Shown here: piece by piece, positions 1 through 64,000 of the stretch | Layout of the letters: the number at the start of each line of letters is the position of its first letter | Position numbering within the stretch: position 1 is the first letter of the stretch | Assembly (NCBI GenBank): GCA_013112585.1 | Contig: JABFGH010000002.1 | Location: 186,001 to 250,000 of the forward strand | DNA length: 64,000 nucleotides | Reading direction: 5' to 3' | From: Ignavibacteriota bacterium | GTDB taxonomy: Bacteria > Bacteroidota > Ignavibacteria > Ignavibacteriales > Melioribacteraceae | Position numbers and translations under genes: made by a program | The notes under the pieces: model-generated | Seen by the model: only the letters and a program-made list of their open reading frames with translations | Databases searched by the model: none | What the model was told of the DNA's origin: nothing

Positions 1-1
1 T

Positions 2-241
2 TCAATAATTGCAGGAGTAAAAACTTCGGCTGTAATAAATATTGGAACTGCAACTCTGGGGGCGCTTATTGGTGCAGGCGGATACGGGCAGCCTATACTT
101 ACCGGAATTAGATTAGATAATATTCAATTGATTTTAGAAGGTGCAGTACCTGCTGCCATGCTTGCTATCCTTGCTCAATTAGCCTTTGATGCAATTGAAA
201 AACTTATCGTTCCGAAAGGACTCAGGATAAAAGCACAATAG
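2..241 (+). CDS. Osmoprotectant/EgtU-type ABC transporter permease, C-terminal end (partial)
   Basis: The reading frame is open from the left edge and ends in TAG, giving about 79 residues. They match the C-terminal part of the BPD-transport permease domain of OpuC/ProW-type glycine betaine and related importers: an [20 protein letters not shown] stretch, GAGGYGQPI, then a hydrophobic last helix and a short basic tail. Because the frame ends on the membrane domain, any fused substrate-binding domain must lie upstream. The gene sits 127 bases before egtB-egtD on the same strand. EgtU, the known bacterial ergothioneine importer, belongs to this permease family, so an ergothioneine importer is possible. 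Choline or betaine uptake is equally compatible with the fragment. Family call is firm; substrate is inference. Confidence 0.8.
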
Positions 242-368
242 AGTGAATTGAAATTCCTTCAAATGATTATTAGATTGTTATTAAATTGAAATTTAAATGG
301 ATGAATTATCAATTAAATTATTCAAAAAACTTCAGCTACTAAAATGACGAACAATAAAAAAATAAATT

Positions 369-1679
369 ATGAATGACGTAAACGAGCAGACAAAAAATGT
401 CAGCAATAAAAATTTGCGGCGTAATGACTTGCTAAAAAAATATAAACAAGTTAGAAGACTAACAGAAAAACTATGTGAACCTCTTGAAATTGAAGATTAT
501 GTTATTCAGTCTATTCCGGATGTTAGTCCTACAAAATGGCACTTAGCCCATACCAGTTGGTTCTTTGAGGCTTTTCTGTTAAAAAAAGTTAATCCAAATT
601 ATAAGCCTTTAAATGAATTATATAATTACTTCTTCAATTCCTATTATGTGCAAATTGGTGAGAGATATTTGCGTCAGGAAAGGGGAATGCTTTCCCGCCC
701 GACTGTGAAAGAAGTTTATGAGTTTAGAAAATTTATTGATGAGCAAATGTTCAGCTTTTTTGAAAACTCCGATGAGAAAACTTTTAATGAAGTTGCGGTA
801 ATTATTGAAATAGGTTTAAACCATGAACAGCAGCATCAAGAGTTAATGCTTACTGATGTAAAACATGTGCTCTCACAAAATCCCCTTAACCCGGTTTATT
901 CAAATAAAAGTATTGATGATAGAATTAATGTTAAGCCAATTAATTGGGTAAGTTTTGAAGAGGGGATTATAGAGATAGGACATAACGGAGATGGATTTTA
1001 TTACGACAATGAAATGCCGCGCCACAAAGTATTTTTGCAAAGTTTTGATATTGCAGACAGGCTGGTTACAAATGGCGAGTATATCAATTTTATTGAAGAT
1101 GATGGATACTCAAAAACAGAGTTATGGCTTTCCGACGGGGCATCGACAGTTGAAAGAGAAAAGTGGAAAGCTCCGCTTTACTGGGAAAAAATTAATGGCG
1201 AATGGTGGAATTTTACTTTAAATGGATTTAGAAAAGTTAATGCAAGCGAACCTGTTTGCCATGTAAGCCTTTATGAAGCCGATGCTTTTGCAAGGTGGGC
1301 TGATGCAAGACTTGCAACAGAAAGTGAATGGGAACATGCAAGCTCCGAAATAGAGATTGAAGGTAATTTTGTTGATGATGAAAATTTTCACCCTTTTTCA
1401 TTAAATGGCGAGAATCAAAAAATTAAACAAATGTTTGGTGATGTTTGGGAATGGACACGAAGTGATTACTCACCTTACCCGGGTTATAAAATTCCGCCCG
1501 GAGCAATTGGCGAGTATAACGGCAAATTCATGTCGGGACAAAATGTACTTCGCGGCGGTTCATGTGCTACATCAAAAAACCATATTAGAAATACTTATAG
1601 AAATTTTTTCTACCCGCATTCAAGATGGCAGTTTTCGGGAATACGTTTAGCTAAGGATAAAAAAATAGGATTGGTATGA
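369..1679 (+). CDS. egtB: Ergothioneine biosynthesis sulfoxide synthase EgtB
   Basis: EgtB is the non-haem iron enzyme that joins a thiol donor (gamma-glutamylcysteine or cysteine) to N-alpha-trimethylhistidine and oxidises it to the sulfoxide precursor of ergothioneine. The 436 residues show the expected order: an N-terminal DinB-like four-helix domain with KWHLAHTSWFFE (residues 57-67) and the iron-binding HEQQHQE (H152, H156), then a C-terminal FGE-sulfatase/C-type lectin fold with FGDVWEWT and the NVLRGGSCAT block. Length is normal for the family. The last four bases overlap the start of egtD (ATGA), so the two are translationally coupled. No egtA, egtC or egtE is next to them. The thiol donor and the lyase for the last step therefore cannot be told from this window. 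Confidence 0.95.
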   Translation: MNDVNEQTKNVSNKNLRRNDLLKKYKQVRRLTEKLCEPLEIEDYVIQSIPDVSPTKWHLAHTSWFFEAFLLKKVNPNYKPLNELYNYFFNSYYVQIGERYLRQERGMLSRPTVKEVYEFRKFIDEQMFSFFENSDEKTFNEVAVIIEIGLNHEQQHQELMLTDVKHVLSQNPLNPVYSNKSIDDRINVKPINWVSFEEGIIEIGHNGDGFYYDNEMPRHKVFLQSFDIADRLVTNGEYINFIEDDGYSKTELWLSDGASTVEREKWKAPLYWEKINGEWWNFTLNGFRKVNASEPVCHVSLYEADAFARWADARLATESEWEHASSEIEIEGNFVDDENFHPFSLNGENQKIKQMFGDVWEWTRSDYSPYPGYKIPPGAIGEYNGKFMSGQNVLRGGSCATSKNHIRNTYRNFFYPHSRWQFSGIRLAKDKKIGLV

Positions 1680-2626
1680 ATACAGAAAAAGTTACTGTTG
1701 ATGAACAACAAATATTAAATGAAATATTCGATGGATTGAATCAAATACAAAAAAAATTACCGAGTAAGTATTTTTATGATGAGAAGGGTTCCCAATTATT
1801 TGATCAGATTTGCCGGTTAGATGAGTATTATCTTACAAGAACTGAAATGATGATTTTAAAAAATAATGTTGATCAAATTGCGGAATGTTTTGGTGATGAT
1901 TCGATATTTATTGAGTACGGAAGCGGCAGCAGTCTTAAATCAAGAATACTTTTGAAAAATATTAAAAACCTTTCCGGCTATGTTCCAATCGATATTTCTA
2001 CCGAACATTTGCAGTCAACTGCAGCATCCTTGAATGAAAGGTATCCTGATTTGGATATTTATCCTGTGGCTGCTGATTATACAAAAAAAATTGAAATACC
2101 TGATATTAAGAAAACAGTAAAAAGGCGAATGGGATTTTTCCCCGGTTCAACTTTAGGAAATTTTTTACCGGAAGAAGCCCGAGAATTTTTAGCAGTAGTT
2201 GCCGATGAACTTGGTGAAAACGGTGGATTAATTATTGGCATTGATTTAAGAAAAGATAAAGAAATACTGGAAGCCGCTTATAATGATAAGAAGGGGATTA
2301 CTGCTCAGTTTAATTTTAATATTCTACATCACCTTAATGATCAATTCGGATTCAACTTTAATGTTAATGCATTTAAACATTACGCTCCTTTTAACGAAGA
2401 ACATAGCAGAATTGAAATGCACTTAGTAAGTTCAGAAGAGCAAACGGTAAAGTGTAGAAATGAAGTATTCCACTTTGCAAAATGGGAAACTATATTAACA
2501 GAATACTCGCATAAATATACCATGGAAGCATTTCAAAATATTATTGCGGGTCTGTTTGAAATTGATAAAATATGGACAGATGAAAAAAATTACTTTGCAG
2601 TTTTATACTTAAAAACGGTTTTGTAA
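1676..2626 (+). CDS. egtD: L-histidine N-alpha-methyltransferase EgtD
   Basis: EgtD transfers three methyl groups from S-adenosylmethionine to the alpha-amino group of histidine, the first committed step to ergothioneine. The 316 residues carry the family landmarks: KYFYDEKGSQLFDQIC near the N terminus, LDEYYLTRTE, the SAM-binding EYGSGSSLKSRILL, PIDIS, FFPGSTLGNF and IGIDLRKD. The start overlaps the egtB stop by four bases. The usual ergothioneine length of about 320 residues fits. Together with egtB this gives the minimal two-gene biosynthetic unit; mtgA follows after 25 bases but is functionally unrelated. Confidence 0.95.
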   Translation: MNTEKVTVDEQQILNEIFDGLNQIQKKLPSKYFYDEKGSQLFDQICRLDEYYLTRTEMMILKNNVDQIAECFGDDSIFIEYGSGSSLKSRILLKNIKNLSGYVPIDISTEHLQSTAASLNERYPDLDIYPVAADYTKKIEIPDIKKTVKRRMGFFPGSTLGNFLPEEAREFLAVVADELGENGGLIIGIDLRKDKEILEAAYNDKKGITAQFNFNILHHLNDQFGFNFNVNAFKHYAPFNEEHSRIEMHLVSSEEQTVKCRNEVFHFAKWETILTEYSHKYTMEAFQNIIAGLFEIDKIWTDEKNYFAVLYLKTVL

Positions 2627-2651
2627 AATATTATATTATTAGCTTTGAGAT

Positions 2652-3359
2652 ATGAAAATCATTCCAAAAAATATATTTCTATTTTTTTCAAAAATTGCCG
2701 TAGTTTACTTTATCTGCTCTGTTATTCTTGTACTAATATTTAAATGGTTTGATCCTCCTATTACCTCATTTATTCAAAGTGAATTAAACGAAAAAAAACT
2801 CGTATCAATAATGCCGGTAAGGGTTAAGCAGAATTGGATTAACCTGAATGAGATATCCTCCAAGGTACTGCTGGCAGTCGTGGCTTCAGAAGACCAGAAA
2901 TTTTTTGATCATTGGGGCTTTGATGTTGATGAAATAGTTAAAGCGGTTGAAGAGTTTGAAGATAAAAACAAATTAAGAGGGGCAAGCACTCTAACCCAGC
3001 AGGTATCTAAAAATTTATTTTTATTCCCATCAAAAAATTTTATTAGAAAAGGATTTGAAGCCTATTACACTTTTTTGATTGAACTATTCTGGAGCAAAAA
3101 AAGAATAATTGAAGTCTATTTGAACATAGCAGAATTAGGACCGAGTACGTTTGGAGTAAGTGCAGGGTCGCGCTATCATTTTCATAAACCGGCGAGTGAT
3201 TTAAATAGTGATGAAGCGGCATACCTTGCAGCAATATTACCAAACCCGGGCAGATACAAAAGCAATGAACGAACAAATTATATAAACAGAAGGATTGAAA
3301 AAATAAAGCGGCAAATGTATTTGATAGGCGGCGAGCAGTTATTAAAAGAAAATTTGTAA
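2652..3359 (+). CDS. mtgA: Monofunctional biosynthetic peptidoglycan transglycosylase
   Basis: This is a GT51 glycosyltransferase that polymerises lipid II into glycan strands on the outer face of the inner membrane. It has 235 residues, with one N-terminal membrane anchor (about residues 10-30) and the GT51 motifs in order: VVASEDQKFFDHWGFD with the catalytic glutamate, RGASTLTQQVSKNLFL, and KKRIIEVYLNIAELG. There is no transpeptidase domain, which separates it from class A penicillin-binding proteins. It follows egtD on the same strand. A small inverted repeat (8-base arms, 3359-3378) lies at its stop codon, between it and the convergent gene downstream. Confidence 0.95.
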   Translation: MKIIPKNIFLFFSKIAVVYFICSVILVLIFKWFDPPITSFIQSELNEKKLVSIMPVRVKQNWINLNEISSKVLLAVVASEDQKFFDHWGFDVDEIVKAVEEFEDKNKLRGASTLTQQVSKNLFLFPSKNFIRKGFEAYYTFLIELFWSKKRIIEVYLNIAELGPSTFGVSAGSRYHFHKPASDLNSDEAAYLAAILPNPGRYKSNERTNYINRRIEKIKRQMYLIGGEQLLKENL

Positions 3360-3393
3360 ATCGATATTCATATCGATTCCCAACAAGAAAAAA

Positions 3394-3843
3394 TTATTCA
3401 AGTTCTAATCTATTCGTATCAATAAACTCAACACAACTATCAAGAATATTTTCTTCAACGGAGCCTTCAACAATAGGGTAATTATACTTATAAGAATCAA
3501 TTGATGTATCGCGCCAATAATTGAAGTATTCCGTTATTGCCCCTTGATCATTATAATAAATAATCTCCAATAGACTGTACATTTTTAACTGCTTGTTAAA
3601 TAAATAATAAGTTTTAGATTGAATAGCCTCTTCACCGTTGGATTCAAGTTCAATTGGTTCATTGTAGTTTTCCAAAACCCAAACATAAATATCATCATCG
3701 GTATAGTGTTCCAAACCGGCTAAATCAATAAATAGATTTTGGTTAGTTGAAGTTTCAACTCTTTGCCAGGTATCATTAACTTGGGACTTACATATAGATA
3801 TTGTAAGCAAGAGAAAAAATGTTAGCAGTGGAATTGTATTCAT
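3394..3843 (-). CDS. Secreted protein of unknown function
   Basis: The frame is open well upstream, but the part before residue 65 reads through tRNA-Ser and repeat DNA. The realistic start is the ATG at 3843 (149 residues) or the one two codons earlier at 3849. From there the protein begins MNTIPLLTFFLLLTISICKS, a clear signal peptide, and continues as a small soluble domain rich in Tyr, Asn and acidic residues (VNDTWQRVETSTNQNLFIDL, then YNDQGAITEYFNYWRDTSID). This layout resembles short periplasmic proteins that many Bacteroidota carry. I do not recognise a family. It is convergent with mtgA. No strong ribosome binding site is visible, which is normal here. Confidence 0.6.
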   Translation of the reverse strand: MNTIPLLTFFLLLTISICKSQVNDTWQRVETSTNQNLFIDLAGLEHYTDDDIYVWVLENYNEPIELESNGEEAIQSKTYYLFNKQLKMYSLLEIIYYNDQGAITEYFNYWRDTSIDSYKYNYPIVEGSVEENILDSCVEFIDTNRLELE

Positions 3844-3874
3844 TATCATAAAATTTACGTTAGATAAAAAATCA

Positions 3875-3970
3875 GCGGAAAGAGAGGGATTCTCCCAAGG
3901 GAATGACCATGTCAGTACCCTTGACCGCCGAAATAAAAAATAAAAAAAGAGCGGAAAGAGAGGGATTCTC
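3875..3970 (+). repeat. Pair of 20-base direct repeats resembling a tRNA-Ser 3' end
   Basis: The same 20 bases (starting gcggaaagag) occur at 3875-3894 and 3951-3970, 76 bases apart. Read on the minus strand they look like the T-arm and acceptor end of a serine tRNA (ATCCC followed by a TTTCCGC-type end), but no complete tRNA precedes either copy. The real tRNA-Ser(GGA) begins 22 bases after the second copy with a near-identical end. They look like truncated tRNA 3' ends left by duplication or by integration events. Confidence 0.6.
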
Positions 3971-3991
3971 TTTGAACAACGACAAACATTG

Positions 3992-4078
3992 CGGAAGGGG
4001 TGGGATTCGAACCCACGGTACGGTTGCCCGTACACACGCTTTCCAGGCGTGCCAGATCAGCCACTCCTGCACCCTTCC
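3992..4078 (-). tRNA. tRNA-Ser (anticodon GGA)
   Basis: On the minus strand the 87 bases fold as a class II tRNA. The acceptor is GGAAGGG/CCCTTCC with discriminator G. The D-arm is GAGTGGCTGATCTGGC, the anticodon loop CTGGAAA gives GGA, and there is a long variable arm (GTACGGGCAACCGTAC). The T-loop is GTTCGAATC. The CCA end is not encoded. It is divergent from a second serine tRNA 150 bases away. Confidence 0.95.
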
Positions 4079-4228
4079 GAAATTTTAAGCTACAAATATA
4101 TTAAATTTAAGAAGCAATAGAAAAGATTGATCTTAAAAAGATCTATAAAATTTAGATTTTAATATTTATTATTTCGCAATTCAGCAAGTGACAAAATTTT
4201 TATTTAATTTTGGTTTATAAAACAAAAC

Positions 4229-4317
4229 GGAAAGGTGCCAGAGTGGTTGAATGGGGCGGTCTCGAAAACCGTTGAGCGTCTTTCGGCGCTCCGAGGGTTC
4301 GAATCCCTCCCTTTCCG
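4229..4317 (+). tRNA. tRNA-Ser (anticodon CGA)
   Basis: An 89-base class II tRNA with acceptor GGAAAGG/CCTTTCC, D-arm GAGTGGTTGAATGGGGC, anticodon loop CTCGAAA (anticodon CGA), a long variable arm with stem GAGCGtctttCGGCGCTC, and T-loop GTTCGAATC. CCA is not encoded. It reads TCG codons. Confidence 0.95.
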
Positions 4318-4346
4318 CATTTAATTTTTTTTATTTAGAATTTGTG

Positions 4347-4398
4347 GTGCGAGGGTTCTGCCAAAGGCATCCCCTTGGGAGAATCCCACCCCTTCCGC
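4347..4398 (+). repeat. tRNA-Ser-like 3' end fragment
   Basis: The last 18 bases of this stretch (gaatcccaccccttccgc) are identical to the 3' end of tRNA-Ser(GGA), although that gene is on the other strand about 300 bases away. The bases before it (ggcatccccttgggagaat) are not tRNA. They match, in inverted orientation, the DNA beside the first copy of the direct repeat near 3885-3906. The rest of 4399-4760 is AT-rich and holds nothing I can identify. Confidence 0.55.
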
Positions 4399-4760
4399 AA
4401 TCCGAATTTAATCCGATTAAACTTTTGTTTTATTTGCCTTGAAATAAAAATCAGTAGGATTACTGATTTTTGTAAGCAGAAAATTTTATATATTTAAGAC
4501 ATCAATATCATTTCTTTGATAAAAGCTATGTTGAACCTAAAGATGGGAATGATATTAATGTAGGCAAATGAGCATGCAAATAAGAAAAATATATCGACAT
4601 ACCAATAAAATATTTTACAAAAAAGTTATATCATTACCATTAAACATTGGTATTAAATGTAGCGGAATGTGATATCACGATTATATTTCTTAATATCAAG
4701 TAATTAACAGAGGCTTTGTGTCGTCATATATAGTTAAGTAACTAAAAACAAGAGCTAATA

Positions 4761-5492
4761 ATGCTGAAATGGATTGTGAAAATATTTATTTTGTTGATAA
4801 TAGTTTCGTGCTCTAATAATTCGATCAATAATCCAACTAATAATGAAGAAACTTTTGCTAAAATTGTTGGTGTCATTGTAGATTCTTTAAACTTAATTCC
4901 ACTAGATGATGTTACAGTTAGTCTACATGAAAAAGGAATTTACAGAATCACTGACACATTGGGACAATTTTCAATTGACAGTTTAAATTTGGGCACATCA
5001 ACAATTGTTCTTAAGACGATAGGATATGAAGATAAATCCATTAAATATTATTTTGCTGATACAATTCAAGTAAATGATACAATAGTCATGTCAAGGCAGA
5101 GTTATAATTATTCAGTGTTAGATTTTGATGATTTGCCCCATCAAGATACAACATGTTATGGCTACAGCCTAATGGACTTTGACAGATATTATCATTATTA
5201 CAATCCTGAGTTTTGGGATGAAACTGCAGTAAATAGATTTATAGATTCTCTAATTATTAAAATCCAAAGAGAATATATAACTTTAGACACACTTTGGTAT
5301 CAATCCTATATGCCTCAATGCAGTCATCCAACGGTTGAATGGCTTCCTGTAATTGCAATAAAATCAGATGCTGCTGATGAAGAAATGATAAATTTAGGTT
5401 TTCATAAAAAACGTGTTGACAACTATAGTTACTGGGCATGGTATCAGTGTGAAAATGAGCCGATGCATTACAGAAAATATGGAATTAATTAA
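4761..5492 (+). CDS. Lipoprotein with carboxypeptidase regulatory-like domain
   Basis: The 243-residue product starts with a lipoprotein signal ending IIVSC (Cys17 lipid-modified). Residues about 33-112 form a CarboxypepD_reg-like beta-sandwich: KIVGVIVDSLNLIPLDDVTV, then TDTLGQFSIDSL, and VLKTIGYEDKSI. This module is usual in Bacteroidota surface proteins and often acts as a structural or recruiting domain. The C-terminal half (from about 120) is Tyr/Asp/His-rich and matches nothing I know. It stands alone, about 440 bases after tRNA-Ser(CGA). Substrate and partner are unknown. Confidence 0.75.
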   Translation: MLKWIVKIFILLIIVSCSNNSINNPTNNEETFAKIVGVIVDSLNLIPLDDVTVSLHEKGIYRITDTLGQFSIDSLNLGTSTIVLKTIGYEDKSIKYYFADTIQVNDTIVMSRQSYNYSVLDFDDLPHQDTTCYGYSLMDFDRYYHYYNPEFWDETAVNRFIDSLIIKIQREYITLDTLWYQSYMPQCSHPTVEWLPVIAIKSDAADEEMINLGFHKKRVDNYSYWAWYQCENEPMHYRKYGIN

Positions 5493-5535
5493 GTATTAGT
5501 AAAAGACATTAATCCTTACTTCATTTTCCAAAAAA

Positions 5536-5560
5536 AAGCCCCGATAAATCTGGGTTTTTG
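5536..5560. terminator. Degenerate terminator hairpin
   Basis: AAGCCC and GGGTTT arms (one G-T pair) separated by a short loop, followed by T-rich DNA. It corresponds in position and sequence to the better terminator at 6594-6617 and seems to be the diverged copy of it. It serves the end of the lipoprotein gene. Confidence 0.5.
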
Positions 5561-5582
5561 TGTATTCTATTAACAACCTGAT

Positions 5583-5714
5583 CTAGTTTAAAGATTCAAT
5601 CTCTTTTTCAAGCTGAGCAACCAGGTCATCCATTCTATTTATTACTGTCATCATAGCTTCCGGTTTTGTTAGATCTACACCGGCTTTCTTAAACTGTTCC
5701 ATCGGGTAATCATT
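5583..5714 (-). pseudogene. Duplicated 3' end of the M3 peptidase gene (fragment)
   Basis: On the minus strand these 132 bases encode 43 residues and a stop, beginning NDYPMEQFKKAGVDLTKPEA and ending LEKEIESLN. They match the last 43 residues of the intact peptidase encoded at 6642-8531, with two amino-acid differences (F for L, T for A). I count about 13 base differences by eye. Similarity also covers the terminator beyond the stop. Upstream of the fragment (from 5715) similarity ends abruptly, so it has no start and is a broken copy. The higBA cassette lies exactly between the fragment and the intact gene. Confidence 0.85.
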
Positions 5715-5794
5715 CTAAGTTATAAAACTCAAATATTGAAATTGTGGAAAAAATAAGTTTCCTAATGTGAAACTATTTTGTATATTTACAGTAT

Positions 5795-6127
5795 ATGAAA
5801 ATACACCTTATTCGAAAACAAACTATTGAAAAATATGTTTCAGAAAATGCTCAAAGTAAATCAGCATTTGCGAATTGGTTCTCAATAATAAAATGGGTTG
5901 AATGGAAAGAACCAAGAGATATAATTGCTACTTTTAACAGTGCAGATATTCTTGGAGAAAGTACGAAAAGAGTTGTGTTCAATATAGGCGGAAATAAATA
6001 TAGAATGATTTGCAGTTATCATTTTGGAAAGAAGAAAGTTCATTTGTTTGTTAAATGGATAGGTACTCATTCAGAGTATTCAAAATTGTGTGCTGAAGGA
6101 AAACAATATTCCATTAAGGCATATTAG
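5795..6127 (+). CDS. higB: HigB-type toxin (mRNA interferase) of a toxin-antitoxin pair
   Basis: A 110-residue basic protein of the HigB_toxin (RelE-like fold) family. These toxins cut mRNA at the ribosome until neutralised by the partner HigA. Landmarks are SKSAFANWFSIIKWVEWKEP, NIGGNKYRMICSYHF, and HLFVKWIGTHSEYSKL, the last being the typical HigB C-terminal signature. The start ATG has almost no leader after an AT-rich promoter region (TTTGTATATTTAC just upstream). The toxin comes first and the antitoxin second, the order typical of HigBA. The pair sits in DNA that interrupts a duplicated peptidase end. Confidence 0.88.
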   Translation: MKIHLIRKQTIEKYVSENAQSKSAFANWFSIIKWVEWKEPRDIIATFNSADILGESTKRVVFNIGGNKYRMICSYHFGKKKVHLFVKWIGTHSEYSKLCAEGKQYSIKAY

Positions 6128-6143
6128 ATTAAAGGGAATGAAA

Positions 6144-6590
6144 ATGGAAAAATTAAAATACACGGTTATAAAAAATAAAATTCAATATGATGAATATTGT
6201 AATATCATAGAAGAACTAGTATCAAAAGGTGATGAAAGGTTTTCTGATGAGATAGATTTACTAACAATTCTGGTAGAGAAATGGGATCATGATCATAATT
6301 CATTTGAAGATGTTGACCCAATTGAATTGTTAAAATCATTGATGGAAAATAATAATCTGAAAGCAAAAGATTTGGTTGAGATATTGGAATTATCAAAAGG
6401 AACAATATCAAAGATTATGAATTATCAGAAAGGACTTTCAAAAGAAACAATCCGAAAACTTTCAAATCATTTCAACATTTCACAAGAAGCTTTTAATCGC
6501 CCGTATAAATTAGTAAGTGAGGTTAATAAACATTTCCGCGATGCAAGTCTAATGAATACAAGAAAAAAATTAAAGAAAGAGTTCGTATAA
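6144..6590 (+). CDS. higA: HigA-type antitoxin with helix-turn-helix domain
   Basis: The frame is open from 6090, but the ATG at 6144 fits best. It follows an AAAGGG sequence by about seven bases and gives the family-typical N terminus MEKLKYTVIKNK. The product is then 148 residues. Its N-terminal half is acidic (EELVSKGDERFSDEIDLLT) and should bind the toxin. The C-terminal half is an Xre-type helix-turn-helix (LKAKDLVEILELSKGTISKI, then GLSKETIRKLSNHFNISQ), expected to bind and repress the operon promoter. It starts 16 bases after the toxin stop. A strong hairpin terminator follows the stop. Confidence 0.88.
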   Translation: MEKLKYTVIKNKIQYDEYCNIIEELVSKGDERFSDEIDLLTILVEKWDHDHNSFEDVDPIELLKSLMENNNLKAKDLVEILELSKGTISKIMNYQKGLSKETIRKLSNHFNISQEAFNRPYKLVSEVNKHFRDASLMNTRKKLKKEFV

Positions 6591-6593
6591 AAC

Positions 6594-6617
6594 AAGCCCC
6601 GAAAAAATCGGGGCTTT
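6594..6617. terminator. Bidirectional hairpin terminator
   Basis: AAGCCCCGA / TCGGGGCTT arms with a short A-rich loop lie between the convergent ends of higA and the M3 peptidase gene. Either strand gives a GC-rich stem next to A/T-rich DNA. Confidence 0.8.
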
Positions 6618-6641
6618 AGTGCACTCTATTTTTAATCTAAT

Positions 6642-8531
6642 CTAGTTTAAAGATTCAATCTCTTTCTCAAGCTGCGCAACCAAATCATCCATTCTATTTA
6701 TTACTGCCATCATAGCTTCCGGTTTGGTTAAATCAACACCTGCTTTTTTTAGCTGTTCCATTGGGTAATCATTGCCGCCGGATTTTAATAGTGTTAAATA
6801 ATTTTCTACTACTTTACCTTTTTTAGATTCATCTGTCTCGCTTAACTGTTTATAAAGCTGAGCCGATGAAACAAAGCATGTAGCATATTGATAAACATAA
6901 AATGGTGAGCGGTAAATATGAGGGATACGCGCCCAAACAACTTTTAAGAATTCGTCTTTTTCCTGCGAGTCGCCGTAATATGTATCGTAGAGTTCTTCCA
7001 TAATTCCGCTTAAAACATTTGCTGTTATTGGTTTTCCGGCTTCTGCTAATTTATGCACCTGCAGTTCAAAATCTGCCAGCAGAGTTTGAAAATAAAACGT
7101 TCCCGTTATTGCACGTATTGATTGCTGAAGTAATGCAATTCTTTCTTTGGGGTCAGTTGTTCTTTCGAGCAGATAATCCAGCAGAAGAGCCTCGTTAAAA
7201 GTTGATGCAACTTCGGCAACAAATATTGTGTAGCTGGAAGTAGCAAAAGGCTGGTTTTCATTTGCTAAAAGCGTATGCATTGTATGACCGAGTTCATGTC
7301 CGAGCGTAAAAACATAATCCAAAGTTTTGTTATAATTTAACAGCATGTATGGATGCACTCCATAAACGCTTGCTGAGTATGCGCCGGATCGTTTGCCGGT
7401 ATTTTCAAAAACATCAAGCCAGCCGTTTGATAGAGCCGTTTTAATTTTATCCTGATAATCTGCTCCGAGCGGCTCAACTGAAGCCATTACCCATTTTTTT
7501 GCATCTTCATAATCATATTCTTTATCAAAATCGGTAAGGGGCATTGAACCGTCGTAGCTGTAATATTTGTCCAACCCTAATACTTTCTTACGCAATCTTT
7601 GATACCGTTTAAGCGGCTCGGTATTGGCTTTTACGGTGTTCACTAAATTTTCATAAACAGCAACGGGTATGTTGTTTCCGTCAAGTACCGCTTCTAAACT
7701 TGAGTTATAATTTCTTGCTCTTGCACTTGCCCAGTCTCTTTGGCAAATAGCATTATAAATTGCGGCGTAAGTATTTTCTTTTTCCTTATAAACACCATAG
7801 TGTGCTTCAAAAGTTTTTTTTCTATCATCTTGATTTCTTTTGGTTGCAAGCACTCTGCTGTAATTACCGTTTGTTACCTGCACCTCTTCACCGTCAGAAA
7901 GTGTTACGGTAGGGAAGTCAACATCCGATGTAGAGAGTTCAGAGTAAATACTGGATGGAGTAGAATTAAATTGAGCATTATATGAAAGCAGCAGTTCCTT
8001 ATCGGCATCAAGCACATGTTCCTGCTGACGGTAAAGGTCTTCAATCCCAAACCGATAAGGTGCTAAAGCCTCGGTTTCATCAAGCCACTTTTTCATTGTG
8101 TCCCAAGGTATTTCGAGCAGTTCCGGGTTTATCCATGAAGTAGCTGAGCTGAATTTTGCAAAAAGAATTTGTACCTGCTGAAGTTTTGATGACACCTCTT
8201 GATCCCGTGTATCTGTATCGCGCATTAGCTGCGGGTATCGGTAAACTTTGTAAGATAAAATTCCTAATTCATCCTGCATAGTAAAGGCTTTTACTAATTG
8301 TTCGGGTCCATCTGCAAGTGTACCTTTTAGTTCGGTGATCTTTCCCATTTTGCTTTCAAGGTCTTTCAGCCCTGCTTCCCATTCTTCCCAATTTGAATAG
8401 ATATCATTCAAGTTCCATTTGTATTCATCTTTTATTTCATCTCTGTTTTGCCCTGTAGTAACAGTGCTGAAAAACAACGGCATTATGCAGAATGCGAGGG
8501 GGGAAAGCTGTAATATTTTTTTAAAGTTCAT
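6642..8531 (-). CDS. pepF: M3-family oligoendopeptidase (PepF-like), secreted
   Basis: A zinc metallopeptidase of family M3 (thimet oligopeptidase/oligoendopeptidase F), which cuts peptides of roughly 5-20 residues. The 629 residues include an N-terminal signal-like segment (about 5-27, hydrophobic then TTGQ), the PepF N-terminal domain, and the catalytic HELGH (H412-H416) in the context FTLGHELGHTMHTLLA. The third ligand region VAEVASTFNEALLLDYLL follows. Most PepF enzymes are cytoplasmic; the hydrophobic N terminus suggests a periplasmic or secreted form, as in other Bacteroidota. The last 43 codons are duplicated at 5583-5714 beyond the higBA cassette, so the present 3' end may be recombinant. 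Confidence 0.92.
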   Translation of the reverse strand: MNFKKILQLSPLAFCIMPLFFSTVTTGQNRDEIKDEYKWNLNDIYSNWEEWEAGLKDLESKMGKITELKGTLADGPEQLVKAFTMQDELGILSYKVYRYPQLMRDTDTRDQEVSSKLQQVQILFAKFSSATSWINPELLEIPWDTMKKWLDETEALAPYRFGIEDLYRQQEHVLDADKELLLSYNAQFNSTPSSIYSELSTSDVDFPTVTLSDGEEVQVTNGNYSRVLATKRNQDDRKKTFEAHYGVYKEKENTYAAIYNAICQRDWASARARNYNSSLEAVLDGNNIPVAVYENLVNTVKANTEPLKRYQRLRKKVLGLDKYYSYDGSMPLTDFDKEYDYEDAKKWVMASVEPLGADYQDKIKTALSNGWLDVFENTGKRSGAYSASVYGVHPYMLLNYNKTLDYVFTLGHELGHTMHTLLANENQPFATSSYTIFVAEVASTFNEALLLDYLLERTTDPKERIALLQQSIRAITGTFYFQTLLADFELQVHKLAEAGKPITANVLSGIMEELYDTYYGDSQEKDEFLKVVWARIPHIYRSPFYVYQYATCFVSSAQLYKQLSETDESKKGKVVENYLTLLKSGGNDYPMEQLKKAGVDLTKPEAMMAVINRMDDLVAQLEKEIESLN

Positions 8532-8601
8532 TTAAATCCTCATTTTATTTTAAGTAGGTAAACCAACTATTTTTAGACGAACGAAACAATTTAAAGTTAA
8601 G

Positions 8602-9660
8602 TTAATTCAAATAGAGTTTTGAAATTTCATTTGCTATATCAGCAACATCCGGTTCTCTTCTATTTGTTAATACCAGCACTGATAATTTTTGTGCCGGATA
8701 TCTTTGATAAATATTACGAAAACCGCAAGTGCTGCCTGGATGATAAATCCTGTCCAAACCTTCAAAATAATCTCTTCGCCATCCAAAGCCGTAATCAATT
8801 GTTTCGCCGTTATTTAATTGACCCCGTTTGAAAGCTTCCTTCATTTTTCGATCGCTTATTAGTACGTCCGTGTATAACGCTTGATCCCACTTGAACATAT
8901 CTTCTAATGATGTATAAATTCCGCCGTCACCAAGTACGGCACTCGTTAAACTTTGATCTGAAAATTCAAATTCATCGTCAACTTTATTATAGCCGAATGA
9001 TCTATTGGGAATTTGGTTTTTTCCTTTTACGAATGCCACAGTGTTTTTCATATTTAATTTGCTGAAAATATTTTCCTCTAAAAATTCAGGAAAGCTATTA
9101 CCGCTAAGTTTTTCAACTATCATTGCAAGAACTGCGTAAGCCGTATTGCTGTATTGAAATTTTGTTCCGGGTTCAAAATAGAGGGAATCAGCATCATTCA
9201 TCATTTTCAAAACATCGCTGTCGGTAACTTGTATTGTTGCTGTATCCGGTATTAGTGATTCATAATCAATTAACCCGGATGTATGCCGGAGTAGATTTTT
9301 GATAGTAATCTCTTTTCCATATTCAGGGAAAGCAGGAAAAATATCCCTGATTTTATCATCAACTGAGAGGAGCTCTTTTTTCTCTAATATGAGTATTGCC
9401 ATTGCAGTAAACTGTTTTGAAATTGATGCTAAGCGAAAATTAGTTTCAGCAGTTACCTTTTCACCGGTTTCCAAGTTTGCAAGTCCGTACCCCTTTTGAA
9501 AAAGAATTTCACCTTCTTTTATAACCATTACTGCGGCACCGGGGTTTTTATCCGAGTATGGTTTCATTAGTTCATCAATAGTTTCTTCTGCGTTTTTACT
9601 GCACTGAGTATTTAAAAGTAACGATGAAAGCAGAAGCAGATTAAGTGGATTTTTTAGCAT
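8602..9660 (-). CDS. Class C beta-lactamase-like serine hydrolase, lipoprotein
   Basis: A 352-residue member of the beta-lactamase/D-alanine carboxypeptidase fold (family S12-like). It has a lipoprotein signal ending NTQC (Cys20), the active-site SISK (S79, K82) in FRLASISKQFTAMA, the YSN motif in FQYSNTAYA, and a HPGSTCGF block in place of the KTG motif. In this family the serine is acylated by D-amino-acid peptides or esters, and many members are esterases or peptidases rather than lactamases. The natural substrate is not visible. It follows the M3 peptidase gene in direction, 70 bases upstream of it, so co-transcription is possible. Confidence 0.88.
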   Translation of the reverse strand: MLKNPLNLLLLSSLLLNTQCSKNAEETIDELMKPYSDKNPGAAVMVIKEGEILFQKGYGLANLETGEKVTAETNFRLASISKQFTAMAILILEKKELLSVDDKIRDIFPAFPEYGKEITIKNLLRHTSGLIDYESLIPDTATIQVTDSDVLKMMNDADSLYFEPGTKFQYSNTAYAVLAMIVEKLSGNSFPEFLEENIFSKLNMKNTVAFVKGKNQIPNRSFGYNKVDDEFEFSDQSLTSAVLGDGGIYTSLEDMFKWDQALYTDVLISDRKMKEAFKRGQLNNGETIDYGFGWRRDYFEGLDRIYHPGSTCGFRNIYQRYPAQKLSVLVLTNRREPDVADIANEISKLYLN

Positions 9661-9775
9661 GGCGGTTTCCTTAAATATTATAACGAAAAACTTTATTTAT
9701 ACTTAAAATAAAGTTACGGAAAAAATATTCTTTTAGGGATTTGTTTTGAAAGGGGAAGAAAAAATAGGTAGAAAA

Positions 9776-11119
9776 TTACTTTATTATTTGTTCATCAAAT
9801 GTAATTGTGAACAAAGCACCTTTGCCTTTTTTGCTTGTTAAATTTAACTGTGCTTTATTTATTTCAACATAACTTTTAACAATCGCTAAACCTAAACCGT
9901 TGCCGTCAAACTTTCTTGTATATCCTCTGTCTTCCTGAGAAAAAGTTTTATACATATTTTCCTGGTATTCTTCAGATATACCAATTCCCGTATCACTAAC
10001 GTCAACTTTTATTTTATCGTCAGCGCCGGGATAAATTTTTACTAAAATTTCACCTTCATTAGTAAACTTAATTGCATTCTCTATTAAGTTAGAAAAAACC
10101 TGATCAATCATATGTTTATCGGCAAGTACTTTTCTGTCTTCAGCATTATTAATAAATTCAAACTTCAAATTTTTTCTTAAAGCATATCGTCTATACTTGC
10201 TTGTTAAGTTTTCAAGCACCTCGTAGCCAAGGTCTAATACAACCGGGTTGTATTCGTAATTACCGGTATGTATTTGTGACATTTCAAGTATCAAATCAAT
10301 TGTGCGGATAATTCTTTGTCCGGCAGCATTTATTATTCTAAAAGTTTCGCCTTGATCGGCAGGCAATTTATTTGCCATGGTATCTTTTAAAATGGAAGTA
10401 AATCCAAAAATTGTATTTATCGGCGTTCTAATTTCATGCGACATCTGAGCAAGGAATTCAGTTTTCAGTTTACTCAATCTTTCAGCTTCATCCTTTGCTT
10501 CTTTTAATTTTTGATTTACACTTTGTAATGATTCATACGCTTTAATTTGTCCTTTATAAAGCTGCGCATTACGTATAGCAATTGCTGCTTGTCCGGCAAG
10601 TATTTCAAACGTGTCGGTTATTTCACTCACTTTAACTTTTTGAATACGTTTACTATCAACGTAAATAACACCAATTTTTTTATGTGCTGTTACAAGAGGG
10701 GAGCAGAGAATTGTTTGAAGTTCTAGTTTGAATATACTTTTACTCGGGTCGTGTTCGGTATCGCTAAGTGCACCCTCAATAAATTTTGATTTGCCTGTGA
10801 AGAAAACATCCTCAACTACTGTTGTACTGATATTGAAACATGATTCGGGTAATTTATTATCGTTTGCATCAATACCTAATTTAAATTCAAGCTGTCCTTT
10901 TGAATCTTTAAGAACGATAAATCCTCTTTCAGCGAAAGATATATCAATAGCATATTTGAGAACCATCTCCAGTACGTTTTCAAGTATAAGTGATTTATTT
11001 ATACTTTTAACAATATCCAAAATACTTTTTAGGTTTTTTGCCGTTCCGCTAGATCCACTTTCCGTTAGGGTAGTATTGGATGAATGTTTAATGTTTTCTC
11101 GAAAAGTACTGAACTTCAT
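9776..11119 (-). CDS. Cytoplasmic GAF-domain sensor histidine kinase
   Basis: A 447-residue kinase with no membrane segment. Residues about 30-195 form a GAF domain. A short coiled linker (about 195-220) follows, then HisKA with the phospho-accepting H228 in AQMSHEIRTPIN, and HATPase_c with the N box NLIENAIKFT, DTGIGIS and GNGLGLAIV. It should sense a cytosolic ligand or a partner and autophosphorylate. No receiver-domain response regulator is adjacent. The same strand carries a TPR protein, a sigma-54 activator and a kinase/AAA/TPR protein upstream. In other bacteria, kinase-AAA-TPR and GAF-HisKA modules are often fused in one protein, so this kinase may be the detached output half of such a sensor. 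Confidence 0.92.
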   Translation of the reverse strand: MKFSTFRENIKHSSNTTLTESGSSGTAKNLKSILDIVKSINKSLILENVLEMVLKYAIDISFAERGFIVLKDSKGQLEFKLGIDANDNKLPESCFNISTTVVEDVFFTGKSKFIEGALSDTEHDPSKSIFKLELQTILCSPLVTAHKKIGVIYVDSKRIQKVKVSEITDTFEILAGQAAIAIRNAQLYKGQIKAYESLQSVNQKLKEAKDEAERLSKLKTEFLAQMSHEIRTPINTIFGFTSILKDTMANKLPADQGETFRIINAAGQRIIRTIDLILEMSQIHTGNYEYNPVVLDLGYEVLENLTSKYRRYALRKNLKFEFINNAEDRKVLADKHMIDQVFSNLIENAIKFTNEGEILVKIYPGADDKIKVDVSDTGIGISEEYQENMYKTFSQEDRGYTRKFDGNGLGLAIVKSYVEINKAQLNLTSKKGKGALFTITFDEQIIK

Positions 11120-11264
11120 AATTTTTATTTAGCTTGAAATAAAGTGTTAAAAAATAAATTTAATAGAACGTTAAAATAATAAAGAAAAATTTGAAAATAA
11201 TAACATTTGTAAAAAAAATATACAGATAATTATGGTTATGATTTATTATCGAATAAATTCTGAA

Positions 11265-12458
11265 TTAGTTGATACTAAAATCCTTTATCTGGGAATCAAA
11301 AACATTACTGCCTGCTTTTTTGTAAAATTTCGAGGCATCTTCAAAATATAAAAATGCTTCTTTATTTTGATTTTGTTCAAGAAAGAGTTTTCCTAATTCA
11401 TTAAGTGCAGCAGCAGTATTAGAAACATTACCCAATTCTTCATTCAGCTTTAAACTTTTTCTGATATAAAGTTCAGCGCTATCAAAATTTTTGTTCTTTT
11501 TTTCAAACAAACCTTTTAGAACAAAGATGTTTGCGAGTATTGCTTTCTCTTTTATCCTATCGGCAAACTGTGTTGCTTTACTGAGATAAGCCATTCCCAA
11601 ATTGTAATCAAATTCTTCTAAGTAAACTTTAGCTTTGTTAAAATAAATTTTTGCAATTAGAAAATGATTTTTTGTTTTTAATGCGTTGTATAAACTTTTA
11701 TTAAATTCTAAAAGTGCGGCTTTACTGTTATTTTTTTTAAGAAATACCAGTCCCATTTTTATATGAGCTATTGCAGTCTTTTCCGGGTTCTCAATCTGCT
11801 CAAATTTTATCTGCATCCGGTTAAAATGGAGATGAGCTTGATCATAATTACCCATTAAATATTCTATTTCACCTAATTTATTTTCCAAAATAACGGTTTG
11901 ATGAAAATCAGATTTATGATTTAGGAATTTAGCAGCTTCTTCAAAATAAAATTTAGATTTATCTAACTCACCTTTACTGAAATAGATACTGCCAAGTAGA
12001 AAGTCCGAACGAAAAAGTCCTTTCAAGTCTTTCTGTTCTTTGAAAAGAGTTTTTGCGGTTTCAACGTATTCCAAACTTTTGCGAAAATCATTTTGCTGAA
12101 AATAAATTTTACCAAGTTTTAAGATTGCGTAGGCTGAAATGTTAGCAAGGTTAGTACTTTTGCTGCTTCTATTTAATATCTGATTATTTATTTCCGAAGC
12201 TAATTGAAAATCGTTTTCGTCGAGTGAAATTTTTGACAAATTGTAAAGTAAGCTGTAAAGTTCTTCTTCCGATAGACTTATTTCGGTATCGTTAATAATA
12301 GCCTTTATCTGAAGTGCAAAAGCCATGCTTATATTGCGGGATTTATTTTTATTTCTTCTACTATTGGATCTATCAATTGGAAAGAGTTTAGTTGAATACT
12401 CCCTGGCTTTGCTTTCATTCAAATACTTTTTCAAAACTTCATTAACTTGTGTTTTCAA
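11265..12458 (-). CDS. TPR-repeat cytoplasmic protein
   Basis: 397 residues made almost wholly of tetratricopeptide repeats, for example LGKIYFQQNDFRKSLEYVET, LGEIEYLMGNYDQAHLHFNR and LNELGKLFLEQNQNKEAFLY. The N terminus (about 1-60) is basic and lacks a signal peptide, so it should be cytoplasmic. Superhelical TPR arrays bind peptides or proteins, and the architecture resembles the C-terminal TPR part of the neighbouring kinase at 14074-17652. The gap to the sigma-54 activator upstream is 235 bases, so it may have its own promoter. No enzymatic domain is visible. Whether it is a partner of the kinases or an RRNPP-like peptide receptor cannot be settled here. It lacks an obvious DNA-binding domain. 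Confidence 0.85.
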   Translation of the reverse strand: MKTQVNEVLKKYLNESKAREYSTKLFPIDRSNSRRNKNKSRNISMAFALQIKAIINDTEISLSEEELYSLLYNLSKISLDENDFQLASEINNQILNRSSKSTNLANISAYAILKLGKIYFQQNDFRKSLEYVETAKTLFKEQKDLKGLFRSDFLLGSIYFSKGELDKSKFYFEEAAKFLNHKSDFHQTVILENKLGEIEYLMGNYDQAHLHFNRMQIKFEQIENPEKTAIAHIKMGLVFLKKNNSKAALLEFNKSLYNALKTKNHFLIAKIYFNKAKVYLEEFDYNLGMAYLSKATQFADRIKEKAILANIFVLKGLFEKKNKNFDSAELYIRKSLKLNEELGNVSNTAAALNELGKLFLEQNQNKEAFLYFEDASKFYKKAGSNVFDSQIKDFSIN

Positions 12459-12693
12459 CGCGAGATATCAAATTAGTTTGAGAATTTTTAATAATAGCTA
12501 ACCAACTTGCAGCATATTGGTAAATCACACATGTTTGTCAAAAATTAAGCCAGCAAAATGTTCTAATAATTTGATAAAATTGAGGTAAAATAAACCTGAA
12601 ATGTAATTTTTACATGAAGAAAGGTAAGGGAGTGATTGAAAAGAAAAATTGTGTTAAACTTAACCGGGGCTGAGAAGTATTATTTTATATGAA

Positions 12694-14070
12694 TTATTTA
12701 TGCCCGTTTAAAAGCTTATCTAATTTGGGACGCGAAATACCCAATATTTTTGCTGTTTTAGATTTATTGCCGCTTGCTTTAACAAGCACTTCTTTCGCAT
12801 ATATTTTTTCAAGCTGTCCTAAACTTGTTGTTTCAAAATTAAGATTCATATTTATTACTTTGCTAGAATATGAGTCTCCTATAGTTGGAATAATATCATC
12901 AACGGTACCTTGTATAAGATTTTCGAAATGCGGGGGTTTAAGAACTTCATCTTCATAAAGTACTACAGCAGTTTCAACAGCATTTTTTAGTTCTCTTATA
13001 TTTCCGGGCCATCTGTAATGCAGAATAAAATCAACTAATTCTTTAGAAATCTTTTTTACCGGTCTTTCGTACTGTGAGCAAAATTCTTTAATAAAATGTT
13101 CGGTTAATAAAACGGAGTCGTTACCTCTTTCACGAAGCGGTTTCAGTTTTATTGTAACTACTTTTAAGCGATAGTAAAGATCAATTCTAAATCTTTTTTC
13201 TGCAACAAGTTTATCCAGATCCCGATTTGTAGCAGAAATAATTCTTGTGTTCACCGGAATATCTTTAACACCGCCTAAACGCCTAATTACCTTGCGTTCA
13301 ATTACTCTTAACAGTTTAGCTTGTAAGCCTAAACTTAAGTCTCCAATTTCATCTAAAAATATTGTACCGTTTTCGGCTAATTCAAAAAGTCCCGGCTTTT
13401 GATTTTTTGCATCAGTAAAAGCTCCGCGTTCGTAACCGAACAACTCAGATTCTAAAAGATTTTCGGGTATTGCAGTGCAGGTTACTTCCACATAAGGTGA
13501 GTTTTTGGAACTAGCATAATTATGAATTGCCCTTGCAAGCATACCTTTTCCGGTTCCGGTTTCACCTAAAATAAGTGAATTGATTGAAGTGCTGTGTGCA
13601 ATTTTTTTTGCAATTGAAATAATTGATAGGGAATTTTCCGAGTTACCTATAAGTGAAGAGAAGTCTTGTTCCGAGGGGTCTAAACTATTTTTTAAGTTAC
13701 CGGTTAAATAAAGATATCTTTCTTTAATTTTTTCTTTTAGGTGAGCGGTAAACTTAAATAGTTCATCGGGAAAAACAAAAAGATCGTTGTAACCCATTTT
13801 TGCAAGCACACTAACTAAAATAGAATTACCATCGCGCAGCACAAACATAACAGGCGCTTCGATTTTATCGCGCGAACGTATAAAGTCATCGAGCAATTTG
13901 GATTTTAACTCTTCTAAGTGGATAATGATAATATCGGAGTCAGCGTGGTCTAATACTTTTAAACAAGATATATCTAAAGGATACCTGGTGCTGTTTAAAT
14001 TACTTATAACCGATGAAATTGCAGACACATCATCAGAAATTGAACAAATTGTGATTTTGATATTTGGCAT
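12694..14070 (-). CDS. Sigma-54-dependent transcriptional activator with degenerate receiver
   Basis: An enhancer-binding protein of the NtrC family, 458 residues. The N-terminal ~125 residues look like a response-regulator receiver, but the expected phospho-aspartate strand reads SDIIIIHLEE, so phosphorylation there is doubtful. The AAA+ domain has Walker A GETGTGKG, the sigma-54 contact loop ERGAFTDA, Walker B GTIFLDEIGDL and the arginine finger region. A Fis-type helix-turn-helix (NKSKTAKILGISRPKLDKLL) ends the protein. It starts three bases after the kinase/AAA/TPR gene, so the two should be co-translated. A candidate -24/-12 promoter stands in front of the repeat-protein gene at 25467-26318, a plausible target. 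Confidence 0.93.
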   Translation of the reverse strand: MPNIKITICSISDDVSAISSVISNLNSTRYPLDISCLKVLDHADSDIIIIHLEELKSKLLDDFIRSRDKIEAPVMFVLRDGNSILVSVLAKMGYNDLFVFPDELFKFTAHLKEKIKERYLYLTGNLKNSLDPSEQDFSSLIGNSENSLSIISIAKKIAHSTSINSLILGETGTGKGMLARAIHNYASSKNSPYVEVTCTAIPENLLESELFGYERGAFTDAKNQKPGLFELAENGTIFLDEIGDLSLGLQAKLLRVIERKVIRRLGGVKDIPVNTRIISATNRDLDKLVAEKRFRIDLYYRLKVVTIKLKPLRERGNDSVLLTEHFIKEFCSQYERPVKKISKELVDFILHYRWPGNIRELKNAVETAVVLYEDEVLKPPHFENLIQGTVDDIIPTIGDSYSSKVINMNLNFETTSLGQLEKIYAKEVLVKASGNKSKTAKILGISRPKLDKLLNGHK

Positions 14071-14073
14071 TTG

Positions 14074-17000
14074 TTAGTACTTATTTTCAAATTTTTCTAA
14101 TTGCTCAACTGCACTCTTTCTTTCTTTAATTGATAAGTATGCGTTTTTAATTTTTGTATTTTTTATTTTTTTACTTATAAATTCTAATAATGATTTTGAA
14201 TATACAATAAATTCCTTTGCTTTGTGTAAGTTTCCCCTGTTAAAATAATATTCAGCAATTTTAAAAGTAACTTTCCAAGTTAATTCAGTTATACTCTCAT
14301 TTTCTAATGCGTTAAAAGCCTTTTCATAATGTTCAATGGACGGTGATAGTTCTAAGTTATTATCTTTAGAAGCAATTAGCCCAAAAATAAACTCTCTTTC
14401 CGCAAAAATCAACTTATTTTGATTACAGAGCTTTTCAAAATCATCTCTCCTAATAGTTTCAATTGCTTCCGGAAACTTATTTTCATCCAGCATTTGATAT
14501 GCGATTTGAAAATTTAAGAATGCGAATTCATTCTGCTCGCCCTGTTCCTGAAATATATTTTTTAATCTTATCAGCTCTGATAAATCAGCATTCTGCGTTT
14601 CATCTAAAACTAAAATAAGCTGCTTTTGGTAATCTAAGTATTGCTGATGTTTTGCGGTTAATCCGTTCCGGGATATTAAATTTTCCAATGTATCATATTT
14701 AGATTTTAATTCATCAATTAATCCCAGTATAAAATAATATTTACATGTTTGAAAAATCACCTGCACTTCTTCTTCAATATTCCGGGTTTTAATAAAAAGT
14801 GATTCAGCTTTTTCTAATGAATTAATTGCGGATTGATATTCACATATAGTGGTATAAACTTCGCCTAAATTGCTAAGAACCAATCCCTGACCTCGTGTGT
14901 TCCCGGTAGTATTAAAAATATTTAATGCTCTATTGTAAAGTTCAATTGCTTTTTCAAATGCAAGTTTATTGTAATTATAAATTCCATAATTTAATTGAAT
15001 ATATGCTTCTTGTTCAAAATTGCCTACTTCTAGGTTTAAAGCAACTGCTTTCTCCCAGTGTTTTTCAGCTTTGCTTGTTTCACCAATCATACTATAAATA
15101 TTGCCGAGATTGAGCTGGATGCCAGCATGCCTGCTAATAAGATTTGATTTCTCAAAGACATGCTGAGCATTATTAAACTCAACTATTGCATTATCGAGGT
15201 CGTTATTATTATAAATTTCATAAAGCCCCATCAAAGTGTAGCCCCTGCCAACAGTTTCTTGTGTTGAGTCTTTATCATTTATAACATCAACAATAAATTT
15301 ATAAGCAGTTTCATAATTACCTAAATCAAATTCTGCCGAGGCAATTTCAATTTTTAATTCGTTTCTTTTACTGCCGTCTTTCAGTTTTTCTAATTTATTT
15401 TTTAATAGTAAAATCCCTTCATCTAAACGGCTTAGTTTTATTAGGCAAATACCTTTTATAATGTCAAGATTTTCTTTGTCTTTTTCATTGGTTACAATTA
15501 TCGAAGTTTCGTCAATGTACTCTAAGCACTCATTAAGGGCATCGATAGTCAGCAGTACATTACACAATTCAAAGTTTACCTTTAATTGCTGCTCATCATT
15601 TAACGGCAGTTTTGCAACATGTTCTAATAGTTTTCTCTGGTACGTATAAGCTGAAATTAATTTTGCTTTTTCAATCTCAGTTAAGTAGCATTGATAACTC
15701 TCATCAATTTTACCTGCTAATTCAAATTGACGACCAAGTTCATAAGAGTATAAATCGCCTGTTTCATTTTTAAGCATAACTGCAGCTTTATGATGCAGTT
15801 TCTTTACGTCAGTGATTCTACTGTAAATATGATTTTTTAAACTCTCCGACGTAAACATTGGTGATGAATTAATATTTTCAGCCGAGAGGATATTTTTTTC
15901 ACTTAGATTTTTTAATAATGAATTAAACATTCCGGATTTTAATTTTAACAAATCTTCTAAGTCATCAATATTTATTTGGCTGTCAAATAAGGAGAGAAGT
16001 TCTGCAATCATCAATTCATCGCCGGTTAAATTATTTATCCTGACTGAAAAAATTGTTTCCTGATATTTTTCCAATTGAATTAATTTTTCTTCGTCATTTG
16101 TAATAACCGGACCGGCTTTTTTAAATTCCAGAATATTAAGCGCAATTAAATCTTTTATAAAACTTCTAATGCTTCCTGGCAGCAAATCGGAATAGCGAAC
16201 AATTAGTTCCAGCACTTCGTTCTTCGGGAAAAATGATGCATAGCTTGTTTCTAAAAAATTATCGATCTCGTTTTTTGAAAACGGTGTTAGATTAAATATT
16301 TGGCAGTTATTAATTATCGCCGAAAAATATTCCTTCTCACTATTTTCACTAATTATAGTTTTAACATTGTTTACCTGAAGTACCTGTACAAATTGTTTTA
16401 ATATCAATAAAGAAAAATCATCGGCAGTATTTATATCATCGATGAGTACAATAAATTTACCGGATTGGGTAATCTTTAAAAGTACAGCTTTCAATGATTC
16501 AATTAAATTGGGCGGGTTTGTCTCTACTAATTCTTTAGTCATTGCAATTTCTTCATCTGCAAGGTTTGTGTAAATAGAATTTGAGTAAAGAATTTGTAAG
16601 ACTAATTTTTTCCAGTAGTCAAAATTATTTTGGCTCGGGTAATTTTTTATATTTATTACATATTCGGCATTAGCTTTTATTTGTTTAAGAAGTATTGATT
16701 TACCACTTCCTTCAGTTCCTCTTAACGCTAAAACATTTCCTACATCTTCGCTAAGTAAATAGTAATCAATAGCAGCAATTGCGCTGCTTTCTCCTGAAAA
16801 GCATTTTGCTCCTATCCATTCATTTTTATATTTATCTTCATGTTCGATACCTAAATGTTCCAGAATTCCTAAACTAGTTTCAAATCTTTCAGAAGGATCC
16901 TTAGCTAAAAGTCTTTTTACCAATGTTTGAATATCATCGGAGTATTTGCAATTGGGAAAGTTAAACTCCTTGGAGATATGAGCTTTGTAAATTTCCAGTT

Positions 17001-17652
17001 CATCGTTAGTGCTGAATGGAAAATTATCATAAATTATTTTATAGATTAAAATTCCAAATGAATAGAGATCGCATCTGTGATCAATGAATTCCTTTTTGAG
17101 AACTTCAGGTGCAATATATTCTGCCGTGCCTCTAACTTCTAATTCATCAATATTCGGGTAGAAAAATGTAAATCCAAAATCAATTAACTTTACTTGAATT
17201 AAATCATCTACTTCATTTATTAAAATATTTTCCGGCTTTAAATCGTAATAAATATAATTTGACTGGTGCAGATAATATAGAGTCGTTGAAATCTGCTTAA
17301 TTACTTCACGTAATACTTTTTCATTTTTAATTGATGGAAAATCCAATAGGGGAGTGCCTTCAAAATATTCAAGTACAATAAATTGGCTCGATAGCTGAAT
17401 TCCCCAATCTGTTCCTTCGTTTTCGTTAGCTTCAAGAATTGTTAACTTTTCATAAACTTTAATAATATTTTTACTATTAAAATTTGATAGATAATAATAC
17501 TCTCTTTCGAACGCTTTAATTTCTTCAATTTCGGCATTGGCAGGTAAAACTTTTATCGCAAATTTTTTATCATAAAACTCATCGGTACAAAGAAATACTG
17601 CACTTCTCCCTTCGCCAATTTTCTTCAATATTTTAAATCTATTATTAATCAT
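14074..17652 (-). CDS. Ser/Thr protein kinase-AAA ATPase-TPR signalling protein
   Basis: 1192 residues in three parts. Residues 1-265 are a Hanks-type kinase: glycine loop KKIGEGRSAVF (10-20), AIKVL (K34), catalytic loop YYDLKPEN (D137) and DFG (D158). The usual HRD is YYD here, so it is a non-RD kinase. Residues about 280-600 form a STAND/AAA-like ATPase with Walker A GTEGSGKS (312-319) and a FIVLIDDIN Walker B. The remainder is a long TPR array. This resembles PknK and the N-terminal half of HstK-type multidomain kinases. It overlaps the upstream permease gene by eight bases and is followed after three bases by the sigma-54 activator. This ties peptide import, phosphorylation and transcription in one apparent operon. 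Substrates are unknown. Confidence 0.92.
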   Translation of the reverse strand: MINNRFKILKKIGEGRSAVFLCTDEFYDKKFAIKVLPANAEIEEIKAFEREYYYLSNFNSKNIIKVYEKLTILEANENEGTDWGIQLSSQFIVLEYFEGTPLLDFPSIKNEKVLREVIKQISTTLYYLHQSNYIYYDLKPENILINEVDDLIQVKLIDFGFTFFYPNIDELEVRGTAEYIAPEVLKKEFIDHRCDLYSFGILIYKIIYDNFPFSTNDELEIYKAHISKEFNFPNCKYSDDIQTLVKRLLAKDPSERFETSLGILEHLGIEHEDKYKNEWIGAKCFSGESSAIAAIDYYLLSEDVGNVLALRGTEGSGKSILLKQIKANAEYVINIKNYPSQNNFDYWKKLVLQILYSNSIYTNLADEEIAMTKELVETNPPNLIESLKAVLLKITQSGKFIVLIDDINTADDFSLLILKQFVQVLQVNNVKTIISENSEKEYFSAIINNCQIFNLTPFSKNEIDNFLETSYASFFPKNEVLELIVRYSDLLPGSIRSFIKDLIALNILEFKKAGPVITNDEEKLIQLEKYQETIFSVRINNLTGDELMIAELLSLFDSQINIDDLEDLLKLKSGMFNSLLKNLSEKNILSAENINSSPMFTSESLKNHIYSRITDVKKLHHKAAVMLKNETGDLYSYELGRQFELAGKIDESYQCYLTEIEKAKLISAYTYQRKLLEHVAKLPLNDEQQLKVNFELCNVLLTIDALNECLEYIDETSIIVTNEKDKENLDIIKGICLIKLSRLDEGILLLKNKLEKLKDGSKRNELKIEIASAEFDLGNYETAYKFIVDVINDKDSTQETVGRGYTLMGLYEIYNNNDLDNAIVEFNNAQHVFEKSNLISRHAGIQLNLGNIYSMIGETSKAEKHWEKAVALNLEVGNFEQEAYIQLNYGIYNYNKLAFEKAIELYNRALNIFNTTGNTRGQGLVLSNLGEVYTTICEYQSAINSLEKAESLFIKTRNIEEEVQVIFQTCKYYFILGLIDELKSKYDTLENLISRNGLTAKHQQYLDYQKQLILVLDETQNADLSELIRLKNIFQEQGEQNEFAFLNFQIAYQMLDENKFPEAIETIRRDDFEKLCNQNKLIFAEREFIFGLIASKDNNLELSPSIEHYEKAFNALENESITELTWKVTFKIAEYYFNRGNLHKAKEFIVYSKSLLEFISKKIKNTKIKNAYLSIKERKSAVEQLEKFENKY

Positions 17653-18928
17653 TTTTTAATTTTGGATTGAGAAAGACGTTTAAGTTGTCGCCCAGATTTT
17701 TTGCAGTTAACAATGCTGCAACTAAAAATAAACTAGGAAAAAATATCATCCACCAAGCGGTTGTAATGTAACTTTGTCCCGATTGAATCATTGATCCCCA
17801 TGATGGGAATTCATTTCCAATACCTAAACTTAAATAGCTTAACGCAGCTTCAGCCAAAATTACATTCCCAAATTGAAAAATTATATTCACGATAATTGGT
17901 GCGGATATAACAGGTAATATTTCATTTATTAATAATTGAGGTTTTTTTAATCCTATCATTTGAGCAGATAAAAAATAATCTTTATTCTTTAATGAAACAA
18001 GTTCGGTTTTGGTAATCTTAAACAGGCTCATCCAGCCTGAAAAACCTAAAACAATTATTATTGAAAAAATTGAATTACCGAATAAACCGATTATCAGCAC
18101 TACTAAAAATATCATCGGAAAAGCTAAAAACATATCTGTAATTCGGCTGAGTGCTCTATCAATAAAGCCGCCTAATAGTCCTGCAAGTGCACCAAACGAA
18201 AATCCTAAAACTATAGAGATGAATACAGCTCCCAATCCGATTAATATTGAAACTCTTGTTCCGTAAATTAATCTGGTAAATATATCCCTGCCGAATTCAT
18301 CCGTGCCGAACAAATATATTTTTGAATAAACTATCGGAGAATTATTTTTATTTTCAAATTGTGAAGGTTCAAAAGTTTTAACAGTATTATTTTGATGAAC
18401 ATAAATAAGCGAATCTATCGAGATCTTACTAAAAAAAATCAGGCTTTCATCAAACTCTTGCTTTACAATTCTATTCTTTTTTTGAACAAAATTAATTACA
18501 TCATTGCTATCAACAGTATTGTTTGAAAATCTTAAATACTCAACCTTGCTCAGCGGAGGTAATAATTTTGTAACACTTAAATTCTTCTGAAAGTTTGGGT
18601 TTTTATTTGTAATAATTGGTGCAAAGAGAATTACAAAAATAATAACAGCTACTGAGATGTTTGTAAAGTTTAGATGTACAGATACGGCATTAAACTTTTT
18701 TCTTAAAACAATAGATAAAATAGGAAGCGCGAGTAAAAGCACTGCACTCAAAAAGTAATCTAACAACTTTAAGCTGGTTAAATTAATTGTTATTCTAAAA
18801 TCAGATAGCAATAATAAAATGTAACTAATAAAAAGTGAAAGAATATTGAATTCAGTTTCAAATCTGAATAACAGAAGAATTATTGATAAGATAAAAACCA
18901 AACTCGATATTTTAACTTTGTTCTTCAC
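17645..18928 (-). CDS. Oligopeptide ABC transporter permease, DppC/OppC type
   Basis: Inner-membrane subunit of a peptide/nickel-class importer. At 427 residues it is about 120 longer than a usual DppC. The N-terminal ~190 residues contain several extra hydrophobic segments and a hydrophilic loop (VEYLRFSNNTVDSNDV), followed by the OppC core. That core has LFGTDEFGRDIFTRLIYGTR, the family hallmark, AGLLGGFIDRALSRITDMFL, and an EAA-like coupling loop near MIGLKKPQLLINEILP. It directly abuts the DppB-type gene upstream and overlaps the kinase/AAA/TPR gene downstream by eight bases. Confidence 0.9.
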   Translation of the reverse strand: MKNKVKISSLVFILSIILLLFRFETEFNILSLFISYILLLLSDFRITINLTSLKLLDYFLSAVLLLALPILSIVLRKKFNAVSVHLNFTNISVAVIIFVILFAPIITNKNPNFQKNLSVTKLLPPLSKVEYLRFSNNTVDSNDVINFVQKKNRIVKQEFDESLIFFSKISIDSLIYVHQNNTVKTFEPSQFENKNNSPIVYSKIYLFGTDEFGRDIFTRLIYGTRVSILIGLGAVFISIVLGFSFGALAGLLGGFIDRALSRITDMFLAFPMIFLVVLIIGLFGNSIFSIIIVLGFSGWMSLFKITKTELVSLKNKDYFLSAQMIGLKKPQLLINEILPVISAPIIVNIIFQFGNVILAEAALSYLSLGIGNEFPSWGSMIQSGQSYITTAWWMIFFPSLFLVAALLTAKNLGDNLNVFLNPKLKND

Positions 18929-19915
18929 TTAACCGTTTATCTCTTGAATCATTCGTTTATCAATTTTGAATTTTATTAGATCGGCAGCTAAGTTTGAAAA
19001 AACAACAGCAACCGATGCTATAAAAGAACAGCCCACAACTAACGGGTAGTCTCTAAGCATAATTGAATCTATCATCAGTCTTCCGAAACCCGGCAGTGAA
19101 AAAATAACTTCAGTGATCAATGTTCCGCTAAGCAATAAACCAAGCTCAATACCTGCAATAGAAATAAGCGGGTTTACTGCATTTGGTAAAATGTGTTTGA
19201 AAAATATTTTTTTATTTGAATAACCATTTGCGTGTAGATTTAGTACGAACGGTTCCTGCATTACGTTTACAATATTATCCCGCAAGTATTTATAAAAAAT
19301 AGCTATACCGCCCAATGAGAGTGTAATTAAAGGAAGAAATAGATGATGGGCGTAATCTATAAGTTTATTCAAAAAAGATTGATCATAACTATTAAATGAA
19401 GACAAGCCTGAGGAAGGGAACAAATTTAATTGCACTGAAAATATTAGTACTAAAAATAAACCGGCAACAAAAACCGGAGTCACATAAAATAAAATTGCTA
19501 ATTTGTTCAGTAGTTTATCAACAAAGCCGTTTATATTTTTTACAGAATAAATTGCTAAAAATAAACTAACTAAAATTTGAAAAATAAATACAATTGCAGC
19601 AAATATTAATGTGAAGGGTAAAAATTCCCAAATTACTTTTAATACCGGCATGCGATGGTTGTAGGAAATACCAAAATCACCCTTGGCTAAATTTATTACA
19701 AAGCTAAGGTATTGCAGCGGCAGAGGCTCATTCAGGTTAAATGATTCAGCAACGCTTTCTTTTAGCTGCGGACTTAATTCAGGGGAAATATATTTTTGGG
19801 TTGGGTCACCGGGTGAAATACGGACTAAAATAAATATGAAAGTGATTATTAAAAATATAGTTAATAATGATGAAAAAAATCGCTTTAGAATTTTAGCGTA
19901 TATATTATTTTTCAT
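18929..19915 (-). CDS. Oligopeptide ABC transporter permease, DppB/OppB type
   Basis: 328 residues, six predicted membrane helices, with the OppB landmarks RISPGDPTQKY near the N terminus, LNEPLPLQYLSFVINLAKGD, a central GLFLVLIFSVQLNLFPSSG, the coupling loop ANGYSNKKIFFKHILPNAVN, and TEVIFSLPGFGRLMIDSI. It forms the heteromeric channel with the DppC-type subunit encoded with no gap downstream. The binding-protein gene ends seven bases upstream. Peptide size preference cannot be read from the permease. Confidence 0.93.
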   Translation of the reverse strand: MKNNIYAKILKRFFSSLLTIFLIITFIFILVRISPGDPTQKYISPELSPQLKESVAESFNLNEPLPLQYLSFVINLAKGDFGISYNHRMPVLKVIWEFLPFTLIFAAIVFIFQILVSLFLAIYSVKNINGFVDKLLNKLAILFYVTPVFVAGLFLVLIFSVQLNLFPSSGLSSFNSYDQSFLNKLIDYAHHLFLPLITLSLGGIAIFYKYLRDNIVNVMQEPFVLNLHANGYSNKKIFFKHILPNAVNPLISIAGIELGLLLSGTLITEVIFSLPGFGRLMIDSIMLRDYPLVVGCSFIASVAVVFSNLAADLIKFKIDKRMIQEING

Positions 19916-19922
19916 ATTCTAT

Positions 19923-21575
19923 CTATTTTACTAAACTCCAATCCCAGCAAGCATGGATGGCGCCTAAAGGATTTACATCTATGTTTTTAATTCTGCTGTT
20001 ATATGCAACAATATTATCAACCCAATATAAAAATGTTACCGGTTCTTCATTATGAATTATTTTTTGAAATTCTTTCAATAAATTAATTTTATTTTGCTCG
20101 TCACTTTCATTATTAAATTCAGTAATAATTCTATCAACATTTTCGTTTTGATAAGATTGAAAATTTAGAGGCGCCTGTTCAAAATTTGAATGCCAATAAA
20201 CCGAAAGTTCTATTGGTATTGGAATATACCACGCCGCCATCCAAGCATTCATTTTTCTATCATATAGATTATCTATAAATTGTCCAAGTTCAAGAGACTT
20301 AATGCTTACATCAATACCCACTGCTTTAAGGTTGTTTTTAATTACAGTTGCAGCAAAATCTCTGCGCGGGTTACCTGCGGGTATAAATAGATCAAACTTA
20401 AATTCGACATTATCTTTTTCAATTATCCCGTTAAAATCTGTATCAGTCCAACCCTCCTCAGCAAGTATTAGTTTTGCTAATTCAGGATTGTATTGATATG
20501 GTTCAATACTTTTTTTAATTGCATTTTCAAAAATTGGTGCAACAGGGGTACTCGCTAAACTTCCATAACCGTAAAGAAATTCATTTAATATTTCATTTCG
20601 GTTTATTGCATGTGTTAAGGCTTTTCTAACATTAATATTCCCGAAAAAAATATTCGGTTCAATTTTCTTCTGCTCAAATTTTTCTATGTCAATATTACTC
20701 CAGCCAACATAATCGTACTCCCTGCCAACAACGCTCTTAATAATAATATTTTTGTCGGTTTCATTTAATTTATGAGCATCGTCCGGTTTTACTTTATCAA
20801 TAAAATCAATTTCTTCGTTTTCTAATTGTATTAGCTGCGAGTTATAATCAGGTATAATCTTAAATAATATCTTATCAATACTGTTATCCGCCGCTAAAAA
20901 TGAATTTCTGTTTAATGTTAATTCAATTAGACTATTTTTATTCCAACGCGTTAATTTGTAAGGTCCGTTAGTTACCGGATTAGAATTTATATCAGCAGTT
21001 TCAAAATCGGAGTAATCAATTCCTTCAAACATATGTTTGGGTATAATCGGCATGTCAATATCAAAGTAAGATGGGATTGAATTATTTTTGAAATGAATTA
21101 TAATTTTATTCTCAGACATAATCTCGAACGATTTTGAGATATCAATATGATTATCGGAATCCAAAATAAAATTATCGAACAAACCGAAAAATTTACTGTT
21201 AACCTTAGGATGAGAATAAGCATCGAATGAAAATACTACATCCTCACTTGTAACAGGTTTACCATCGGACCAACTAACATTGCGGCGTAAATTTATTGTA
21301 ATGCTCGATGAGTCTTCAGACCAAATGATATTTTCAGCCAGCATAAACTCTGTTCTTAAATCCGATATTTTATTATCCCAGCTGTGCTTTACTAATGAAA
21401 GATAGAGAAGTTCACTTATTCTACCTTCATTTACAGAGAACGAAAACATTGGATTAAAACTCTGAACATCTTCATCAATTCCAATTATAACACGGTTTAA
21501 ATTAGTAGGCTCACTTTGACAACTGATAATCAGAAGTGATAAGAAAACAATTAAGGCTGGTAAATTTCTTTTCAT
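19923..21575 (-). CDS. Peptide-binding lipoprotein of the ABC importer (SBP family 5)
   Basis: Solute-binding protein of the DppA/OppA class. The frame is open to 21626, but the start at 21575 gives a clean lipoprotein signal (MKRNLPALIVFLSLLIISCQ, lipid on the Cys) and a 550-residue product, so I use it. Typical SBP_bac_5 blocks are NLRRNVSWSDGKPVTSEDVV, TNGPYKLTRWNKNSLIELTL, ALTHAINRNEIL and IHNEEPVTFLYWVDNIVAYN. It is anchored outside the inner membrane and feeds peptides to the permeases encoded directly downstream. The upstream region of only about 75 bases is shared with the divergent ATPase gene. Confidence 0.93.
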   Translation of the reverse strand: MKRNLPALIVFLSLLIISCQSEPTNLNRVIIGIDEDVQSFNPMFSFSVNEGRISELLYLSLVKHSWDNKISDLRTEFMLAENIIWSEDSSSITINLRRNVSWSDGKPVTSEDVVFSFDAYSHPKVNSKFFGLFDNFILDSDNHIDISKSFEIMSENKIIIHFKNNSIPSYFDIDMPIIPKHMFEGIDYSDFETADINSNPVTNGPYKLTRWNKNSLIELTLNRNSFLAADNSIDKILFKIIPDYNSQLIQLENEEIDFIDKVKPDDAHKLNETDKNIIIKSVVGREYDYVGWSNIDIEKFEQKKIEPNIFFGNINVRKALTHAINRNEILNEFLYGYGSLASTPVAPIFENAIKKSIEPYQYNPELAKLILAEEGWTDTDFNGIIEKDNVEFKFDLFIPAGNPRRDFAATVIKNNLKAVGIDVSIKSLELGQFIDNLYDRKMNAWMAAWYIPIPIELSVYWHSNFEQAPLNFQSYQNENVDRIITEFNNESDEQNKINLLKEFQKIIHNEEPVTFLYWVDNIVAYNSRIKNIDVNPLGAIHACWDWSLVK

Positions 21576-21650
21576 AGGTTTATTTAATGAAATATTAAAA
21601 TTTAACTTTAATTTATTATTTTGCATTATAAATTACAAAAGAAGAAAAAA

Positions 21651-22406
21651 TTGCTGAAAGTAAAAATAAACAGGATAAAACTTAAGCAAACCATAACTAA
21701 TAAAACATTGCTTAATAAAATTAATTTTGAATTATACCCAAATATGGTTTATACAATTTTGGGTAAAAACGGAGCGGGCAAAACAAGTTTAATAAATTCT
21801 ATTCTTCTACTTCTTAATAAAAGAGATTATCAAAGTGATTGCAGCGTAATATTCAACGGGGTAGATCTTTATAAAATTAGTGAAGAGGAATTAAGAACTC
21901 TTAGAAAAGAAAAAATTAAATATGTTTTTCAGGATGCGCAAAAAAGTTTTGATCAGCTAAAAAATATAGGTTACTATTTTAATTCATTGGATTATGACAA
22001 TAACAAACTTGATGAACTCTTAGATTTTTTTAAGCTGCCTAAAAGAAATAAATTGTTTCTACTTTACCCTTATGAATTAAGTGTCGGCATGGCACAGAGA
22101 ATCAGTTTTATATTAGCCTTAGCCGCAGAGCCAAAATTAATTATACTTGACGAACCGACATCTTCGGTTGATAGCGTTATTGCAAATTTGTTTTTAATAA
22201 AGATTAAAGAATTTGTGAAGAAAAAGGATAATTCAATTTTGATAATTACACAAGATTTGCTATTTGCAGAAAAGGTTAGTGATGAAATTGCTTACTTATC
22301 TAACGGCAGTCTTACGGAATTTATTCCGCCCGAAAAATTTTTCTCCGAAGATCAATCGGGTGAATTAAATGAATTAGTTGAATTCTATAAATCTATTAAA
22401 GAGTAA
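21651..22406 (+). CDS. ABC importer ATP-binding subunit, DppD-like
   Basis: ATPase with Walker A LGKNGAGKTS, signature LSVGMAQR, Walker B LIILDEPTSS and the H-loop region replaced by ITQDLLFAEK. There is no ATG at the head of the frame. Either TTG at 21621 (261 residues) or TTG at 21651 (251 residues, preceded by GAAG) could start it, and I prefer the second because it leaves a divergent promoter gap. The H-loop His of most ABC ATPases appears as Q in this copy, which may mean it hydrolyses poorly and relies on a partner. It is divergent from the binding-protein gene and should pair with the DppF-like ATPase at 26642-27406. Confidence 0.85.
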   Translation: MLKVKINRIKLKQTITNKTLLNKINFELYPNMVYTILGKNGAGKTSLINSILLLLNKRDYQSDCSVIFNGVDLYKISEEELRTLRKEKIKYVFQDAQKSFDQLKNIGYYFNSLDYDNNKLDELLDFFKLPKRNKLFLLYPYELSVGMAQRISFILALAAEPKLIILDEPTSSVDSVIANLFLIKIKEFVKKKDNSILIITQDLLFAEKVSDEIAYLSNGSLTEFIPPEKFFSEDQSGELNELVEFYKSIKE

Positions 22407-22409
22407 CTA

Positions 22410-25385
22410 TTAATTTTTAAGCAGCTTCAGCGAAACAAACCATTCGGCATTATTACTATTTTTCCACCATGCATTTGCCGCACCGGCAGTAATTGTAGAT
22501 TCTAGGTTAAACCAATGTTTAAAAACAAAGCTGACTTGCCCGCCAATGTTAACCCATCTATCGGCTTCAGGGAAATTTAGTACTAATCCTTGACTGTAAA
22601 TTGAAACATCTATATGAGTTAAGATATGTTTGCCGATAAAACTTAAACTGCTGAATCTGATAGGAGGAAAACTATTTTCAATTAATATTTTTCCAAATGA
22701 GTTTGCCGGTAAGCTGTAAATTGAAGTCCCGGGAAAACGGAATACATCTCTGAATTGTTTAACATCAATGTTCTCTACATATCTGTTGCCAAATCCGCCA
22801 AAATAAAATTTAGCTTGAGGAATGTTTTTATTTTCATGATGATAACCGCCTGCAAAATTTAAGTGAAGTACATTGTGCGACCCAAACCACGTTGTAAAAA
22901 AACTCCACTCGCTAAAAACTTGGGCGGCGTATTCAGGTTTTTTCGGACTCTGTCCAAAACCGACTAATGACAGTTTGAATTCATTCCCGTGTTCATATCC
23001 CGAACTACCAATACTGCGTCTTAAATATTTTGAACTAAAAACAGTTTGCCCAACTAAAAAGTCTTCGCCTGAAACAGGAATTAAATTATCGTTAAAAAAT
23101 TCTATTCCTGTGTAATAAGTAAATTCAGTTTTTTGTTTAATCTTAAGCGGATTATCATAGTACCAAAAATTTGTATATCCGATATTGACACTTGTACCGA
23201 CCATACCTCGTTTTCTTTCGTTAAAGATATCGTAAAAATCGGGTGCATTGTGTTCAACTCTTAATTCAAAAATTTTCTTGAACTCATATTTACCCATCAC
23301 ATGATAATAGGGGAGCGGTGAATTTTTTTTGAATGGTGTAACTCCAAATTCCAGACTTAAATCGTGAGTTATAAGCGGATCAGAAATATGAGTATAGAAA
23401 CCTACCATAATTTCTTTTTGGAATCCGCTTACAACCGGAACAAAGGAGATAATATCTAAATTGGCTAATGAATTGTATGATTTATCAATAATATAATTTG
23501 TTGAATCAATAATTTTTTCATCGGGGTAAATAGTCCATTTAAATATATCGGGATGCAAATCAATTATATTCTGTCCTAAGTATTTAATTGCGGGTAAGTG
23601 ATCTACCTTTTTGTTCGGTATCTCAACGGGCAAAAATCCATCGTAATGATATTCAAATGCAAAGATTTTATCATCACTTAAATAAATCGGTTTGAAAAGT
23701 CCGGTAATTGAATGGGATATTGGATAAACGGTTTCATCAATTAAATCATAACGGTATATATTAGATACTCCATTTGTGAATGCATTAAAATAAATTGAGC
23801 TGCCATCACTATTCCATGATGGATTTTCGGGGCTTCCTTTTGTGTAGATTTCATCAAATTGAAATCTGCCCTCTGTTAAAATAGATTCAGAATCGGCAAT
23901 TACCAATGACTGGCTTCCATTAGAAAGATGAATTACTGCGGCAAGTTTTTCTCCGTTTGGACTAATAGATAACTGAGTTAGATCTTCACCAACTTTAAAA
24001 GTTACCAACCCATTTAGTTTTTGATAGGGGTAGTCAGAATAGACAAGTGAGGCACTACCACCGGAATGCTGTACACCCCACATCTCATTTGTCTTATCCG
24101 CAACAGTTATCGCCCCGACTCGATAATCCTCAAATAGCAGTTGCTTATCCTCAGTGGCTAAATGAATTGACCGGATATCGCGGTAAAGCTGGTTGTTATT
24201 TGTCGTATAATAAAATTTATTTTTTGTTGAAGAGAATGCTGTTGAAGCAACTTGATGCAGAATAGGTGTTGGCAGTGTTTCAATGTCTTCACTTTTTCCC
24301 GTGCGCAAATATAATTTTTGAATTGTCGCCAGTTTGTCGGCGTTATGATATCCAAAAATAACACTGCCGGTCACTCTATCATAATAGGGCTGTGTTACCC
24401 AGCCAAAAGTTTTTTTATATAGAGGTGTAACTTTTGTTGTTGGAATAGAAATTAATTTTTTGATGTTTGCAGCCTGAAATTCAATTTCGAACCTTACAAA
24501 GTTTTCCCATTCATCCTCTAATGAAGAATCGAATGTATCTTTAAACTTGCTGTAAAAACTTTTATAAAATTCGCCATCTTTAACTTTAAACCACTTAACT
24601 AATTTATCAACCCCATATTTGATTGAAAGATAAGAGGCAAATCTTCCTCCATATATATAGAATAGTTTTTCCAAATAAATAGTTGTTAAACTAGTTTTAG
24701 AAACTAGTTCAATTGGGCATGGAAAATTTTGAGAATTATGCACCATTGCTCTAAAAAACATTTCATCAAAACTTCCAAGCACTCTTCCGTAGCCACCGCT
24801 TAACCAGGTTTCCCAAAATACCGCGATCGATTCTTGATGCCAATGCGGTGTATAGCGGGAATAGTTTGTGAGTAAACTGTAAAGAATAGTCATCGGGTGC
24901 TGCTGCTCCGGCTGCACTTTTGAAAAGAGTGTTCTAAAGAAATTTTCCCAATCAGTTGCCGCATCATTTACCACCACATGTACAAGTTCGTGATTAAGCA
25001 GCCACTGGAATCTTTCATTGTAAGGAATATTTTCATACCCCGGTTCAAAAGGTTCAATCTCTAATCTTATAAAGTTCTGTGGCACTGAAGTAGCGGATGC
25101 AAATCCATAATCATAAACGTCATAAGTATTGATAATTATTTTTTCGCTGGGGGTATAATTGAATATTTCTGAGAGCTTAGCTAAAGATTTTTCTGCTGAT
25201 TCCAAAATATGTTTGGCTAAATGGGAATGAGATTCTCTATAAACTACTTTAAAATTTTTACTTTCTTTTATCAGCCAATCATTACTGCCATAGATGCTAA
25301 AGGCAGAAAAAAATGATAAGAAGACACTTAGCTGAACTATTTTTCTAATAAAGTTTTTAGGGATAAGCAATTTGCAGAGTTCCAC
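22410..25385 (-). CDS. Secreted HExxH metallopeptidase with beta-propeller and barrel-like C terminus
   Basis: 991 residues with a hydrophobic N terminus (about 12-33) acting as a signal. Residues about 40-300 resemble a gluzincin peptidase: NHELVHVVVND (H132, E133, H136), then a downstream WHQESIAVFWETWLSGG, where a glutamate could be the third zinc ligand. The middle (about 330-640) has WD40/TolB-like propeller repeats (SISPNGEKLAAVIH, SWNSDGSSIYFNAFTNGV). The last ~330 residues are beta-rich, with alternating aromatic strands, as in outer-membrane barrels. It ends three bases from the convergent DppD-like ATPase and lies just downstream of the repeat-protein gene on the same strand. Substrate is unknown. 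A role in cutting the repeat protein is possible but only inferred. Confidence 0.78.
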   Translation of the reverse strand: MELCKLLIPKNFIRKIVQLSVFLSFFSAFSIYGSNDWLIKESKNFKVVYRESHSHLAKHILESAEKSLAKLSEIFNYTPSEKIIINTYDVYDYGFASATSVPQNFIRLEIEPFEPGYENIPYNERFQWLLNHELVHVVVNDAATDWENFFRTLFSKVQPEQQHPMTILYSLLTNYSRYTPHWHQESIAVFWETWLSGGYGRVLGSFDEMFFRAMVHNSQNFPCPIELVSKTSLTTIYLEKLFYIYGGRFASYLSIKYGVDKLVKWFKVKDGEFYKSFYSKFKDTFDSSLEDEWENFVRFEIEFQAANIKKLISIPTTKVTPLYKKTFGWVTQPYYDRVTGSVIFGYHNADKLATIQKLYLRTGKSEDIETLPTPILHQVASTAFSSTKNKFYYTTNNNQLYRDIRSIHLATEDKQLLFEDYRVGAITVADKTNEMWGVQHSGGSASLVYSDYPYQKLNGLVTFKVGEDLTQLSISPNGEKLAAVIHLSNGSQSLVIADSESILTEGRFQFDEIYTKGSPENPSWNSDGSSIYFNAFTNGVSNIYRYDLIDETVYPISHSITGLFKPIYLSDDKIFAFEYHYDGFLPVEIPNKKVDHLPAIKYLGQNIIDLHPDIFKWTIYPDEKIIDSTNYIIDKSYNSLANLDIISFVPVVSGFQKEIMVGFYTHISDPLITHDLSLEFGVTPFKKNSPLPYYHVMGKYEFKKIFELRVEHNAPDFYDIFNERKRGMVGTSVNIGYTNFWYYDNPLKIKQKTEFTYYTGIEFFNDNLIPVSGEDFLVGQTVFSSKYLRRSIGSSGYEHGNEFKLSLVGFGQSPKKPEYAAQVFSEWSFFTTWFGSHNVLHLNFAGGYHHENKNIPQAKFYFGGFGNRYVENIDVKQFRDVFRFPGTSIYSLPANSFGKILIENSFPPIRFSSLSFIGKHILTHIDVSIYSQGLVLNFPEADRWVNIGGQVSFVFKHWFNLESTITAGAANAWWKNSNNAEWFVSLKLLKN

Positions 25386-25406
25386 AATTTTAATCAGTAC
25401 AATTTA

Positions 25407-25437
25407 TAAAAAAAAGCCTTCAATAATTGAAGGCTTA
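25407..25437 (-). terminator. Intrinsic terminator after the repeat-protein gene
   Basis: An almost perfect hairpin (AAGCCTTCAA and TTGAAGGCTT arms) whose minus-strand transcript ends in a U-run. It separates the repeat-protein gene from the metallopeptidase gene and would end most transcripts there. Confidence 0.8.
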
Positions 25438-25466
25438 AATTACAAAATTTTATTGCAAACTTTGAA

Positions 25467-26144
25467 TTATCTGACGAAACCGTAACGGGAACCCAGTTCG
25501 TTAAGCGCTGATGATCTAACAAAACCATAACGAGAACCTAATTCGTTAAGCACTGAAGATCTAACAAAACCATAACGAGAACCTAATTCGTTAAGCGCTG
25601 AAGATCTAACAAAACCATAACGAGAACCTAATTCGTTAAGTGCTGATGATCTGACGAAGCCGTAACGAGAACCTAATTCGTTAACTGCAGATGATCTAAC
25701 GAAACCGTAACGGGAACCTAATTCGTTAAGCGCAGATGATCTAACGAAACCATAACGAGAACCTAATTCGTTAAGCGCAGATGATCTAACAAAACCATAA
25801 CGAGAACCTAATTCGTTAAGCGCAGATGATCTAACAAAACCATAACGAGAACCAAGTTCGTTAAGTGCTGATGATCTAACGAAACCATAACGGGAACCTA
25901 ATTCGTTAAGTGCTGATGATCTGACGAAACCATAACGAGAACCTAATTCGTTAAGTGCTGATGATCTAACAAAACCATAACGGGAACCTAATTCGTTAAG
26001 TGCTGATGATCTAACGAAACCGTAACGAGAACCTAATTCGTTAAGTGCAGAAGATCTGACGAAACCATAACGAGAACCTAATTCGTCGACTTGAGATGAT
26101 GACCTGACAAACCCATACCTGCTGCCCAGATCATCTAATTGGGC
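25467..26144. repeat. 45-bp in-frame tandem repeat array
   Basis: Thirteen 45-base units followed (towards the 5' end of the gene) by two 48-base units, all in frame inside the secreted repeat-protein gene. Unit-to-unit differences are mostly synonymous, for example TAT/TAC for Tyr, TCT/TCC for Ser and TTT/TTC for Phe, in a mosaic order. There are no spacers, so this is not a CRISPR array. Confidence 0.95.
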
Positions 26145-26318
26145 AGAACTTTTATGCTCAACTGCTTTAAAATCCGGAGTCTCAACATCAATATTTTGAG
26201 GAGCTTCAATTGTTACAGCATCCTGTTGAACTCGAACTCTTGTAGCTTCCTCTACATTTTGAGCAAAAAGACTTGTACCTAGAAGGAGAAGTAAGAAAAC
26301 AAGAATGATATTTCTCAT
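25467..26318 (-). CDS. Secreted tandem-repeat protein, 15 copies of a 15-16 residue unit
   Basis: 283 residues. Residues 1-20 are a signal peptide (MRNIILVFLLLLLGTSLFAQ). Residues 21-57 are a unique acidic leader. From 58 to the stop there is nothing but repeats: two 16-residue variants (SAQLDDLGSRYGFVRS, SSQVDELGSRYGFVRS), then 13 near-identical units of SSALNELGSRYGFVR. Only two of the 13 differ (L to V, A to V). At DNA level the 45-base units vary at many third positions while the protein is kept. Each unit has two arginines and one glutamate. I do not recognise the family. It could be a multi-copy peptide precursor, a surface fibre or an amyloid-like repeat. A -24/-12 promoter lies upstream and a terminator downstream. 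Confidence 0.9.
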   Translation of the reverse strand: MRNIILVFLLLLLGTSLFAQNVEEATRVRVQQDAVTIEAPQNIDVETPDFKAVEHKSSAQLDDLGSRYGFVRSSSQVDELGSRYGFVRSSALNELGSRYGFVRSSALNELGSRYGFVRSSALNELGSRYGFVRSSALNELGSRYGFVRSSALNELGSRYGFVRSSALNELGSRYGFVRSSALNELGSRYGFVRSSALNELGSRYGFVRSSAVNELGSRYGFVRSSALNELGSRYGFVRSSALNELGSRYGFVRSSVLNELGSRYGFVRSSALNELGSRYGFVR

Positions 26319-26372
26319 ATAACACCCATAAATTTTAGATGATTTAATTTGTGATTTTTGTCACTAAAATGT

Positions 26373-26389
26373 TTGCATGGATTATGCCA
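26373..26389 (-). promoter_or_regulatory. Candidate sigma-54 (-24/-12) promoter of the repeat-protein gene
   Basis: On the minus strand the sequence is TGGCATAATCCATGCAA. GG and GC have the exact 12-base offset required by sigma-54, with TGGCA and TGCA flanks near consensus (TGGCAC-N5-TTGCA). The expected start of transcription, about 12 bases beyond the GC, is near 26364, leaving a leader of about 45 bases before the ATG at 26318. A sigma-54 activator is encoded 12 kb away. The rest of the 323-base gap up to 26641 is AT-rich with no gene visible. Confidence 0.65.
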
Positions 26390-26641
26390 TTGGGATAGGG
26401 ATGAAAAAATGCACATAATCGGTCTTTAAAGTTTTATTTAAAATAATGATGTAAACAAAAATTACAATTCTCAAAAATTGGGGTGTAAAAATATTTTACA
26501 TAAAAATAGGATTTTTGGATTATATTTTAACTTTTTTACTTTTAACCCATTTCTTTATCGATTTGTAGGGCTGAAAAGATTTCTTTGTTTAAGGCTGCTA
26601 ATGTTTTATTTTAAATCCATTAAAAGTGAGTTTTAAATGAG

Positions 26642-27406
26642 ATGAAGCAGTCAATATTAAGGTGTGTAAATATTTCCTATTCAGTATATAATTCTACAAG
26701 GTTAAAAAATGAGCAGTTGATTTTGAAGGATATCTCATTCAATGTTAAAAAAAACTCGATTTTTGGAATTGTAGGAGAATCCGGCAGCGGAAAAACAACT
26801 CTCGGTAAAATAATCTGCGGAATATTAAAACCGGTTACCGGCGAAATATTGTTTAACAATAATTCTCAAATAAATTCTAGAGTACAATTCCTATTTCAGA
26901 ATTCAGTTGAAATTGTAAATCCATTAAGAAAAGTTAGCTCAATACTTATTGAAGCTTTAATGATCAAAAGTAACAAAAGTGTTGAGGATAGACTTGGTGA
27001 TATTTTAACAACTTTGGGATTAGAGCCGGAAATATTGAGTAAATATTCTTTTCAATTAAGCGGCGGAGAGCGGCAAAGAATTGCACTTGGGAGAATTTTA
27101 GCGATTGAACCTGAAATAATTATTTTAGATGAACCTTTTTCTGCGCAAGATGTTCAATCACAATTAAATTTGTACCGGTTATTACTTCGACTTAAAAAAG
27201 AAAGTGATTTAACTATTATTTGTATTTCGCACAATATTTTTATTATGCAAAAAATTGCCGATGAAATTTTAGTTATTAAAGATGGGGCAGTTGTTGAAGT
27301 AGGAAGCGGCAGAGAAATATTTAATTCACCAAAAAGTAGTTTTACCAACTATTTAATAAAAGCCTCAAAAATGGAATTAGAAGATTCTGAAATTTTGTCT
27401 ATCTGA
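26642..27406 (+). CDS. ABC importer ATP-binding subunit, DppF-like
   Basis: 254-residue ATPase with Walker A GESGSGKTT, an FQNSVEIVNPLRKVSSILIE Q-loop block typical of the OppF/DppF branch, signature LSGGERQR, Walker B IIILDEPFSAQD and H-loop ICISHN. All catalytic motifs are intact. It is 4.2 kb from the DppD-like ATPase, with the metallopeptidase and repeat-protein genes between them. It is the obvious partner for that ATPase and for the permeases at 17645-19915, since no second set of permeases is in the window. Confidence 0.9.
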   Translation: MKQSILRCVNISYSVYNSTRLKNEQLILKDISFNVKKNSIFGIVGESGSGKTTLGKIICGILKPVTGEILFNNNSQINSRVQFLFQNSVEIVNPLRKVSSILIEALMIKSNKSVEDRLGDILTTLGLEPEILSKYSFQLSGGERQRIALGRILAIEPEIIILDEPFSAQDVQSQLNLYRLLLRLKKESDLTIICISHNIFIMQKIADEILVIKDGAVVEVGSGREIFNSPKSSFTNYLIKASKMELEDSEILSI

Positions 27407-27442
27407 AAAAACACTGCTTTAGAATTTGCTTCGACAAATAAA

Positions 27443-27955
27443 TTACTTTTTTTTATCTAAAACCTTTTTATAAACCATATAATCAGCTTCACTAAAACAG
27501 ATGAATTTTACCAGTTCAATTAAATTATGATCTTCTAAAAAATTGACGGTTGTATCTATGGCAATCTCCGCAGCTTTTTCAATCGGGAAATTATAAACAC
27601 CCGTGCTTATTGAAGGAAATGCAATTGTTTTTATTTTATTATCAACAGCCAGCTTTAAAGAATTTTGATAACAGTCTTTTAAAAAAGATTCTTCATTTTG
27701 ATTACCGCCGCTCCAAATCAGTCCAACTGTATGAATTACAAATTTTGCCTTTAAATTATAGCCCTTAGTTAACTTTGCTTCGCCGGTATCACAGCCGTTA
27801 AGTCTTCTGCATTCTTCTAATAATTTTGGTCCGGCAGCTTTGTGAATTGCACCATCAACACCGCCGCCGCCTAATAGAGAACTGTTAGCAGCATTAACAA
27901 TGGCATCCGTATTTTCTTTTGTTATATCGCCTAAAATTAATTTTATTCTTTTCAT
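27443..27955 (-). CDS. Macrodomain protein, O-acetyl-ADP-ribose deacetylase type
   Basis: 170 residues forming a single macrodomain of the YmdB/MacroD class: ILGDITKENTDAIVNAANSS, GGGGVDGAIHKAAG, GEAKLTKGYNLKAKFVIHTV, and AFPSISTGVYNFPIEKAAE. This class removes O-acetyl from ADP-ribose and can remove ADP-ribose from acidic side chains. It is cytoplasmic and single-domain, with length as expected. It is convergent with the DppF-like gene and stands 42 bases downstream of the esterase gene on the same strand. A functional link to neighbours is not evident. Confidence 0.93.
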   Translation of the reverse strand: MKRIKLILGDITKENTDAIVNAANSSLLGGGGVDGAIHKAAGPKLLEECRRLNGCDTGEAKLTKGYNLKAKFVIHTVGLIWSGGNQNEESFLKDCYQNSLKLAVDNKIKTIAFPSISTGVYNFPIEKAAEIAIDTTVNFLEDHNLIELVKFICFSEADYMVYKKVLDKKK

Positions 27956-27997
27956 TTCTAAGTCCCCAATTAACTTTAATCAAATAATAACAAAAAA

Positions 27998-28765
27998 CTA
28001 TTTATTTGTGAATAAAAATGAAATTGGAATATGCAGTCTCCTTGCCCAGTCATATTCGGAATGAGTACCCCCTTTTTGAATATGATACATTAATTCATCA
28101 CTATTTTTAATTCCCATATCTTTCAGCTTTTTTATCATCTCCAAATTGTCGTCAATTAATTCTTTTTCCTCATCACCGCAATCTAAATAAAGTTTGAACC
28201 CCGATTTGGGTTTACCTTGTTGTTTAATCATCTCAAAAACTTTTTTCTCATCAATCCAAAATGAACTTGAAAGACAAGCTGCTTTTCCAAAAATCTGCGG
28301 ATAATTCCAAAATAACTGAAAGCTGCATAACCCTCCCATCGAGGAACCCATTATGCCGGTATTGTTGCTCCCTGTTTTTACGGGATACCTTTCTTCAATA
28401 AAAGGCATCAACTCATTTTTGATAAACAAACTGTAATTTTTTCCTTTATCGGTAAAAAAGTTGTATTCATTTAGTCTATCGGGAGTATTATTAATGCCCA
28501 CAACAATTAATTCTTCAGCTAAATTTTTTGATGATAAATCACTTATTGTTTCATCAACCTTCCAATCAAATCCGCTAAATGAGGTGGATGGATTAAAAAG
28601 ATTTTGTCCGTCATGCATGTACAAAACAGGATATTTTTTACTTGTTGTTTGACTCGAATGAGGCAGCCAAACCAGTATATCCCGCTCATTTTTAAGGTAT
28701 CTGCTGTAAAAATCGTAGTGGTACTCCAAAATACCTACTATTTCGTTTTGGTTGTTTTCGAACAT
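27998..28765 (-). CDS. Enterochelin-esterase-like alpha/beta hydrolase
   Basis: 255 residues of the putative esterase (esterase D/IroE-Fes) family. It has PVLYMHDGQNLFN near the N terminus, the nucleophile elbow GSSMGGLCSF, DCGDEEK around the acid residue, and GGTHSEYDW around the catalytic histidine. No signal peptide is visible, so it is likely cytoplasmic. Substrates in this family range from siderophores to feruloyl and simple esters; none can be chosen here, and no siderophore genes are nearby. Confidence 0.87.
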   Translation of the reverse strand: MFENNQNEIVGILEYHYDFYSRYLKNERDILVWLPHSSQTTSKKYPVLYMHDGQNLFNPSTSFSGFDWKVDETISDLSSKNLAEELIVVGINNTPDRLNEYNFFTDKGKNYSLFIKNELMPFIEERYPVKTGSNNTGIMGSSMGGLCSFQLFWNYPQIFGKAACLSSSFWIDEKKVFEMIKQQGKPKSGFKLYLDCGDEEKELIDDNLEMIKKLKDMGIKNSDELMYHIQKGGTHSEYDWARRLHIPISFLFTNK

Positions 28766-28989
28766 TAGTGACAGCTTTTTTACTATTTGTATTTATGTTA
28801 AAATATTTTTGAAAAATTGAGCAATTAAGATAAAAATAATCTGACCATTTATCTTATAATAATTGTAAAATATTGGAATAGAACTTGAATAAACTTGGTT
28901 TAGCATTAAATAATAATGATATATCGTAACATAGTTATTAATAATTGTCGAAAAAAAACTAAAATATTCCACTACTGATTAGTTTAATT

Positions 28990-29475
28990 ATGATTGATAA
29001 AGAAAAAGGATATTTTGCAAAAGAGTATTTAGATTTAGCGCTTCAACTTCAATTAGAAGGTAAAATTGAAGATGCGATTGAAACTTATAAAAAATCAATT
29101 GAATTTTTCCCTACAACCGAAGCATACACTTATTTGGGCTGGGCTTACAGTTTACTTGATAATTTTGAAGATGCTATTGCACACTGTAAAACTGCAATTG
29201 AAATCGATCCGAATTTCGGTAATCCATATAATGATATTGGCTCCTATTTAATTCAAATGGGCAGAGAACAAGAAGCGATAGCCTGGCTTGAAAAAGCTAT
29301 TACTGCAAGAAAATATTCCACTAAACATTTTCCTTACTATAACTTAGGCAAAGTTTTTGAATTGGCGGGAGAATGGAAAAAAGCAATGCAGCATTATGAT
29401 GATGCATTAACAATCAAACCCGATTTTGTTGCAGCTAAAAATGCTCTTTTCAGAGTAACGGCACTTTTAAATTAA
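28990..29475 (+). CDS. Small TPR protein
   Basis: 161 residues, no signal peptide, with about four TPR units (LEGKIEDAIETYKKSIEFFP, YLGWAYSLLDNFEDAIAHCK, EWKKAMQHYDDALTIKPDFV). It is a stand-alone cytoplasmic scaffold of unknown partner. It is monocistronic by spacing, with 224 bases free upstream and 185 downstream. Confidence 0.85.
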   Translation: MIDKEKGYFAKEYLDLALQLQLEGKIEDAIETYKKSIEFFPTTEAYTYLGWAYSLLDNFEDAIAHCKTAIEIDPNFGNPYNDIGSYLIQMGREQEAIAWLEKAITARKYSTKHFPYYNLGKVFELAGEWKKAMQHYDDALTIKPDFVAAKNALFRVTALLN

Positions 29476-29660
29476 TGATGTAATCAGCATAATCAATTCC
29501 GCCATAGCTGCTTTCCAAAAAAAATAATCCCGTCTGATTTTATTTTTAAAGTAATTATTTGTTTAAATTAAAATAAATTTGTTATATTTATATCAACCAC
29601 AAAGCATTAATAAAAGCTAATAATTAGCACTATTTACCACAAACCACATTTGGAGGAAGT

Positions 29661-31541
29661 ATGAAAAAAAATCTCACAATTCTTTTAGCAATATTTTTAA
29701 TGGGGGTTGTACATGCTGAAGCAGGCGACAAAGTAATTAAAGCCGACAGAGTAAAAGCAGAGCCGACACCATTGCTTACAATCGAAGAAGACACAGACTT
29801 ATTTTTTGAAGATTGGGAAGCAGGATTAGGCGGCTGGACTACTTTTGATGAGACCGGTATTGCACCTCAATGGCATTTGGATACCTGGATGGCATACGGC
29901 GGTTCAGGCGAAAGCTGGTGGATGGCTGATGTAACTCTTGGTACAGATGGCGGTTATAATAACGGTTGGTATCAGGTTTTAGATACTGACGAATTCACTC
30001 TTGCAGGTGCCAATCAGCAGTTAACATTTTATCACCGCTATAGTGTTGAAGGACCGGCAGGCGCTACCACTCCTTATACCGGCTGGGATGGAATGAATGT
30101 TCGTATCTCAACTGATGGCGGTTCTACTTGGGAAGTTTTAGCTAACCCTACTCCGGCTTATACAGCAACAAGTTTATACAGCTTCGGCTTTGAACATGGC
30201 GAGGGTCCTAACGTACCCGGTTGGGCAGGCGAGCTTTTAACCTGGACTCAAGTTACTTTCGATTTAACTGCATACTCCGGTCAAGCGGTTAAAATAAGAT
30301 TTGCATTTGCCTCAGACCCCGCTTATTCAACAGGTCAAGACGGCGGACCTGCAACTATGTTCGCTTGGCAGATTGATGATGTTCTTGTAACTAATGACGG
30401 CGGAACAATCTATAGTAATGACGGTGCAGCCAGCGGAATGACTGCCTCCAACAATGCAGCTCTCGGAGCAGATTTATGGACTGTCAGAACCGGTAATGCC
30501 TTTTCAGGCACTCACTTTGCAGATTGTAATAATGCTTCAGGTACCTACGAACCTAATATGCAGAACTCTTTAACTTCTCCATGGTTTAACCTGCCTTCTG
30601 TTATCTCTACAGCTTACATGGATTTTTACTTAAGAGGCAGTTTTGTTGATAATAATACATTCCCTGATGTTGATTATTTTGGTGCCTATGTGCAGGTTGA
30701 AGGTGAAGCAGGAAGGCGTTATGTGAGTAATATTACACAAGACCCCAATGGCAGTAATTTTGTTTATTCCGATGCTCCATTTGAATGGTCTCCCTTCTCA
30801 ACAACTTACTCAGTTGGTGTAATCGATCTTTCAACATTGATAGGTAATAATATCAGAGTAATAATAGAATTTGAATCTGATGAAGATGCGCCTATCGGTG
30901 AAGGACTTCAAGTTGATGATGTTATGATTTGGACTCCTGATGTTGTTCCTGTTGAGCTTACCTCGTTCACCGCAGTACAGCAAGGTGCTTATGTTAATCT
31001 TGAATGGAACACAGCTACAGAGCTTAACAACCACGGTTTTGAGATTGAAAGAAAAACAGTTTCAAACGGTGTTGAAAGTGACTGGAGAATGGTTGCATTT
31101 AAAAAAGGTAATGGTACAATGAGTGAACCTACTGCTTATACTCTTCAAGATAAAATTGAAGGTATAGCTGCTGATCAGATTATGTACCGTCTGAAACAAA
31201 TTGACTTTAACGGAAATTTCGAATATTCGGAAAGTGTGTTAGTTGACAATATTGCACCATTGGAATATGCTGTAAGTCAAAATTATCCTAACCCATTTAA
31301 CCCTGCTACAATTATTTCGTATGCAGTTCCTTCACAAAATTATGTATCATTAAAAGTATTTAATGTTACCGGCGAAGAAATTGCTACGTTAGTAAATGGA
31401 GTAAAAGAAGCAGGTACTTACGAAGTTTCATTCAACGCAACTGAAATGCCGTCTGGCGTATATTTCTACGTGTTTAAAGCAGGTGATACTGAAAATTCAA
31501 GTTCAGTGTTAGCTACTAAAAAAATGATGCTTTTAAAATAA
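29661..31541 (+). CDS. Secreted T9SS cargo protein with jelly-roll domains
   Basis: 626 residues starting with a signal peptide (MKKNLTILLAIFLMGVVHAE) after a strong GGAGG ribosome binding site. Two beta-sandwich domains of the choice-of-anchor/MAM-like type follow, with FFEDWEAGLGGWTTFDETG and repeated AFASD/IDDVLV and VDDVMI blocks. Then comes the linker VPVELTSFTAVQQGAYVNLE, and the last ~85 residues are a type IX sorting domain (YPNPFNPATIISYAVP, NVTGEEIATLVNG, MPSGVYFYVFKAG). It should cross the outer membrane by T9SS and be anchored or released at the surface. No catalytic domain is visible. The YPNPFNP form of the sorting domain is characteristic of Ignavibacteria and relatives. Confidence 0.9.
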   Translation: MKKNLTILLAIFLMGVVHAEAGDKVIKADRVKAEPTPLLTIEEDTDLFFEDWEAGLGGWTTFDETGIAPQWHLDTWMAYGGSGESWWMADVTLGTDGGYNNGWYQVLDTDEFTLAGANQQLTFYHRYSVEGPAGATTPYTGWDGMNVRISTDGGSTWEVLANPTPAYTATSLYSFGFEHGEGPNVPGWAGELLTWTQVTFDLTAYSGQAVKIRFAFASDPAYSTGQDGGPATMFAWQIDDVLVTNDGGTIYSNDGAASGMTASNNAALGADLWTVRTGNAFSGTHFADCNNASGTYEPNMQNSLTSPWFNLPSVISTAYMDFYLRGSFVDNNTFPDVDYFGAYVQVEGEAGRRYVSNITQDPNGSNFVYSDAPFEWSPFSTTYSVGVIDLSTLIGNNIRVIIEFESDEDAPIGEGLQVDDVMIWTPDVVPVELTSFTAVQQGAYVNLEWNTATELNNHGFEIERKTVSNGVESDWRMVAFKKGNGTMSEPTAYTLQDKIEGIAADQIMYRLKQIDFNGNFEYSESVLVDNIAPLEYAVSQNYPNPFNPATIISYAVPSQNYVSLKVFNVTGEEIATLVNGVKEAGTYEVSFNATEMPSGVYFYVFKAGDTENSSSVLATKKMMLLK

Positions 31542-31587
31542 GAATTCAGAAGTCAGAAGTTAGAATTCAGTAGTTAGAATAAAAAAT

Positions 31588-31628
31588 CCAAAGCCGCTTT
31601 TCATTTTTATGATTAGCGGCTTTTTTAA
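31588..31628 (+). terminator. Intrinsic terminator after the T9SS cargo gene
   Basis: AAAGCCGC and GCGGCTTT arms around an 18-base AT-rich loop, followed by TTTTTT. Just before it, 31543-31582 holds short near-repeats of agaattcag/gaagt, a low-complexity stretch without other meaning that I can see. Confidence 0.8.
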
Positions 31629-31798
31629 TTTAAATATATTCGGTAAACCCGGCTAACCTGTAGGCAGCAGTAGAACGATAATAATCAATACAAAATAATA
31701 CATTCGTCCGCTTTCCAAAGAGCCTAACTTCAAAGACGAAGATATGATCTTGACTTTCAAGATTGCATTTCAGGTTTTTACATCATTCGATATTTGTC

Positions 31799-31950
31799 AT
31801 TTGAAATTTGTCATTTGTTTTTTGCCTTTTGCTATTTGAAATTTGTCATTTGTTTTTTGCCTTTTGCTATTTGAAATTTGTCATTTGTTTTTTGTCATTT
31901 AAAATTTTTCCTTTTCCCTTTTCCCTTTTCCCTTTTTCCTTTTCCTTTGA
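31799..31950. repeat. 35-bp tandem repeat followed by a polypyrimidine tract
   Basis: Units starting ATTTGAAATTTGTCATTTG begin at 31799, 31834 and 31869, a period of 35, with a shortened third copy. From about 31909 the sequence becomes repeated TTTTCCC runs to about 31947. The period is not a multiple of three and the stretch lies between genes, so it is non-coding. The surrounding gap (31629-32067) holds no gene I can support. Confidence 0.85.
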
Positions 31951-32067
31951 AATTTCTAATTTTCCTTCATTCAAAATTTTTACTGCTCCACATACCTTTT
32001 CCATTTAGGACTATAATTTATATTTTATAAAGTTAAAATTTACTCTCATTATCAAAAGGGAACTATT

Positions 32068-32766
32068 ATGGAATTTGATTCGCAAAGCATTATGAATATT
32101 GAAAAAAAACTTATGAGTTCGCAGCAGGACTTATGGCGGGTATTCAGAATTATGGCTGAGTTTGTTGAAGGTTTTGAATTAATGTCGAATATAAAACCAA
32201 GTATTGCTGTATTTGGCTCGGCAAGAACAAAAGAAGAAAATAAATATTACAAACTGGGTGTAGAAGTAGGTAAGGAATTAGCAAAAAAAGGATTCGGAGT
32301 AATTACCGGCGGCGGACCGGGAATAATGCAGGCGGCAAATCAAGGAGCTAATGAAGCGGGCGGAAGTTCTACCGGTGTTAATATCGATCTGCCTCATGAA
32401 CAATCTGCTAACCCGTTTGTTGATCACGATAAATTATTGAGCTTTAGATATTTCTTTGTTCGCAAAGTAATGTTCTTTAAGTATGCCCAAGGATATATTT
32501 TATTACCCGGCGGCTTTGGTACCATTGATGAATGTTTTGAGGTATTAACACTTATTCAAACAGGCAAGACTGCTAAGTTTCCTGTAATACTTATGGGAAA
32601 TGATTATTGGAAAAGTTTGATAGCATGGGTAAAGAAAAACTTGCTGGAGGGAGAATATATAAGTGAAAAGGATTTAGACTTATTCCAATTAACAGATGAT
32701 CCCGTTAAAGCAGCAGATATAATTTCTGATTTTCATAAGGGAAAAGAGTTTACACCGAACTTTTAA
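32068..32766 (+). CDS. LOG-family nucleotide phosphoribohydrolase
   Basis: 232 residues of the LOG (formerly lysine decarboxylase) family: VFGSARTKEENKYY, GGGPGIMQAANQGANEAGG and the signature PGGFGTIDECFEVLT with the catalytic Arg/Glu region. Members hydrolyse cytokinin riboside monophosphates or, more generally, the N-glycosidic bond of AMP-type nucleotides. It has a good AAAGGGA ribosome binding site and a terminator directly after the stop, so it is monocistronic. Confidence 0.9.
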   Translation: MEFDSQSIMNIEKKLMSSQQDLWRVFRIMAEFVEGFELMSNIKPSIAVFGSARTKEENKYYKLGVEVGKELAKKGFGVITGGGPGIMQAANQGANEAGGSSTGVNIDLPHEQSANPFVDHDKLLSFRYFFVRKVMFFKYAQGYILLPGGFGTIDECFEVLTLIQTGKTAKFPVILMGNDYWKSLIAWVKKNLLEGEYISEKDLDLFQLTDDPVKAADIISDFHKGKEFTPNF

Positions 32767-32773
32767 AATAAAA

Positions 32774-32798
32774 AACCTCCCATTATCGGGAGGCTTTA
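32774..32798 (+). terminator. Intrinsic terminator after the LOG-family gene
   Basis: CCTCCC/GGGAGG stem with a six-base loop, A-rich before and T-rich after, so it may work on both strands between convergent genes. Confidence 0.8.
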
Positions 32799-32842
32799 TT
32801 CAGGGGGAGAGGAGTAGAAAATTATTCTACTCTATATTCCAT

Positions 32843-33337
32843 TCAATCAAGCATTCGTCTTCTCTGCATTGGTCTATCGGCATTACCTTGGTTAAATCCT
32901 CTTCGGCTTTTGTTAAAGTGTTTACCTTTGCCTTTGCCATCACCCATTCGTGCAAAATGTTTTGCCCAAACTTCTTTCTGGTCTTTATTAAGAACCTTAT
33001 TTATGCTTATCCACATATCAACTTTTGATGAATGTATTTTCGCACGATTCTCACTATTGGCATTTGTTAATTCGCGCAGCTTAGATTCATCAACTTCATT
33101 GTTGATCATCATTTGTTTCACGGCAAGCTTATTTTTTTGTATTTCAGCCTGCAGGTCAATTACTTTTTGGCGATGTGCAAAATGCAAATCATTGAATTGT
33201 TTTTCTTGAGTATCATTTAAATTTAACTGTTCCTGAACCTGTTCAAAACGGAAGCAGTTTCCGTAGTTGCGCTGGGCTTGCAGGGTTACTGCTGATATTA
33301 ACATCAAGGCGATCATGGATAAAATTATTCTTTTCAT
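32843..33337 (-). CDS. Spy/CpxP-like periplasmic protein
   Basis: 164 residues with a signal peptide (MKRIILSMIALMLISAVTLQ) and a helical LTxxQ-type body (QLNLNDTQEKQFNDLHFAHR, LNKDQKEVWAKHF), the pattern of Spy, CpxP and metal-resistance helical hairpins that act as periplasmic chaperones or stress sensors. The tail is basic (KGKGKHFNKSRRGF). It is divergent from the ECF sigma factor gene 135 bases away, and a second Spy-like gene closes that operon. It is therefore a likely target or sensor of the same envelope-stress regulon. Confidence 0.82.
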   Translation of the reverse strand: MKRIILSMIALMLISAVTLQAQRNYGNCFRFEQVQEQLNLNDTQEKQFNDLHFAHRQKVIDLQAEIQKNKLAVKQMMINNEVDESKLRELTNANSENRAKIHSSKVDMWISINKVLNKDQKEVWAKHFARMGDGKGKGKHFNKSRRGFNQGNADRPMQRRRMLD

Positions 33338-33472
33338 TGTAAAACTCCTTAAATTATTATTGTTTTATAGTTTCTATCATTCTGACAATTTGAATTTGGA
33401 AAAGGTTTAAATAAAAAAATTATTAAACCATTTTTAGTTTTGCATTGTCATATAAGTATAACTTGAGAACGC

Positions 33473-34018
33473 ATGCTTAAAGAAGAAAATAATTTACTGG
33501 TGAAAAAGTTTTTAGATGGAGATGAATCTGCATTTAATGAGTTGGTGAGGAAGCATCAAAAAAATATTTATTGGCATGCAAGGCGTTTGCTCGGCAATCA
33601 CATGGATGCCGATGAAGTAACACAGGAAGTAATAATAACAATGTATAAAAAACTAAATACATTTAAGTTCGATTCAGCCGTTACAACCTGGCTTTATAAA
33701 ATTACTTATAACAAAAGTGTTAATAATATTCGTAAATCAAAAGTGCGTAAATATTTATTTTTAGATGATGAAGAAGTTAGGGAAATGAAGAATAGCGAAA
33801 ACTTATATGAAGATTACGAGTCGAAAGAAAAATTAAATAAAGTTGATGAAGTATTGAATGAACTTCCGATTAAACAGAAAGAGGTTTTTATACTTAAGCA
33901 GTTTGAAGGATTGAAATACAGAGAGATTGCAGAAATTACAGGCAAAAGTGAAGGTGCATTAAAAGCAAATTATTTTCATGCACTTAAAAAAGTAACGGAG
34001 TTAATAAATGAAAAATAA
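33473..34018 (+). CDS. ECF-type RNA polymerase sigma factor
   Basis: 181 residues with region 2 (FNELVRKHQKNIYWHARRLL, DADEVTQEVIITMYKKL, TWLYKITYNKSVNNIRKSK) and region 4 (ELPIKQKEVFILKQFEGLKY, REIAEITGKSEGALKANYFH). It lacks regions 1 and 3, as ECF factors do. It overlaps the next gene by 11 bases. That gene encodes a single-pass membrane protein with a cytosolic N-terminal half, the expected anti-sigma arrangement. Confidence 0.93.
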   Translation: MLKEENNLLVKKFLDGDESAFNELVRKHQKNIYWHARRLLGNHMDADEVTQEVIITMYKKLNTFKFDSAVTTWLYKITYNKSVNNIRKSKVRKYLFLDDEEVREMKNSENLYEDYESKEKLNKVDEVLNELPIKQKEVFILKQFEGLKYREIAEITGKSEGALKANYFHALKKVTELINEK

Positions 34019-34628
34019 TGATGAAAAAATTCTAAAGTATTTGGCAGAGTTTATGACCGATGCCGAAAAAGATGAATTTGAAAGGGAGCTGAAAAATAAT
34101 GAGGCTTTACATTTCCGTTATGAGGAATTAAAAAACAATATCAATGTTTTCGCTGATACAAGTATTGAGCACAACCTTAACGAAAATTATTTCAACTCGC
34201 TGCTCCCAAAAGTACGTAAAAGGTTAGATGAGAAAACTACAGGAAGCAAAAAGCCGGCAATTATCTCTGCATTAGCCTCTGCTGCTGCCGTAATTCTTTT
34301 TATAGTATTGTTTAATCCGGGTGCTTCAAATGTAGATTTTTCGTTCAACGATTATGAAGAGGAGATTAGCAATATTTTGAATAGCGGCGATTCAGAGATA
34401 GATGGGTTATTGGACGAAAGCTACAGCTATAGTTATAATGATATAAATATTGAAGAAGTGAATGACCGGTATTATTCAGATTATTTAGATGAACTTACAT
34501 CGAATTATAATAACAGCAGTACTTTTCAATCAACAGATATAAATGATTCATACAGCTATCTTGATAACTTGGAAGATGAAGAATTGAACAAAATAATTAG
34601 CGAATTAAAAGAAATTAAATTTCTTTAG
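34008..34628 (+). CDS. Putative membrane anti-sigma factor
   Basis: 206 residues: about 90 cytosolic residues (LKYLAEFMTDAEKDEFEREL resembles a short anti-sigma helix bundle), one membrane helix (PAIISALASAAAVILFIVLF), and an acidic Ser/Tyr-rich outer part (ESYSYSYNDINIEEVNDRYY). No zinc-binding HxxxCxxC motif is visible. Position directly after an ECF sigma gene with an 11-base overlap is the main argument. The Spy-like gene follows after ten bases. Confidence 0.75.
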   Translation: MKNNDEKILKYLAEFMTDAEKDEFERELKNNEALHFRYEELKNNINVFADTSIEHNLNENYFNSLLPKVRKRLDEKTTGSKKPAIISALASAAAVILFIVLFNPGASNVDFSFNDYEEEISNILNSGDSEIDGLLDESYSYSYNDINIEEVNDRYYSDYLDELTSNYNNSSTFQSTDINDSYSYLDNLEDEELNKIISELKEIKFL

Positions 34629-34638
34629 GAGCATAAAA

Positions 34639-35115
34639 ATGAAAACGAAAATCACTCTGCTACTGATGATAATATTCACAATTTCAATAACAGCGCAGCG
34701 TCATCAGGGTTTAGGTAAAAACAGAAATAAAAACAGGATTGATGAACTTGAAAAAGTTAAGCTGATTGAAATATTAAATATGGATGAAGAAACTACATTG
34801 AAATTTTTCGCACGCAGAAATCAATTCAAAAAAAACAAAGATAAAAAAATTGAAGAGAGAGATAATTTATTAGAAAACTTTGAACAAGTTATTTTAGAGA
34901 ATGAAGTTGATGATAAATCATTTTACAGAAAAAGTGTGCAGGATATTTTAAAAATAGAAGAAGACTTAGTTGATGGAAGAAAGGAATTTATAAATTCCTT
35001 GGATGATATTTTAACTGAGCAACAAATAGCTAAGCTGGTAGTTTTTGAATTTAAGTTCAGAAAAAATATTAGGGATATGCTGTTTAAGCATAGAAGAAGA
35101 TCAAACAGAAATTAA
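34639..35115 (+). CDS. Spy/CpxP-like periplasmic protein
   Basis: 158 residues with a signal peptide (MKTKITLLLMIIFTISITAQ) and a highly charged helical body (FFARRNQFKKNKDKKIEERD, NSLDDILTEQQIAKLVVFEF) that fits the Spy/CpxP/LTxxQ class. It is third in the operon with the ECF sigma and the membrane anti-sigma. It may be the periplasmic sensor, as CnrX/CpxP-type proteins are, or an effector. Confidence 0.78.
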   Translation: MKTKITLLLMIIFTISITAQRHQGLGKNRNKNRIDELEKVKLIEILNMDEETTLKFFARRNQFKKNKDKKIEERDNLLENFEQVILENEVDDKSFYRKSVQDILKIEEDLVDGRKEFINSLDDILTEQQIAKLVVFEFKFRKNIRDMLFKHRRRSNRN

Positions 35116-35247
35116 CCCGCCGTAGATTGGAACAAAATAAATCTGAATTTGTTAAAAAAAGCAATTGCCTTGACGAAATAATTCAATAGTTCTTGTTGTA
35201 GGTATTGATTTTTTGCCATAGTAAAACTATTTTTTGCCTTGCTCTTT

Positions 35248-35331
35248 GCGGAAGTGGTGAAATTGGTATACACGCTATCTTGAGGGGGTAGTGCTCGTCA
35301 GGGCATGCGGGTTCAAGTCCCGCCTTCCGCA
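35248..35331 (+). tRNA. tRNA-Leu (anticodon GAG)
   Basis: An 84-base class II tRNA. The acceptor is GCGGAAG/CTTCCGC with discriminator A. The D-arm is GTGGTGAAATTGGTATACAC, the anticodon loop CTTGAGG gives GAG, the variable arm is TGCTCGTCAGGGCA, and the T-loop is GTTCAAGTC. CCA is not encoded. Confidence 0.95.
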
Positions 35332-35376
35332 CAAAATTGCACTAAATGTTTTTAACAAATAAAAAAGGTTATTCAA

Positions 35377-36135
35377 ATGAAAATTACATTATCAGCTTTA
35401 TTCTTCTTGTTCTTAGCTACTTTAATAAGCGCTCAAACTTTAGAAGATGCACCTGATGCCGCCAAACTTTATAACGAAGGTAACAAATTAAGAAAATCAG
35501 GTAACTACAACGGCGCTATTGAAAAATATGATCAAGCACTAAAAGGCTCTAATGATTATAGAATTTATTATCAAAAAGGTGTTACTTACAAAAAACTACG
35601 CGATTATAAAAAAGCCGAAGAAGCATTTATAAAATGTACCCAAGCTAAACCCGATTTTGATATTGCTTATAACGGATTAGGCGGTACATATTTTTCATTA
35701 GGACAATTTGAAGATGCCGTAAAAGCATTTAAAAAATTTGAAGAACTGAGTACTAAACCTAAACTTAAGAAAAAAGCCGGCGAATATATTGCAAGAGCTT
35801 ATACAAAATTAGGTTTAAGCGCAAAATCAAAAGGTAGTTTTGATAAGGCGGTTGATCAGTTGCAGAATGCGGTAAAATACCATCCGTTTGATGCTGCATA
35901 TTTAGCTTTAGCCGAAGTGTATGTTGATAAAGGTGAATACGATAATGCCTTAACTGCTGCCGATAACGCAATAAATAATAGAAAATCTATCTCTAAAGGA
36001 GCCGGTTATTATTACAAAGGTTTAGCTTTTAAGGGAAAAGATAATAAAGAAAAAGCAATTGAAAATTTTAAGATTGCAGTTAAAGACAGCAAGTATAAAA
36101 ATAATAGTCAATATGAACTGAAGAACTTAAATTAA
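35377..36135 (+). CDS. Periplasmic TPR protein
   Basis: 252 residues with signal peptide MKITLSALFFLFLATLISAQ and six or so TPR units (YNEGNKLRKSGNYNGAIEKY, YQKGVTYKKLRDYKKAEEAF, YYKGLAFKGKDNKEKAIENF). Probably a periplasmic scaffold. It is alone, between tRNA-Leu and a strong terminator. Confidence 0.85.
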   Translation: MKITLSALFFLFLATLISAQTLEDAPDAAKLYNEGNKLRKSGNYNGAIEKYDQALKGSNDYRIYYQKGVTYKKLRDYKKAEEAFIKCTQAKPDFDIAYNGLGGTYFSLGQFEDAVKAFKKFEELSTKPKLKKKAGEYIARAYTKLGLSAKSKGSFDKAVDQLQNAVKYHPFDAAYLALAEVYVDKGEYDNALTAADNAINNRKSISKGAGYYYKGLAFKGKDNKEKAIENFKIAVKDSKYKNNSQYELKNLN

Positions 36136-36155
36136 TAATTAAAATAGATTTTATT

Positions 36156-36186
36156 AACCCCGATTTTTTATCGGGGTTTTTTGTTT
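36156..36186 (+). terminator. Intrinsic terminator after the periplasmic TPR gene
   Basis: AACCCCGA/TCGGGGTT stem with a T-rich loop and a following TTTTTTG run. Confidence 0.85.
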
Positions 36187-36333
36187 TAAATATTAATTCA
36201 TTCCCATTCTAAACTTTTCTATTAATTTAATCATCAAACTGTAACTATTTTTTACAATCACTTAACAATTCTCTTTAACTTAACTTAGCTATTATGTATA
36301 TTTAACAACAATTTATCAATTAATTATTTCATA

Positions 36334-37128
36334 TTGGTACAGCAAATTTTAATAGGTTCAATATTAGCCGGTGTAATTGCACTGTTTTCGGTAAAATTAA
36401 ATTTACTAACTAAAAGCGGTTCTATTGCTGCATTTTTTTTAGCTCTTCCCATTTTCGGGTTTGGGGGATTAAAATGGAGTATTCCAATATTAACTTTCTT
36501 CCTCCTTTCAAATTTGATTTCAAAAATTGCAAAAACGAAGAATGAAAATATTGAATTGTACTTTGAAAAATCGGGTGCGAGAGATGCAGTTCAAGTTTTT
36601 GCAAATGGCGGAGTTGGCGCATTGCTGATTATACTGAATATTTTATTTCCAAATCCAATTTATTATTACATTTATTTAGCATCGCTCGCCGCTGTTTGTG
36701 CCGATACTTGGGCAACTGAAATAGGAACTATATTCAAAACTAACACGTATAATGCAGTAAGTTTTCAAAAAGTTGAACAAGGAGTTTCCGGCGGTATTTC
36801 TTTAAATGGTTTATTGGGTGCAGCTGCAGGCAGTATGGCAATTGCATTATCAGGTTTTTTGTGGAATGAATTGCTGCCGCTCTTTTACTTTATTTCTATT
36901 GTATCTGCCGGGTTGTTCGGCAGTTACGTTGATAGCTTAATTGGAGCTTCGTTCCAAGTTCAGTATAAATGCAGTGTTTGCTCAAAAACTACTGAACGAA
37001 AAATTCATTGTTCCGAAAATGCTGTTCAATGCAAAGGATTAAGCTGGATAAATAATGACATTGTTAATTTATCTTCAAGTTTAGCTGGCGGTCTGTTTTT
37101 TATAATTATTTTTAGGATTTCTGCTTAA
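36334..37128 (+). CDS. DUF92-family membrane protein
   Basis: 264 residues, about six membrane helices, of the DUF92 family (related to plant VTE6 phytyl-phosphate kinase; bacterial role unknown). Landmarks are VKLNLLTKSGSIAAFFLALP, the ARDAVQVFANGGVGALL block, CADTWATEIG, and SLIGASFQVQ followed by a CSVCSKTTERKIHC pair of cysteines. The start is TTG; no ATG is near. Its stop is followed immediately by the ATG of the next gene (TAAATG), so the two are coupled. Confidence 0.87.
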   Translation: MVQQILIGSILAGVIALFSVKLNLLTKSGSIAAFFLALPIFGFGGLKWSIPILTFFLLSNLISKIAKTKNENIELYFEKSGARDAVQVFANGGVGALLIILNILFPNPIYYYIYLASLAAVCADTWATEIGTIFKTNTYNAVSFQKVEQGVSGGISLNGLLGAAAGSMAIALSGFLWNELLPLFYFISIVSAGLFGSYVDSLIGASFQVQYKCSVCSKTTERKIHCSENAVQCKGLSWINNDIVNLSSSLAGGLFFIIIFRISA

Positions 37129-40110
37129 ATGTTATTCATAAAAAAAATGTTTTTATTTTTGATTTTTACTGCAGGCACGCTCTTTTCTCAGAATGCTGCT
37201 GAACTTTTGAGTAAAGCCGCTAAAGAGTTTGAAGAAGCAAATTACCGTAAAGCAGAAAAAACTTTTCAATTAATAATTAACCAAACGAATGACGATGTTG
37301 ATGAACATATTTTATCCACTGCGGCATTTTATTCGGCAGAATGTTTTTACCAATTAAAACAATTTGATGGTTCAGCAGCTAAATTTGAAGATTTTGTTGA
37401 TGACTTCAAAAATAGCTCTTTCAGGGATAAATCATTTTACAGATTGGGCACAATATATTTTGAACGAGGCTCGTATCACAAAAGCAGATTAAGATTTTTA
37501 ACTTTAATAAATGATTACCCTTATAGTGAGTACGTGCCTTCAGCATATTACTGGGTTGGCGAAAGTTTGATTAGAGAAGATAAATTACTTGAAGCAGAAG
37601 AGTTTTTAAATAAAGCCGTTTCAAAAAAACAAAACAATAAATTTGTTGCTCAAACAATTTATTCGTTAGCTGCATTATATGAAAGAAAAGGGCAGTACAA
37701 AAAGGCGGTTGAGTACTACGATAAAATGCTCGCCTTCCATTATGATGATGAACTTGCACCCCAGGCACAATTAAGAATTGGCGTCTGCTACTTTAAATTA
37801 AATGAATACGACAGTGTTGTTTTGGAACTCTCCGATCCGCTTATTAAAGAATTGCCTGTAAAACTTCAGCAAGAGGCACAGTATATTCTTGCAAATTCAT
37901 TTTTTAGATTGAGAGAATATAATAGAGCCGCGGACATTTTTAGTGAAATTATAAAAAATCAATCGCCGGGAAGAAAATCAGATAATATTGAATTTGCACT
38001 CGCGTGGGTTAATTTTCAAAAAGGTGATTATGAAACCGCATATAATTTGTTCAGCGAGTTAGCCGAAACTGCTTCCGATACCTTCGCCGTTAAATCGCTT
38101 TATTGGCGGGGAGAATGTAAGCGGTATCTAAAGGAATCTGACAAAGCATTAGAAATATTTGAAAGTTTTCTAAAAAAATATCCGAACGATAAACTTGTAG
38201 GTGAGGTTAGATTTAAGATCGGTTTAATTTATTACAACGACGATAAAATTCCATATGCCGAAAGATACCTGATCACTTCAATCGATTCCGATAATAAAGA
38301 ATCGCGTGCAAGAGCATTTACTCTGCTCGGCGAAATTAGTCTTAGCAAAAATGATTATTTATCTGCAGCAAGTTATTTTGCAAGCGCGGGTAAATCAAAT
38401 AAAATTCCGGATAACCTTCAGTATAGAATACTTTTAGGATTTGGCGTATCTCAATATTATTTAGATAAATATGATGAAGCTGCTGAAAAACTTCAAAAAC
38501 TTATCGGGCTAAATAAAAGTTTTGAAAAGGATAAAGTTAATTTTTATCTCGCCGAAGCATTGTTCAGCAGCGGAAATTATGAAAGCGCACTAAAGCATTT
38601 TGCACGTGTTGGCGGTAATGATAAATACATGAATAAAATGTCACTTTACGGAATGGCATATTCTCATTTTAATCTGAAAGATTTTGCCAACTCAGTTTTT
38701 TACTTTAATGAATTTATGAAGCTGTATAAACGCGATGCAAATGTTTTTGATGCTAAAAGGCGGCTGGCAGAAAGTTATTACGGCATTAAACAGTTCAGCA
38801 GTTCAAGTGCTGTGTATGATGAACTTTTTGCAAAATATAAAAGTAAAATTAATTCTTCGTTCATCTATTATAATTATGCGCAGGCATTATTTAAGTCAGG
38901 CTCGCCCGATAAAGCAATAACTAAATTATCAGAGCTTCAATCAAAATATCCCCGTTCCAAATATGCCGATGATTCTCAATATCTAATCGGCTGGATTCAT
39001 TTTCAGCAAGCTGAATACCCGCAGGCGATTTCCAATTACGAAAAAGTATTTATTAAATATCCAAACTCTCCAATAAAACCTATCGCACTTTACTCAATTG
39101 GCGATTCGCATTTTAATTTAGCTCAGTATGATTCCGCAATAGTTTTTTATAAAATGCTTATCGAAAAATATCCTAAAACACAGTTTGTAAATGATGCCGT
39201 AAACGGAATACAATACTGCTACATAGCACAGGATAAACCTAATGAAGCAATAAAGGTTATTGACGATTATGTTTCTAAAAATTCGGGCAGCAGTTACGGA
39301 GAAAAAATCTTGTTCAAAAAAGGTGAAATTTATTACAGCCAGGGTAAGTACGAAGATGCGGTGGCAGGCTACATGGAGTTTATTTCTTCATACCCGAAAA
39401 GTGATCTTGTTTCCGATGCAAATTATTGGATTGGTAAAAGTCAGCTTTTAGTCGATAAAAAAGATGAAGCTCTTGAAAGTTTTATTAAAGTAACCGAGCA
39501 AGATATTGAATCGGAATTTGGTATCGCCGCAGTTATTGAGATTTGCAATATTTATGAACAGCAAAATGAATTTGATGCAGCAATAAGCGTTTACAAAAAT
39601 GCGATTGAAAGTATTCCTCAATCGCCTAAAATACCGGAGTTAATGTATAACAAAGGTATGCTTGAAGTTAAGAAGGAAGATTTACCGGAAGCCTACAAAA
39701 CATTCAATGAAATAAGCAAATATTATTCGCAGTCATTATTTGCCGCAAAAGCAAATATTGAACTCGGTTTACTTGAACTTAAACGGGGCGGCTACGAAAA
39801 TTCTAAAATGCTTTTTAGTGAAGTAGGCAGCAATAGAACCGATGACATTGGAGCTGAAGCACAATATTATTACGGAGTTACACTTTTTGAAGAAGGTAAT
39901 TATGTTGATGCAATTTCGGCATTGGTGCGTGTTCGTTCGGTTTTTCCCGGTTATATGGAATGGTACACAAAATCATTACTTAAACTCGGCGATTGTTACG
40001 TGAAATTAGGCAATGAAAAAAATGCTCGTGAAATGTACCGGGCAGTTTTAAAGCATCATAAAAATAATGAATATGCAAAAGAAGCAAACGAAAAAATAAA
40101 ATCATTATGA
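37129..40110 (+). CDS. Large periplasmic TPR protein (993 residues)
   Basis: Signal peptide MLFIKKMFLFLIFTAGTLFS, then some 25 TPR-like units through the whole protein, many of the CpoB/BamD outer-membrane-assembly type (YRLGTIYFERGSYHKSRLRF, DSQYLIGWIHFQQAEYPQAI, ALYSIGDSHFNLAQYDSAIV, ANYWIGKSQLLVDKKDEALE). It starts where the DUF92 gene ends, and its last four bases overlap the outer-membrane barrel gene. TolQR/TonB genes lie 4 kb downstream on the same strand. This layout suggests a scaffold in an envelope machine of the Tol-Pal type, but no motif proves it. Confidence 0.88.
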   Translation: MLFIKKMFLFLIFTAGTLFSQNAAELLSKAAKEFEEANYRKAEKTFQLIINQTNDDVDEHILSTAAFYSAECFYQLKQFDGSAAKFEDFVDDFKNSSFRDKSFYRLGTIYFERGSYHKSRLRFLTLINDYPYSEYVPSAYYWVGESLIREDKLLEAEEFLNKAVSKKQNNKFVAQTIYSLAALYERKGQYKKAVEYYDKMLAFHYDDELAPQAQLRIGVCYFKLNEYDSVVLELSDPLIKELPVKLQQEAQYILANSFFRLREYNRAADIFSEIIKNQSPGRKSDNIEFALAWVNFQKGDYETAYNLFSELAETASDTFAVKSLYWRGECKRYLKESDKALEIFESFLKKYPNDKLVGEVRFKIGLIYYNDDKIPYAERYLITSIDSDNKESRARAFTLLGEISLSKNDYLSAASYFASAGKSNKIPDNLQYRILLGFGVSQYYLDKYDEAAEKLQKLIGLNKSFEKDKVNFYLAEALFSSGNYESALKHFARVGGNDKYMNKMSLYGMAYSHFNLKDFANSVFYFNEFMKLYKRDANVFDAKRRLAESYYGIKQFSSSSAVYDELFAKYKSKINSSFIYYNYAQALFKSGSPDKAITKLSELQSKYPRSKYADDSQYLIGWIHFQQAEYPQAISNYEKVFIKYPNSPIKPIALYSIGDSHFNLAQYDSAIVFYKMLIEKYPKTQFVNDAVNGIQYCYIAQDKPNEAIKVIDDYVSKNSGSSYGEKILFKKGEIYYSQGKYEDAVAGYMEFISSYPKSDLVSDANYWIGKSQLLVDKKDEALESFIKVTEQDIESEFGIAAVIEICNIYEQQNEFDAAISVYKNAIESIPQSPKIPELMYNKGMLEVKKEDLPEAYKTFNEISKYYSQSLFAAKANIELGLLELKRGGYENSKMLFSEVGSNRTDDIGAEAQYYYGVTLFEEGNYVDAISALVRVRSVFPGYMEWYTKSLLKLGDCYVKLGNEKNAREMYRAVLKHHKNNEYAKEANEKIKSL

Positions 40111-41702
40111 AAATTAAAATAATTATAAGCATATTTTTACTACCCTTTTTGTTGTCTGCTCAAGATGATAACAGAGGACAAAGTATTGAACTTCCCGATT
40201 TTGTAATAACCGGTGTTCAAACTGTAAATATTCCAACTGCTAAAAAGGTTAAACCGCAGCTCATATCAATGCTTTCCGAGGAATTTATTACGCCGCAGTT
40301 TAGCCCCGAAATGTTTGCGCTTTCAGGAATCTCCGAACCGGTTTTACCCAACTTAGATTTAGCGGAGGAGAAGGATGCGGTTAACGGGCAGGTAAAAGTC
40401 GGTGCGGGCTTGTACACCTTGCCCCAGGGCGAATTAAATCTTGGTGCAGGTTTTAAACATGCTTCAATTTTCGGCAGGGTGTTCGGTCTTAATGAACGGG
40501 AGTATATTGATAATGCAGGTTATAATATTTCCGGCGGGGCACTTTATACTGATTTTTTTGTCAGTAACAGATCTAAATTTTTACCGGGATTAAATTTATT
40601 TGTTAACATCAATTACCTGCGCGATTCATACAAATTTTTCGGTTCCGATTCATCAGGTTTAGAGCATCGAACCCAAACGGCAGATATAGCATTTGGTTTG
40701 AAAAATAATTACAACAAAAATTTCAAATATGGAATTAGTTTTAACAGCAGTTTTTTTGATATACGTGATAGAGATTTTGGCGAAAGTAAATTTCATACAA
40801 ATGCTTTTATCGATATGATGGTTTCAAGTTTTGGAATTCAAGGAGATGCAGATTTTATTTCGCAGCATCTAACCAATAATATATCGGGCAAAACAAATTA
40901 CAATTATTTTTCAACTGACAGCCGTGCAGTTTTAAGAATAAATTCTGCCATGCAGGCAAAAGCCGGAATCAATTTAGCTATCTACGATGGGAATTCATTT
41001 TTTGCACCAACCGGTTCAATATCAATAAAACTGAATGAGGCTCTTACATTTTTCGGCGAGTATGCACCGGGAACAAATTTTATTTCTATTTCAGATTTTA
41101 AGCGAAGGAATAGGTATTCAATAGTTGATTCAACCGATAACATTGTGCAGAAAGAGAAGCATAAATTTAATGCAGCATTACGTTACCAATTTTTACGCTA
41201 TGTCGAAATTTCAGCAGGCGCAAGTTATTCAAAGTTTGATAACTATGTTTACTTTCAAGATTCAACCTTCAACGGTCTATTCAATTCGTCATCGATTGAT
41301 GATGTAAATAAAATTTCAATTTATGCGAACCTCATGTTTCATATGGGTCCGCTTGGTTATTTTTATGCCGATGCCGCGTGGCAGAATGTTGAGGATTCTG
41401 GTAATAATCAGATCCCATACAATCACAATTTTACTGCTGAACTTATTTACGGATACAACTTTGAAAATGGATTTTCGTTTAGCACCAAAGCTGATTTTAG
41501 ATCAGCAGCTTATGCGGATATACAAAACAAAATAGAAGTACCGGATTACTTTAATTTAAGTTTAATGATGGAATATAAGTTAAGTAATCATTTACGATTT
41601 ACATTTGATTTACATAATTTAATAAACAGAAAAAATTTCCTCTGGTCGGATTATAGAGAAAAGAAATTTGATTTTGTTGCCGGTGTTGATTACCGTTGGT
41701 AA
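40107..41702 (+). CDS. Outer-membrane beta-barrel protein
   Basis: 531 residues: signal peptide ending LLPFLLSAQD, a short N-terminal region with IELPDFVITGVQTVNIPTAK (a TonB-box-like or plug-like segment), and then alternating beta strands with aromatic girdles (FFGEYAPGTNFISISD, FSTKADFRSAAYADIQ) to a terminal Trp (FVAGVDYRW), as barrel proteins end. It is shorter than TonB-dependent receptors, and no plug domain is recognisable. It overlaps the large TPR gene by four bases, which implies that the two products work together. Confidence 0.82.
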   Translation: MKIKIIISIFLLPFLLSAQDDNRGQSIELPDFVITGVQTVNIPTAKKVKPQLISMLSEEFITPQFSPEMFALSGISEPVLPNLDLAEEKDAVNGQVKVGAGLYTLPQGELNLGAGFKHASIFGRVFGLNEREYIDNAGYNISGGALYTDFFVSNRSKFLPGLNLFVNINYLRDSYKFFGSDSSGLEHRTQTADIAFGLKNNYNKNFKYGISFNSSFFDIRDRDFGESKFHTNAFIDMMVSSFGIQGDADFISQHLTNNISGKTNYNYFSTDSRAVLRINSAMQAKAGINLAIYDGNSFFAPTGSISIKLNEALTFFGEYAPGTNFISISDFKRRNRYSIVDSTDNIVQKEKHKFNAALRYQFLRYVEISAGASYSKFDNYVYFQDSTFNGLFNSSSIDDVNKISIYANLMFHMGPLGYFYADAAWQNVEDSGNNQIPYNHNFTAELIYGYNFENGFSFSTKADFRSAAYADIQNKIEVPDYFNLSLMMEYKLSNHLRFTFDLHNLINRKNFLWSDYREKKFDFVAGVDYRW

Positions 41703-41778
41703 TTATACTATTCTTATTTTAAAATCCGGCAGCCGTTGATTTTTTAAATAACAAAAATTAACAAATTAGAAGATAAAC

Positions 41779-43914
41779 ATGACAGAAAAAGACCTTAAAG
41801 AACTCGTTGTAAAATCTATCGGGGTACAAACCGATAATACCGATTTAGTTTATCGAGTATTCACAAAAAAAATTGCAAACAAGCTAAACCCCGGCGGGGC
41901 AATAAAAATTGAAAATGTAGGTACGTTTAACCTTGCCGAAAAAGATACAGCAATTGACAGCACGGGAACACTGCAGGCGGGAAAACTAATATTTTTACCT
42001 GCAGGTGAAAACATTTCTGAAACTGAAATAGATAAGTACTTTGCCTCAATACCAATCGCTGCCCAAAAGGAGAGTACTGAGTTTAATCCCGATAGTATTT
42101 TTGATATTGGTGTTGCCAGACCATTAATTTCATCAACGGAATCCAGTGAAGAAAATGCATCACTAAAAGTGATTGATGATAAAGTGGATGAATTATTAAA
42201 TAATTCTGAAACAATAGAAGATTTTAAAGTTTGGTCGGAAACAAAAATTGCCGACGCAAGTGAAACACCTGCCGACATAGAGGATAAAAGTGAACCTGAG
42301 GTTGAGGCTCCTGCTGAAGAGCCTGCTGCAGAGATGCCGGAAAGTGATGATCCGTTTGTATTGCCTGACTTCAAATCTATTGATGATGATTTTACCGATA
42401 ATGCCGCCGATGAAAAAATTCAAATAGTAAGTGAAGATGATATAATTATACCCGGTGTTGAAAAAGTTAAAGACATAGAAGAAGAAAGTGATGAGGAAAT
42501 TATTTCAGATGAAAATGAGTTAACTGAAACAAGTGAAGATGTAGAAGAACCTGTTGACGAAGAAGAAAACTTAGAAGATTTGTTCAAAGATTTTGAAAGT
42601 GAAAATGATACAAGTTTTGAAACTTCTTTGCCGGAAGATATTACGGATGAATTTGAAACTCCCGGAATGGAAACTCTGCCCGAAATTGAACCGGAAGAAG
42701 ATAAAGTTGAAGAAAGTATTGATAATGCTGATGATGTCGAAAAATTAGATGATGAAGATGAATTTGAACCTGAAGGTAAAACTGAAGGTGAACCTGAAGG
42801 TGAACCTGAAGATAAACCTGAACGTAAACCTGAAGTTGAATCATTAGATATTGAAACAGTAAAGGTTGATGAAGACACTAATCTGGATGAGGCTTTGGAT
42901 GAAACGGTAATTGAGGAGAGCGATACCTTTTTGGATGAAGATGATAAAGAATTTACTGAAGCTGAAGATAAAGCTGATGACGATAGTGTTAATGAATTTG
43001 TCGGGGAAACTACTGAAGAATCAGATGAACTTAAAGAGGATGACTTAAACTTAGCTGATGGAGAGTTTGAAATTGATAATCCCGATTTTGATAAAGAAGG
43101 AATAGAAAGTATTTCTGCTTCAGTGGAGGATACGTTTGATGATTTCGAAAAGAAAATTGAAGAAGATGAAGCAGAAACAGAAGAAGATGAAATTGCAGAG
43201 CTTCCATCGGATGATGAAATTATTGAAGTGGATAAAAAAGATGAATTCATAAATGATGAACTTGAAGAAAATGATGAAGATCAATTAAATGATCTACCCG
43301 AAGAAGGCGAGAAGATTTTAGAACCTGCAGGCGAAGAAAGTGAATACTCTAAATTACGCGGCGGTGAATCTAAATCAGCTTTGGGAAAAGGCTTTTGGAT
43401 TAGTGTGATGGTATTTGTTGTTGTAGTTGTGGTTGGGGCTTACTTGTATTTATTTGTTTACGATTCGTCTTCAAAAAGTGAAAAGCCGCCGCCGGTAGTT
43501 GAGTCACAATCCGATTTACCTGAAGAAACAACTCCTCCTCCGCCTCCTCCTGCTAAGGAAGAGAAGCAGGAACAAAAATCTATTGAAGATATTAAAAAGG
43601 AACTTGAAGCCAAAAGAGATATAGTTAAAATTCAAGGCACGGGTGATACAGGCTTTTATAGAGACGGCAGTGATGAAGTTAGATTAGGAAATGGAATCTT
43701 TAATAAAAACGGGTTGTATAGTGTTCAAGTATCATCTTTCAAAACCCAAAGTGTTGCAGAAAATGATGCAAAGGAATTACAGGATAGAGGCTATGATGCT
43801 TTTATTGTAAAGGCATTTGTTCAAAAATTTAATGCTGATTATTACAGAGTTAGAATAGGTTACTTTAATTCTAAAAAAGAAGCAGAAGATTTTCAAAAAG
43901 AATTTAAACGTTAA
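41779..43914 (+). CDS. HU-like/SPOR domain membrane protein with long acidic linker
   Basis: 711 residues in four parts. Residues 1-55 resemble an HU/IHF-like domain (LKELVVKSIGVQTDNTDLVY, then GGAIKIENVGTFNLAEKD). Residues about 110-530 are very acidic low-complexity sequence with EPEGEPE-type repeats. A membrane helix follows (FWISVMVFVVVVVVGAYLYL), then a proline-rich spacer. The last ~75 residues are a SPOR domain (LYSVQVSSFKTQSVAENDAK, YYRVRIGYFNSKKEAEDF), which binds denuded peptidoglycan at division sites. HU-like plus SPOR proteins are known in Bacteroidota. The length of the acidic linker here is notable. It is followed after 20 bases by the TolQ/ExbB gene. Confidence 0.85.
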   Translation: MTEKDLKELVVKSIGVQTDNTDLVYRVFTKKIANKLNPGGAIKIENVGTFNLAEKDTAIDSTGTLQAGKLIFLPAGENISETEIDKYFASIPIAAQKESTEFNPDSIFDIGVARPLISSTESSEENASLKVIDDKVDELLNNSETIEDFKVWSETKIADASETPADIEDKSEPEVEAPAEEPAAEMPESDDPFVLPDFKSIDDDFTDNAADEKIQIVSEDDIIIPGVEKVKDIEEESDEEIISDENELTETSEDVEEPVDEEENLEDLFKDFESENDTSFETSLPEDITDEFETPGMETLPEIEPEEDKVEESIDNADDVEKLDDEDEFEPEGKTEGEPEGEPEDKPERKPEVESLDIETVKVDEDTNLDEALDETVIEESDTFLDEDDKEFTEAEDKADDDSVNEFVGETTEESDELKEDDLNLADGEFEIDNPDFDKEGIESISASVEDTFDDFEKKIEEDEAETEEDEIAELPSDDEIIEVDKKDEFINDELEENDEDQLNDLPEEGEKILEPAGEESEYSKLRGGESKSALGKGFWISVMVFVVVVVVGAYLYLFVYDSSSKSEKPPPVVESQSDLPEETTPPPPPPAKEEKQEQKSIEDIKKELEAKRDIVKIQGTGDTGFYRDGSDEVRLGNGIFNKNGLYSVQVSSFKTQSVAENDAKELQDRGYDAFIVKAFVQKFNADYYRVRIGYFNSKKEAEDFQKEFKR

Positions 43915-43934
43915 TTTATAGAGAATGGTATAAC

Positions 43935-44591
43935 ATGAGTGTTTTTTCCGTATTGCTGAGAGGCGGCTGGATTATGCTGCCAATTTTTATTGCTTCAATT
44001 TTAGCAGTAATAATTATAATTGATAGATACATTGTGATCAGAAGATCAAAAATGAATGTCCCTGCGTTCCTAGTACGTATAAGAGGAATGCTGAAAAAGG
44101 GAGATGTTGATGGCGCACTTGGAGTTTGCATGCAGGAGAAAACTCCATCAGCCAACATTGTTCGTAAAGGATTAAAAAAATATGGACTTGGACATGAACG
44201 CGTGAGAGAGGCAATTGAAAGTTCCGGTAAACAGGAAATTTTTAAATTGGAGAAAGGACTTTCAGTTCTTGCTACAATTTCCGGTGCGGCGCCGCTGCTT
44301 GGTTTCCTCGGTACAGTTACGGGTATGATTCAGGCATTTATGAAAATTGAAGACTTGCAAGGTTCTGCTAATCCCGCAGATTTAGCAGGCGGAATTTGGG
44401 AGGCTTTGTTAACCACCGCATTCGGTTTAGCAGTTGGAATTATTGCTTATATGTTTTACAATTATCTTGTTTCAAAAATAAGCAAACTTGTTTTGGATAT
44501 GGAAGTAATATCAAACGATGTAGTTGATATACTAGAAGAAGTATCGAAAGGGAAAACAAGTATTGAAGATGATGTTGAAATTGAAATTTAG
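43935..44591 (+). CDS. MotA/TolQ/ExbB proton channel protein
   Basis: 218 residues with three membrane segments: WIMLPIFIASILAVIIIIDR near the N terminus, ISGAAPLLGFLGTVTGMIQA, the family signature, and TTAFGLAVGIIAYMFYNYLV. It forms the proton-driven motor with the ExbD/TolR protein encoded nine bases downstream, energising TonB or Tol-Pal across the envelope. Confidence 0.93.
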   Translation: MSVFSVLLRGGWIMLPIFIASILAVIIIIDRYIVIRRSKMNVPAFLVRIRGMLKKGDVDGALGVCMQEKTPSANIVRKGLKKYGLGHERVREAIESSGKQEIFKLEKGLSVLATISGAAPLLGFLGTVTGMIQAFMKIEDLQGSANPADLAGGIWEALLTTAFGLAVGIIAYMFYNYLVSKISKLVLDMEVISNDVVDILEEVSKGKTSIEDDVEIEI

Positions 44592-44599
44592 GCATAGCA

Positions 44600-45004
44600 A
44601 TGAAATTTGAAACCAGAAATAAACCGCTAGAAACATTTAGTTTTTCATCCCTTACGGATATTGTAATGCTGCTGCTTATTTTCTTTTTGATCACTTCGCA
44701 GTTCGTAATCCAAACAGGTGTAAAAGTAAAACTGCCCGGTTCAAAACAGAATGAGCAAGTATCGATTACAAGATTGGTTGTTTCAATCACCGAAGAAAGC
44801 CGTATTTATGTTGGTGCCGAAGAAACAAGCATTGACGGAGTTGCAGCCCAAATAGAGAAAGTTTTAAAAACTACAAGCGAAAGAAACCTTATTATCAGAG
44901 CAGATAAATCGGTTAATATTGATATGGTAATTAAGGTAATTGATGCCGCAAAGGGAATTGGAATAGATAGGTTTACAATAGAAACAGAAAAAGAATCGTT
45001 CTAA
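44600..45004 (+). CDS. ExbD/TolR motor protein
   Basis: 134 residues: short cytosolic N terminus, one membrane helix with the critical Asp (FSFSSLTDIVMLLLIFFLIT), and a periplasmic ExbD domain (GVKVKLPGSKQNEQ, LIIRADKSVNIDMVIKVIDA). Its stop codon overlaps the start of the TonB gene by one base. Confidence 0.93.
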   Translation: MKFETRNKPLETFSFSSLTDIVMLLLIFFLITSQFVIQTGVKVKLPGSKQNEQVSITRLVVSITEESRIYVGAEETSIDGVAAQIEKVLKTTSERNLIIRADKSVNIDMVIKVIDAAKGIGIDRFTIETEKESF

Positions 45005-45693
45005 TGTTTATTAAAGATTCAAAAAATATTTCGTCACTGCTTTCAGTAGCAATTCATCTCGTGCTTATTCTAATTTTTATGATTTGGAATATTAATCCAG
45101 CATTAACCGAAGATGAATTTGTTACTGTGGGATTCGGTACAATCGGAAAAACAAGTTCCTCCGGTTCATTGGTTAAAAAACAAAAACCTTCAAAAGAAAA
45201 AGAAGTAAAAAAAGAAAAAAAAGAAGAACCTAAAAAAGTTGTAAAGAAAGTTGAACTTCCAAAAGTAGTTAACGAAGATGATAACAATGTAATTACCGCT
45301 TCAAAAAAGAAAGAAAAAAAAGAAGAAGAAAAACCTGCAATCAAGCCAATTAAAAAAGCTGAAGCTGAAGAAAAGGGGAGAGAGAACGAAGGGGAAGGTG
45401 AAGGCAGCTTTGGTTTTGAAATTGATTTCGGAGGCAAAGGTAAAAGAAAAATTTACAGCTATTCATTACCTTCTTATCCGCAAGGGGTTAGTAAAGAGAT
45501 AGATGTAAAATTAAGATTCAGTATTTTGCCCGATGGTTCCGTTGGAAGAGTTTTTCCTCTGCTTAAAGCTGATGCAAGATTAGAAAGTGCTGCGATTAGT
45601 TCAATTAAAAAATGGCGTTTTGAACCGCTGCCAAACGGACAAAAACAAGTTGAACAGGTTGCCGTTATTGTATTTCCTTACCGGCTTCAGTAA
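45004..45693 (+). CDS. TonB-family energy transducer
   Basis: 229 residues: N-terminal membrane helix (SVAIHLVLILIFMIWNI), a long Lys/Glu-rich periplasmic spacer instead of the usual Pro-rich one, and a C-terminal TonB domain (VKLRFSILPDGSVGRVFPLL, AAISSIKKWRFEPLPNG). It completes the ExbB-ExbD-TonB set. The 3' end overlaps the convergent small gene on the minus strand by 29 bases. Confidence 0.9.
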   Translation: MFIKDSKNISSLLSVAIHLVLILIFMIWNINPALTEDEFVTVGFGTIGKTSSSGSLVKKQKPSKEKEVKKEKKEEPKKVVKKVELPKVVNEDDNNVITASKKKEKKEEEKPAIKPIKKAEAEEKGRENEGEGEGSFGFEIDFGGKGKRKIYSYSLPSYPQGVSKEIDVKLRFSILPDGSVGRVFPLLKADARLESAAISSIKKWRFEPLPNGQKQVEQVAVIVFPYRLQ

Positions 45694-45967
45694 CCAAATC
45701 TTTTTTGTAATACTTGTAGTAAAATATCGATTCAATTATTGTTACTATCACTAATGAAATCCCATCCCTGTCAAATTCCTTTCCAAACCCCTGCGGTTCA
45801 ATTAGCTGGTTAACTATCATTGTTATAAAAGCCCAAGCAATTGCAAAAAGTATAATAATTAAAATTACATTTTGGAACGCTGAAGAGAGTGATTCATTTT
45901 TCTTTTTGATAAAAAAAATTGTGAAGATAAAAATTATGTGCAGTATAAAAACAATTGCGCTCGCCAT
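45665..45967 (-). CDS. Small membrane protein of unknown function
   Basis: 100 residues with three hydrophobic segments (SAIVFILHIIFIFTIFFI, NVILIIILFAIAWAFITMIV, SLVIVTIIESIFYYKYY). No family recognised. It ends inside the TonB gene (29-base tail-to-tail overlap) and starts seven bases after the next membrane protein gene, so it belongs to the minus-strand group reaching up to 47822. Confidence 0.6.
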   Translation of the reverse strand: MASAIVFILHIIFIFTIFFIKKKNESLSSAFQNVILIIILFAIAWAFITMIVNQLIEPQGFGKEFDRDGISLVIVTIIESIFYYKYYKKDLVTEAGKEIQ

Positions 45968-45973
45968 AAATAT

Positions 45974-46489
45974 TTAGGTGATCAATTTTTGATTTCGATT
46001 ATTAATAATTTGCGCCCCAACCAAACCGCCAATCATTCCAAAAATTGTATCCATAAAAAGATTACTGAAAAACACAGATACAGCATACAATAAAGAGAAT
46101 CCTGTATTTACTATTTCGTCTCTAATTGCTCTCATTAAATTTAGAATTTCATCAACCATCTCCTGCGAAAGGGGAACCGGAAAATCAGTTATCATTTTTT
46201 GAAACTCGGGAAATGTAGCAACAATATCATTATTCTTTGTAATAAAAGTAATAAGCAGATCAAAAAAGCTGCCGAATAGAGCCGCATACAAACCGGTTGC
46301 AAGTCCTACCAATATTGCCTTACCCGGCATTATTCTATCATAATTATTAGTTGATTTTTGCTCGAGTACTAAAGCTAAAAATGCAGCCGCCGGTATTATT
46401 AGGCAGCATGAAAAACTTTTAGCAACAGGTACCACTTGCATTACCCCGGCGCCAAATCCGCAAACGAAAGCTGATAAATATTTTTTCAA
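45974..46489 (-). CDS. Membrane protein of unknown function
   Basis: 171 residues with about four membrane segments (FSCCLIIPAAAFLALVLEQK, AILVGLATGLYAALFGSFFD, GFSLLYAVSVFFSNLFMDTI, IFGMIGGLVGAQII). It resembles the DUF4199-like small membrane proteins of Bacteroidota in outline only. It is one base apart from the DUF2085 gene upstream. Confidence 0.65.
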   Translation of the reverse strand: MKKYLSAFVCGFGAGVMQVVPVAKSFSCCLIIPAAAFLALVLEQKSTNNYDRIMPGKAILVGLATGLYAALFGSFFDLLITFITKNNDIVATFPEFQKMITDFPVPLSQEMVDEILNLMRAIRDEIVNTGFSLLYAVSVFFSNLFMDTIFGMIGGLVGAQIINNRNQKLIT

Positions 46490-46490
46490 T

Positions 46491-46955
46491 TTAATTCTTA
46501 TAATTTAGTCGATGTGAAAAGTATTCATTTATTCCATAGTAAAAATAGTAAAATACTATTGAACCGAAAAATAAACCTGTAATAAAAGCAATTACCTTTG
46601 AATATTGATAAAGACCAATAGAATAGAAGACTACATCTAAAACAATAAGTAAACTTGCAATAATAAAATATAAATTGCTGATTATTTTTTTCAGCTTTAT
46701 AAACATTAAAAGTAATGCTGCTGCAAAAGTGCCAAAATAAATTCCCGTACATCTTGCACAAGTTAAAGTTGAACCGCCGCCGGTAAACTCAATTATTTTT
46801 TCCGGCTGCTGATGACAGACATTTGAATATGTTAAATCTAAAAAGGGATGAAGGTAGATGAGAAAGGGGAAACCAGGTATCAGCTGCTCAATAAAAATTC
46901 CAATGAGCCAAAATGCAAGCAAGACTGTTATTAATAAATGGATGGCAGTTTTCAA
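46491..46955 (-). CDS. DUF2085 membrane protein
   Basis: 154 residues, four membrane helices, with the DUF2085 hallmark SNVCHQQPEK and CARCTGIYFGTF. The conserved Cys/His pattern hints at metal or haem binding, but the function of the family is unknown. It is tightly packed with its minus-strand neighbours (gaps of 1 and 6 bases). Confidence 0.88.
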   Translation of the reverse strand: MKTAIHLLITVLLAFWLIGIFIEQLIPGFPFLIYLHPFLDLTYSNVCHQQPEKIIEFTGGGSTLTCARCTGIYFGTFAAALLLMFIKLKKIISNLYFIIASLLIVLDVVFYSIGLYQYSKVIAFITGLFFGSIVFYYFYYGINEYFSHRLNYKN

Positions 46956-46961
46956 TTTTAA

Positions 46962-47822
46962 TCATTTATCATTTTTAAATTTATTAAAAACAAAAATTGA
47001 TCGAGAAGTTAGTATGAATAATTTGGATTCAAACAACAGAGCTTCAATAATATCGCCATTTATAAAATCCTGATCGGGCTTAAACTCTTTTAATATAACG
47101 GGAGAAGAAGATAAATCAGCATACTTAATTTTTACTGAATTGTTAATGACTAAATTGTTGAAAGTAATATTTATATTTTCGGCATTAAAACCTGCATCAA
47201 TAAAACTTAATCCGGTACCGAATTGATCAAAAAGTATAATTTTATTTTCATTAATTACAAACAACTTACCATCGGGTGAAACAGCAAATGTAACCGGATT
47301 ATTAAGGCTGAAATCACCGGCGTCATAGCTGCCGATTTCTAAAATAAAATCGCCGGTTAAATTATATTTTAATATTCGCGAGTTATCCGAATCGAGAATA
47401 AACAAATCGCCTTGATATGAAAAAGCAGAGGCAGTTGGATATTGAAAAGAGTAAAGTTCATCATCTTTTTCCTTAGTGTTGAATTCAGAAAGGAAGGTTA
47501 AATCTTTATCAAAAAATTGTATGCGGTTGTTGTTTTTATCAGCAACAGCAATACGTAAAGTTTGAGCGAACACATCAGCCGGATAATCAAAAGTAGAAGG
47601 AGCCCAGCCGTATCCGCCGCGTGAAACAATAATACTTCCGTTCTTATCCAGTTTTATCAATTCGTTGGTGCCTGCATCCGTTACAAAAATATTACCTGCC
47701 GGATTAATAGAAAAAGAAGTTGCCTCGCTGAATTCACCAATTGATTTTTCATATACAAAACTTTGGCTGTATGAATTAGCAGCTATTAGTAATAGTAAGA
47801 ATGTGAGTAATTTGAATATCAT
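46962..47822 (-). CDS. Secreted NHL-repeat beta-propeller protein
   Basis: 286 residues: signal peptide MIFKLLTFLLLLIAANSYSQ, then about five NHL-type blades (NPAGNIFVTDAGTNELIKLD, AVADKNNNRIQFFDKDLTFL, GDLFILDSDNSRILKYNLTG, AVSPDGKLFVINENKIILFD). NHL propellers bind ligands or proteins, and no active site is evident. It is first in the minus-strand group that includes DUF2085. Confidence 0.85.
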   Translation of the reverse strand: MIFKLLTFLLLLIAANSYSQSFVYEKSIGEFSEATSFSINPAGNIFVTDAGTNELIKLDKNGSIIVSRGGYGWAPSTFDYPADVFAQTLRIAVADKNNNRIQFFDKDLTFLSEFNTKEKDDELYSFQYPTASAFSYQGDLFILDSDNSRILKYNLTGDFILEIGSYDAGDFSLNNPVTFAVSPDGKLFVINENKIILFDQFGTGLSFIDAGFNAENINITFNNLVINNSVKIKYADLSSSPVILKEFKPDQDFINGDIIEALLFESKLFILTSRSIFVFNKFKNDK

Positions 47823-47980
47823 TAGATTGAACTACTTAAAATTTGAAAATTATTACTATAAAAATATTAGAATAAAAATTATAAACAAGGTAACAAAAAA
47901 TTGGTTTTAAGAAATTCAGCAAAGGGTAAATAAATTGTAATTTGAATAAAAAAATAAATGCCATATATTTGTTATTACAA

Positions 47981-48053
47981 TGTCCCGTGGTGTAATTGGC
48001 AACACGTCGCACTCTGGATGCGAAGAGTTCAGGTTCGACCCCTGACGGGACAA
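47981..48053 (+). tRNA. tRNA-Gln (anticodon CTG)
   Basis: 73 bases: acceptor TGTCCCG/CGGGACA with discriminator A, D-arm GGTGTAATTGGCAACAC, anticodon stem TCGCA/TGCGA with loop CTCTGGA (anticodon CTG), and T-loop GTTCGACCC. CCA is not encoded. Confidence 0.94.
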
Positions 48054-48058
48054 CAAAA

Positions 48059-48097
48059 AAAGGTAAGCATTAATGCAATGTTTACCTTTTTTTTATT
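48059..48097 (+). terminator. Intrinsic terminator after tRNA-Gln
   Basis: A 13-pair hairpin (AAAGGTAAGCATT against AATGTTTACCTTT, one G-T pair) followed by a T-run, starting six bases after the tRNA. Confidence 0.85.
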
Positions 48098-48236
48098 TTA
48101 TGAATATGTGTCACAATTAATTAATTGTTTCATATTTTGATTTGACTTAGATATTCTTATTTGCATGTTATTATAATTTAGTATTGTTTAAAGAATGAAA
48201 TAATAATATAAAAGAACTAAATTTGAAGAGGATTTT

Positions 48237-48494
48237 ATGGCACTACGCAGAAGAGCACTTGGATTAGCATTAGGATTAGTATGGGGTTTTGCAGTTATGT
48301 TTTCAACACTGTGGTTATTATTTCAAGGGTCTTCCGGTGAAATAATTTCGCAGCTAAAATATTTTTACCTCGGCTACACATTCGGTTATGAAGGCGCTGT
48401 TATTGGATTTTTATGGGGCTTTGTTGACGGATTTATTTTCGGAGTTGCAGTTGCATGGCTATATAATTACTTATCTATGAAGATATATAGGTAG
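48237..48494 (+). CDS. Small two-helix membrane protein (holin-annotated family)
   Basis: 85 residues with two hydrophobic segments, LGLALGLVWGFAVMFSTLWL and GAVIGFLWGFVDGFIFGVAV, and a conserved GLVWG...FVDG pattern. Proteins of this pattern are widely annotated as bacteriophage holins in Bacteroidota, without phage context; there is none here either. Actual role unknown. The start has a GAGGA ribosome binding site. Confidence 0.7.
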   Translation: MALRRRALGLALGLVWGFAVMFSTLWLLFQGSSGEIISQLKYFYLGYTFGYEGAVIGFLWGFVDGFIFGVAVAWLYNYLSMKIYR

Positions 48495-48519
48495 TTCCAA
48501 ATTATTAAATGAAAAAATT

Positions 48520-49245
48520 ATGAATACTTTTGAATCTCAAATTGCTTTTAACGAACTGGTGTTAAATTATTCATCCGTTTACCTGGCATTAGGTTACCAA
48601 AACAATCTTCCGCCGAAATATATTATTGAACTCATTCAAAAGATGTTAAATGAGGTAGAAGAAATACTTCAGATTAAGGGCGGGTTTCAAATTCATCAAA
48701 ATGATTTTTCTGTAATCGATAAAACAAAAATAGTTGTTGACAACATTGAATTTTATACGCAGAGAATAATTACAACTCAATTAAAAAAAGCAGAAGGTGC
48801 AGTCATTTTTGCATGTACGCTTGGTAAAGGCTTTGACGACTGGCGTAAAAAATTTACCGATGACGATGATATGCTTAAAGTATATATCGCCGATATTCTT
48901 GGTTCTGAATTAGTTGAAGCAGCGACTGATGTTTTAGAATCAAAAATTGCTGATGAATTAAGCACGAAAAATTTCAAGATAACAAATAGGTACAGCCCCG
49001 GATATTGTGATTGGAATGTTTATGAACAGCACAAATTATTTTCACTTCTGCCGGAAAAATTTTGCGGAATAAAACTCACCGAATCAGCTTTAATGCTGCC
49101 AATAAAATCGGTAAGCGGAATTATAGGTTTTGGAAGCAATGTTAAAAAGAAGGAGTACAATTGTAAAATTTGTTCAATGGAAAATTGCTACTTGAGAGTT
49201 AGGGAAGTGAAGGAAGAAGGAGAGAATAGGAGTTTAGAAGTTTAG
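48520..49245 (+). CDS. Stand-alone MetH activation-domain protein
   Basis: 241 residues matching the vitamin B12-dependent methionine synthase activation domain: LKKAEGAVIFACTLGKGFDD, VYIADILGSELVEAATDVLE, RYSPGYCDWNVYEQHKLF, PIKSVSGIIGFG, and a final CKICSMENCYLR. In MetH this domain binds S-adenosylmethionine and reactivates oxidised cobalamin. Here it is a separate protein, as in organisms with a split MetH or with other cobalamin enzymes that need reactivation. No methionine synthase gene is in the window. The next 674 bases (49246-49919) are AT-rich and hold no gene I can support. They probably include the promoter of the T6SS locus. Confidence 0.85.
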   Translation: MNTFESQIAFNELVLNYSSVYLALGYQNNLPPKYIIELIQKMLNEVEEILQIKGGFQIHQNDFSVIDKTKIVVDNIEFYTQRIITTQLKKAEGAVIFACTLGKGFDDWRKKFTDDDDMLKVYIADILGSELVEAATDVLESKIADELSTKNFKITNRYSPGYCDWNVYEQHKLFSLLPEKFCGIKLTESALMLPIKSVSGIIGFGSNVKKKEYNCKICSMENCYLRVREVKEEGENRSLEV

Positions 49246-49919
49246 GAGTTCTGAATTTAAGATTGAAGTTATTATAAGAGAGGTACTAAGAGGCAGTTTA
49301 AAAAAATAAAATATTTATTTTATTTTTAATATTAGTCGTCTTGTTAAATTTATAATCATTGAGAATGAAACCGCAAGTCCAAGCAAAAGAACGCAAATTA
49401 AAAATTAAGTATGGCGATCATTTAAAAAAATCATTCATTTCTCAAATCTAACCTCTCAAAATCAAATATATTTTCTCTAATATAATCTTGACTATAAAGT
49501 CTACATGATGTACTTTTCTAATCAAACAGAGGCAGTTTTTATGGATTTCCACATAATCCTAATTATATAAATTTACTGAAAGGATTTTAATAGTGTTTAC
49601 TGAAAAAAAAATAGTCAGGTTATTATTAAATCCAAATTATTCCACTAAAAGATCAGAACTCACTAATGATTTTACTTGAACAATTACACTCGAAATCTAT
49701 TTTGGAGATAATGTTCATTTTAAAACATCTCTCCAATCCCATTTCCAATTTTCCAGAAGTTATAGAAAGATACTACTAGATACATAGCTCGCTTTGTGTT
49801 TTATGTTTTTTTTATGAATGTACATCAATTGTTTTAAAACTTTTCGTTTAATTTTCATTGTAACCCACGTGGCGAAGCTATATCTAAAACTAAATTTATT
49901 ACTAATTACAGTTAATTAA

Positions 49920-51140
49920 ATGCAGATAAAAATATTAATCAAAAATCAGAAACAATCCGATTATCTTGAAAATTTAGCATTCGAGCGTTCACCAATTATT
50001 ATTGGCAGAGAAAGCAGTTGTGACGTAGTTTTAAGTGATCCCAGAAAATTGGTTTCAAGGAAGCATGCAAAAATTATAGTCTCAAACGGTGAATTTCAAA
50101 TTGTGGATATGCTCAGCCGCAATTCTACTTATTGTAACGGCACTCAACTTGATCCGGAAAAAGAATATCAATTGAATACCGGTGACAGCATTAATATTGG
50201 TGAGTTTGTTTTAGAAGTAACATCAATTGAAAGGGAAGAACCCGAAGAAGATGATTCTCAAAAAACGATGATGTTTTTGAGTCCCTTTGCCGAGGATGTG
50301 GCAAATTTAAGTGCTGCGCTTAAAAACCTATCTGAAAAGTATTCCAATTCAGAAGACCAGATGAAGAGTGAATATTTGCGGATGGATCTTTTAAGCAATA
50401 TGTCGAAAGATAATTATAAAGATATAAGTTCATATCTTTCTGAATATTTTTCTGACGGCAGTGCAGATAAAAAAGAAGAGCCTGTTCAAAGTGAAAATAA
50501 ATGGGGTGATATCCCAATCCAAAAAGAAGCAGAGCAAGAACCAATAATTAAACCTAAAGTAGAAGAGCATAAACCTGCTGCTAAGTCCGGCGGTGATGAC
50601 TATTCATTCAAATCACAATTTTCAGAATCGTTCGACATTCTTTTAGAATCAATAACAAAGTTGATACAAGGTTTTTGGCAGTTTAGGCAGGAGTTTTTTG
50701 GTGTTACAATTTACCAATCCATGCCTACCACCTCGGTAGAAAAGTTAAAGGAATTTCTTTTTGATCCGGCAATTTCTGATGAAGAAAGTGCAAAACGCCT
50801 TGAGCTATTTAAGGAAGAATTAAATAAAATTCAATCTCATCAGGTTGGTCTGTTAGATGGCTATCACGATTCAGTTAATCAAGGTATAGCAAAAGTATTA
50901 AATGAAATTGACCCTGAAATTTTAGAAAATAAAATTAACAGTGAAAATTTGAAGCTAGGTAAGGTCAATATTCCATTCAAATATATTCCGCTTTATGCAA
51001 AAATAAAATCTGTGCAGATGGTTAAATCAATTCATAAAAAACTTAAACTGGATATGAATGTAATTGAACGCAAACATTTTCGTCCGGCATTTATGAAAGG
51101 TTACCAGAAAAGAAGTCATCATGGTAAAGACACAGAATAA
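49920..51140 (+). CDS. tagH: T6SS FHA-domain protein (TagH/Fha)
   Basis: 406 residues. Residues about 5-105 are a forkhead-associated domain (IIIGRESSCDVVLSD, SRKHAKI, NSTYCNGT), which binds phosphothreonine. A charged linker follows (about 110-245), then the T6SS-specific C-terminal domain (FRQEFFGVTIYQSMPTTSVE, FRPAFMKGYQKRSHHG). In Pseudomonas the equivalent Fha1 is phosphorylated by PpkA to switch secretion on. No PpkA or PppA gene is next to it here; both could lie beyond the window. It opens the tss gene cluster and is separated from tssJ by a 234-base repeat-bearing gap. Confidence 0.9.
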   Translation: MQIKILIKNQKQSDYLENLAFERSPIIIGRESSCDVVLSDPRKLVSRKHAKIIVSNGEFQIVDMLSRNSTYCNGTQLDPEKEYQLNTGDSINIGEFVLEVTSIEREEPEEDDSQKTMMFLSPFAEDVANLSAALKNLSEKYSNSEDQMKSEYLRMDLLSNMSKDNYKDISSYLSEYFSDGSADKKEEPVQSENKWGDIPIQKEAEQEPIIKPKVEEHKPAAKSGGDDYSFKSQFSESFDILLESITKLIQGFWQFRQEFFGVTIYQSMPTTSVEKLKEFLFDPAISDEESAKRLELFKEELNKIQSHQVGLLDGYHDSVNQGIAKVLNEIDPEILENKINSENLKLGKVNIPFKYIPLYAKIKSVQMVKSIHKKLKLDMNVIERKHFRPAFMKGYQKRSHHGKDTE

Positions 51141-51228
51141 GTTTGTTTGCAAAGCCTCTCATATGTCATCGAATGTTTAAGAAAGATAGAAAAGATTATT
51201 TAGAGTGGAGCGATGAAATCTTTTGTTT

Positions 51229-51317
51229 GAGATTACTTCGTCGTTCAAAACAACTCCTCGTAATGACAATATAGAATTGTCATTGCGAATCCGTCGCCTT
51301 TCGGATGAAGCAATCTC
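51229..51317. repeat. REP-like inverted repeat pair in the fha-tssJ gap
   Basis: Two 39-base units face each other: the right one (51279-51317) begins GTCATTGCGAATCCGTCG and ends GAAGCAATCTC, and the left one (51229-51267), read on the minus strand, begins GTCATTACGAGGAG and ends GAAGTAATCTC. An 11-base spacer separates them. The GTCATTGCGA...GAAGCAATCTC frame is shared with the element at 62897-63000. Confidence 0.85.
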
Positions 51318-51374
51318 AAATTCAAACATAAGTTATAGAAAGGTTTCAATTATTTTTAATCCTCAGGAGTAAAT

Positions 51375-51827
51375 ATGGTAAGCAGTAAAAACTTCACATC
51401 AATTCCAATTAGTATTTTAATTACAGCACTTCTAATATTTCTATCCGGCTGCGGTAACCCGACTACAAACATAATGTTAAAAAGTACTGAAGACAGCAAC
51501 GAGATGAATGCTGTTCAAATGAAAATTGTTCAACTCCGCAGTGCGGAAAAATTTAAACTTGCAAGCAGGGAATCTTTGTTAAGAAATCCTGATGAAACTT
51601 TGGGCGATGATTTAATTCCTAATTCAAAAGTTGAAAAAATTATGATCCCCGGTGAAACATTCAGTTTAGAAAATGTTGAACTCTCGGAAGAAACTAAGTA
51701 CATCGGTATTTTCGGCGATTTCTTTTCACCGGCAACCGATGGGTGGTCTCAATTAATTGATGTTTCCGAAGGGAAGGATGAAATCAAAATTGTAATCGGC
51801 AAAAACTTTTTATCCGTAAGTGAATAA
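51375..51827 (+). CDS. tssJ: T6SS outer-membrane lipoprotein TssJ
   Basis: 150 residues with a lipoprotein signal ending LIFLSGC (lipidated Cys) and a small beta-sandwich body; LNPTTN-like start, then KIVQLRSAEKFKLASRESLL, IMIPGETFSLENVELS and YIGIFGDFFSPATDGW fit the TssJ (VasD) family. TssJ anchors the TssLM complex in the outer membrane. It follows an AGGAG ribosome binding site. Its presence distinguishes this system from Bacteroidetes subtype iii, which lacks TssJLM. Confidence 0.88.
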   Translation: MVSSKNFTSIPISILITALLIFLSGCGNPTTNIMLKSTEDSNEMNAVQMKIVQLRSAEKFKLASRESLLRNPDETLGDDLIPNSKVEKIMIPGETFSLENVELSEETKYIGIFGDFFSPATDGWSQLIDVSEGKDEIKIVIGKNFLSVSE

Positions 51828-51863
51828 TTAAAAAATACGATTTATAAAATTTAGGAGAATTAA

Positions 51864-53216
51864 GTGGTAAAATTTCAAAAGGTTGTTTGGCACGAAGGAA
51901 TGAAATTAGATCCACATCATTTTCAGCAATTGGATCGGTACTTTCAGTATAATGTTAATAAGCGTATCGGAACAATCAATTCCAATAATTGGGGCTTTAG
52001 TGAATTGCAGATCGATTCGGCAGCTTTAGCAAACGGCAATTTTAGTCTGGTTGAATGCCGCGGTGTGATGGCTGACGGGTTATACTTTAATATTCCCGAA
52101 AATGAAACGCCGCCGAAATCCCGTCAGTTTGAAGATCTGTTTGAAGCCACAGGCGACAAGCTTGAAGTGTTTCTTGGAATACCCAATGAGCAGATTACAG
52201 GCAATAATTGCCAGTTAGATGATAATGGTGAAAACAGATTAACCCGTTATACGATGCACACAATTGAGCTGCTTGATGATAATGTTGGTTCAAATCTGAG
52301 GCAGGTTGGTGTTGCCCGCCCAAATTTTTATATAAAGTTCGGCGATGAAAATTATGAAGAATTCAGCGTGTTAAAAATTGGCGAGATTGTTCGTTCCTCA
52401 GATGGTACATTTTCGATGAGTAAAGAATTTATTCCGCCGGTACTAATTTCATCCGCCTCCGATGCAATGATGCATTGCCTGCGGGAAGTTTTAGGCGGAC
52501 TGGTAGCAAAGAGTAAGGAACTAAAAAATCAGCTTAATCCTAACAAGCGCGAAATTGCAATTGCCGATGTTGAAATAATGATGCTGCTTCAAACAATTAA
52601 TACATACATCCCAATTATCAATCAATATTACAACACGCCGAATTATCATCCTGAAAATATTTACTCTTTACTTTTATGCCTTGGCGGTCAGTTAAGTACA
52701 TTGATGACCGGTGCGGGAATTTCAGCAATTGACTTTCAGCCATACGATCATAAAAATTTAAATGAAGTTTTTCATCATCTCTACAATCAATTGATGGCAC
52801 TGTTAAATATTCAAAAGAAAATTTCTAAACCCGATATTTCTATTCCTCTTGAAAAACAAAGTGATTCATTATACATGGCAAACCTTTCTGATGAGCAGAT
52901 AAATTCCCAATTATTCATTGTAGTTAAAGGAAGCATGCCTGAGGCAAAAATTATTTCCGACTTTGCAAAGAATATTAAAATAGCGGCTCATGAAGAAATT
53001 TTTGCTGTACATCAAGCAGGGCTGCAAGGTGTGGGCATTGAATATATTTCGCGTCCTCCTTCCGGACTATCAGTTGATCCGGAATATCATTATTTCAAAA
53101 TTCATAAAGAGGGAAGACTTTGGGATAAGATTGTTGATAAGCAGACAATCGCATTTTTCCTTGCAATGGAATTTACACAAGTTGACTTACAGTTAGTTTC
53201 ATTCACGGCTAAATAA
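51864..53216 (+). CDS. tssK: T6SS baseplate protein TssK
   Basis: 450 residues, GTG start with an AGGAG site eight bases upstream. The N-terminal VVWHEGMKLDPHHFQQLDRY is the TssK signature. PLLISSASDAMM-like, LLCLGGQLSTLMTGAGISAI and HQAGLQGVGIEYISRPPSGL blocks follow. TssK trimers link the baseplate wedges (TssEFG) to the TssLM membrane complex. Confidence 0.93.
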   Translation: MVKFQKVVWHEGMKLDPHHFQQLDRYFQYNVNKRIGTINSNNWGFSELQIDSAALANGNFSLVECRGVMADGLYFNIPENETPPKSRQFEDLFEATGDKLEVFLGIPNEQITGNNCQLDDNGENRLTRYTMHTIELLDDNVGSNLRQVGVARPNFYIKFGDENYEEFSVLKIGEIVRSSDGTFSMSKEFIPPVLISSASDAMMHCLREVLGGLVAKSKELKNQLNPNKREIAIADVEIMMLLQTINTYIPIINQYYNTPNYHPENIYSLLLCLGGQLSTLMTGAGISAIDFQPYDHKNLNEVFHHLYNQLMALLNIQKKISKPDISIPLEKQSDSLYMANLSDEQINSQLFIVVKGSMPEAKIISDFAKNIKIAAHEEIFAVHQAGLQGVGIEYISRPPSGLSVDPEYHYFKIHKEGRLWDKIVDKQTIAFFLAMEFTQVDLQLVSFTAK

Positions 53217-53260
53217 TTTTGGCTGTGCAATAAAATCTAAAATTATTAAAGAGAAAATTT

Positions 53261-53956
53261 ATGGCGATATTCGATACAGCAGTTAAGTCTCAAAAAAAAC
53301 TGGCTGATTTATGCTCCGATTGCTTTATGCTGATATTGCAATTGCGTTCAACCAATGAATACGGGGATGCCGCAGTTCTTAGAAAAAAAGTAATGGAATT
53401 GCTGGATGATTTTGAACGGCAGGGATTAACCGCAGGAATTGAGCAGGCAAAGGTTCAAGCATCCAAGTTTGCTGTTGTTTCATTCATTGATGAAACAATT
53501 CTCGGTTCCGAATGGGATAATAAAGTTGAATGGTTAGCTGAGCCGCTTCAATTAAAATTGTTTAATGTTTTTAACGCGGGTGAGGAATTCTTTATCAGGC
53601 TTGAACAATTGCGGCAGAGGCAGCGTGAAAATGCCGATGTACTTGAAGTTTATTTTCTTTGTCTTTCACTCGGTTACCGCGGCAAATATCAATTGGAAGC
53701 GCCCGAACAAGTAAGAATGATAATAGACGATCTTCATCAAGAACTTAACCAGTACCTCGGTAAAGCGCCGGAGTTGATTTCGCCGAACGGCAGACCGCAT
53801 GATGAAATTGTTAATGTTGTTAAAGAAAGAATTCCCGCCTGGGTAATTGTTGTAGCAGCGTTTTCAATTGGATTTTTCTTTTATGTGATAATGTCGTTTC
53901 TAATTTCGGGCGACGCTGAAGATGTTATTGAATCAATTAACAAAATGATTTCTTAA
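53261..53956 (+). CDS. tssL: T6SS membrane protein TssL (DotU/IcmH)
   Basis: 231 residues: a cytosolic DotU domain (DLCSDCFMLILQLRSTNEYG, FAVVSFIDETILGSEW, ENADVLEVYFLCLSLGYRGKYQ) and one C-terminal membrane helix (WVIVVAAFSIGFFFYVIMSF). It has no OmpA-like peptidoglycan-binding extension, so anchoring to the wall must come from another protein. It is packed between tssK (44-base gap) and tssM (36-base gap). Confidence 0.93.
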   Translation: MAIFDTAVKSQKKLADLCSDCFMLILQLRSTNEYGDAAVLRKKVMELLDDFERQGLTAGIEQAKVQASKFAVVSFIDETILGSEWDNKVEWLAEPLQLKLFNVFNAGEEFFIRLEQLRQRQRENADVLEVYFLCLSLGYRGKYQLEAPEQVRMIIDDLHQELNQYLGKAPELISPNGRPHDEIVNVVKERIPAWVIVVAAFSIGFFFYVIMSFLISGDAEDVIESINKMIS

Positions 53957-53992
53957 ATAAAAATTTCCTGAAGAATTTAAGCTGAAAAATTT

Positions 53993-56900
53993 ATGAGTCT
54001 AATTTTAAATCTTCTTAAGAGTCAAAAAATTATGATAGCGGGCGGAGTGATTCTCGTTATCGTAATGATTTTTATTTTTGGCGGAAAGCTTGGTCTAACA
54101 ACAACCGAACGAATTTTGATCTCCGCACTTGTTCTGCTCCTTTATCTAATTTGGTATTTATTCACCATGATGAAAGAAGCAAAAAGTGCCGGCAATATTG
54201 AACAATCGATCGGTATGCAGGCTGATGACCAAATGCAGAGTTTACGCCCGGAGAAAAAAGCCGAGATAGAGCAATTTAAAAAGCAATTGGAAGAAGCAAT
54301 AAATTCTTTAAAGAAATCTAAACTCGGGCGGGGTAAGGTTGGTAAGTCAGCATTGTATGCATTGCCCTGGTATATGTTTATTGGTCCGCCTGCTGCCGGT
54401 AAAACTACGGCAATTCAAAATTCCGGATTAGAATTTCCATTTGGCAATGACGGCTTAAAAGGCGTTGGCGGAACTAGAAATTGCGATTGGTTCTTTTCGA
54501 ACAGAGCAATATTTTTAGATACTGCGGGGAGATACACAACTGAAACGGAAGACCGAGCCGAATGGATAAGTTTTCTTGAAGTTCTCAAAAAGAATAGAAA
54601 GAAAAAGCCCATTAACGGTGTGCTGATTGGAATTGGAATCGACGAAATACTTGGCGCCCAGCCTGAAGCACTGGAGACTCATGCAAAAAATATTAGGCAG
54701 CGAATTGACGAATTGATCGAGCATCTCGGAATCCGCTTCCCTGTATATTTAGTATTCACCAAGAGTGATCTGCTTCAAGGCTTTGTTGAATACTTCGGCG
54801 ATTTTAGTCATGGAGAACGTTCACAAATTTGGGGCAGTACTTTCAGCAGGGAACAGCAAAATAACCCTGACTTAAAAAGTGTGTTTCATCAAGAGTTTGA
54901 AAAGCTATATCATTCATTATCAAAAATGCAGCGTGCACGTTTAAGTCTGCCATTAAAGCGCGAGCAGCGGCGACGGGTATTTTTATTTCCGCATCAGTTT
55001 AATTCATTGCGTGATAAATTAAATTATTTTGTTGGAGAACTCTTTCAGCCGAATCCTTACCAGGATAGTCCAATATTCAGAGGATTTTATTTTACAAGCG
55101 GAACGCAGGAGGGAATACCTTTAAATGTTGCCATCGAAAAAATAGCAAATCAATTTAACCTGCCTTCACTCAGTGAAGAAGAGGGCGAAGCTCAACTTGA
55201 AACAAAAAATTATTTTATCCGCGATTTATTTTCAAACGTGTTAATTTCGGACCAGAATTATTTAGTTGGACAAACATCGCGCATGGCAAAGCAGAAAAGA
55301 ATTTTGCGCTATGCTATTATTGGTTTATCCACACTTTTCCTCGGCTTATTTATACTTGGCGTTTCGCAGGATTTTGTCGGCAGTCAAATTCAATTGGGTG
55401 ATGTTTCAGAAAGTGTTGAGAATATTAAAGATGTCGATTGGAATGCCGATCCTCTCCAGGCATTCAATAAGACGGACGAATTGCGTGGACTTATTGAAAA
55501 GATTTCAATGGAAGAAGAGGAATCAGGAATATTTGATTGGGGAATGGATAGAGGAGCGGACGTTCTTGAACCGGCACGAAAATTATATTTCTCAAAAACT
55601 GAATCATTTCAAAAAAATTATTTATACAGCCAGTTAGAAAAAAAACTAAAAGGTTTTGTAAATGGCTTGGAGCATCCTCGTGAACAAATTTACAATGCGT
55701 TGAAGGCTTATTTATTAGTCGGGGATGAGTTTGCCCGCTTAGACACTAACAGTAAAAAATTTCTGCTAAAGGAATTTTCCGCTTCAGTTGATGATCGTAT
55801 TTTAAAGATGATTCCTGCTTCAACCGAAAGAGAAAATTTAAGAGAACTGATTCACAATCATATAAAATATATAATCAGCAATTTGGGCATGCCCGGCAAC
55901 GAGCAAATAAAAAACAATGCTCAGTTAGTTAAAAGTGTTCAAAATTTAATAAGAGTAAAACCAAGCATCGAAAGTGTTTACAATAGAATTAAAAGAACAG
56001 GAATGGAAGTATTATCAGCACCGATTGGACTTAGGCAATTACTTGGTACCGGTTATTCTTCAAGCATAAAAAGTGATTTTGAAGTGCCGGCGTTTTTTAC
56101 AAAAAACGGCTGGACACAATACGTTAAGAATGAAATTGAAAACGAAAGTGAAAACCCCGGCAAAGATGATTGGGTGCTTGGAGAATCAATTCAGCAGACA
56201 CTGCCGAAAGCCATGCTGAATAAGGATGAAATGAGCAAAACACTGCAGCGGCTTTACTTTACAGAGTATAACAGAATGTGGTGGCAGTTTTTGCGCAGTA
56301 TTAAGTACACAGATTTTGGAAATGTTTCCACAGCCGCACAAGTAATGAATAACTTTAGCGATCCTACAAATTCGCCATTAGTATTAATTTTGAAGAATGT
56401 AGCGCTTGAAACAACATTTGAAGATAAGTTAGCGAAACTTGCTGATGATGTGACATCTCAGGGAAGTTCAAAACCAACACATCCTGTTGATAGGGAGTTT
56501 TCTAATTTGCACGAATTTGTTTTTGGGCAGTCATCCGGTGAATCACTGGGAAAAATTGCCGGCTGCCTGGAGCAGTATGTTTATTTAGCAGGAGTGCTCG
56601 AATCATTAAGAGGGGACAGTGAAGCATGCAAAAATTATTCAGTGCGCATTATAAAACAAGGCGCAGGAGAATTGCCCACTGCTATGAAAGAAATTCAAAG
56701 TTCACTCTATCCTTCATTGTTAGCCATTCGTAAAATATTTGAAACCCCTGTTAAAAATGTTTGGTTAGCAATAATGCGTGATACGCAGGAATACTTGAAT
56801 GCACAATGGCGGCTCAGAGTTTATGACCATTACAATAGAACGCTCTCAAGTTTTTATCCCTTTACGGAAAATGGAATGGATGCACCGCTGGAAGATTTTG

Positions 56901-57520
56901 AAGAATTTTTCAATCCGGAAGTTGGCGTGCTTTGGACATTTTTTAATGATGAACTTGATGACTTTGTAAACAAAGATCCATGGCGAACAAATAAATGGGA
57001 AGATGTTGGAATTGGTTTATCAAGAAAAATGATAAATGCACTTAGCCTTGCCGATGACATTGGCAAAACAATGTTCAAAAGCGGAGTTTTGAATTTGTCG
57101 TTTCAGATGAAACCGATGCGCCCTGTATCTCAATTGATAGGGGGTCAAAAGCCTATCGTGGAGCAAATCTATCTTTACATTAATGGCTTTGAGGATAAGT
57201 ATTACAGCGGTTCACCATACTGGATAGATATTAATTGGCCCATTAAAAGGGGAAAGGCGGGAGCTAAATTAAATATTTCAATACGCGGACAAGGAAGTGC
57301 GCAAGAGAAAAATTTTGACGGCGAGTGGGCATTTTTCCGTTTGTTGGATTTAGCTAATATTGAGAGGAAATCTTCAAGGCTTTACCAAATGAGCTGGACA
57401 TTTGCAAAAAAGAATAAGTATGATGTTAGAGTGGCTTACGAATTAAGAGCGAGCAGCACTAACAATCCTTTTAAGCAGGGTTACTTAAAACCATTTAACT
57501 TGCCTAAAAAAATTAATTAA
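53993..57520 (+). CDS. tssM: T6SS membrane protein TssM (IcmF)
   Basis: 1175 residues. Two N-terminal membrane helices (about 12-30 and 40-60), a cytosolic NTPase domain with an intact Walker A GPPAAGKT (131-138) and FLDTAGRYTTE, then a third helix (YAIIGLSTLFLGLFILGVSQ, about 440-460) and a long periplasmic region ending in the beta-rich TssJ-contacting domain. It is the trunk of the trans-envelope complex with TssJ and TssL. Length is typical (1100-1200). Confidence 0.94.
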   Translation: MSLILNLLKSQKIMIAGGVILVIVMIFIFGGKLGLTTTERILISALVLLLYLIWYLFTMMKEAKSAGNIEQSIGMQADDQMQSLRPEKKAEIEQFKKQLEEAINSLKKSKLGRGKVGKSALYALPWYMFIGPPAAGKTTAIQNSGLEFPFGNDGLKGVGGTRNCDWFFSNRAIFLDTAGRYTTETEDRAEWISFLEVLKKNRKKKPINGVLIGIGIDEILGAQPEALETHAKNIRQRIDELIEHLGIRFPVYLVFTKSDLLQGFVEYFGDFSHGERSQIWGSTFSREQQNNPDLKSVFHQEFEKLYHSLSKMQRARLSLPLKREQRRRVFLFPHQFNSLRDKLNYFVGELFQPNPYQDSPIFRGFYFTSGTQEGIPLNVAIEKIANQFNLPSLSEEEGEAQLETKNYFIRDLFSNVLISDQNYLVGQTSRMAKQKRILRYAIIGLSTLFLGLFILGVSQDFVGSQIQLGDVSESVENIKDVDWNADPLQAFNKTDELRGLIEKISMEEEESGIFDWGMDRGADVLEPARKLYFSKTESFQKNYLYSQLEKKLKGFVNGLEHPREQIYNALKAYLLVGDEFARLDTNSKKFLLKEFSASVDDRILKMIPASTERENLRELIHNHIKYIISNLGMPGNEQIKNNAQLVKSVQNLIRVKPSIESVYNRIKRTGMEVLSAPIGLRQLLGTGYSSSIKSDFEVPAFFTKNGWTQYVKNEIENESENPGKDDWVLGESIQQTLPKAMLNKDEMSKTLQRLYFTEYNRMWWQFLRSIKYTDFGNVSTAAQVMNNFSDPTNSPLVLILKNVALETTFEDKLAKLADDVTSQGSSKPTHPVDREFSNLHEFVFGQSSGESLGKIAGCLEQYVYLAGVLESLRGDSEACKNYSVRIIKQGAGELPTAMKEIQSSLYPSLLAIRKIFETPVKNVWLAIMRDTQEYLNAQWRLRVYDHYNRTLSSFYPFTENGMDAPLEDFEEFFNPEVGVLWTFFNDELDDFVNKDPWRTNKWEDVGIGLSRKMINALSLADDIGKTMFKSGVLNLSFQMKPMRPVSQLIGGQKPIVEQIYLYINGFEDKYYSGSPYWIDINWPIKRGKAGAKLNISIRGQGSAQEKNFDGEWAFFRLLDLANIERKSSRLYQMSWTFAKKNKYDVRVAYELRASSTNNPFKQGYLKPFNLPKKIN

Positions 57521-57535
57521 TAGCTTAGCGGAATA

Positions 57536-58501
57536 ATGATAAATATCAAATACTCACCCGGTTGTTTTGGAAAACTGCCCAAGTTTGCCGATTTCGTAAA
57601 GTTTAATTCAGGCAACAGCGAATTATTGTTTTTCGATAAATGGCTTCAGAACGGACTGCAGTTTGCGCGCAATAAGTTGAACGCTGAATTTGAAACTGCT
57701 TACAATAATGCAGCTCCAATTCAATTTGTATTTCCAATTCCAAATAGCTCAAATATTCTGCTGGGCAGTTTTACATCAAGCAATGATAAAAGCGGCAGAA
57801 AATATCCTTTTATAATTTCCACTTCAATTAATTTTTCATTTGAAAATGACCTTGTTAATGTTATTCCGCTTGCGTTTCAAGATTTTTACTTAAACTCAGA
57901 AAAATTATTCAGTACAATTAAGGAAAAAGAAAAACTTGATGAAGTTATTTCAAGTGTTGAAAATCATTTCCCTTTTAATGAAGCAGGAGTTTCTCATAAA
58001 CAAACTGAATATCAAGAATATAGAAATGCTACCACGACAAATAAATTATGGAATAGATTATTCGGAAGTTTTGATGATGAACGAAAGTATCTACTTATCT
58101 ATAATCTTACGGAAATATTGCTGCCGTTAAAAAATAAACCGCTTAACAATTTTACACTCGGATTAAAAATACCTGTAGTGAACGAGAAAGAGTTTTTATT
58201 TCCGAACATAAGTTTTTGGATAGAAGTATGTTTAAAACTTATCGGCAGTAAAAACATTCTCCCATACTTATTTTGGTCAAGTGATTCATTAAATAATGAA
58301 ACATATTTAACTCTCTTTTTAACTCAGCCGCCGGCAGATAATTATGCTCAATTAATAAATCCTAATTATTTGATGGACAATATTTGCCTGACTGAAAAAG
58401 AAGGTAAAATGGAAAGCTGCATGCAGTACATGGATCAAAAGTATAAATCATTACTCGCTGAAAAAGAATTAACCCTGACAGATTTTTTAAAAAATATTTA
58501 G
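57536..58501 (+). CDS. tagF: T6SS-associated protein TagF
   Basis: 321 residues; the N-terminal GCFGKLPKFADFVKFN and FDKWLQNGLQFA, and SSNDKSGRKYPFIIST, are the TagF (DUF2094) landmarks. In Pseudomonas, TagF holds Fha in check and represses T6SS post-translationally. In this family it is sometimes fused to the phosphatase PppA, but this copy is not fused. Its presence with Fha predicts threonine-phosphorylation control. Confidence 0.9.
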   Translation: MINIKYSPGCFGKLPKFADFVKFNSGNSELLFFDKWLQNGLQFARNKLNAEFETAYNNAAPIQFVFPIPNSSNILLGSFTSSNDKSGRKYPFIISTSINFSFENDLVNVIPLAFQDFYLNSEKLFSTIKEKEKLDEVISSVENHFPFNEAGVSHKQTEYQEYRNATTTNKLWNRLFGSFDDERKYLLIYNLTEILLPLKNKPLNNFTLGLKIPVVNEKEFLFPNISFWIEVCLKLIGSKNILPYLFWSSDSLNNETYLTLFLTQPPADNYAQLINPNYLMDNICLTEKEGKMESCMQYMDQKYKSLLAEKELTLTDFLKNI

Positions 58502-58537
58502 AACAATTTATTACAAATATTCGAAGAAAATAATTTT

Positions 58538-60253
58538 ATGGATGAAGTAACTGAAATAACATTGCCGGAAGAAGTAACTGAATTACTTGACCCGATTGAT
58601 GGCGATTCCGATGTTGGAGTTGATGCCAATACCGTTGATGAATATTTTAAACTTGATATGGAGATAGGTAAAGTCTCGCCGAACTATAAACTTTGTATTG
58701 AGCTATCGACAACTATTTTAAGTGAAAAAAGTAAAGATTTATGGGTAGCAAGCTGGTTATGTTTTGCATGGTTTAGAATTGAAGGGATGCAGGGATTTAA
58801 GAATGGATTAATCCTGATATTAAATCTCCTACAAAAATATGGTGAAAATATTCATCCTCAGAAACCCAACTATCGCAGCAAAGCAGTTCAATTTCTTAAC
58901 TCCGGTCGGTTTTATAAACTGCTGGAAAAAGAAGAGATCAAGCAAAACAACGCTCAAGATACAATTGATTCTGAAAAGGCATTTAATGAATTGGTAGAAG
59001 AGTGCGGTAAACAATTTCCTAAGAATATTCCCGTGTTAAAAGCAGTTGAAACTGCTATTAAAAGTTTGACTGAAAAGGCAGAAGGATTTATTAAAAAGAG
59101 TGATGCTGTTAAATCCGAAACGACCGCTGAAGTTGATACGGAGAAAATTGCACCTGAAGCTAAAGCTGAGGATAATCCGGCTGAAGAAAAAAAAGAAACA
59201 GTCGAAACCCCGAAAGAAGTTAAAACTCCCCCTGCTAAACCTGTTCAAACAACAGCACCCAAAGCTGAAAAAGATGCACCACCGACTAGTGATAAAACTG
59301 CTGTCGCATCTATCCGAACTGCGATTAAATATTTTTTTGAAGACAACAATGAATCCAAAAAATTAAAAGTACCAAGTGATGCATTTGTTTATTCAATGTC
59401 GAGAAGTTTAGTTTGGGGTAAATTAAAACTTCCGCCGAGCAAGGAAAATATAACACAAATTGATCCCCCTAATTCTGTTATTCAGACAAAAATTACAGAG
59501 TGGTATACAAGTAATGATTGGGATGTATTGATACCGAGAATTGAACTTAATTTTTTAAACCCCGATTCAGGATTTCAGTTCTGGCTTGATGTTCAAAGAT
59601 TTGTAGTTGCTGCATTAGAAAAAAAAGGTGGTGCATTTAGTAAAGCAGCAGAGGAAATTAAAATATCTCTCGCAATGTTCTTGAACCGTTTTCCGCAATT
59701 ACTTGATCTTAAATTCAAAAATAAAGAAACCGGCTTTGCCGATAAAGATACAATTAGCTGGATTAATAATGATGTGTTCACAGTTTTAGGAAGCGGAGAA
59801 GGAAGCAAAGAACCGTTACTGCTGCCGCCGATAATGGGCGAAGATTATAATCCAATAAATGAAGCTTATGAAAAAGCCTGCAAAGAACTACCCAAAAACT
59901 TTGAAGAAAATGTTGCAAAAATGCAGTCGGAAATTAGCGGTGACACTAGGCGCAAGGGGCGTTTCCTCAGACAATTGAATTTGGCTAATCTTTGTGTTGA
60001 AGCAAAACAATTCAAATTAGCAAAAGTTCATCTTTTACAATTGAACGAAAAAATTGAGGAATATAATTTAGCTGAATGGGAGCCGGCACTTTGTGTTGCT
60101 GTTTGGCAATCGACCTATCTTGTGAATAAGAATCTTATTGAAACAGAAAATAAAGAAAGTAAAAAAACAATAGAAACAGAGCAGGCAGAACTGTTTTCTA
60201 AAATTGCAAATTATGATGGAGTATTAGCTATAAAGTTATCTAATAAAAACTAA
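58538..60253 (+). CDS. tssA: T6SS protein TssA (ImpA-N family)
   Basis: 571 residues: an ImpA_N domain (YKLCIELSTTILSEKSKDLW, VASWLCFAWFRIEGMQGFKN, YGENIHPQKPNYRSKAVQFL), an Ala/Pro/Glu-rich linker (about 190-260), and a C-terminal VasJ-like domain (WLDVQRFVVAALEKKGGAF, RKGRFLRQLNLANLCVEAKQ). TssA primes and caps tail-tube and sheath growth. It follows tagF by 37 bases and precedes tssB by 18. Confidence 0.9.
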   Translation: MDEVTEITLPEEVTELLDPIDGDSDVGVDANTVDEYFKLDMEIGKVSPNYKLCIELSTTILSEKSKDLWVASWLCFAWFRIEGMQGFKNGLILILNLLQKYGENIHPQKPNYRSKAVQFLNSGRFYKLLEKEEIKQNNAQDTIDSEKAFNELVEECGKQFPKNIPVLKAVETAIKSLTEKAEGFIKKSDAVKSETTAEVDTEKIAPEAKAEDNPAEEKKETVETPKEVKTPPAKPVQTTAPKAEKDAPPTSDKTAVASIRTAIKYFFEDNNESKKLKVPSDAFVYSMSRSLVWGKLKLPPSKENITQIDPPNSVIQTKITEWYTSNDWDVLIPRIELNFLNPDSGFQFWLDVQRFVVAALEKKGGAFSKAAEEIKISLAMFLNRFPQLLDLKFKNKETGFADKDTISWINNDVFTVLGSGEGSKEPLLLPPIMGEDYNPINEAYEKACKELPKNFEENVAKMQSEISGDTRRKGRFLRQLNLANLCVEAKQFKLAKVHLLQLNEKIEEYNLAEWEPALCVAVWQSTYLVNKNLIETENKESKKTIETEQAELFSKIANYDGVLAIKLSNKN

Positions 60254-60270
60254 TTGGAGGAAAAACAGTT

Positions 60271-60783
60271 ATGGCAAGACCAACCGCACCAAAAATAGCA
60301 CAACGAGTAAAGGTATCTATTTTACCGAGCAGTGATGCTAAAGAAAGCGTTGAGCTGGATTATAGGTTACTAGTAACAGGGGATTTTAGTAAAAGTGAAC
60401 CGGGTTCCCAGGGTATGCTGCGTGACCGAAGAATTAGAACAATCAAAAAAAAGGGAGACTTTAAAAAATCCTTAGCTGACATCAATCCTAAATTGAAATT
60501 ATCTGTTCCCAACAAGTTGTCTGATGATCCTGAAGCACAGATGGATGTTAATTTGGATTTTAAGGATATGAAAGATTTTCATCCTGATGAGATTGTTAAA
60601 AAAGTTGAACCGCTGCAAAAATTGCTTGAAGCGAGGGAAAGACTAAAACAGTTGAAGTTAGCTGTACTTAAAGATGTAAACCTCAAAAAAGCAATTGAAG
60701 GTGTACTGAAAGAAGGCGGAGGAAGTATTGACGATTTAATGTCGAAGCTTGGTACCGCTGATGATAAAAAGGAAGAAAAATAA
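60271..60783 (+). CDS. tssB: T6SS contractile sheath small subunit TssB
   Basis: 170 residues with the TssB (VipA) features: QRVKVSILPSSDAKESVELD, LLVTGDFSKSE, FKKSLADINPKLKLSVPNKL, and MKDFHPDEIVKKVEPLQKLL. It follows a GGAGG site. It pairs with TssC to form the contractile sheath. Confidence 0.95.
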   Translation: MARPTAPKIAQRVKVSILPSSDAKESVELDYRLLVTGDFSKSEPGSQGMLRDRRIRTIKKKGDFKKSLADINPKLKLSVPNKLSDDPEAQMDVNLDFKDMKDFHPDEIVKKVEPLQKLLEARERLKQLKLAVLKDVNLKKAIEGVLKEGGGSIDDLMSKLGTADDKKEEK

Positions 60784-60837
60784 AATAATGGTTCAACTTT
60801 GCAATCAGAAATGAAATTAATTTAAGGAGCATAAATT

Positions 60838-62301
60838 ATGGCTAAAGAAAAATCTGAATCCACAGAACAAGAACAACAGCAGGAAACTAGTTCTGTTGAT
60901 AAACTGTTATCGCTGCTGGATGAAGAAAAGAAAAGTGCAGTAGCTGAATTCATTGGAAAAATAGGGAAGGAAGCAGAGGTATTTAGAGTTACCGGTGCCG
61001 TTGTTGATTCTTACGTTGCAGACATTGATACGGTGTTAGGTGCACAAATGGATGAAATTCTTCACAGCAAAGAATTTCAGGAACTTGAATCTACATGGCG
61101 GGGACTACAGTTCTTGATCGATAATACTGAATTCAGTAAACCAATTAAAATTGAATTATTGGATGTATCAAAAGAAGAACTGTTTGACGACCTTAACGAA
61201 GCTGCCATGGAAGAAGGTTATGAAAAAAGTTCAGGTCTCTACCAGCATTTATATTGGAATGCTTATGATAAAGTAGGCGGGCATCCTTATACATCTATAA
61301 TAGCCGACTATCAATTTGATCAATCACCGCAGGATATAAAATTTATGCAGCATTTATCCGTACTTGGTGAAACAGCACAAATTCCTTTCATTGCCAATGC
61401 CGGCGCAAAATTCTTCGGTGAAGAAGATTTTAATGATGTAATGAACAACCGTTTTTTAGCAGAGCAAGTTAATGACGGTGCAGAATACACTGCATGGCGT
61501 GCATTTAGAGATGATGACCGATCAAAGTATGTTGGACTTACTTTACCTCGTTTCTTAGGTCGCTTACCTTACAGTGCCGAAGCAGAACCAACTAAAAACT
61601 TTAACTATTCTGAAAATGTTTACAAAGATGGTAAGGATAATAGTCTATGGAGTCCCGCTTCATACGCTCTTGCATCAAATATGATAAAGAGTTTTGAAAA
61701 GTGGGGATGGAGTGTAAAAATTGTAGGCGTTGATTCAGGCGGAAGAGTTGAAAGTCTGCCGACACCAACCTATGAAGAACATGGCGAGAAAAAAGTAAAA
61801 GTTCCGCTCGAAGCATCAGTAGGGCAAGCGAAAGACTCGGAACTATGTGAGCTTGGTTTTATTCCGCTTGCACATTGGGATAGAACAGACTACGCATGCT
61901 TTTTCGAGGTCCCATCAGCAAGCAGACCTAAGGTGATTAAAAATGATCCTGAAGCTACTGCTAATAATCAAGTTGGTGCAAGACTTCAATACACAATGCT
62001 GGTAACAAGAATAGCACATTACTTAAAATATCGTCAGTTAAGTTTTGTGGGTAAAAATGCCGGTGCCGGCGAGATTGAGAAAGATCTTAAAAATTGGCTG
62101 GATACTTTGGTAGCAGATTATCCGAATGCGCCTGAAAATGTTATAGCAGAAAGACCGCTTCGTTCTTATGATCTGCACGTTGAAGAACTAAAAGAAAAAC
62201 CCGGATTTTTCCAGATCAGTTGTGAGTTTAGACCGCATGTTGCTATTACAGGTATGGATGTTAAGCTGAGGCTGGTTGCAATTCACTCCGGTGAAGAATA
62301 A
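60838..62301 (+). CDS. tssC: T6SS contractile sheath large subunit TssC
   Basis: 487 residues with the VipB landmarks: AQMDEILHSKEFQELESTWR, GLQFLIDNT, SIIADYQFDQSPQDIKFMQH, PFIANAGAKFFG, LPRFLGRLPY, WGWSVKIVGVDSGGRVESLP, and the C-terminal PGFFQISCEFRPHVAITGMD. Start follows AAGGAG. Full length for the family. Confidence 0.96.
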   Translation: MAKEKSESTEQEQQQETSSVDKLLSLLDEEKKSAVAEFIGKIGKEAEVFRVTGAVVDSYVADIDTVLGAQMDEILHSKEFQELESTWRGLQFLIDNTEFSKPIKIELLDVSKEELFDDLNEAAMEEGYEKSSGLYQHLYWNAYDKVGGHPYTSIIADYQFDQSPQDIKFMQHLSVLGETAQIPFIANAGAKFFGEEDFNDVMNNRFLAEQVNDGAEYTAWRAFRDDDRSKYVGLTLPRFLGRLPYSAEAEPTKNFNYSENVYKDGKDNSLWSPASYALASNMIKSFEKWGWSVKIVGVDSGGRVESLPTPTYEEHGEKKVKVPLEASVGQAKDSELCELGFIPLAHWDRTDYACFFEVPSASRPKVIKNDPEATANNQVGARLQYTMLVTRIAHYLKYRQLSFVGKNAGAGEIEKDLKNWLDTLVADYPNAPENVIAERPLRSYDLHVEELKEKPGFFQISCEFRPHVAITGMDVKLRLVAIHSGEE

Positions 62302-62373
62302 AAATAAAATCAACAATAATTATTTCTTTTTTACATAATCAACAATTTACCATTAAAAATAGGAGTACTATAA

Positions 62374-62841
62374 ATGGCTGTTAAAGGTGAAATCATTATT
62401 AAAAATCACGAAGGCAGTGAGTTGGAAGGACCGCGAGAAAACAACAGTTGCCTGGTGTTTGAATTTGATCATCAAGTTTACTTGCCTTATGATAAGGAAG
62501 AAAACAAAATTCAAGGTTCAAGAAGAATATCCGCTTTTTCAATAGTAAAAGATATTGATAAACTTACTCCGCAGCTTTACGATATTGTCTGCAACGGACG
62601 AAAATGTACGGAGATCAAAATCATTCTATATAGAATTGCCGCTGAGACCGGCGAGGAAGAGGAGTACTTCAATTATACTCTGGAAGATGCAAAAATTGTT
62701 TCGGTTGAAAACTGGATGCCCTCAACTAAAATTGAAGCAAATGAAAACATCGGGCATCTGGAAAAAGTAACCATGCTCGCTAAGAGATTTACCTGGAGCT
62801 TCCTTGATGGCGGCATAGAATATCAAGAAGAAGCTTTTTAA
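62374..62841 (+). CDS. hcp: T6SS tail-tube protein Hcp (TssD)
   Basis: 155 residues of the Hcp1 family: MAVKGEIIIKNHEGSELEGP, YLPYDKEENKIQGSRRISAF, and the C-terminal EKVTMLAKRFTWSFLDGGIE. Hexameric rings of Hcp stack into the tube that the sheath pushes out. It follows an AGGAG site. The 515 bases after it contain repeats and a hairpin, which may set Hcp mRNA levels apart from the baseplate genes that follow. Confidence 0.94.
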   Translation: MAVKGEIIIKNHEGSELEGPRENNSCLVFEFDHQVYLPYDKEENKIQGSRRISAFSIVKDIDKLTPQLYDIVCNGRKCTEIKIILYRIAAETGEEEEYFNYTLEDAKIVSVENWMPSTKIEANENIGHLEKVTMLAKRFTWSFLDGGIEYQEEAF

Positions 62842-62896
62842 TTAACTCTTCTTAAGTCGTTTTAATCTGAATAACCTCTGAATAAAACTGGTTCGT

Positions 62897-63000
62897 GTCA
62901 TTGCGATCCCGATGTTCTTTATCGGGAGAAGCAATCTGCCAAAAAGTTAGAGATTGCCACATCCGTCTCCGTCGGCTGACGGATGACGGATTCGCAATTA
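62897..63000. repeat. REP-like inverted repeat in the hcp-tssE gap
   Basis: A left unit beginning GTCATTGCGATCCCGATG and ending GAAGCAATCT (62897-62937) faces a right unit (62951-63000) which, on the minus strand, reads AATTGCGAATCCGTCATCCG to GGCAATCT. The same frame is used by the element at 51229-51317. An 18-base direct repeat (ttttaatctgaataacct) flanks it at 62860-62877 and 63027-63044. Confidence 0.8.
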
Positions 63001-63039
63001 CAAAACATATGTTATTCAAAGGTTTCTTTTAATCTGAAT

Positions 63040-63070
63040 AACCTTGAAGGTGTGAATATCCTTCAAGGTT
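63040..63070 (+). promoter_or_regulatory. Perfect 11-bp hairpin between hcp and tssE
   Basis: AACCTTGAAGG and CCTTCAAGGTT arms around a nine-base loop, followed four bases later by TTTTT. It could end or attenuate the hcp transcript, or protect its 3' end. Which of these is not decidable by eye. Confidence 0.5.
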
Positions 63071-63142
63071 ATAGATTTTTATAAATAAGTTCTAATAAAA
63101 GTGGATTTAATTGCACCGTCATTAATGACAGTGGTAAAAATA

Positions 63143-63300
63143 AAGTACAATTTATAGGGCTTTAGCCCACCTCTTTTGGTAAGTTGACTCAAACCTTTTG
63201 GGTTATCCCAAGAATTCCTTTGGAAAAACCCAAACTTCTGTTTGCTCAATTCCGCCTGCCGGAAGGGCAGTATTCACGGCGCTAAAGCAATGTACAATTT
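63143..63300. repeat. Palindrome-rich repeat element before tssE
   Basis: The left edge carries GTACAATTT then GGGCTTTAGCCC; the right edge carries GCTAAAGCAATGTACAATTT, so GCTTTAGC/GCTAAAGC form short inverted ends. Inside are TTGGG-tta-TCCCAA and CTGCC-ggaag-GGCAG hairpins. It looks like a small non-coding dispersed element, but only one copy is in the window. Confidence 0.5.
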
Positions 63301-63356
63301 TCTGTTTTACTTTCTGCAGTTACACAAATATTTTATTCATTTAGCTAAGAATTATT

Positions 63357-63815
63357 TTGGAAAATTTAAGCCTCTACGATCTTTTAGTCGGTCAGTTTAC
63401 TTCGGAAGCAGACTATGTTGATAATGTTAGCTCTGCCAATTTTGATAATATGTCCGAAGAGAAAAAATTGCGACAGAGTATCATAGAAAATCTTCACATG
63501 GTTTTAAGAACAAGGCAGGGAGCAGTGCAGCATTTACCTGATTTTGGAATGCCCGATATTTTACAAATGTATTTTGATTCAGGAAATTCAATTGAACCGA
63601 TAAGAAAACAAATTCGCGAAACCATCTTAAAGTACGAACCTCGAATCGGTAATGTTGATGTGGAGAAAACGGACTTTGATCAAAAAAATATGAGAATAGC
63701 TTTTAAAATTGTCGCTTCAATAAAGGAGCATCCTAATAAAGAAATTTTACTTACTGAATTTTCAACTACAGGCTGGACAAAAATAGTTTTTGAGAGGGAT
63801 GAGAATGAGCACTGA
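63357..63815 (+). CDS. tssE: T6SS baseplate protein TssE (gp25-like)
   Basis: 152 residues from a TTG start (no ATG nearby). The gp25-like landmarks are present: LRQSIIENLHMVLRTRQGA, FGMPDILQMYF, and ETILKYEPRIGNVDV. TssE is a baseplate wedge component, homologous to phage T4 gp25. It overlaps tssF by 11 bases. Confidence 0.93.
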   Translation: MENLSLYDLLVGQFTSEADYVDNVSSANFDNMSEEKKLRQSIIENLHMVLRTRQGAVQHLPDFGMPDILQMYFDSGNSIEPIRKQIRETILKYEPRIGNVDVEKTDFDQKNMRIAFKIVASIKEHPNKEILLTEFSTTGWTKIVFERDENEH

Positions 63816-64000
63816 TAAATATTTTGAACGCGAGTATAATTTTCTTCAAGTAGCGGGCGAGGAGTTTGGTAAAAAACATGCTACTCTCGGATCAATGCTT
63901 CATTTAAGTGAACGGCAGCGAAAAGACCCATTCGTTGAAAGATTATTTGAGGGATTCGCTTTTCTTGCAGGACGCATTCATGAAAGGCTCGATGATGAAT
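63805..64000 (+). CDS. tssF: T6SS baseplate protein TssF, N-terminal part (partial)
   Basis: The first 65 codons, cut by the right edge. Residues MSTDKYFEREYNFLQVAGEE and the RKDPFVERLFEGFAFLAGRI block followed by HERLDDE are the TssF (VasA) N-terminal signature. tssG, clpV and vgrG would be expected next but are outside the window. Confidence 0.9.
   Translation, partial: MSTDKYFEREYNFLQVAGEEFGKKHATLGSMLHLSERQRKDPFVERLFEGFAFLAGRIHERLDDE

Follow-up and report, generated by a model that had tools for sequence, protein, structure and literature searches.

A probable lineage-specific peptide-signalling system with two peptide carriers in the class Ignavibacteria

Peptide signalling of the import type, quorum sensing with cytosolic TPR receptors, has been described for the Gram-positive Bacillota and is known mainly from Gram-positive bacteria, and the textbook view is that Gram-negative bacteria use small molecules. 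The enterococcal sex pheromones (cAD1, cCF10 type) are short linear peptides derived from lipoproteins and taken up through PrgZ/TraC-Opp, the yeast alpha-factor is released by proteolysis from a secreted precursor that contains identical copies of the pheromone in tandem, and the extracellular death factor (EDF) of E. coli is a five-residue peptide from Zwf that is linked to MazEF. RRNPP (or RRNPPA) quorum sensing of Bacillota comprises Rap-Phr, NprR-NprX, PlcR-PapR and AimR-AimP (PMC10075063; PMC9765709). The precursor is exported by Sec, the mature signal is its last 4-10 residues and import proceeds through Opp; the receptor is a cytosolic TPR protein of 250-500 aa whose gene adjoins the precursor gene, and some propeptides contain several pheromone copies or involve signal peptidase II (PMC10075063; PMC9765709). 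A five-point signature of the family includes a propeptide of 10-100 aa, Sec secretion, a TPR receptor of 250-500 aa and adjacent genes (PMC10075063). No description of a system like the one reported here, in Ignavibacteria or other Gram-negative bacteria, was found in open-access papers, in agreement with an earlier sequence-only reading that knew of none with this composition.

Here, the locus at positions 9776-27406 of a 64-kb stretch of DNA (the window), part of a 4.9-Mb genome, was compared with a set of 294 genomes of the class. We consider it likely that a linear peptide signal, encoded in the genome and specific to the lineage, is both produced and read by this locus. The gene-by-gene layout given by the sequence-only reading was confirmed, each part being found where it had been placed (Table 1): the two ABC ATPases flank the HExxH protein and the tandem-peptide protein, and the binding protein and permeases run on into the kinase and the activator, followed by the TPR protein and the GAF kinase. 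The importer is a full Opp/Dpp set (SBP_bac_5 binding protein, two BPD permeases, two ABC ATPases), which NCBIfam Opp4 models match with scores under their curated cut-offs. The order of importer, kinase, activator and carrier is repeated in several families.

Table 1. Features of the locus, with positions in the window
Feature	Positions	Strand	Remarks
GAF-HisKA-HATPase histidine kinase, soluble	9776-11119	-	often next after the TPR gene
All-TPR protein, cytosolic, Rap/NprR-like fold, candidate intracellular peptide receptor	11265-12458	-	397 aa; TPR_12 E 1e-25
Sigma-54 activator, receiver-like N-terminus and Fis-type HTH	12694-14070	-	Pfam E 6e-64
Ser/Thr kinase-AAA-TPR protein	14074-17652	-	remains with the importer in most relatives
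Opp-type importer permease C	17645-18928	-	
Opp-type importer permease B	18929-19915	-	
Oligopeptide-binding lipoprotein, SBP_bac_5, Opp4A-like	19923-21626	-	E 5e-67
ABC ATPase 1, oligopeptide importer	21621-22406	+	
Secreted HExxH (gluzincin-like) protein, TolB-like beta-propeller, probable outer-membrane barrel	22410-25385	-	proposed array-processing enzyme
Array precursor REP: signal peptide, conserved NVExAxRxRV pro-region, 15 tandem units	25467-26318	-	283 aa
Tandem array: two 16-mers and thirteen 15-mers, consensus SSALNELGSRYGFVR	25470-26150	-	proposed signal: C-terminal [G]SRYGFVR
Sigma-54 (-24/-12) promoter TGGCATaatccaTGCA / TGGCATAATCCATGCA	26374-26389	-	71 nt before the REP start codon
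ABC ATPase 2, oligopeptide importer	26642-27406	+	

REP homologues were found in 18-19 of the 294 genomes, and a phylum-wide sample of 395 genomes contained no array outside this class; phage families gave only low-complexity matches to the array. In some genomes, G195, G058 and G066 among them, the array is interrupted by the end of a contig. The signal peptide of the precursor was recognized by inspection. All 15 units in the window differ in DNA and 11 of them are nevertheless identical in protein sequence, which indicates selection for the peptide sequence. The pN/pS ratio among the units is 0.04 in the window and 0.03 overall; in the last eight residues, 21 of the pair differences are nonsynonymous and 1050 are synonymous. 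The sequence-only reading had taken the 15-mer as the signal; the array itself is upheld, but the most constrained part of the unit, and the part shared with a second carrier, is its last ~7-8 residues. Judged from this pattern, the signal is probably this C-terminal portion rather than the whole 15-mer.

The second carrier is a group of small lipoproteins of ~190 aa (168-243 aa) that end in the same kind of ~7-8 residue peptide as the array units. Sequence comparison showed the two carriers to be unrelated secreted proteins; the lipobox cysteine is invariant in the lipoprotein alignment by inspection, and no clear family was found for the lipoproteins in Pfam or NCBIfam. The motif common to both can be written approximately as [S/A/G]-R-[Y/F]-x-[F/W]-x-[R/K], and within single genomes the array and the lipoprotein mostly carry the same, species-specific version of it, as in SRYIFAK/SRYIFAK, SRYGWAT/SRYGWAT and ARYGFTR/ARYGFTR. 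Exact matches occur in 7 of the 13 genomes with both carriers (0.62 expected), where 81 of 91 residues are identical (55.6 expected); none of 100,000 permutations reached the observed agreement. Throughout the window genome, RYGFVR is present in frame only in the 15-copy array and two lipoproteins, and in genome G254 RYIFAK is restricted in the same way to the array and a pair of lipoproteins; additional matches at G000:C16:14550 and G254:C127 were rejected because the former is out of frame and the latter lies outside every ORF of at least 60 aa. The lipoproteins of genome G125 have ARYGFTR (GARYGFTR) in common with its array and lack the usual HFS motif in that context, so it is the peptide that is shared and not the scaffold, and HFSxY as the sole cause of the likeness is ruled out. 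Together with the low pN/pS ratio, the co-variation also rules out a structural or chance repeat. Some observations count against a uniform peptide: the carriers disagree in some genomes (3 of 7 residues identical in G248, 5 of 7 in G274), and many lipoproteins terminate in N, Q, I or F instead of R/K. In a few, including both of the window genome (SRYGFVR followed by RNVNH or RNVGY), the chain continues briefly beyond the peptide, so that a natural free C-terminus is not universal.

A carrier of either kind is present in 52 of the 70 importer-bearing genomes of the class but in only 4 of the 224 others (p 3e-37), and in the two nearest families in 27 of 27 against 1 of 24. The expectation that the gene set is kept together was borne out for importer and peptide carrier, but not for the array as a constant companion of the importer operon. 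Relatives that keep the importer-kinase operon without the repeat gene, which the sequence-only reading had named as evidence against its loop, do exist (11 of the 27 importer-bearing genomes of these two families), and all 11 carry peptide-tailed lipoproteins; the reverse case, a repeat gene without the importer, was not seen among the sampled genomes save in G150, where no binding protein was found. Against the association stand 18 importer-bearing genomes, mostly of family f4, with neither carrier; the single f4 locus that was examined also contains neither kinase nor activator. Divergence of the binding protein tracks that of the peptide when permeases and kinase are controlled for (partial Mantel test, r 0.33, p 0.004). 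Seven components were tried in this way and only the binding protein was significant, only in the partial test; the plain Mantel test between peptide and binding protein gave p 0.12.

A Rap/NprR-like TPR gene follows the lipoprotein gene in 47 of 59 cases, against a background of 11 in 1073 (1%), although other genes lie between the array and the TPR gene in the window. The structure model of the TPR protein (mean pLDDT 89) has RapI (Z 25.3), NprR (25.1), RapH (25.1) and RapF (24.2) among its best bacterial matches, but eukaryotic LGN/Pins fit the fold better (Z 29.8 vs 25.3 for Rap); likewise, its profile matches RapF with E 7e-15, and LGN and designed TPRs score higher.

A scan of the 64-kb window for exact TGGCAY-N6-TGC matches gave a single site (0.64 expected), the sigma-54 promoter that had been proposed for the repeat gene. 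Such sites lie upstream of 12 of the 14 arrays with an activator in the locus, of none of the 4 others and of 18 of 711 control ORFs; in family f14 the activator is present and no site was found before the array. RpoN is encoded by the window genome (PF04552, E 1e-58), so that promoter, bacterial enhancer-binding protein and RpoN are all present, as for a sigma-54 dependent autoregulated operon.

The HExxH orthologue and the array accompany each other in 18 of 19 cases in either direction, one of the 18 being a fragment. The protein tracks the array and not the importer, which suggests that it may be the array's processing enzyme; its assigned place in the loop holds as a link to the array and not as a part of the import circuit. 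For the metallopeptidase domain the basis is the HExxH...E pattern, together with Peptidase_MA_2, which 3 of 10 members match weakly; in the structure model (mean pLDDT 65, moderate confidence) only the TolB-like propeller is firm. This barrel-bearing protein could also be the shared outer-membrane or periplasmic partner if the array and the lipoprotein tails were a surface ligand or a sorting or anchoring tag instead of a diffusible signal, with the importer as an unrelated neighbour. Both carriers are exported with the motif at the C-terminus, and arrays could serve as multivalent ligands. We regard this explanation as improbable: the lipoprotein carrier is often found without the HExxH orthologue and almost always with the importer, the importer's binding protein follows peptide divergence, the lipoprotein genes are paired with a cytosolic TPR gene, and a tag would be expected on more than 2-3 proteins per genome, whereas RYGFVR is on no others. 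It is very improbable that a ribosomally made antimicrobial peptide comes from the array as its multi-core precursor, with importer and regulators for immunity or self-sensing. Tandem cores under strong purifying selection and a dedicated activator would suit such a precursor, but no RiPP modification enzyme, bacteriocin or other dedicated exporter, or immunity gene was found among Pfam/NCBIfam matches or conserved neighbours (the only RiPP-like match is a weak similarity of the TPR protein to HaaT), and the same peptide on a lipoprotein tail beside a TPR regulator suits a signal better. That an ordinary peptide-uptake operon lies by chance beside a structural repeat protein, the likeness reflecting a lipoprotein beta-strand motif, is hardly credible, since, common as Opp-type importers are and much as HFSxY resembles a strand motif in the alignment, the co-variation and gene linkage are far above chance, G125 shares its peptide without that motif and the gene order recurs across families.

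For a secreted peptide signal, the loop proposed by the sequence-only reading is strongly supported by comparison in its precursor, importer, TPR regulators and sigma-54 control; for cleavage, import, binding and activation, we infer the following course from the compared genes. After secretion, proteolysis would cleave the precursor behind the final residue of every unit; the HExxH protein would process the array at the outer membrane, and another protease the lipoprotein. The released peptide would be captured by the binding protein and imported, and inside the cell its target could be the TPR protein, the TPR part of the kinase-AAA-TPR protein, or both. In this way the peptide would, together with the GAF kinase, switch the sigma-54 activator, and the activator would drive the precursor gene and other sigma-54 genes in a self-amplifying loop. 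We lean, with some reserve, towards a complete Gram-negative peptide-pheromone system in several families of the class, in which one lineage-specific heptapeptide would come from two unrelated carriers: the C-terminus of an outer-membrane lipoprotein as the widespread form and, in some lineages, an array of 6-16 copies with its own processing metallopeptidase. A coevolving importer and TPR receptors of the Rap/NprR-like kind would read the peptide and pass the signal on to sigma-54 transcription, and the several lipoprotein paralogues of a genome may form an agonist/antagonist set. Such a conserved Gram-negative counterpart, with peptides predicted for some thirty genomes, is testable at once with synthetic heptapeptides. 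Two-carrier co-variation offers a purely computational route, with no need of mass spectrometry, to mature signal peptides. The array may also mark an evolutionary path by which the tail of a lipoprotein could give rise to a pheromone gene in its own right.

Compared with known systems, the lipoprotein as a source of a short linear pheromone recalls the enterococcal sex pheromones, but those pheromones are tails of lipoprotein signal sequences, whereas the peptide here would be the C-terminus of the mature lipoprotein. The secreted precursor with tandem pheromone copies resembles that of yeast alpha-factor, which is eukaryotic and unrelated, with Kex2 processing and a GPCR receptor. EDF is likewise a linear peptide signal in a Gram-negative bacterium, but has no array, importer operon or TPR receptor. 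As in RRNPP systems, Opp import, a cytosolic TPR receptor and a signal at the precursor C-terminus are predicted here from sequence. The candidate receptor has the RRNPP size (397 aa, ~400 aa in relatives) and TPR build (TPR_12 E 1e-25; Rap/NprR Z 24-25), its demonstrated likeness to RRNPP receptors being one of TPR fold. The precursors (283 aa for the array, 168-243 aa for the lipoproteins) exceed the RRNPP propeptide range, and adjacency to the receptor gene holds for lipoprotein carriers (47/59) and not for the array in the window. Further differences are the Gram-negative phylum, the dedicated HExxH-propeller-barrel protein and an importer operon to which the genes of a Ser/Thr kinase-AAA-TPR protein and of a sigma-54 activator are joined. 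By analogy, the system would work like RRNPP quorum sensing while falling outside the RRNPP family.

The genes listed in the sequence-only reading were all recovered at their assigned positions in the window (G000:C2:186001-250000, part of a 4.94-Mb genome; see the table). In the secreted repeat protein, a signal peptide and a pro-region precede 15 units with the consensus SSALNELGSRYGFVR; units 1 and 2 are 16-mers containing a Q (SSAQLDDLG..., SSSQVDELG...), as relatives usually have. No two of the 15 units share a DNA sequence, but 11 of them are identical in protein. Among the units of 13 arrays from relatives, pN/pS was 0.03, and the last eight residues showed 21 nonsynonymous vs 1050 synonymous pair differences (the pairs being non-independent). 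Therefore, selection at the peptide level keeps the units alike, most strongly at the C-terminal end, which differs from species to species (positions -1 and -3). The motif NVExAxRxRV is conserved immediately after the signal peptide (alignment A1), and a strongly diverged unit, SNDQLEDLGERLSWWR, occurs in G203, where the array adjoins a diverged TPR gene.

Features in the window and in related loci
Feature	Sequence	Coordinates	Strand
Secreted M3 oligopeptidase F-like peptidase and beta-lactamase-family lipoprotein, after the kinase gene	window	6642-9660	
TPR protein	window	11265-12458	-
Sigma-54 activator	window	12694-14070	-
HExxH protein	window	22410-25385	-
Repeat protein (array)	window	25467-26318	-
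Motif NVExAxRxRV in the pro-region (also in relatives)	window	26210-26260	
Intergenic heptad-type simple repeats: 35-mer x2.7 at 100% identity, then TTTTCCC x6	window	31783-31945	
Two lipoproteins of the window genome	C1	179706-181042	
Strongly diverged unit, G203	L050	12201-12638	
Diverged TPR gene, G203	L050	10990-11994	
Tandem lipoprotein paralogues	L244	8615-10458	
Tandem lipoprotein paralogues	L243	9528-11575	
Tandem lipoprotein paralogues	L129	13485-17443	
Array with ECF-type sigma and probable anti-sigma genes (G066, G058)	L045	10567-11940	
Array with ECF-type sigma and probable anti-sigma genes (G066, G058)	L054	941-2319	

Importer loci free of the array carry small lipoproteins (168-243 aa) in which the lipobox Cys is invariant and the C-terminus reads, for example, HFSRYGFVR, HFSRYGWAK or HFSRFGFLR. 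The window genome has two; in each, SRYGFVR leads into a short tail (RNVNH in one, RNVGY in the other), and a TPR gene comes after them. Where a genome has both carriers, the last seven residues of array unit and lipoprotein agree exactly in G254 (SRYIFAK), G257 (SRYAFAK), G266 (SRYGWAT), G066 (SRYGFTR), G000 (SRYGFVR) and G125 (ARYGFTR), and G058 was also counted as exact (SRFGFLR/SRYGFLR); in G257 the pattern matched the array and one lipoprotein, the second being identified by sequence. Seven exact matches were observed vs 0.62 expected, and the summed identities were 81/91 vs a permuted mean of 55.6, neither value being equaled in 100,000 permutations; a permutation on an incomplete list gave 6 exact matches (P 5e-6). 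In family f14, both carriers have SAY-FGR or YIFGR in common, and in G125 four lipoproteins lacking the HFS motif end in GARYGFTR, as does the array. Beyond the array and lipoproteins, no in-frame RYGFVR was found in the window genome and no in-frame RYIFAK in G254. Judged by these sequences, two unrelated proteins bear one peptide. In lipoproteins without a tail, the chain finishes on the residue that also closes the array unit, an indication that cleavage takes place at unit borders; the mature peptide would have either 7-9 residues, by carrier overlap, or 15-16, if the array is cut solely between units. Tandem lipoprotein paralogues within one genome differ in their end peptides (for example, SRFGFLR, SRFGFVN, SRYGFLN and SRYGFLR in G058; SRYGFVN and SRYGWTR in G274), perhaps as several or competing signals.

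In 294 genomes of the class, the array was present in 18, with one partial case. Draft contigs are often broken inside it (L035, L042, L045, L049, L050, L052, L053, L054), and arrays are therefore under-reported in draft genomes. The gene set stands together in two families, where array and HExxH gene adjoin the ATPases and the SBP-PermB-PermC-kinase-activator genes, and in diverged form in f14 (importer identity about 33%). In G161, G058 and G066 array and HExxH gene lie apart from the importer, which is at another site. Within the two nearest families, 27 genomes bear the importer; as carrier, 5 of them have the array only, 11 have both and 11 lipoproteins only. With the importer binding protein (SBP) counted at E<=1e-100, either carrier occurs in 52/70 genomes with it vs 4/224 without (Fisher p 3e-37, related genomes being non-independent), and in 27/27 vs 1/24 in the two nearest families, on a list omitting some f2 genomes. 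SBP genomes without a carrier belong mostly to family f4; in the single f4 locus inspected (L156), no kinase or activator gene adjoins the importer.

Counted at >1300 bits, or as the fragment in G263, the HExxH orthologue coincides with the array in 18/19 cases in either direction. Both mismatches involve contig ends: in G150 the array lies at one, and in G195 the contig stops just upstream of the HExxH gene, where the array would be located; G195 is also the only lipoprotein-only genome with the orthologue. This co-occurrence includes genomes with a full HExxH gene unlinked to the array (G257, G248). The simplest reading is that the protein processes or exports the array. In it, HExxH and a conserved downstream E are accompanied by a TolB-like propeller, and the C-terminus is barrel-like. 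A distant subfamily of this architecture (29-32% identical) occurs in about 25 class genomes, with no array or importer nearby in the inspected loci (L142-L150).

A TPR gene follows the lipoprotein gene in 47/59 cases (background 11/1073), and a GAF histidine kinase is often next. The model of the window TPR protein (pLDDT 89) matched LGN/Pins best (Z 29.8), then RapI, NprR, RapH and RapF (Z 24-25). Peptide divergence was tracked by SBP divergence (partial Mantel, 17-27 genomes; r 0.29, p 0.002; with permeases and kinase as controls r 0.33, p 0.004; p <= 0.014 in all subsets), and not by that of permeases, kinase, activator or ATPases in the same tests, which suggests, in this exploratory analysis, that the peptide is read by the binding protein. 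The M3 peptidase and the beta-lactamase-family lipoprotein are possible peptide-degrading neighbors.

Sigma-54 sites (TGG[CA]A[CT]-N6-TG, 40-130 nt upstream) precede 12/14 arrays with an activator in the locus (exceptions G102, G023), 0/4 without one and 18/711 control ORFs; lipoprotein genes are likewise enriched (scored scan, Mann-Whitney p 6e-7), and RpoN is encoded in the genome. In the N-terminal receiver-like part of the window activator, His replaces the phosphoacceptor Asp (DIIIIHLEEL), which makes it doubtful that ordinary phosphorylation controls the protein. The arrays of G066 and G058 have no sigma-54 site before them and lie beside ECF-type sigma and probable anti-sigma factor genes, identified by reading the sequences, without a sigma-54 activator; this reads as a switch of regulator type.

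Most likely, these components form a signaling loop: the precursor would be secreted, a peptide of ~7-16 residues released, captured and imported by the linked Opp-type importer, and would act on TPR proteins, with the sigma-54 activator as output feeding back positively on the precursor. Sequence comparison shows the conservation, co-variation, co-occurrence, linkage and promoter; the biochemical steps of the loop, and the sign of each, we infer.

No earlier account of such a system was found in the open-access literature searched. RRNPP systems, studied within Bacillota (PMC10075063, PMC9765709), are recognized by a Sec propeptide of 10-100 aa, an adjacent TPR receptor of 250-500 aa and a signal in the last 4-10 residues (PMC10075063), and their propeptides include multi-pheromone and SPII forms (PMC9765709). 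The present system matches in receptor size and TPR build, and in adjacency for the lipoprotein carrier, but its propeptide size is outside 10-100 aa; for this reason it is not claimed as an RRNPP member and is described, by analogy, as a system that works like RRNPP.
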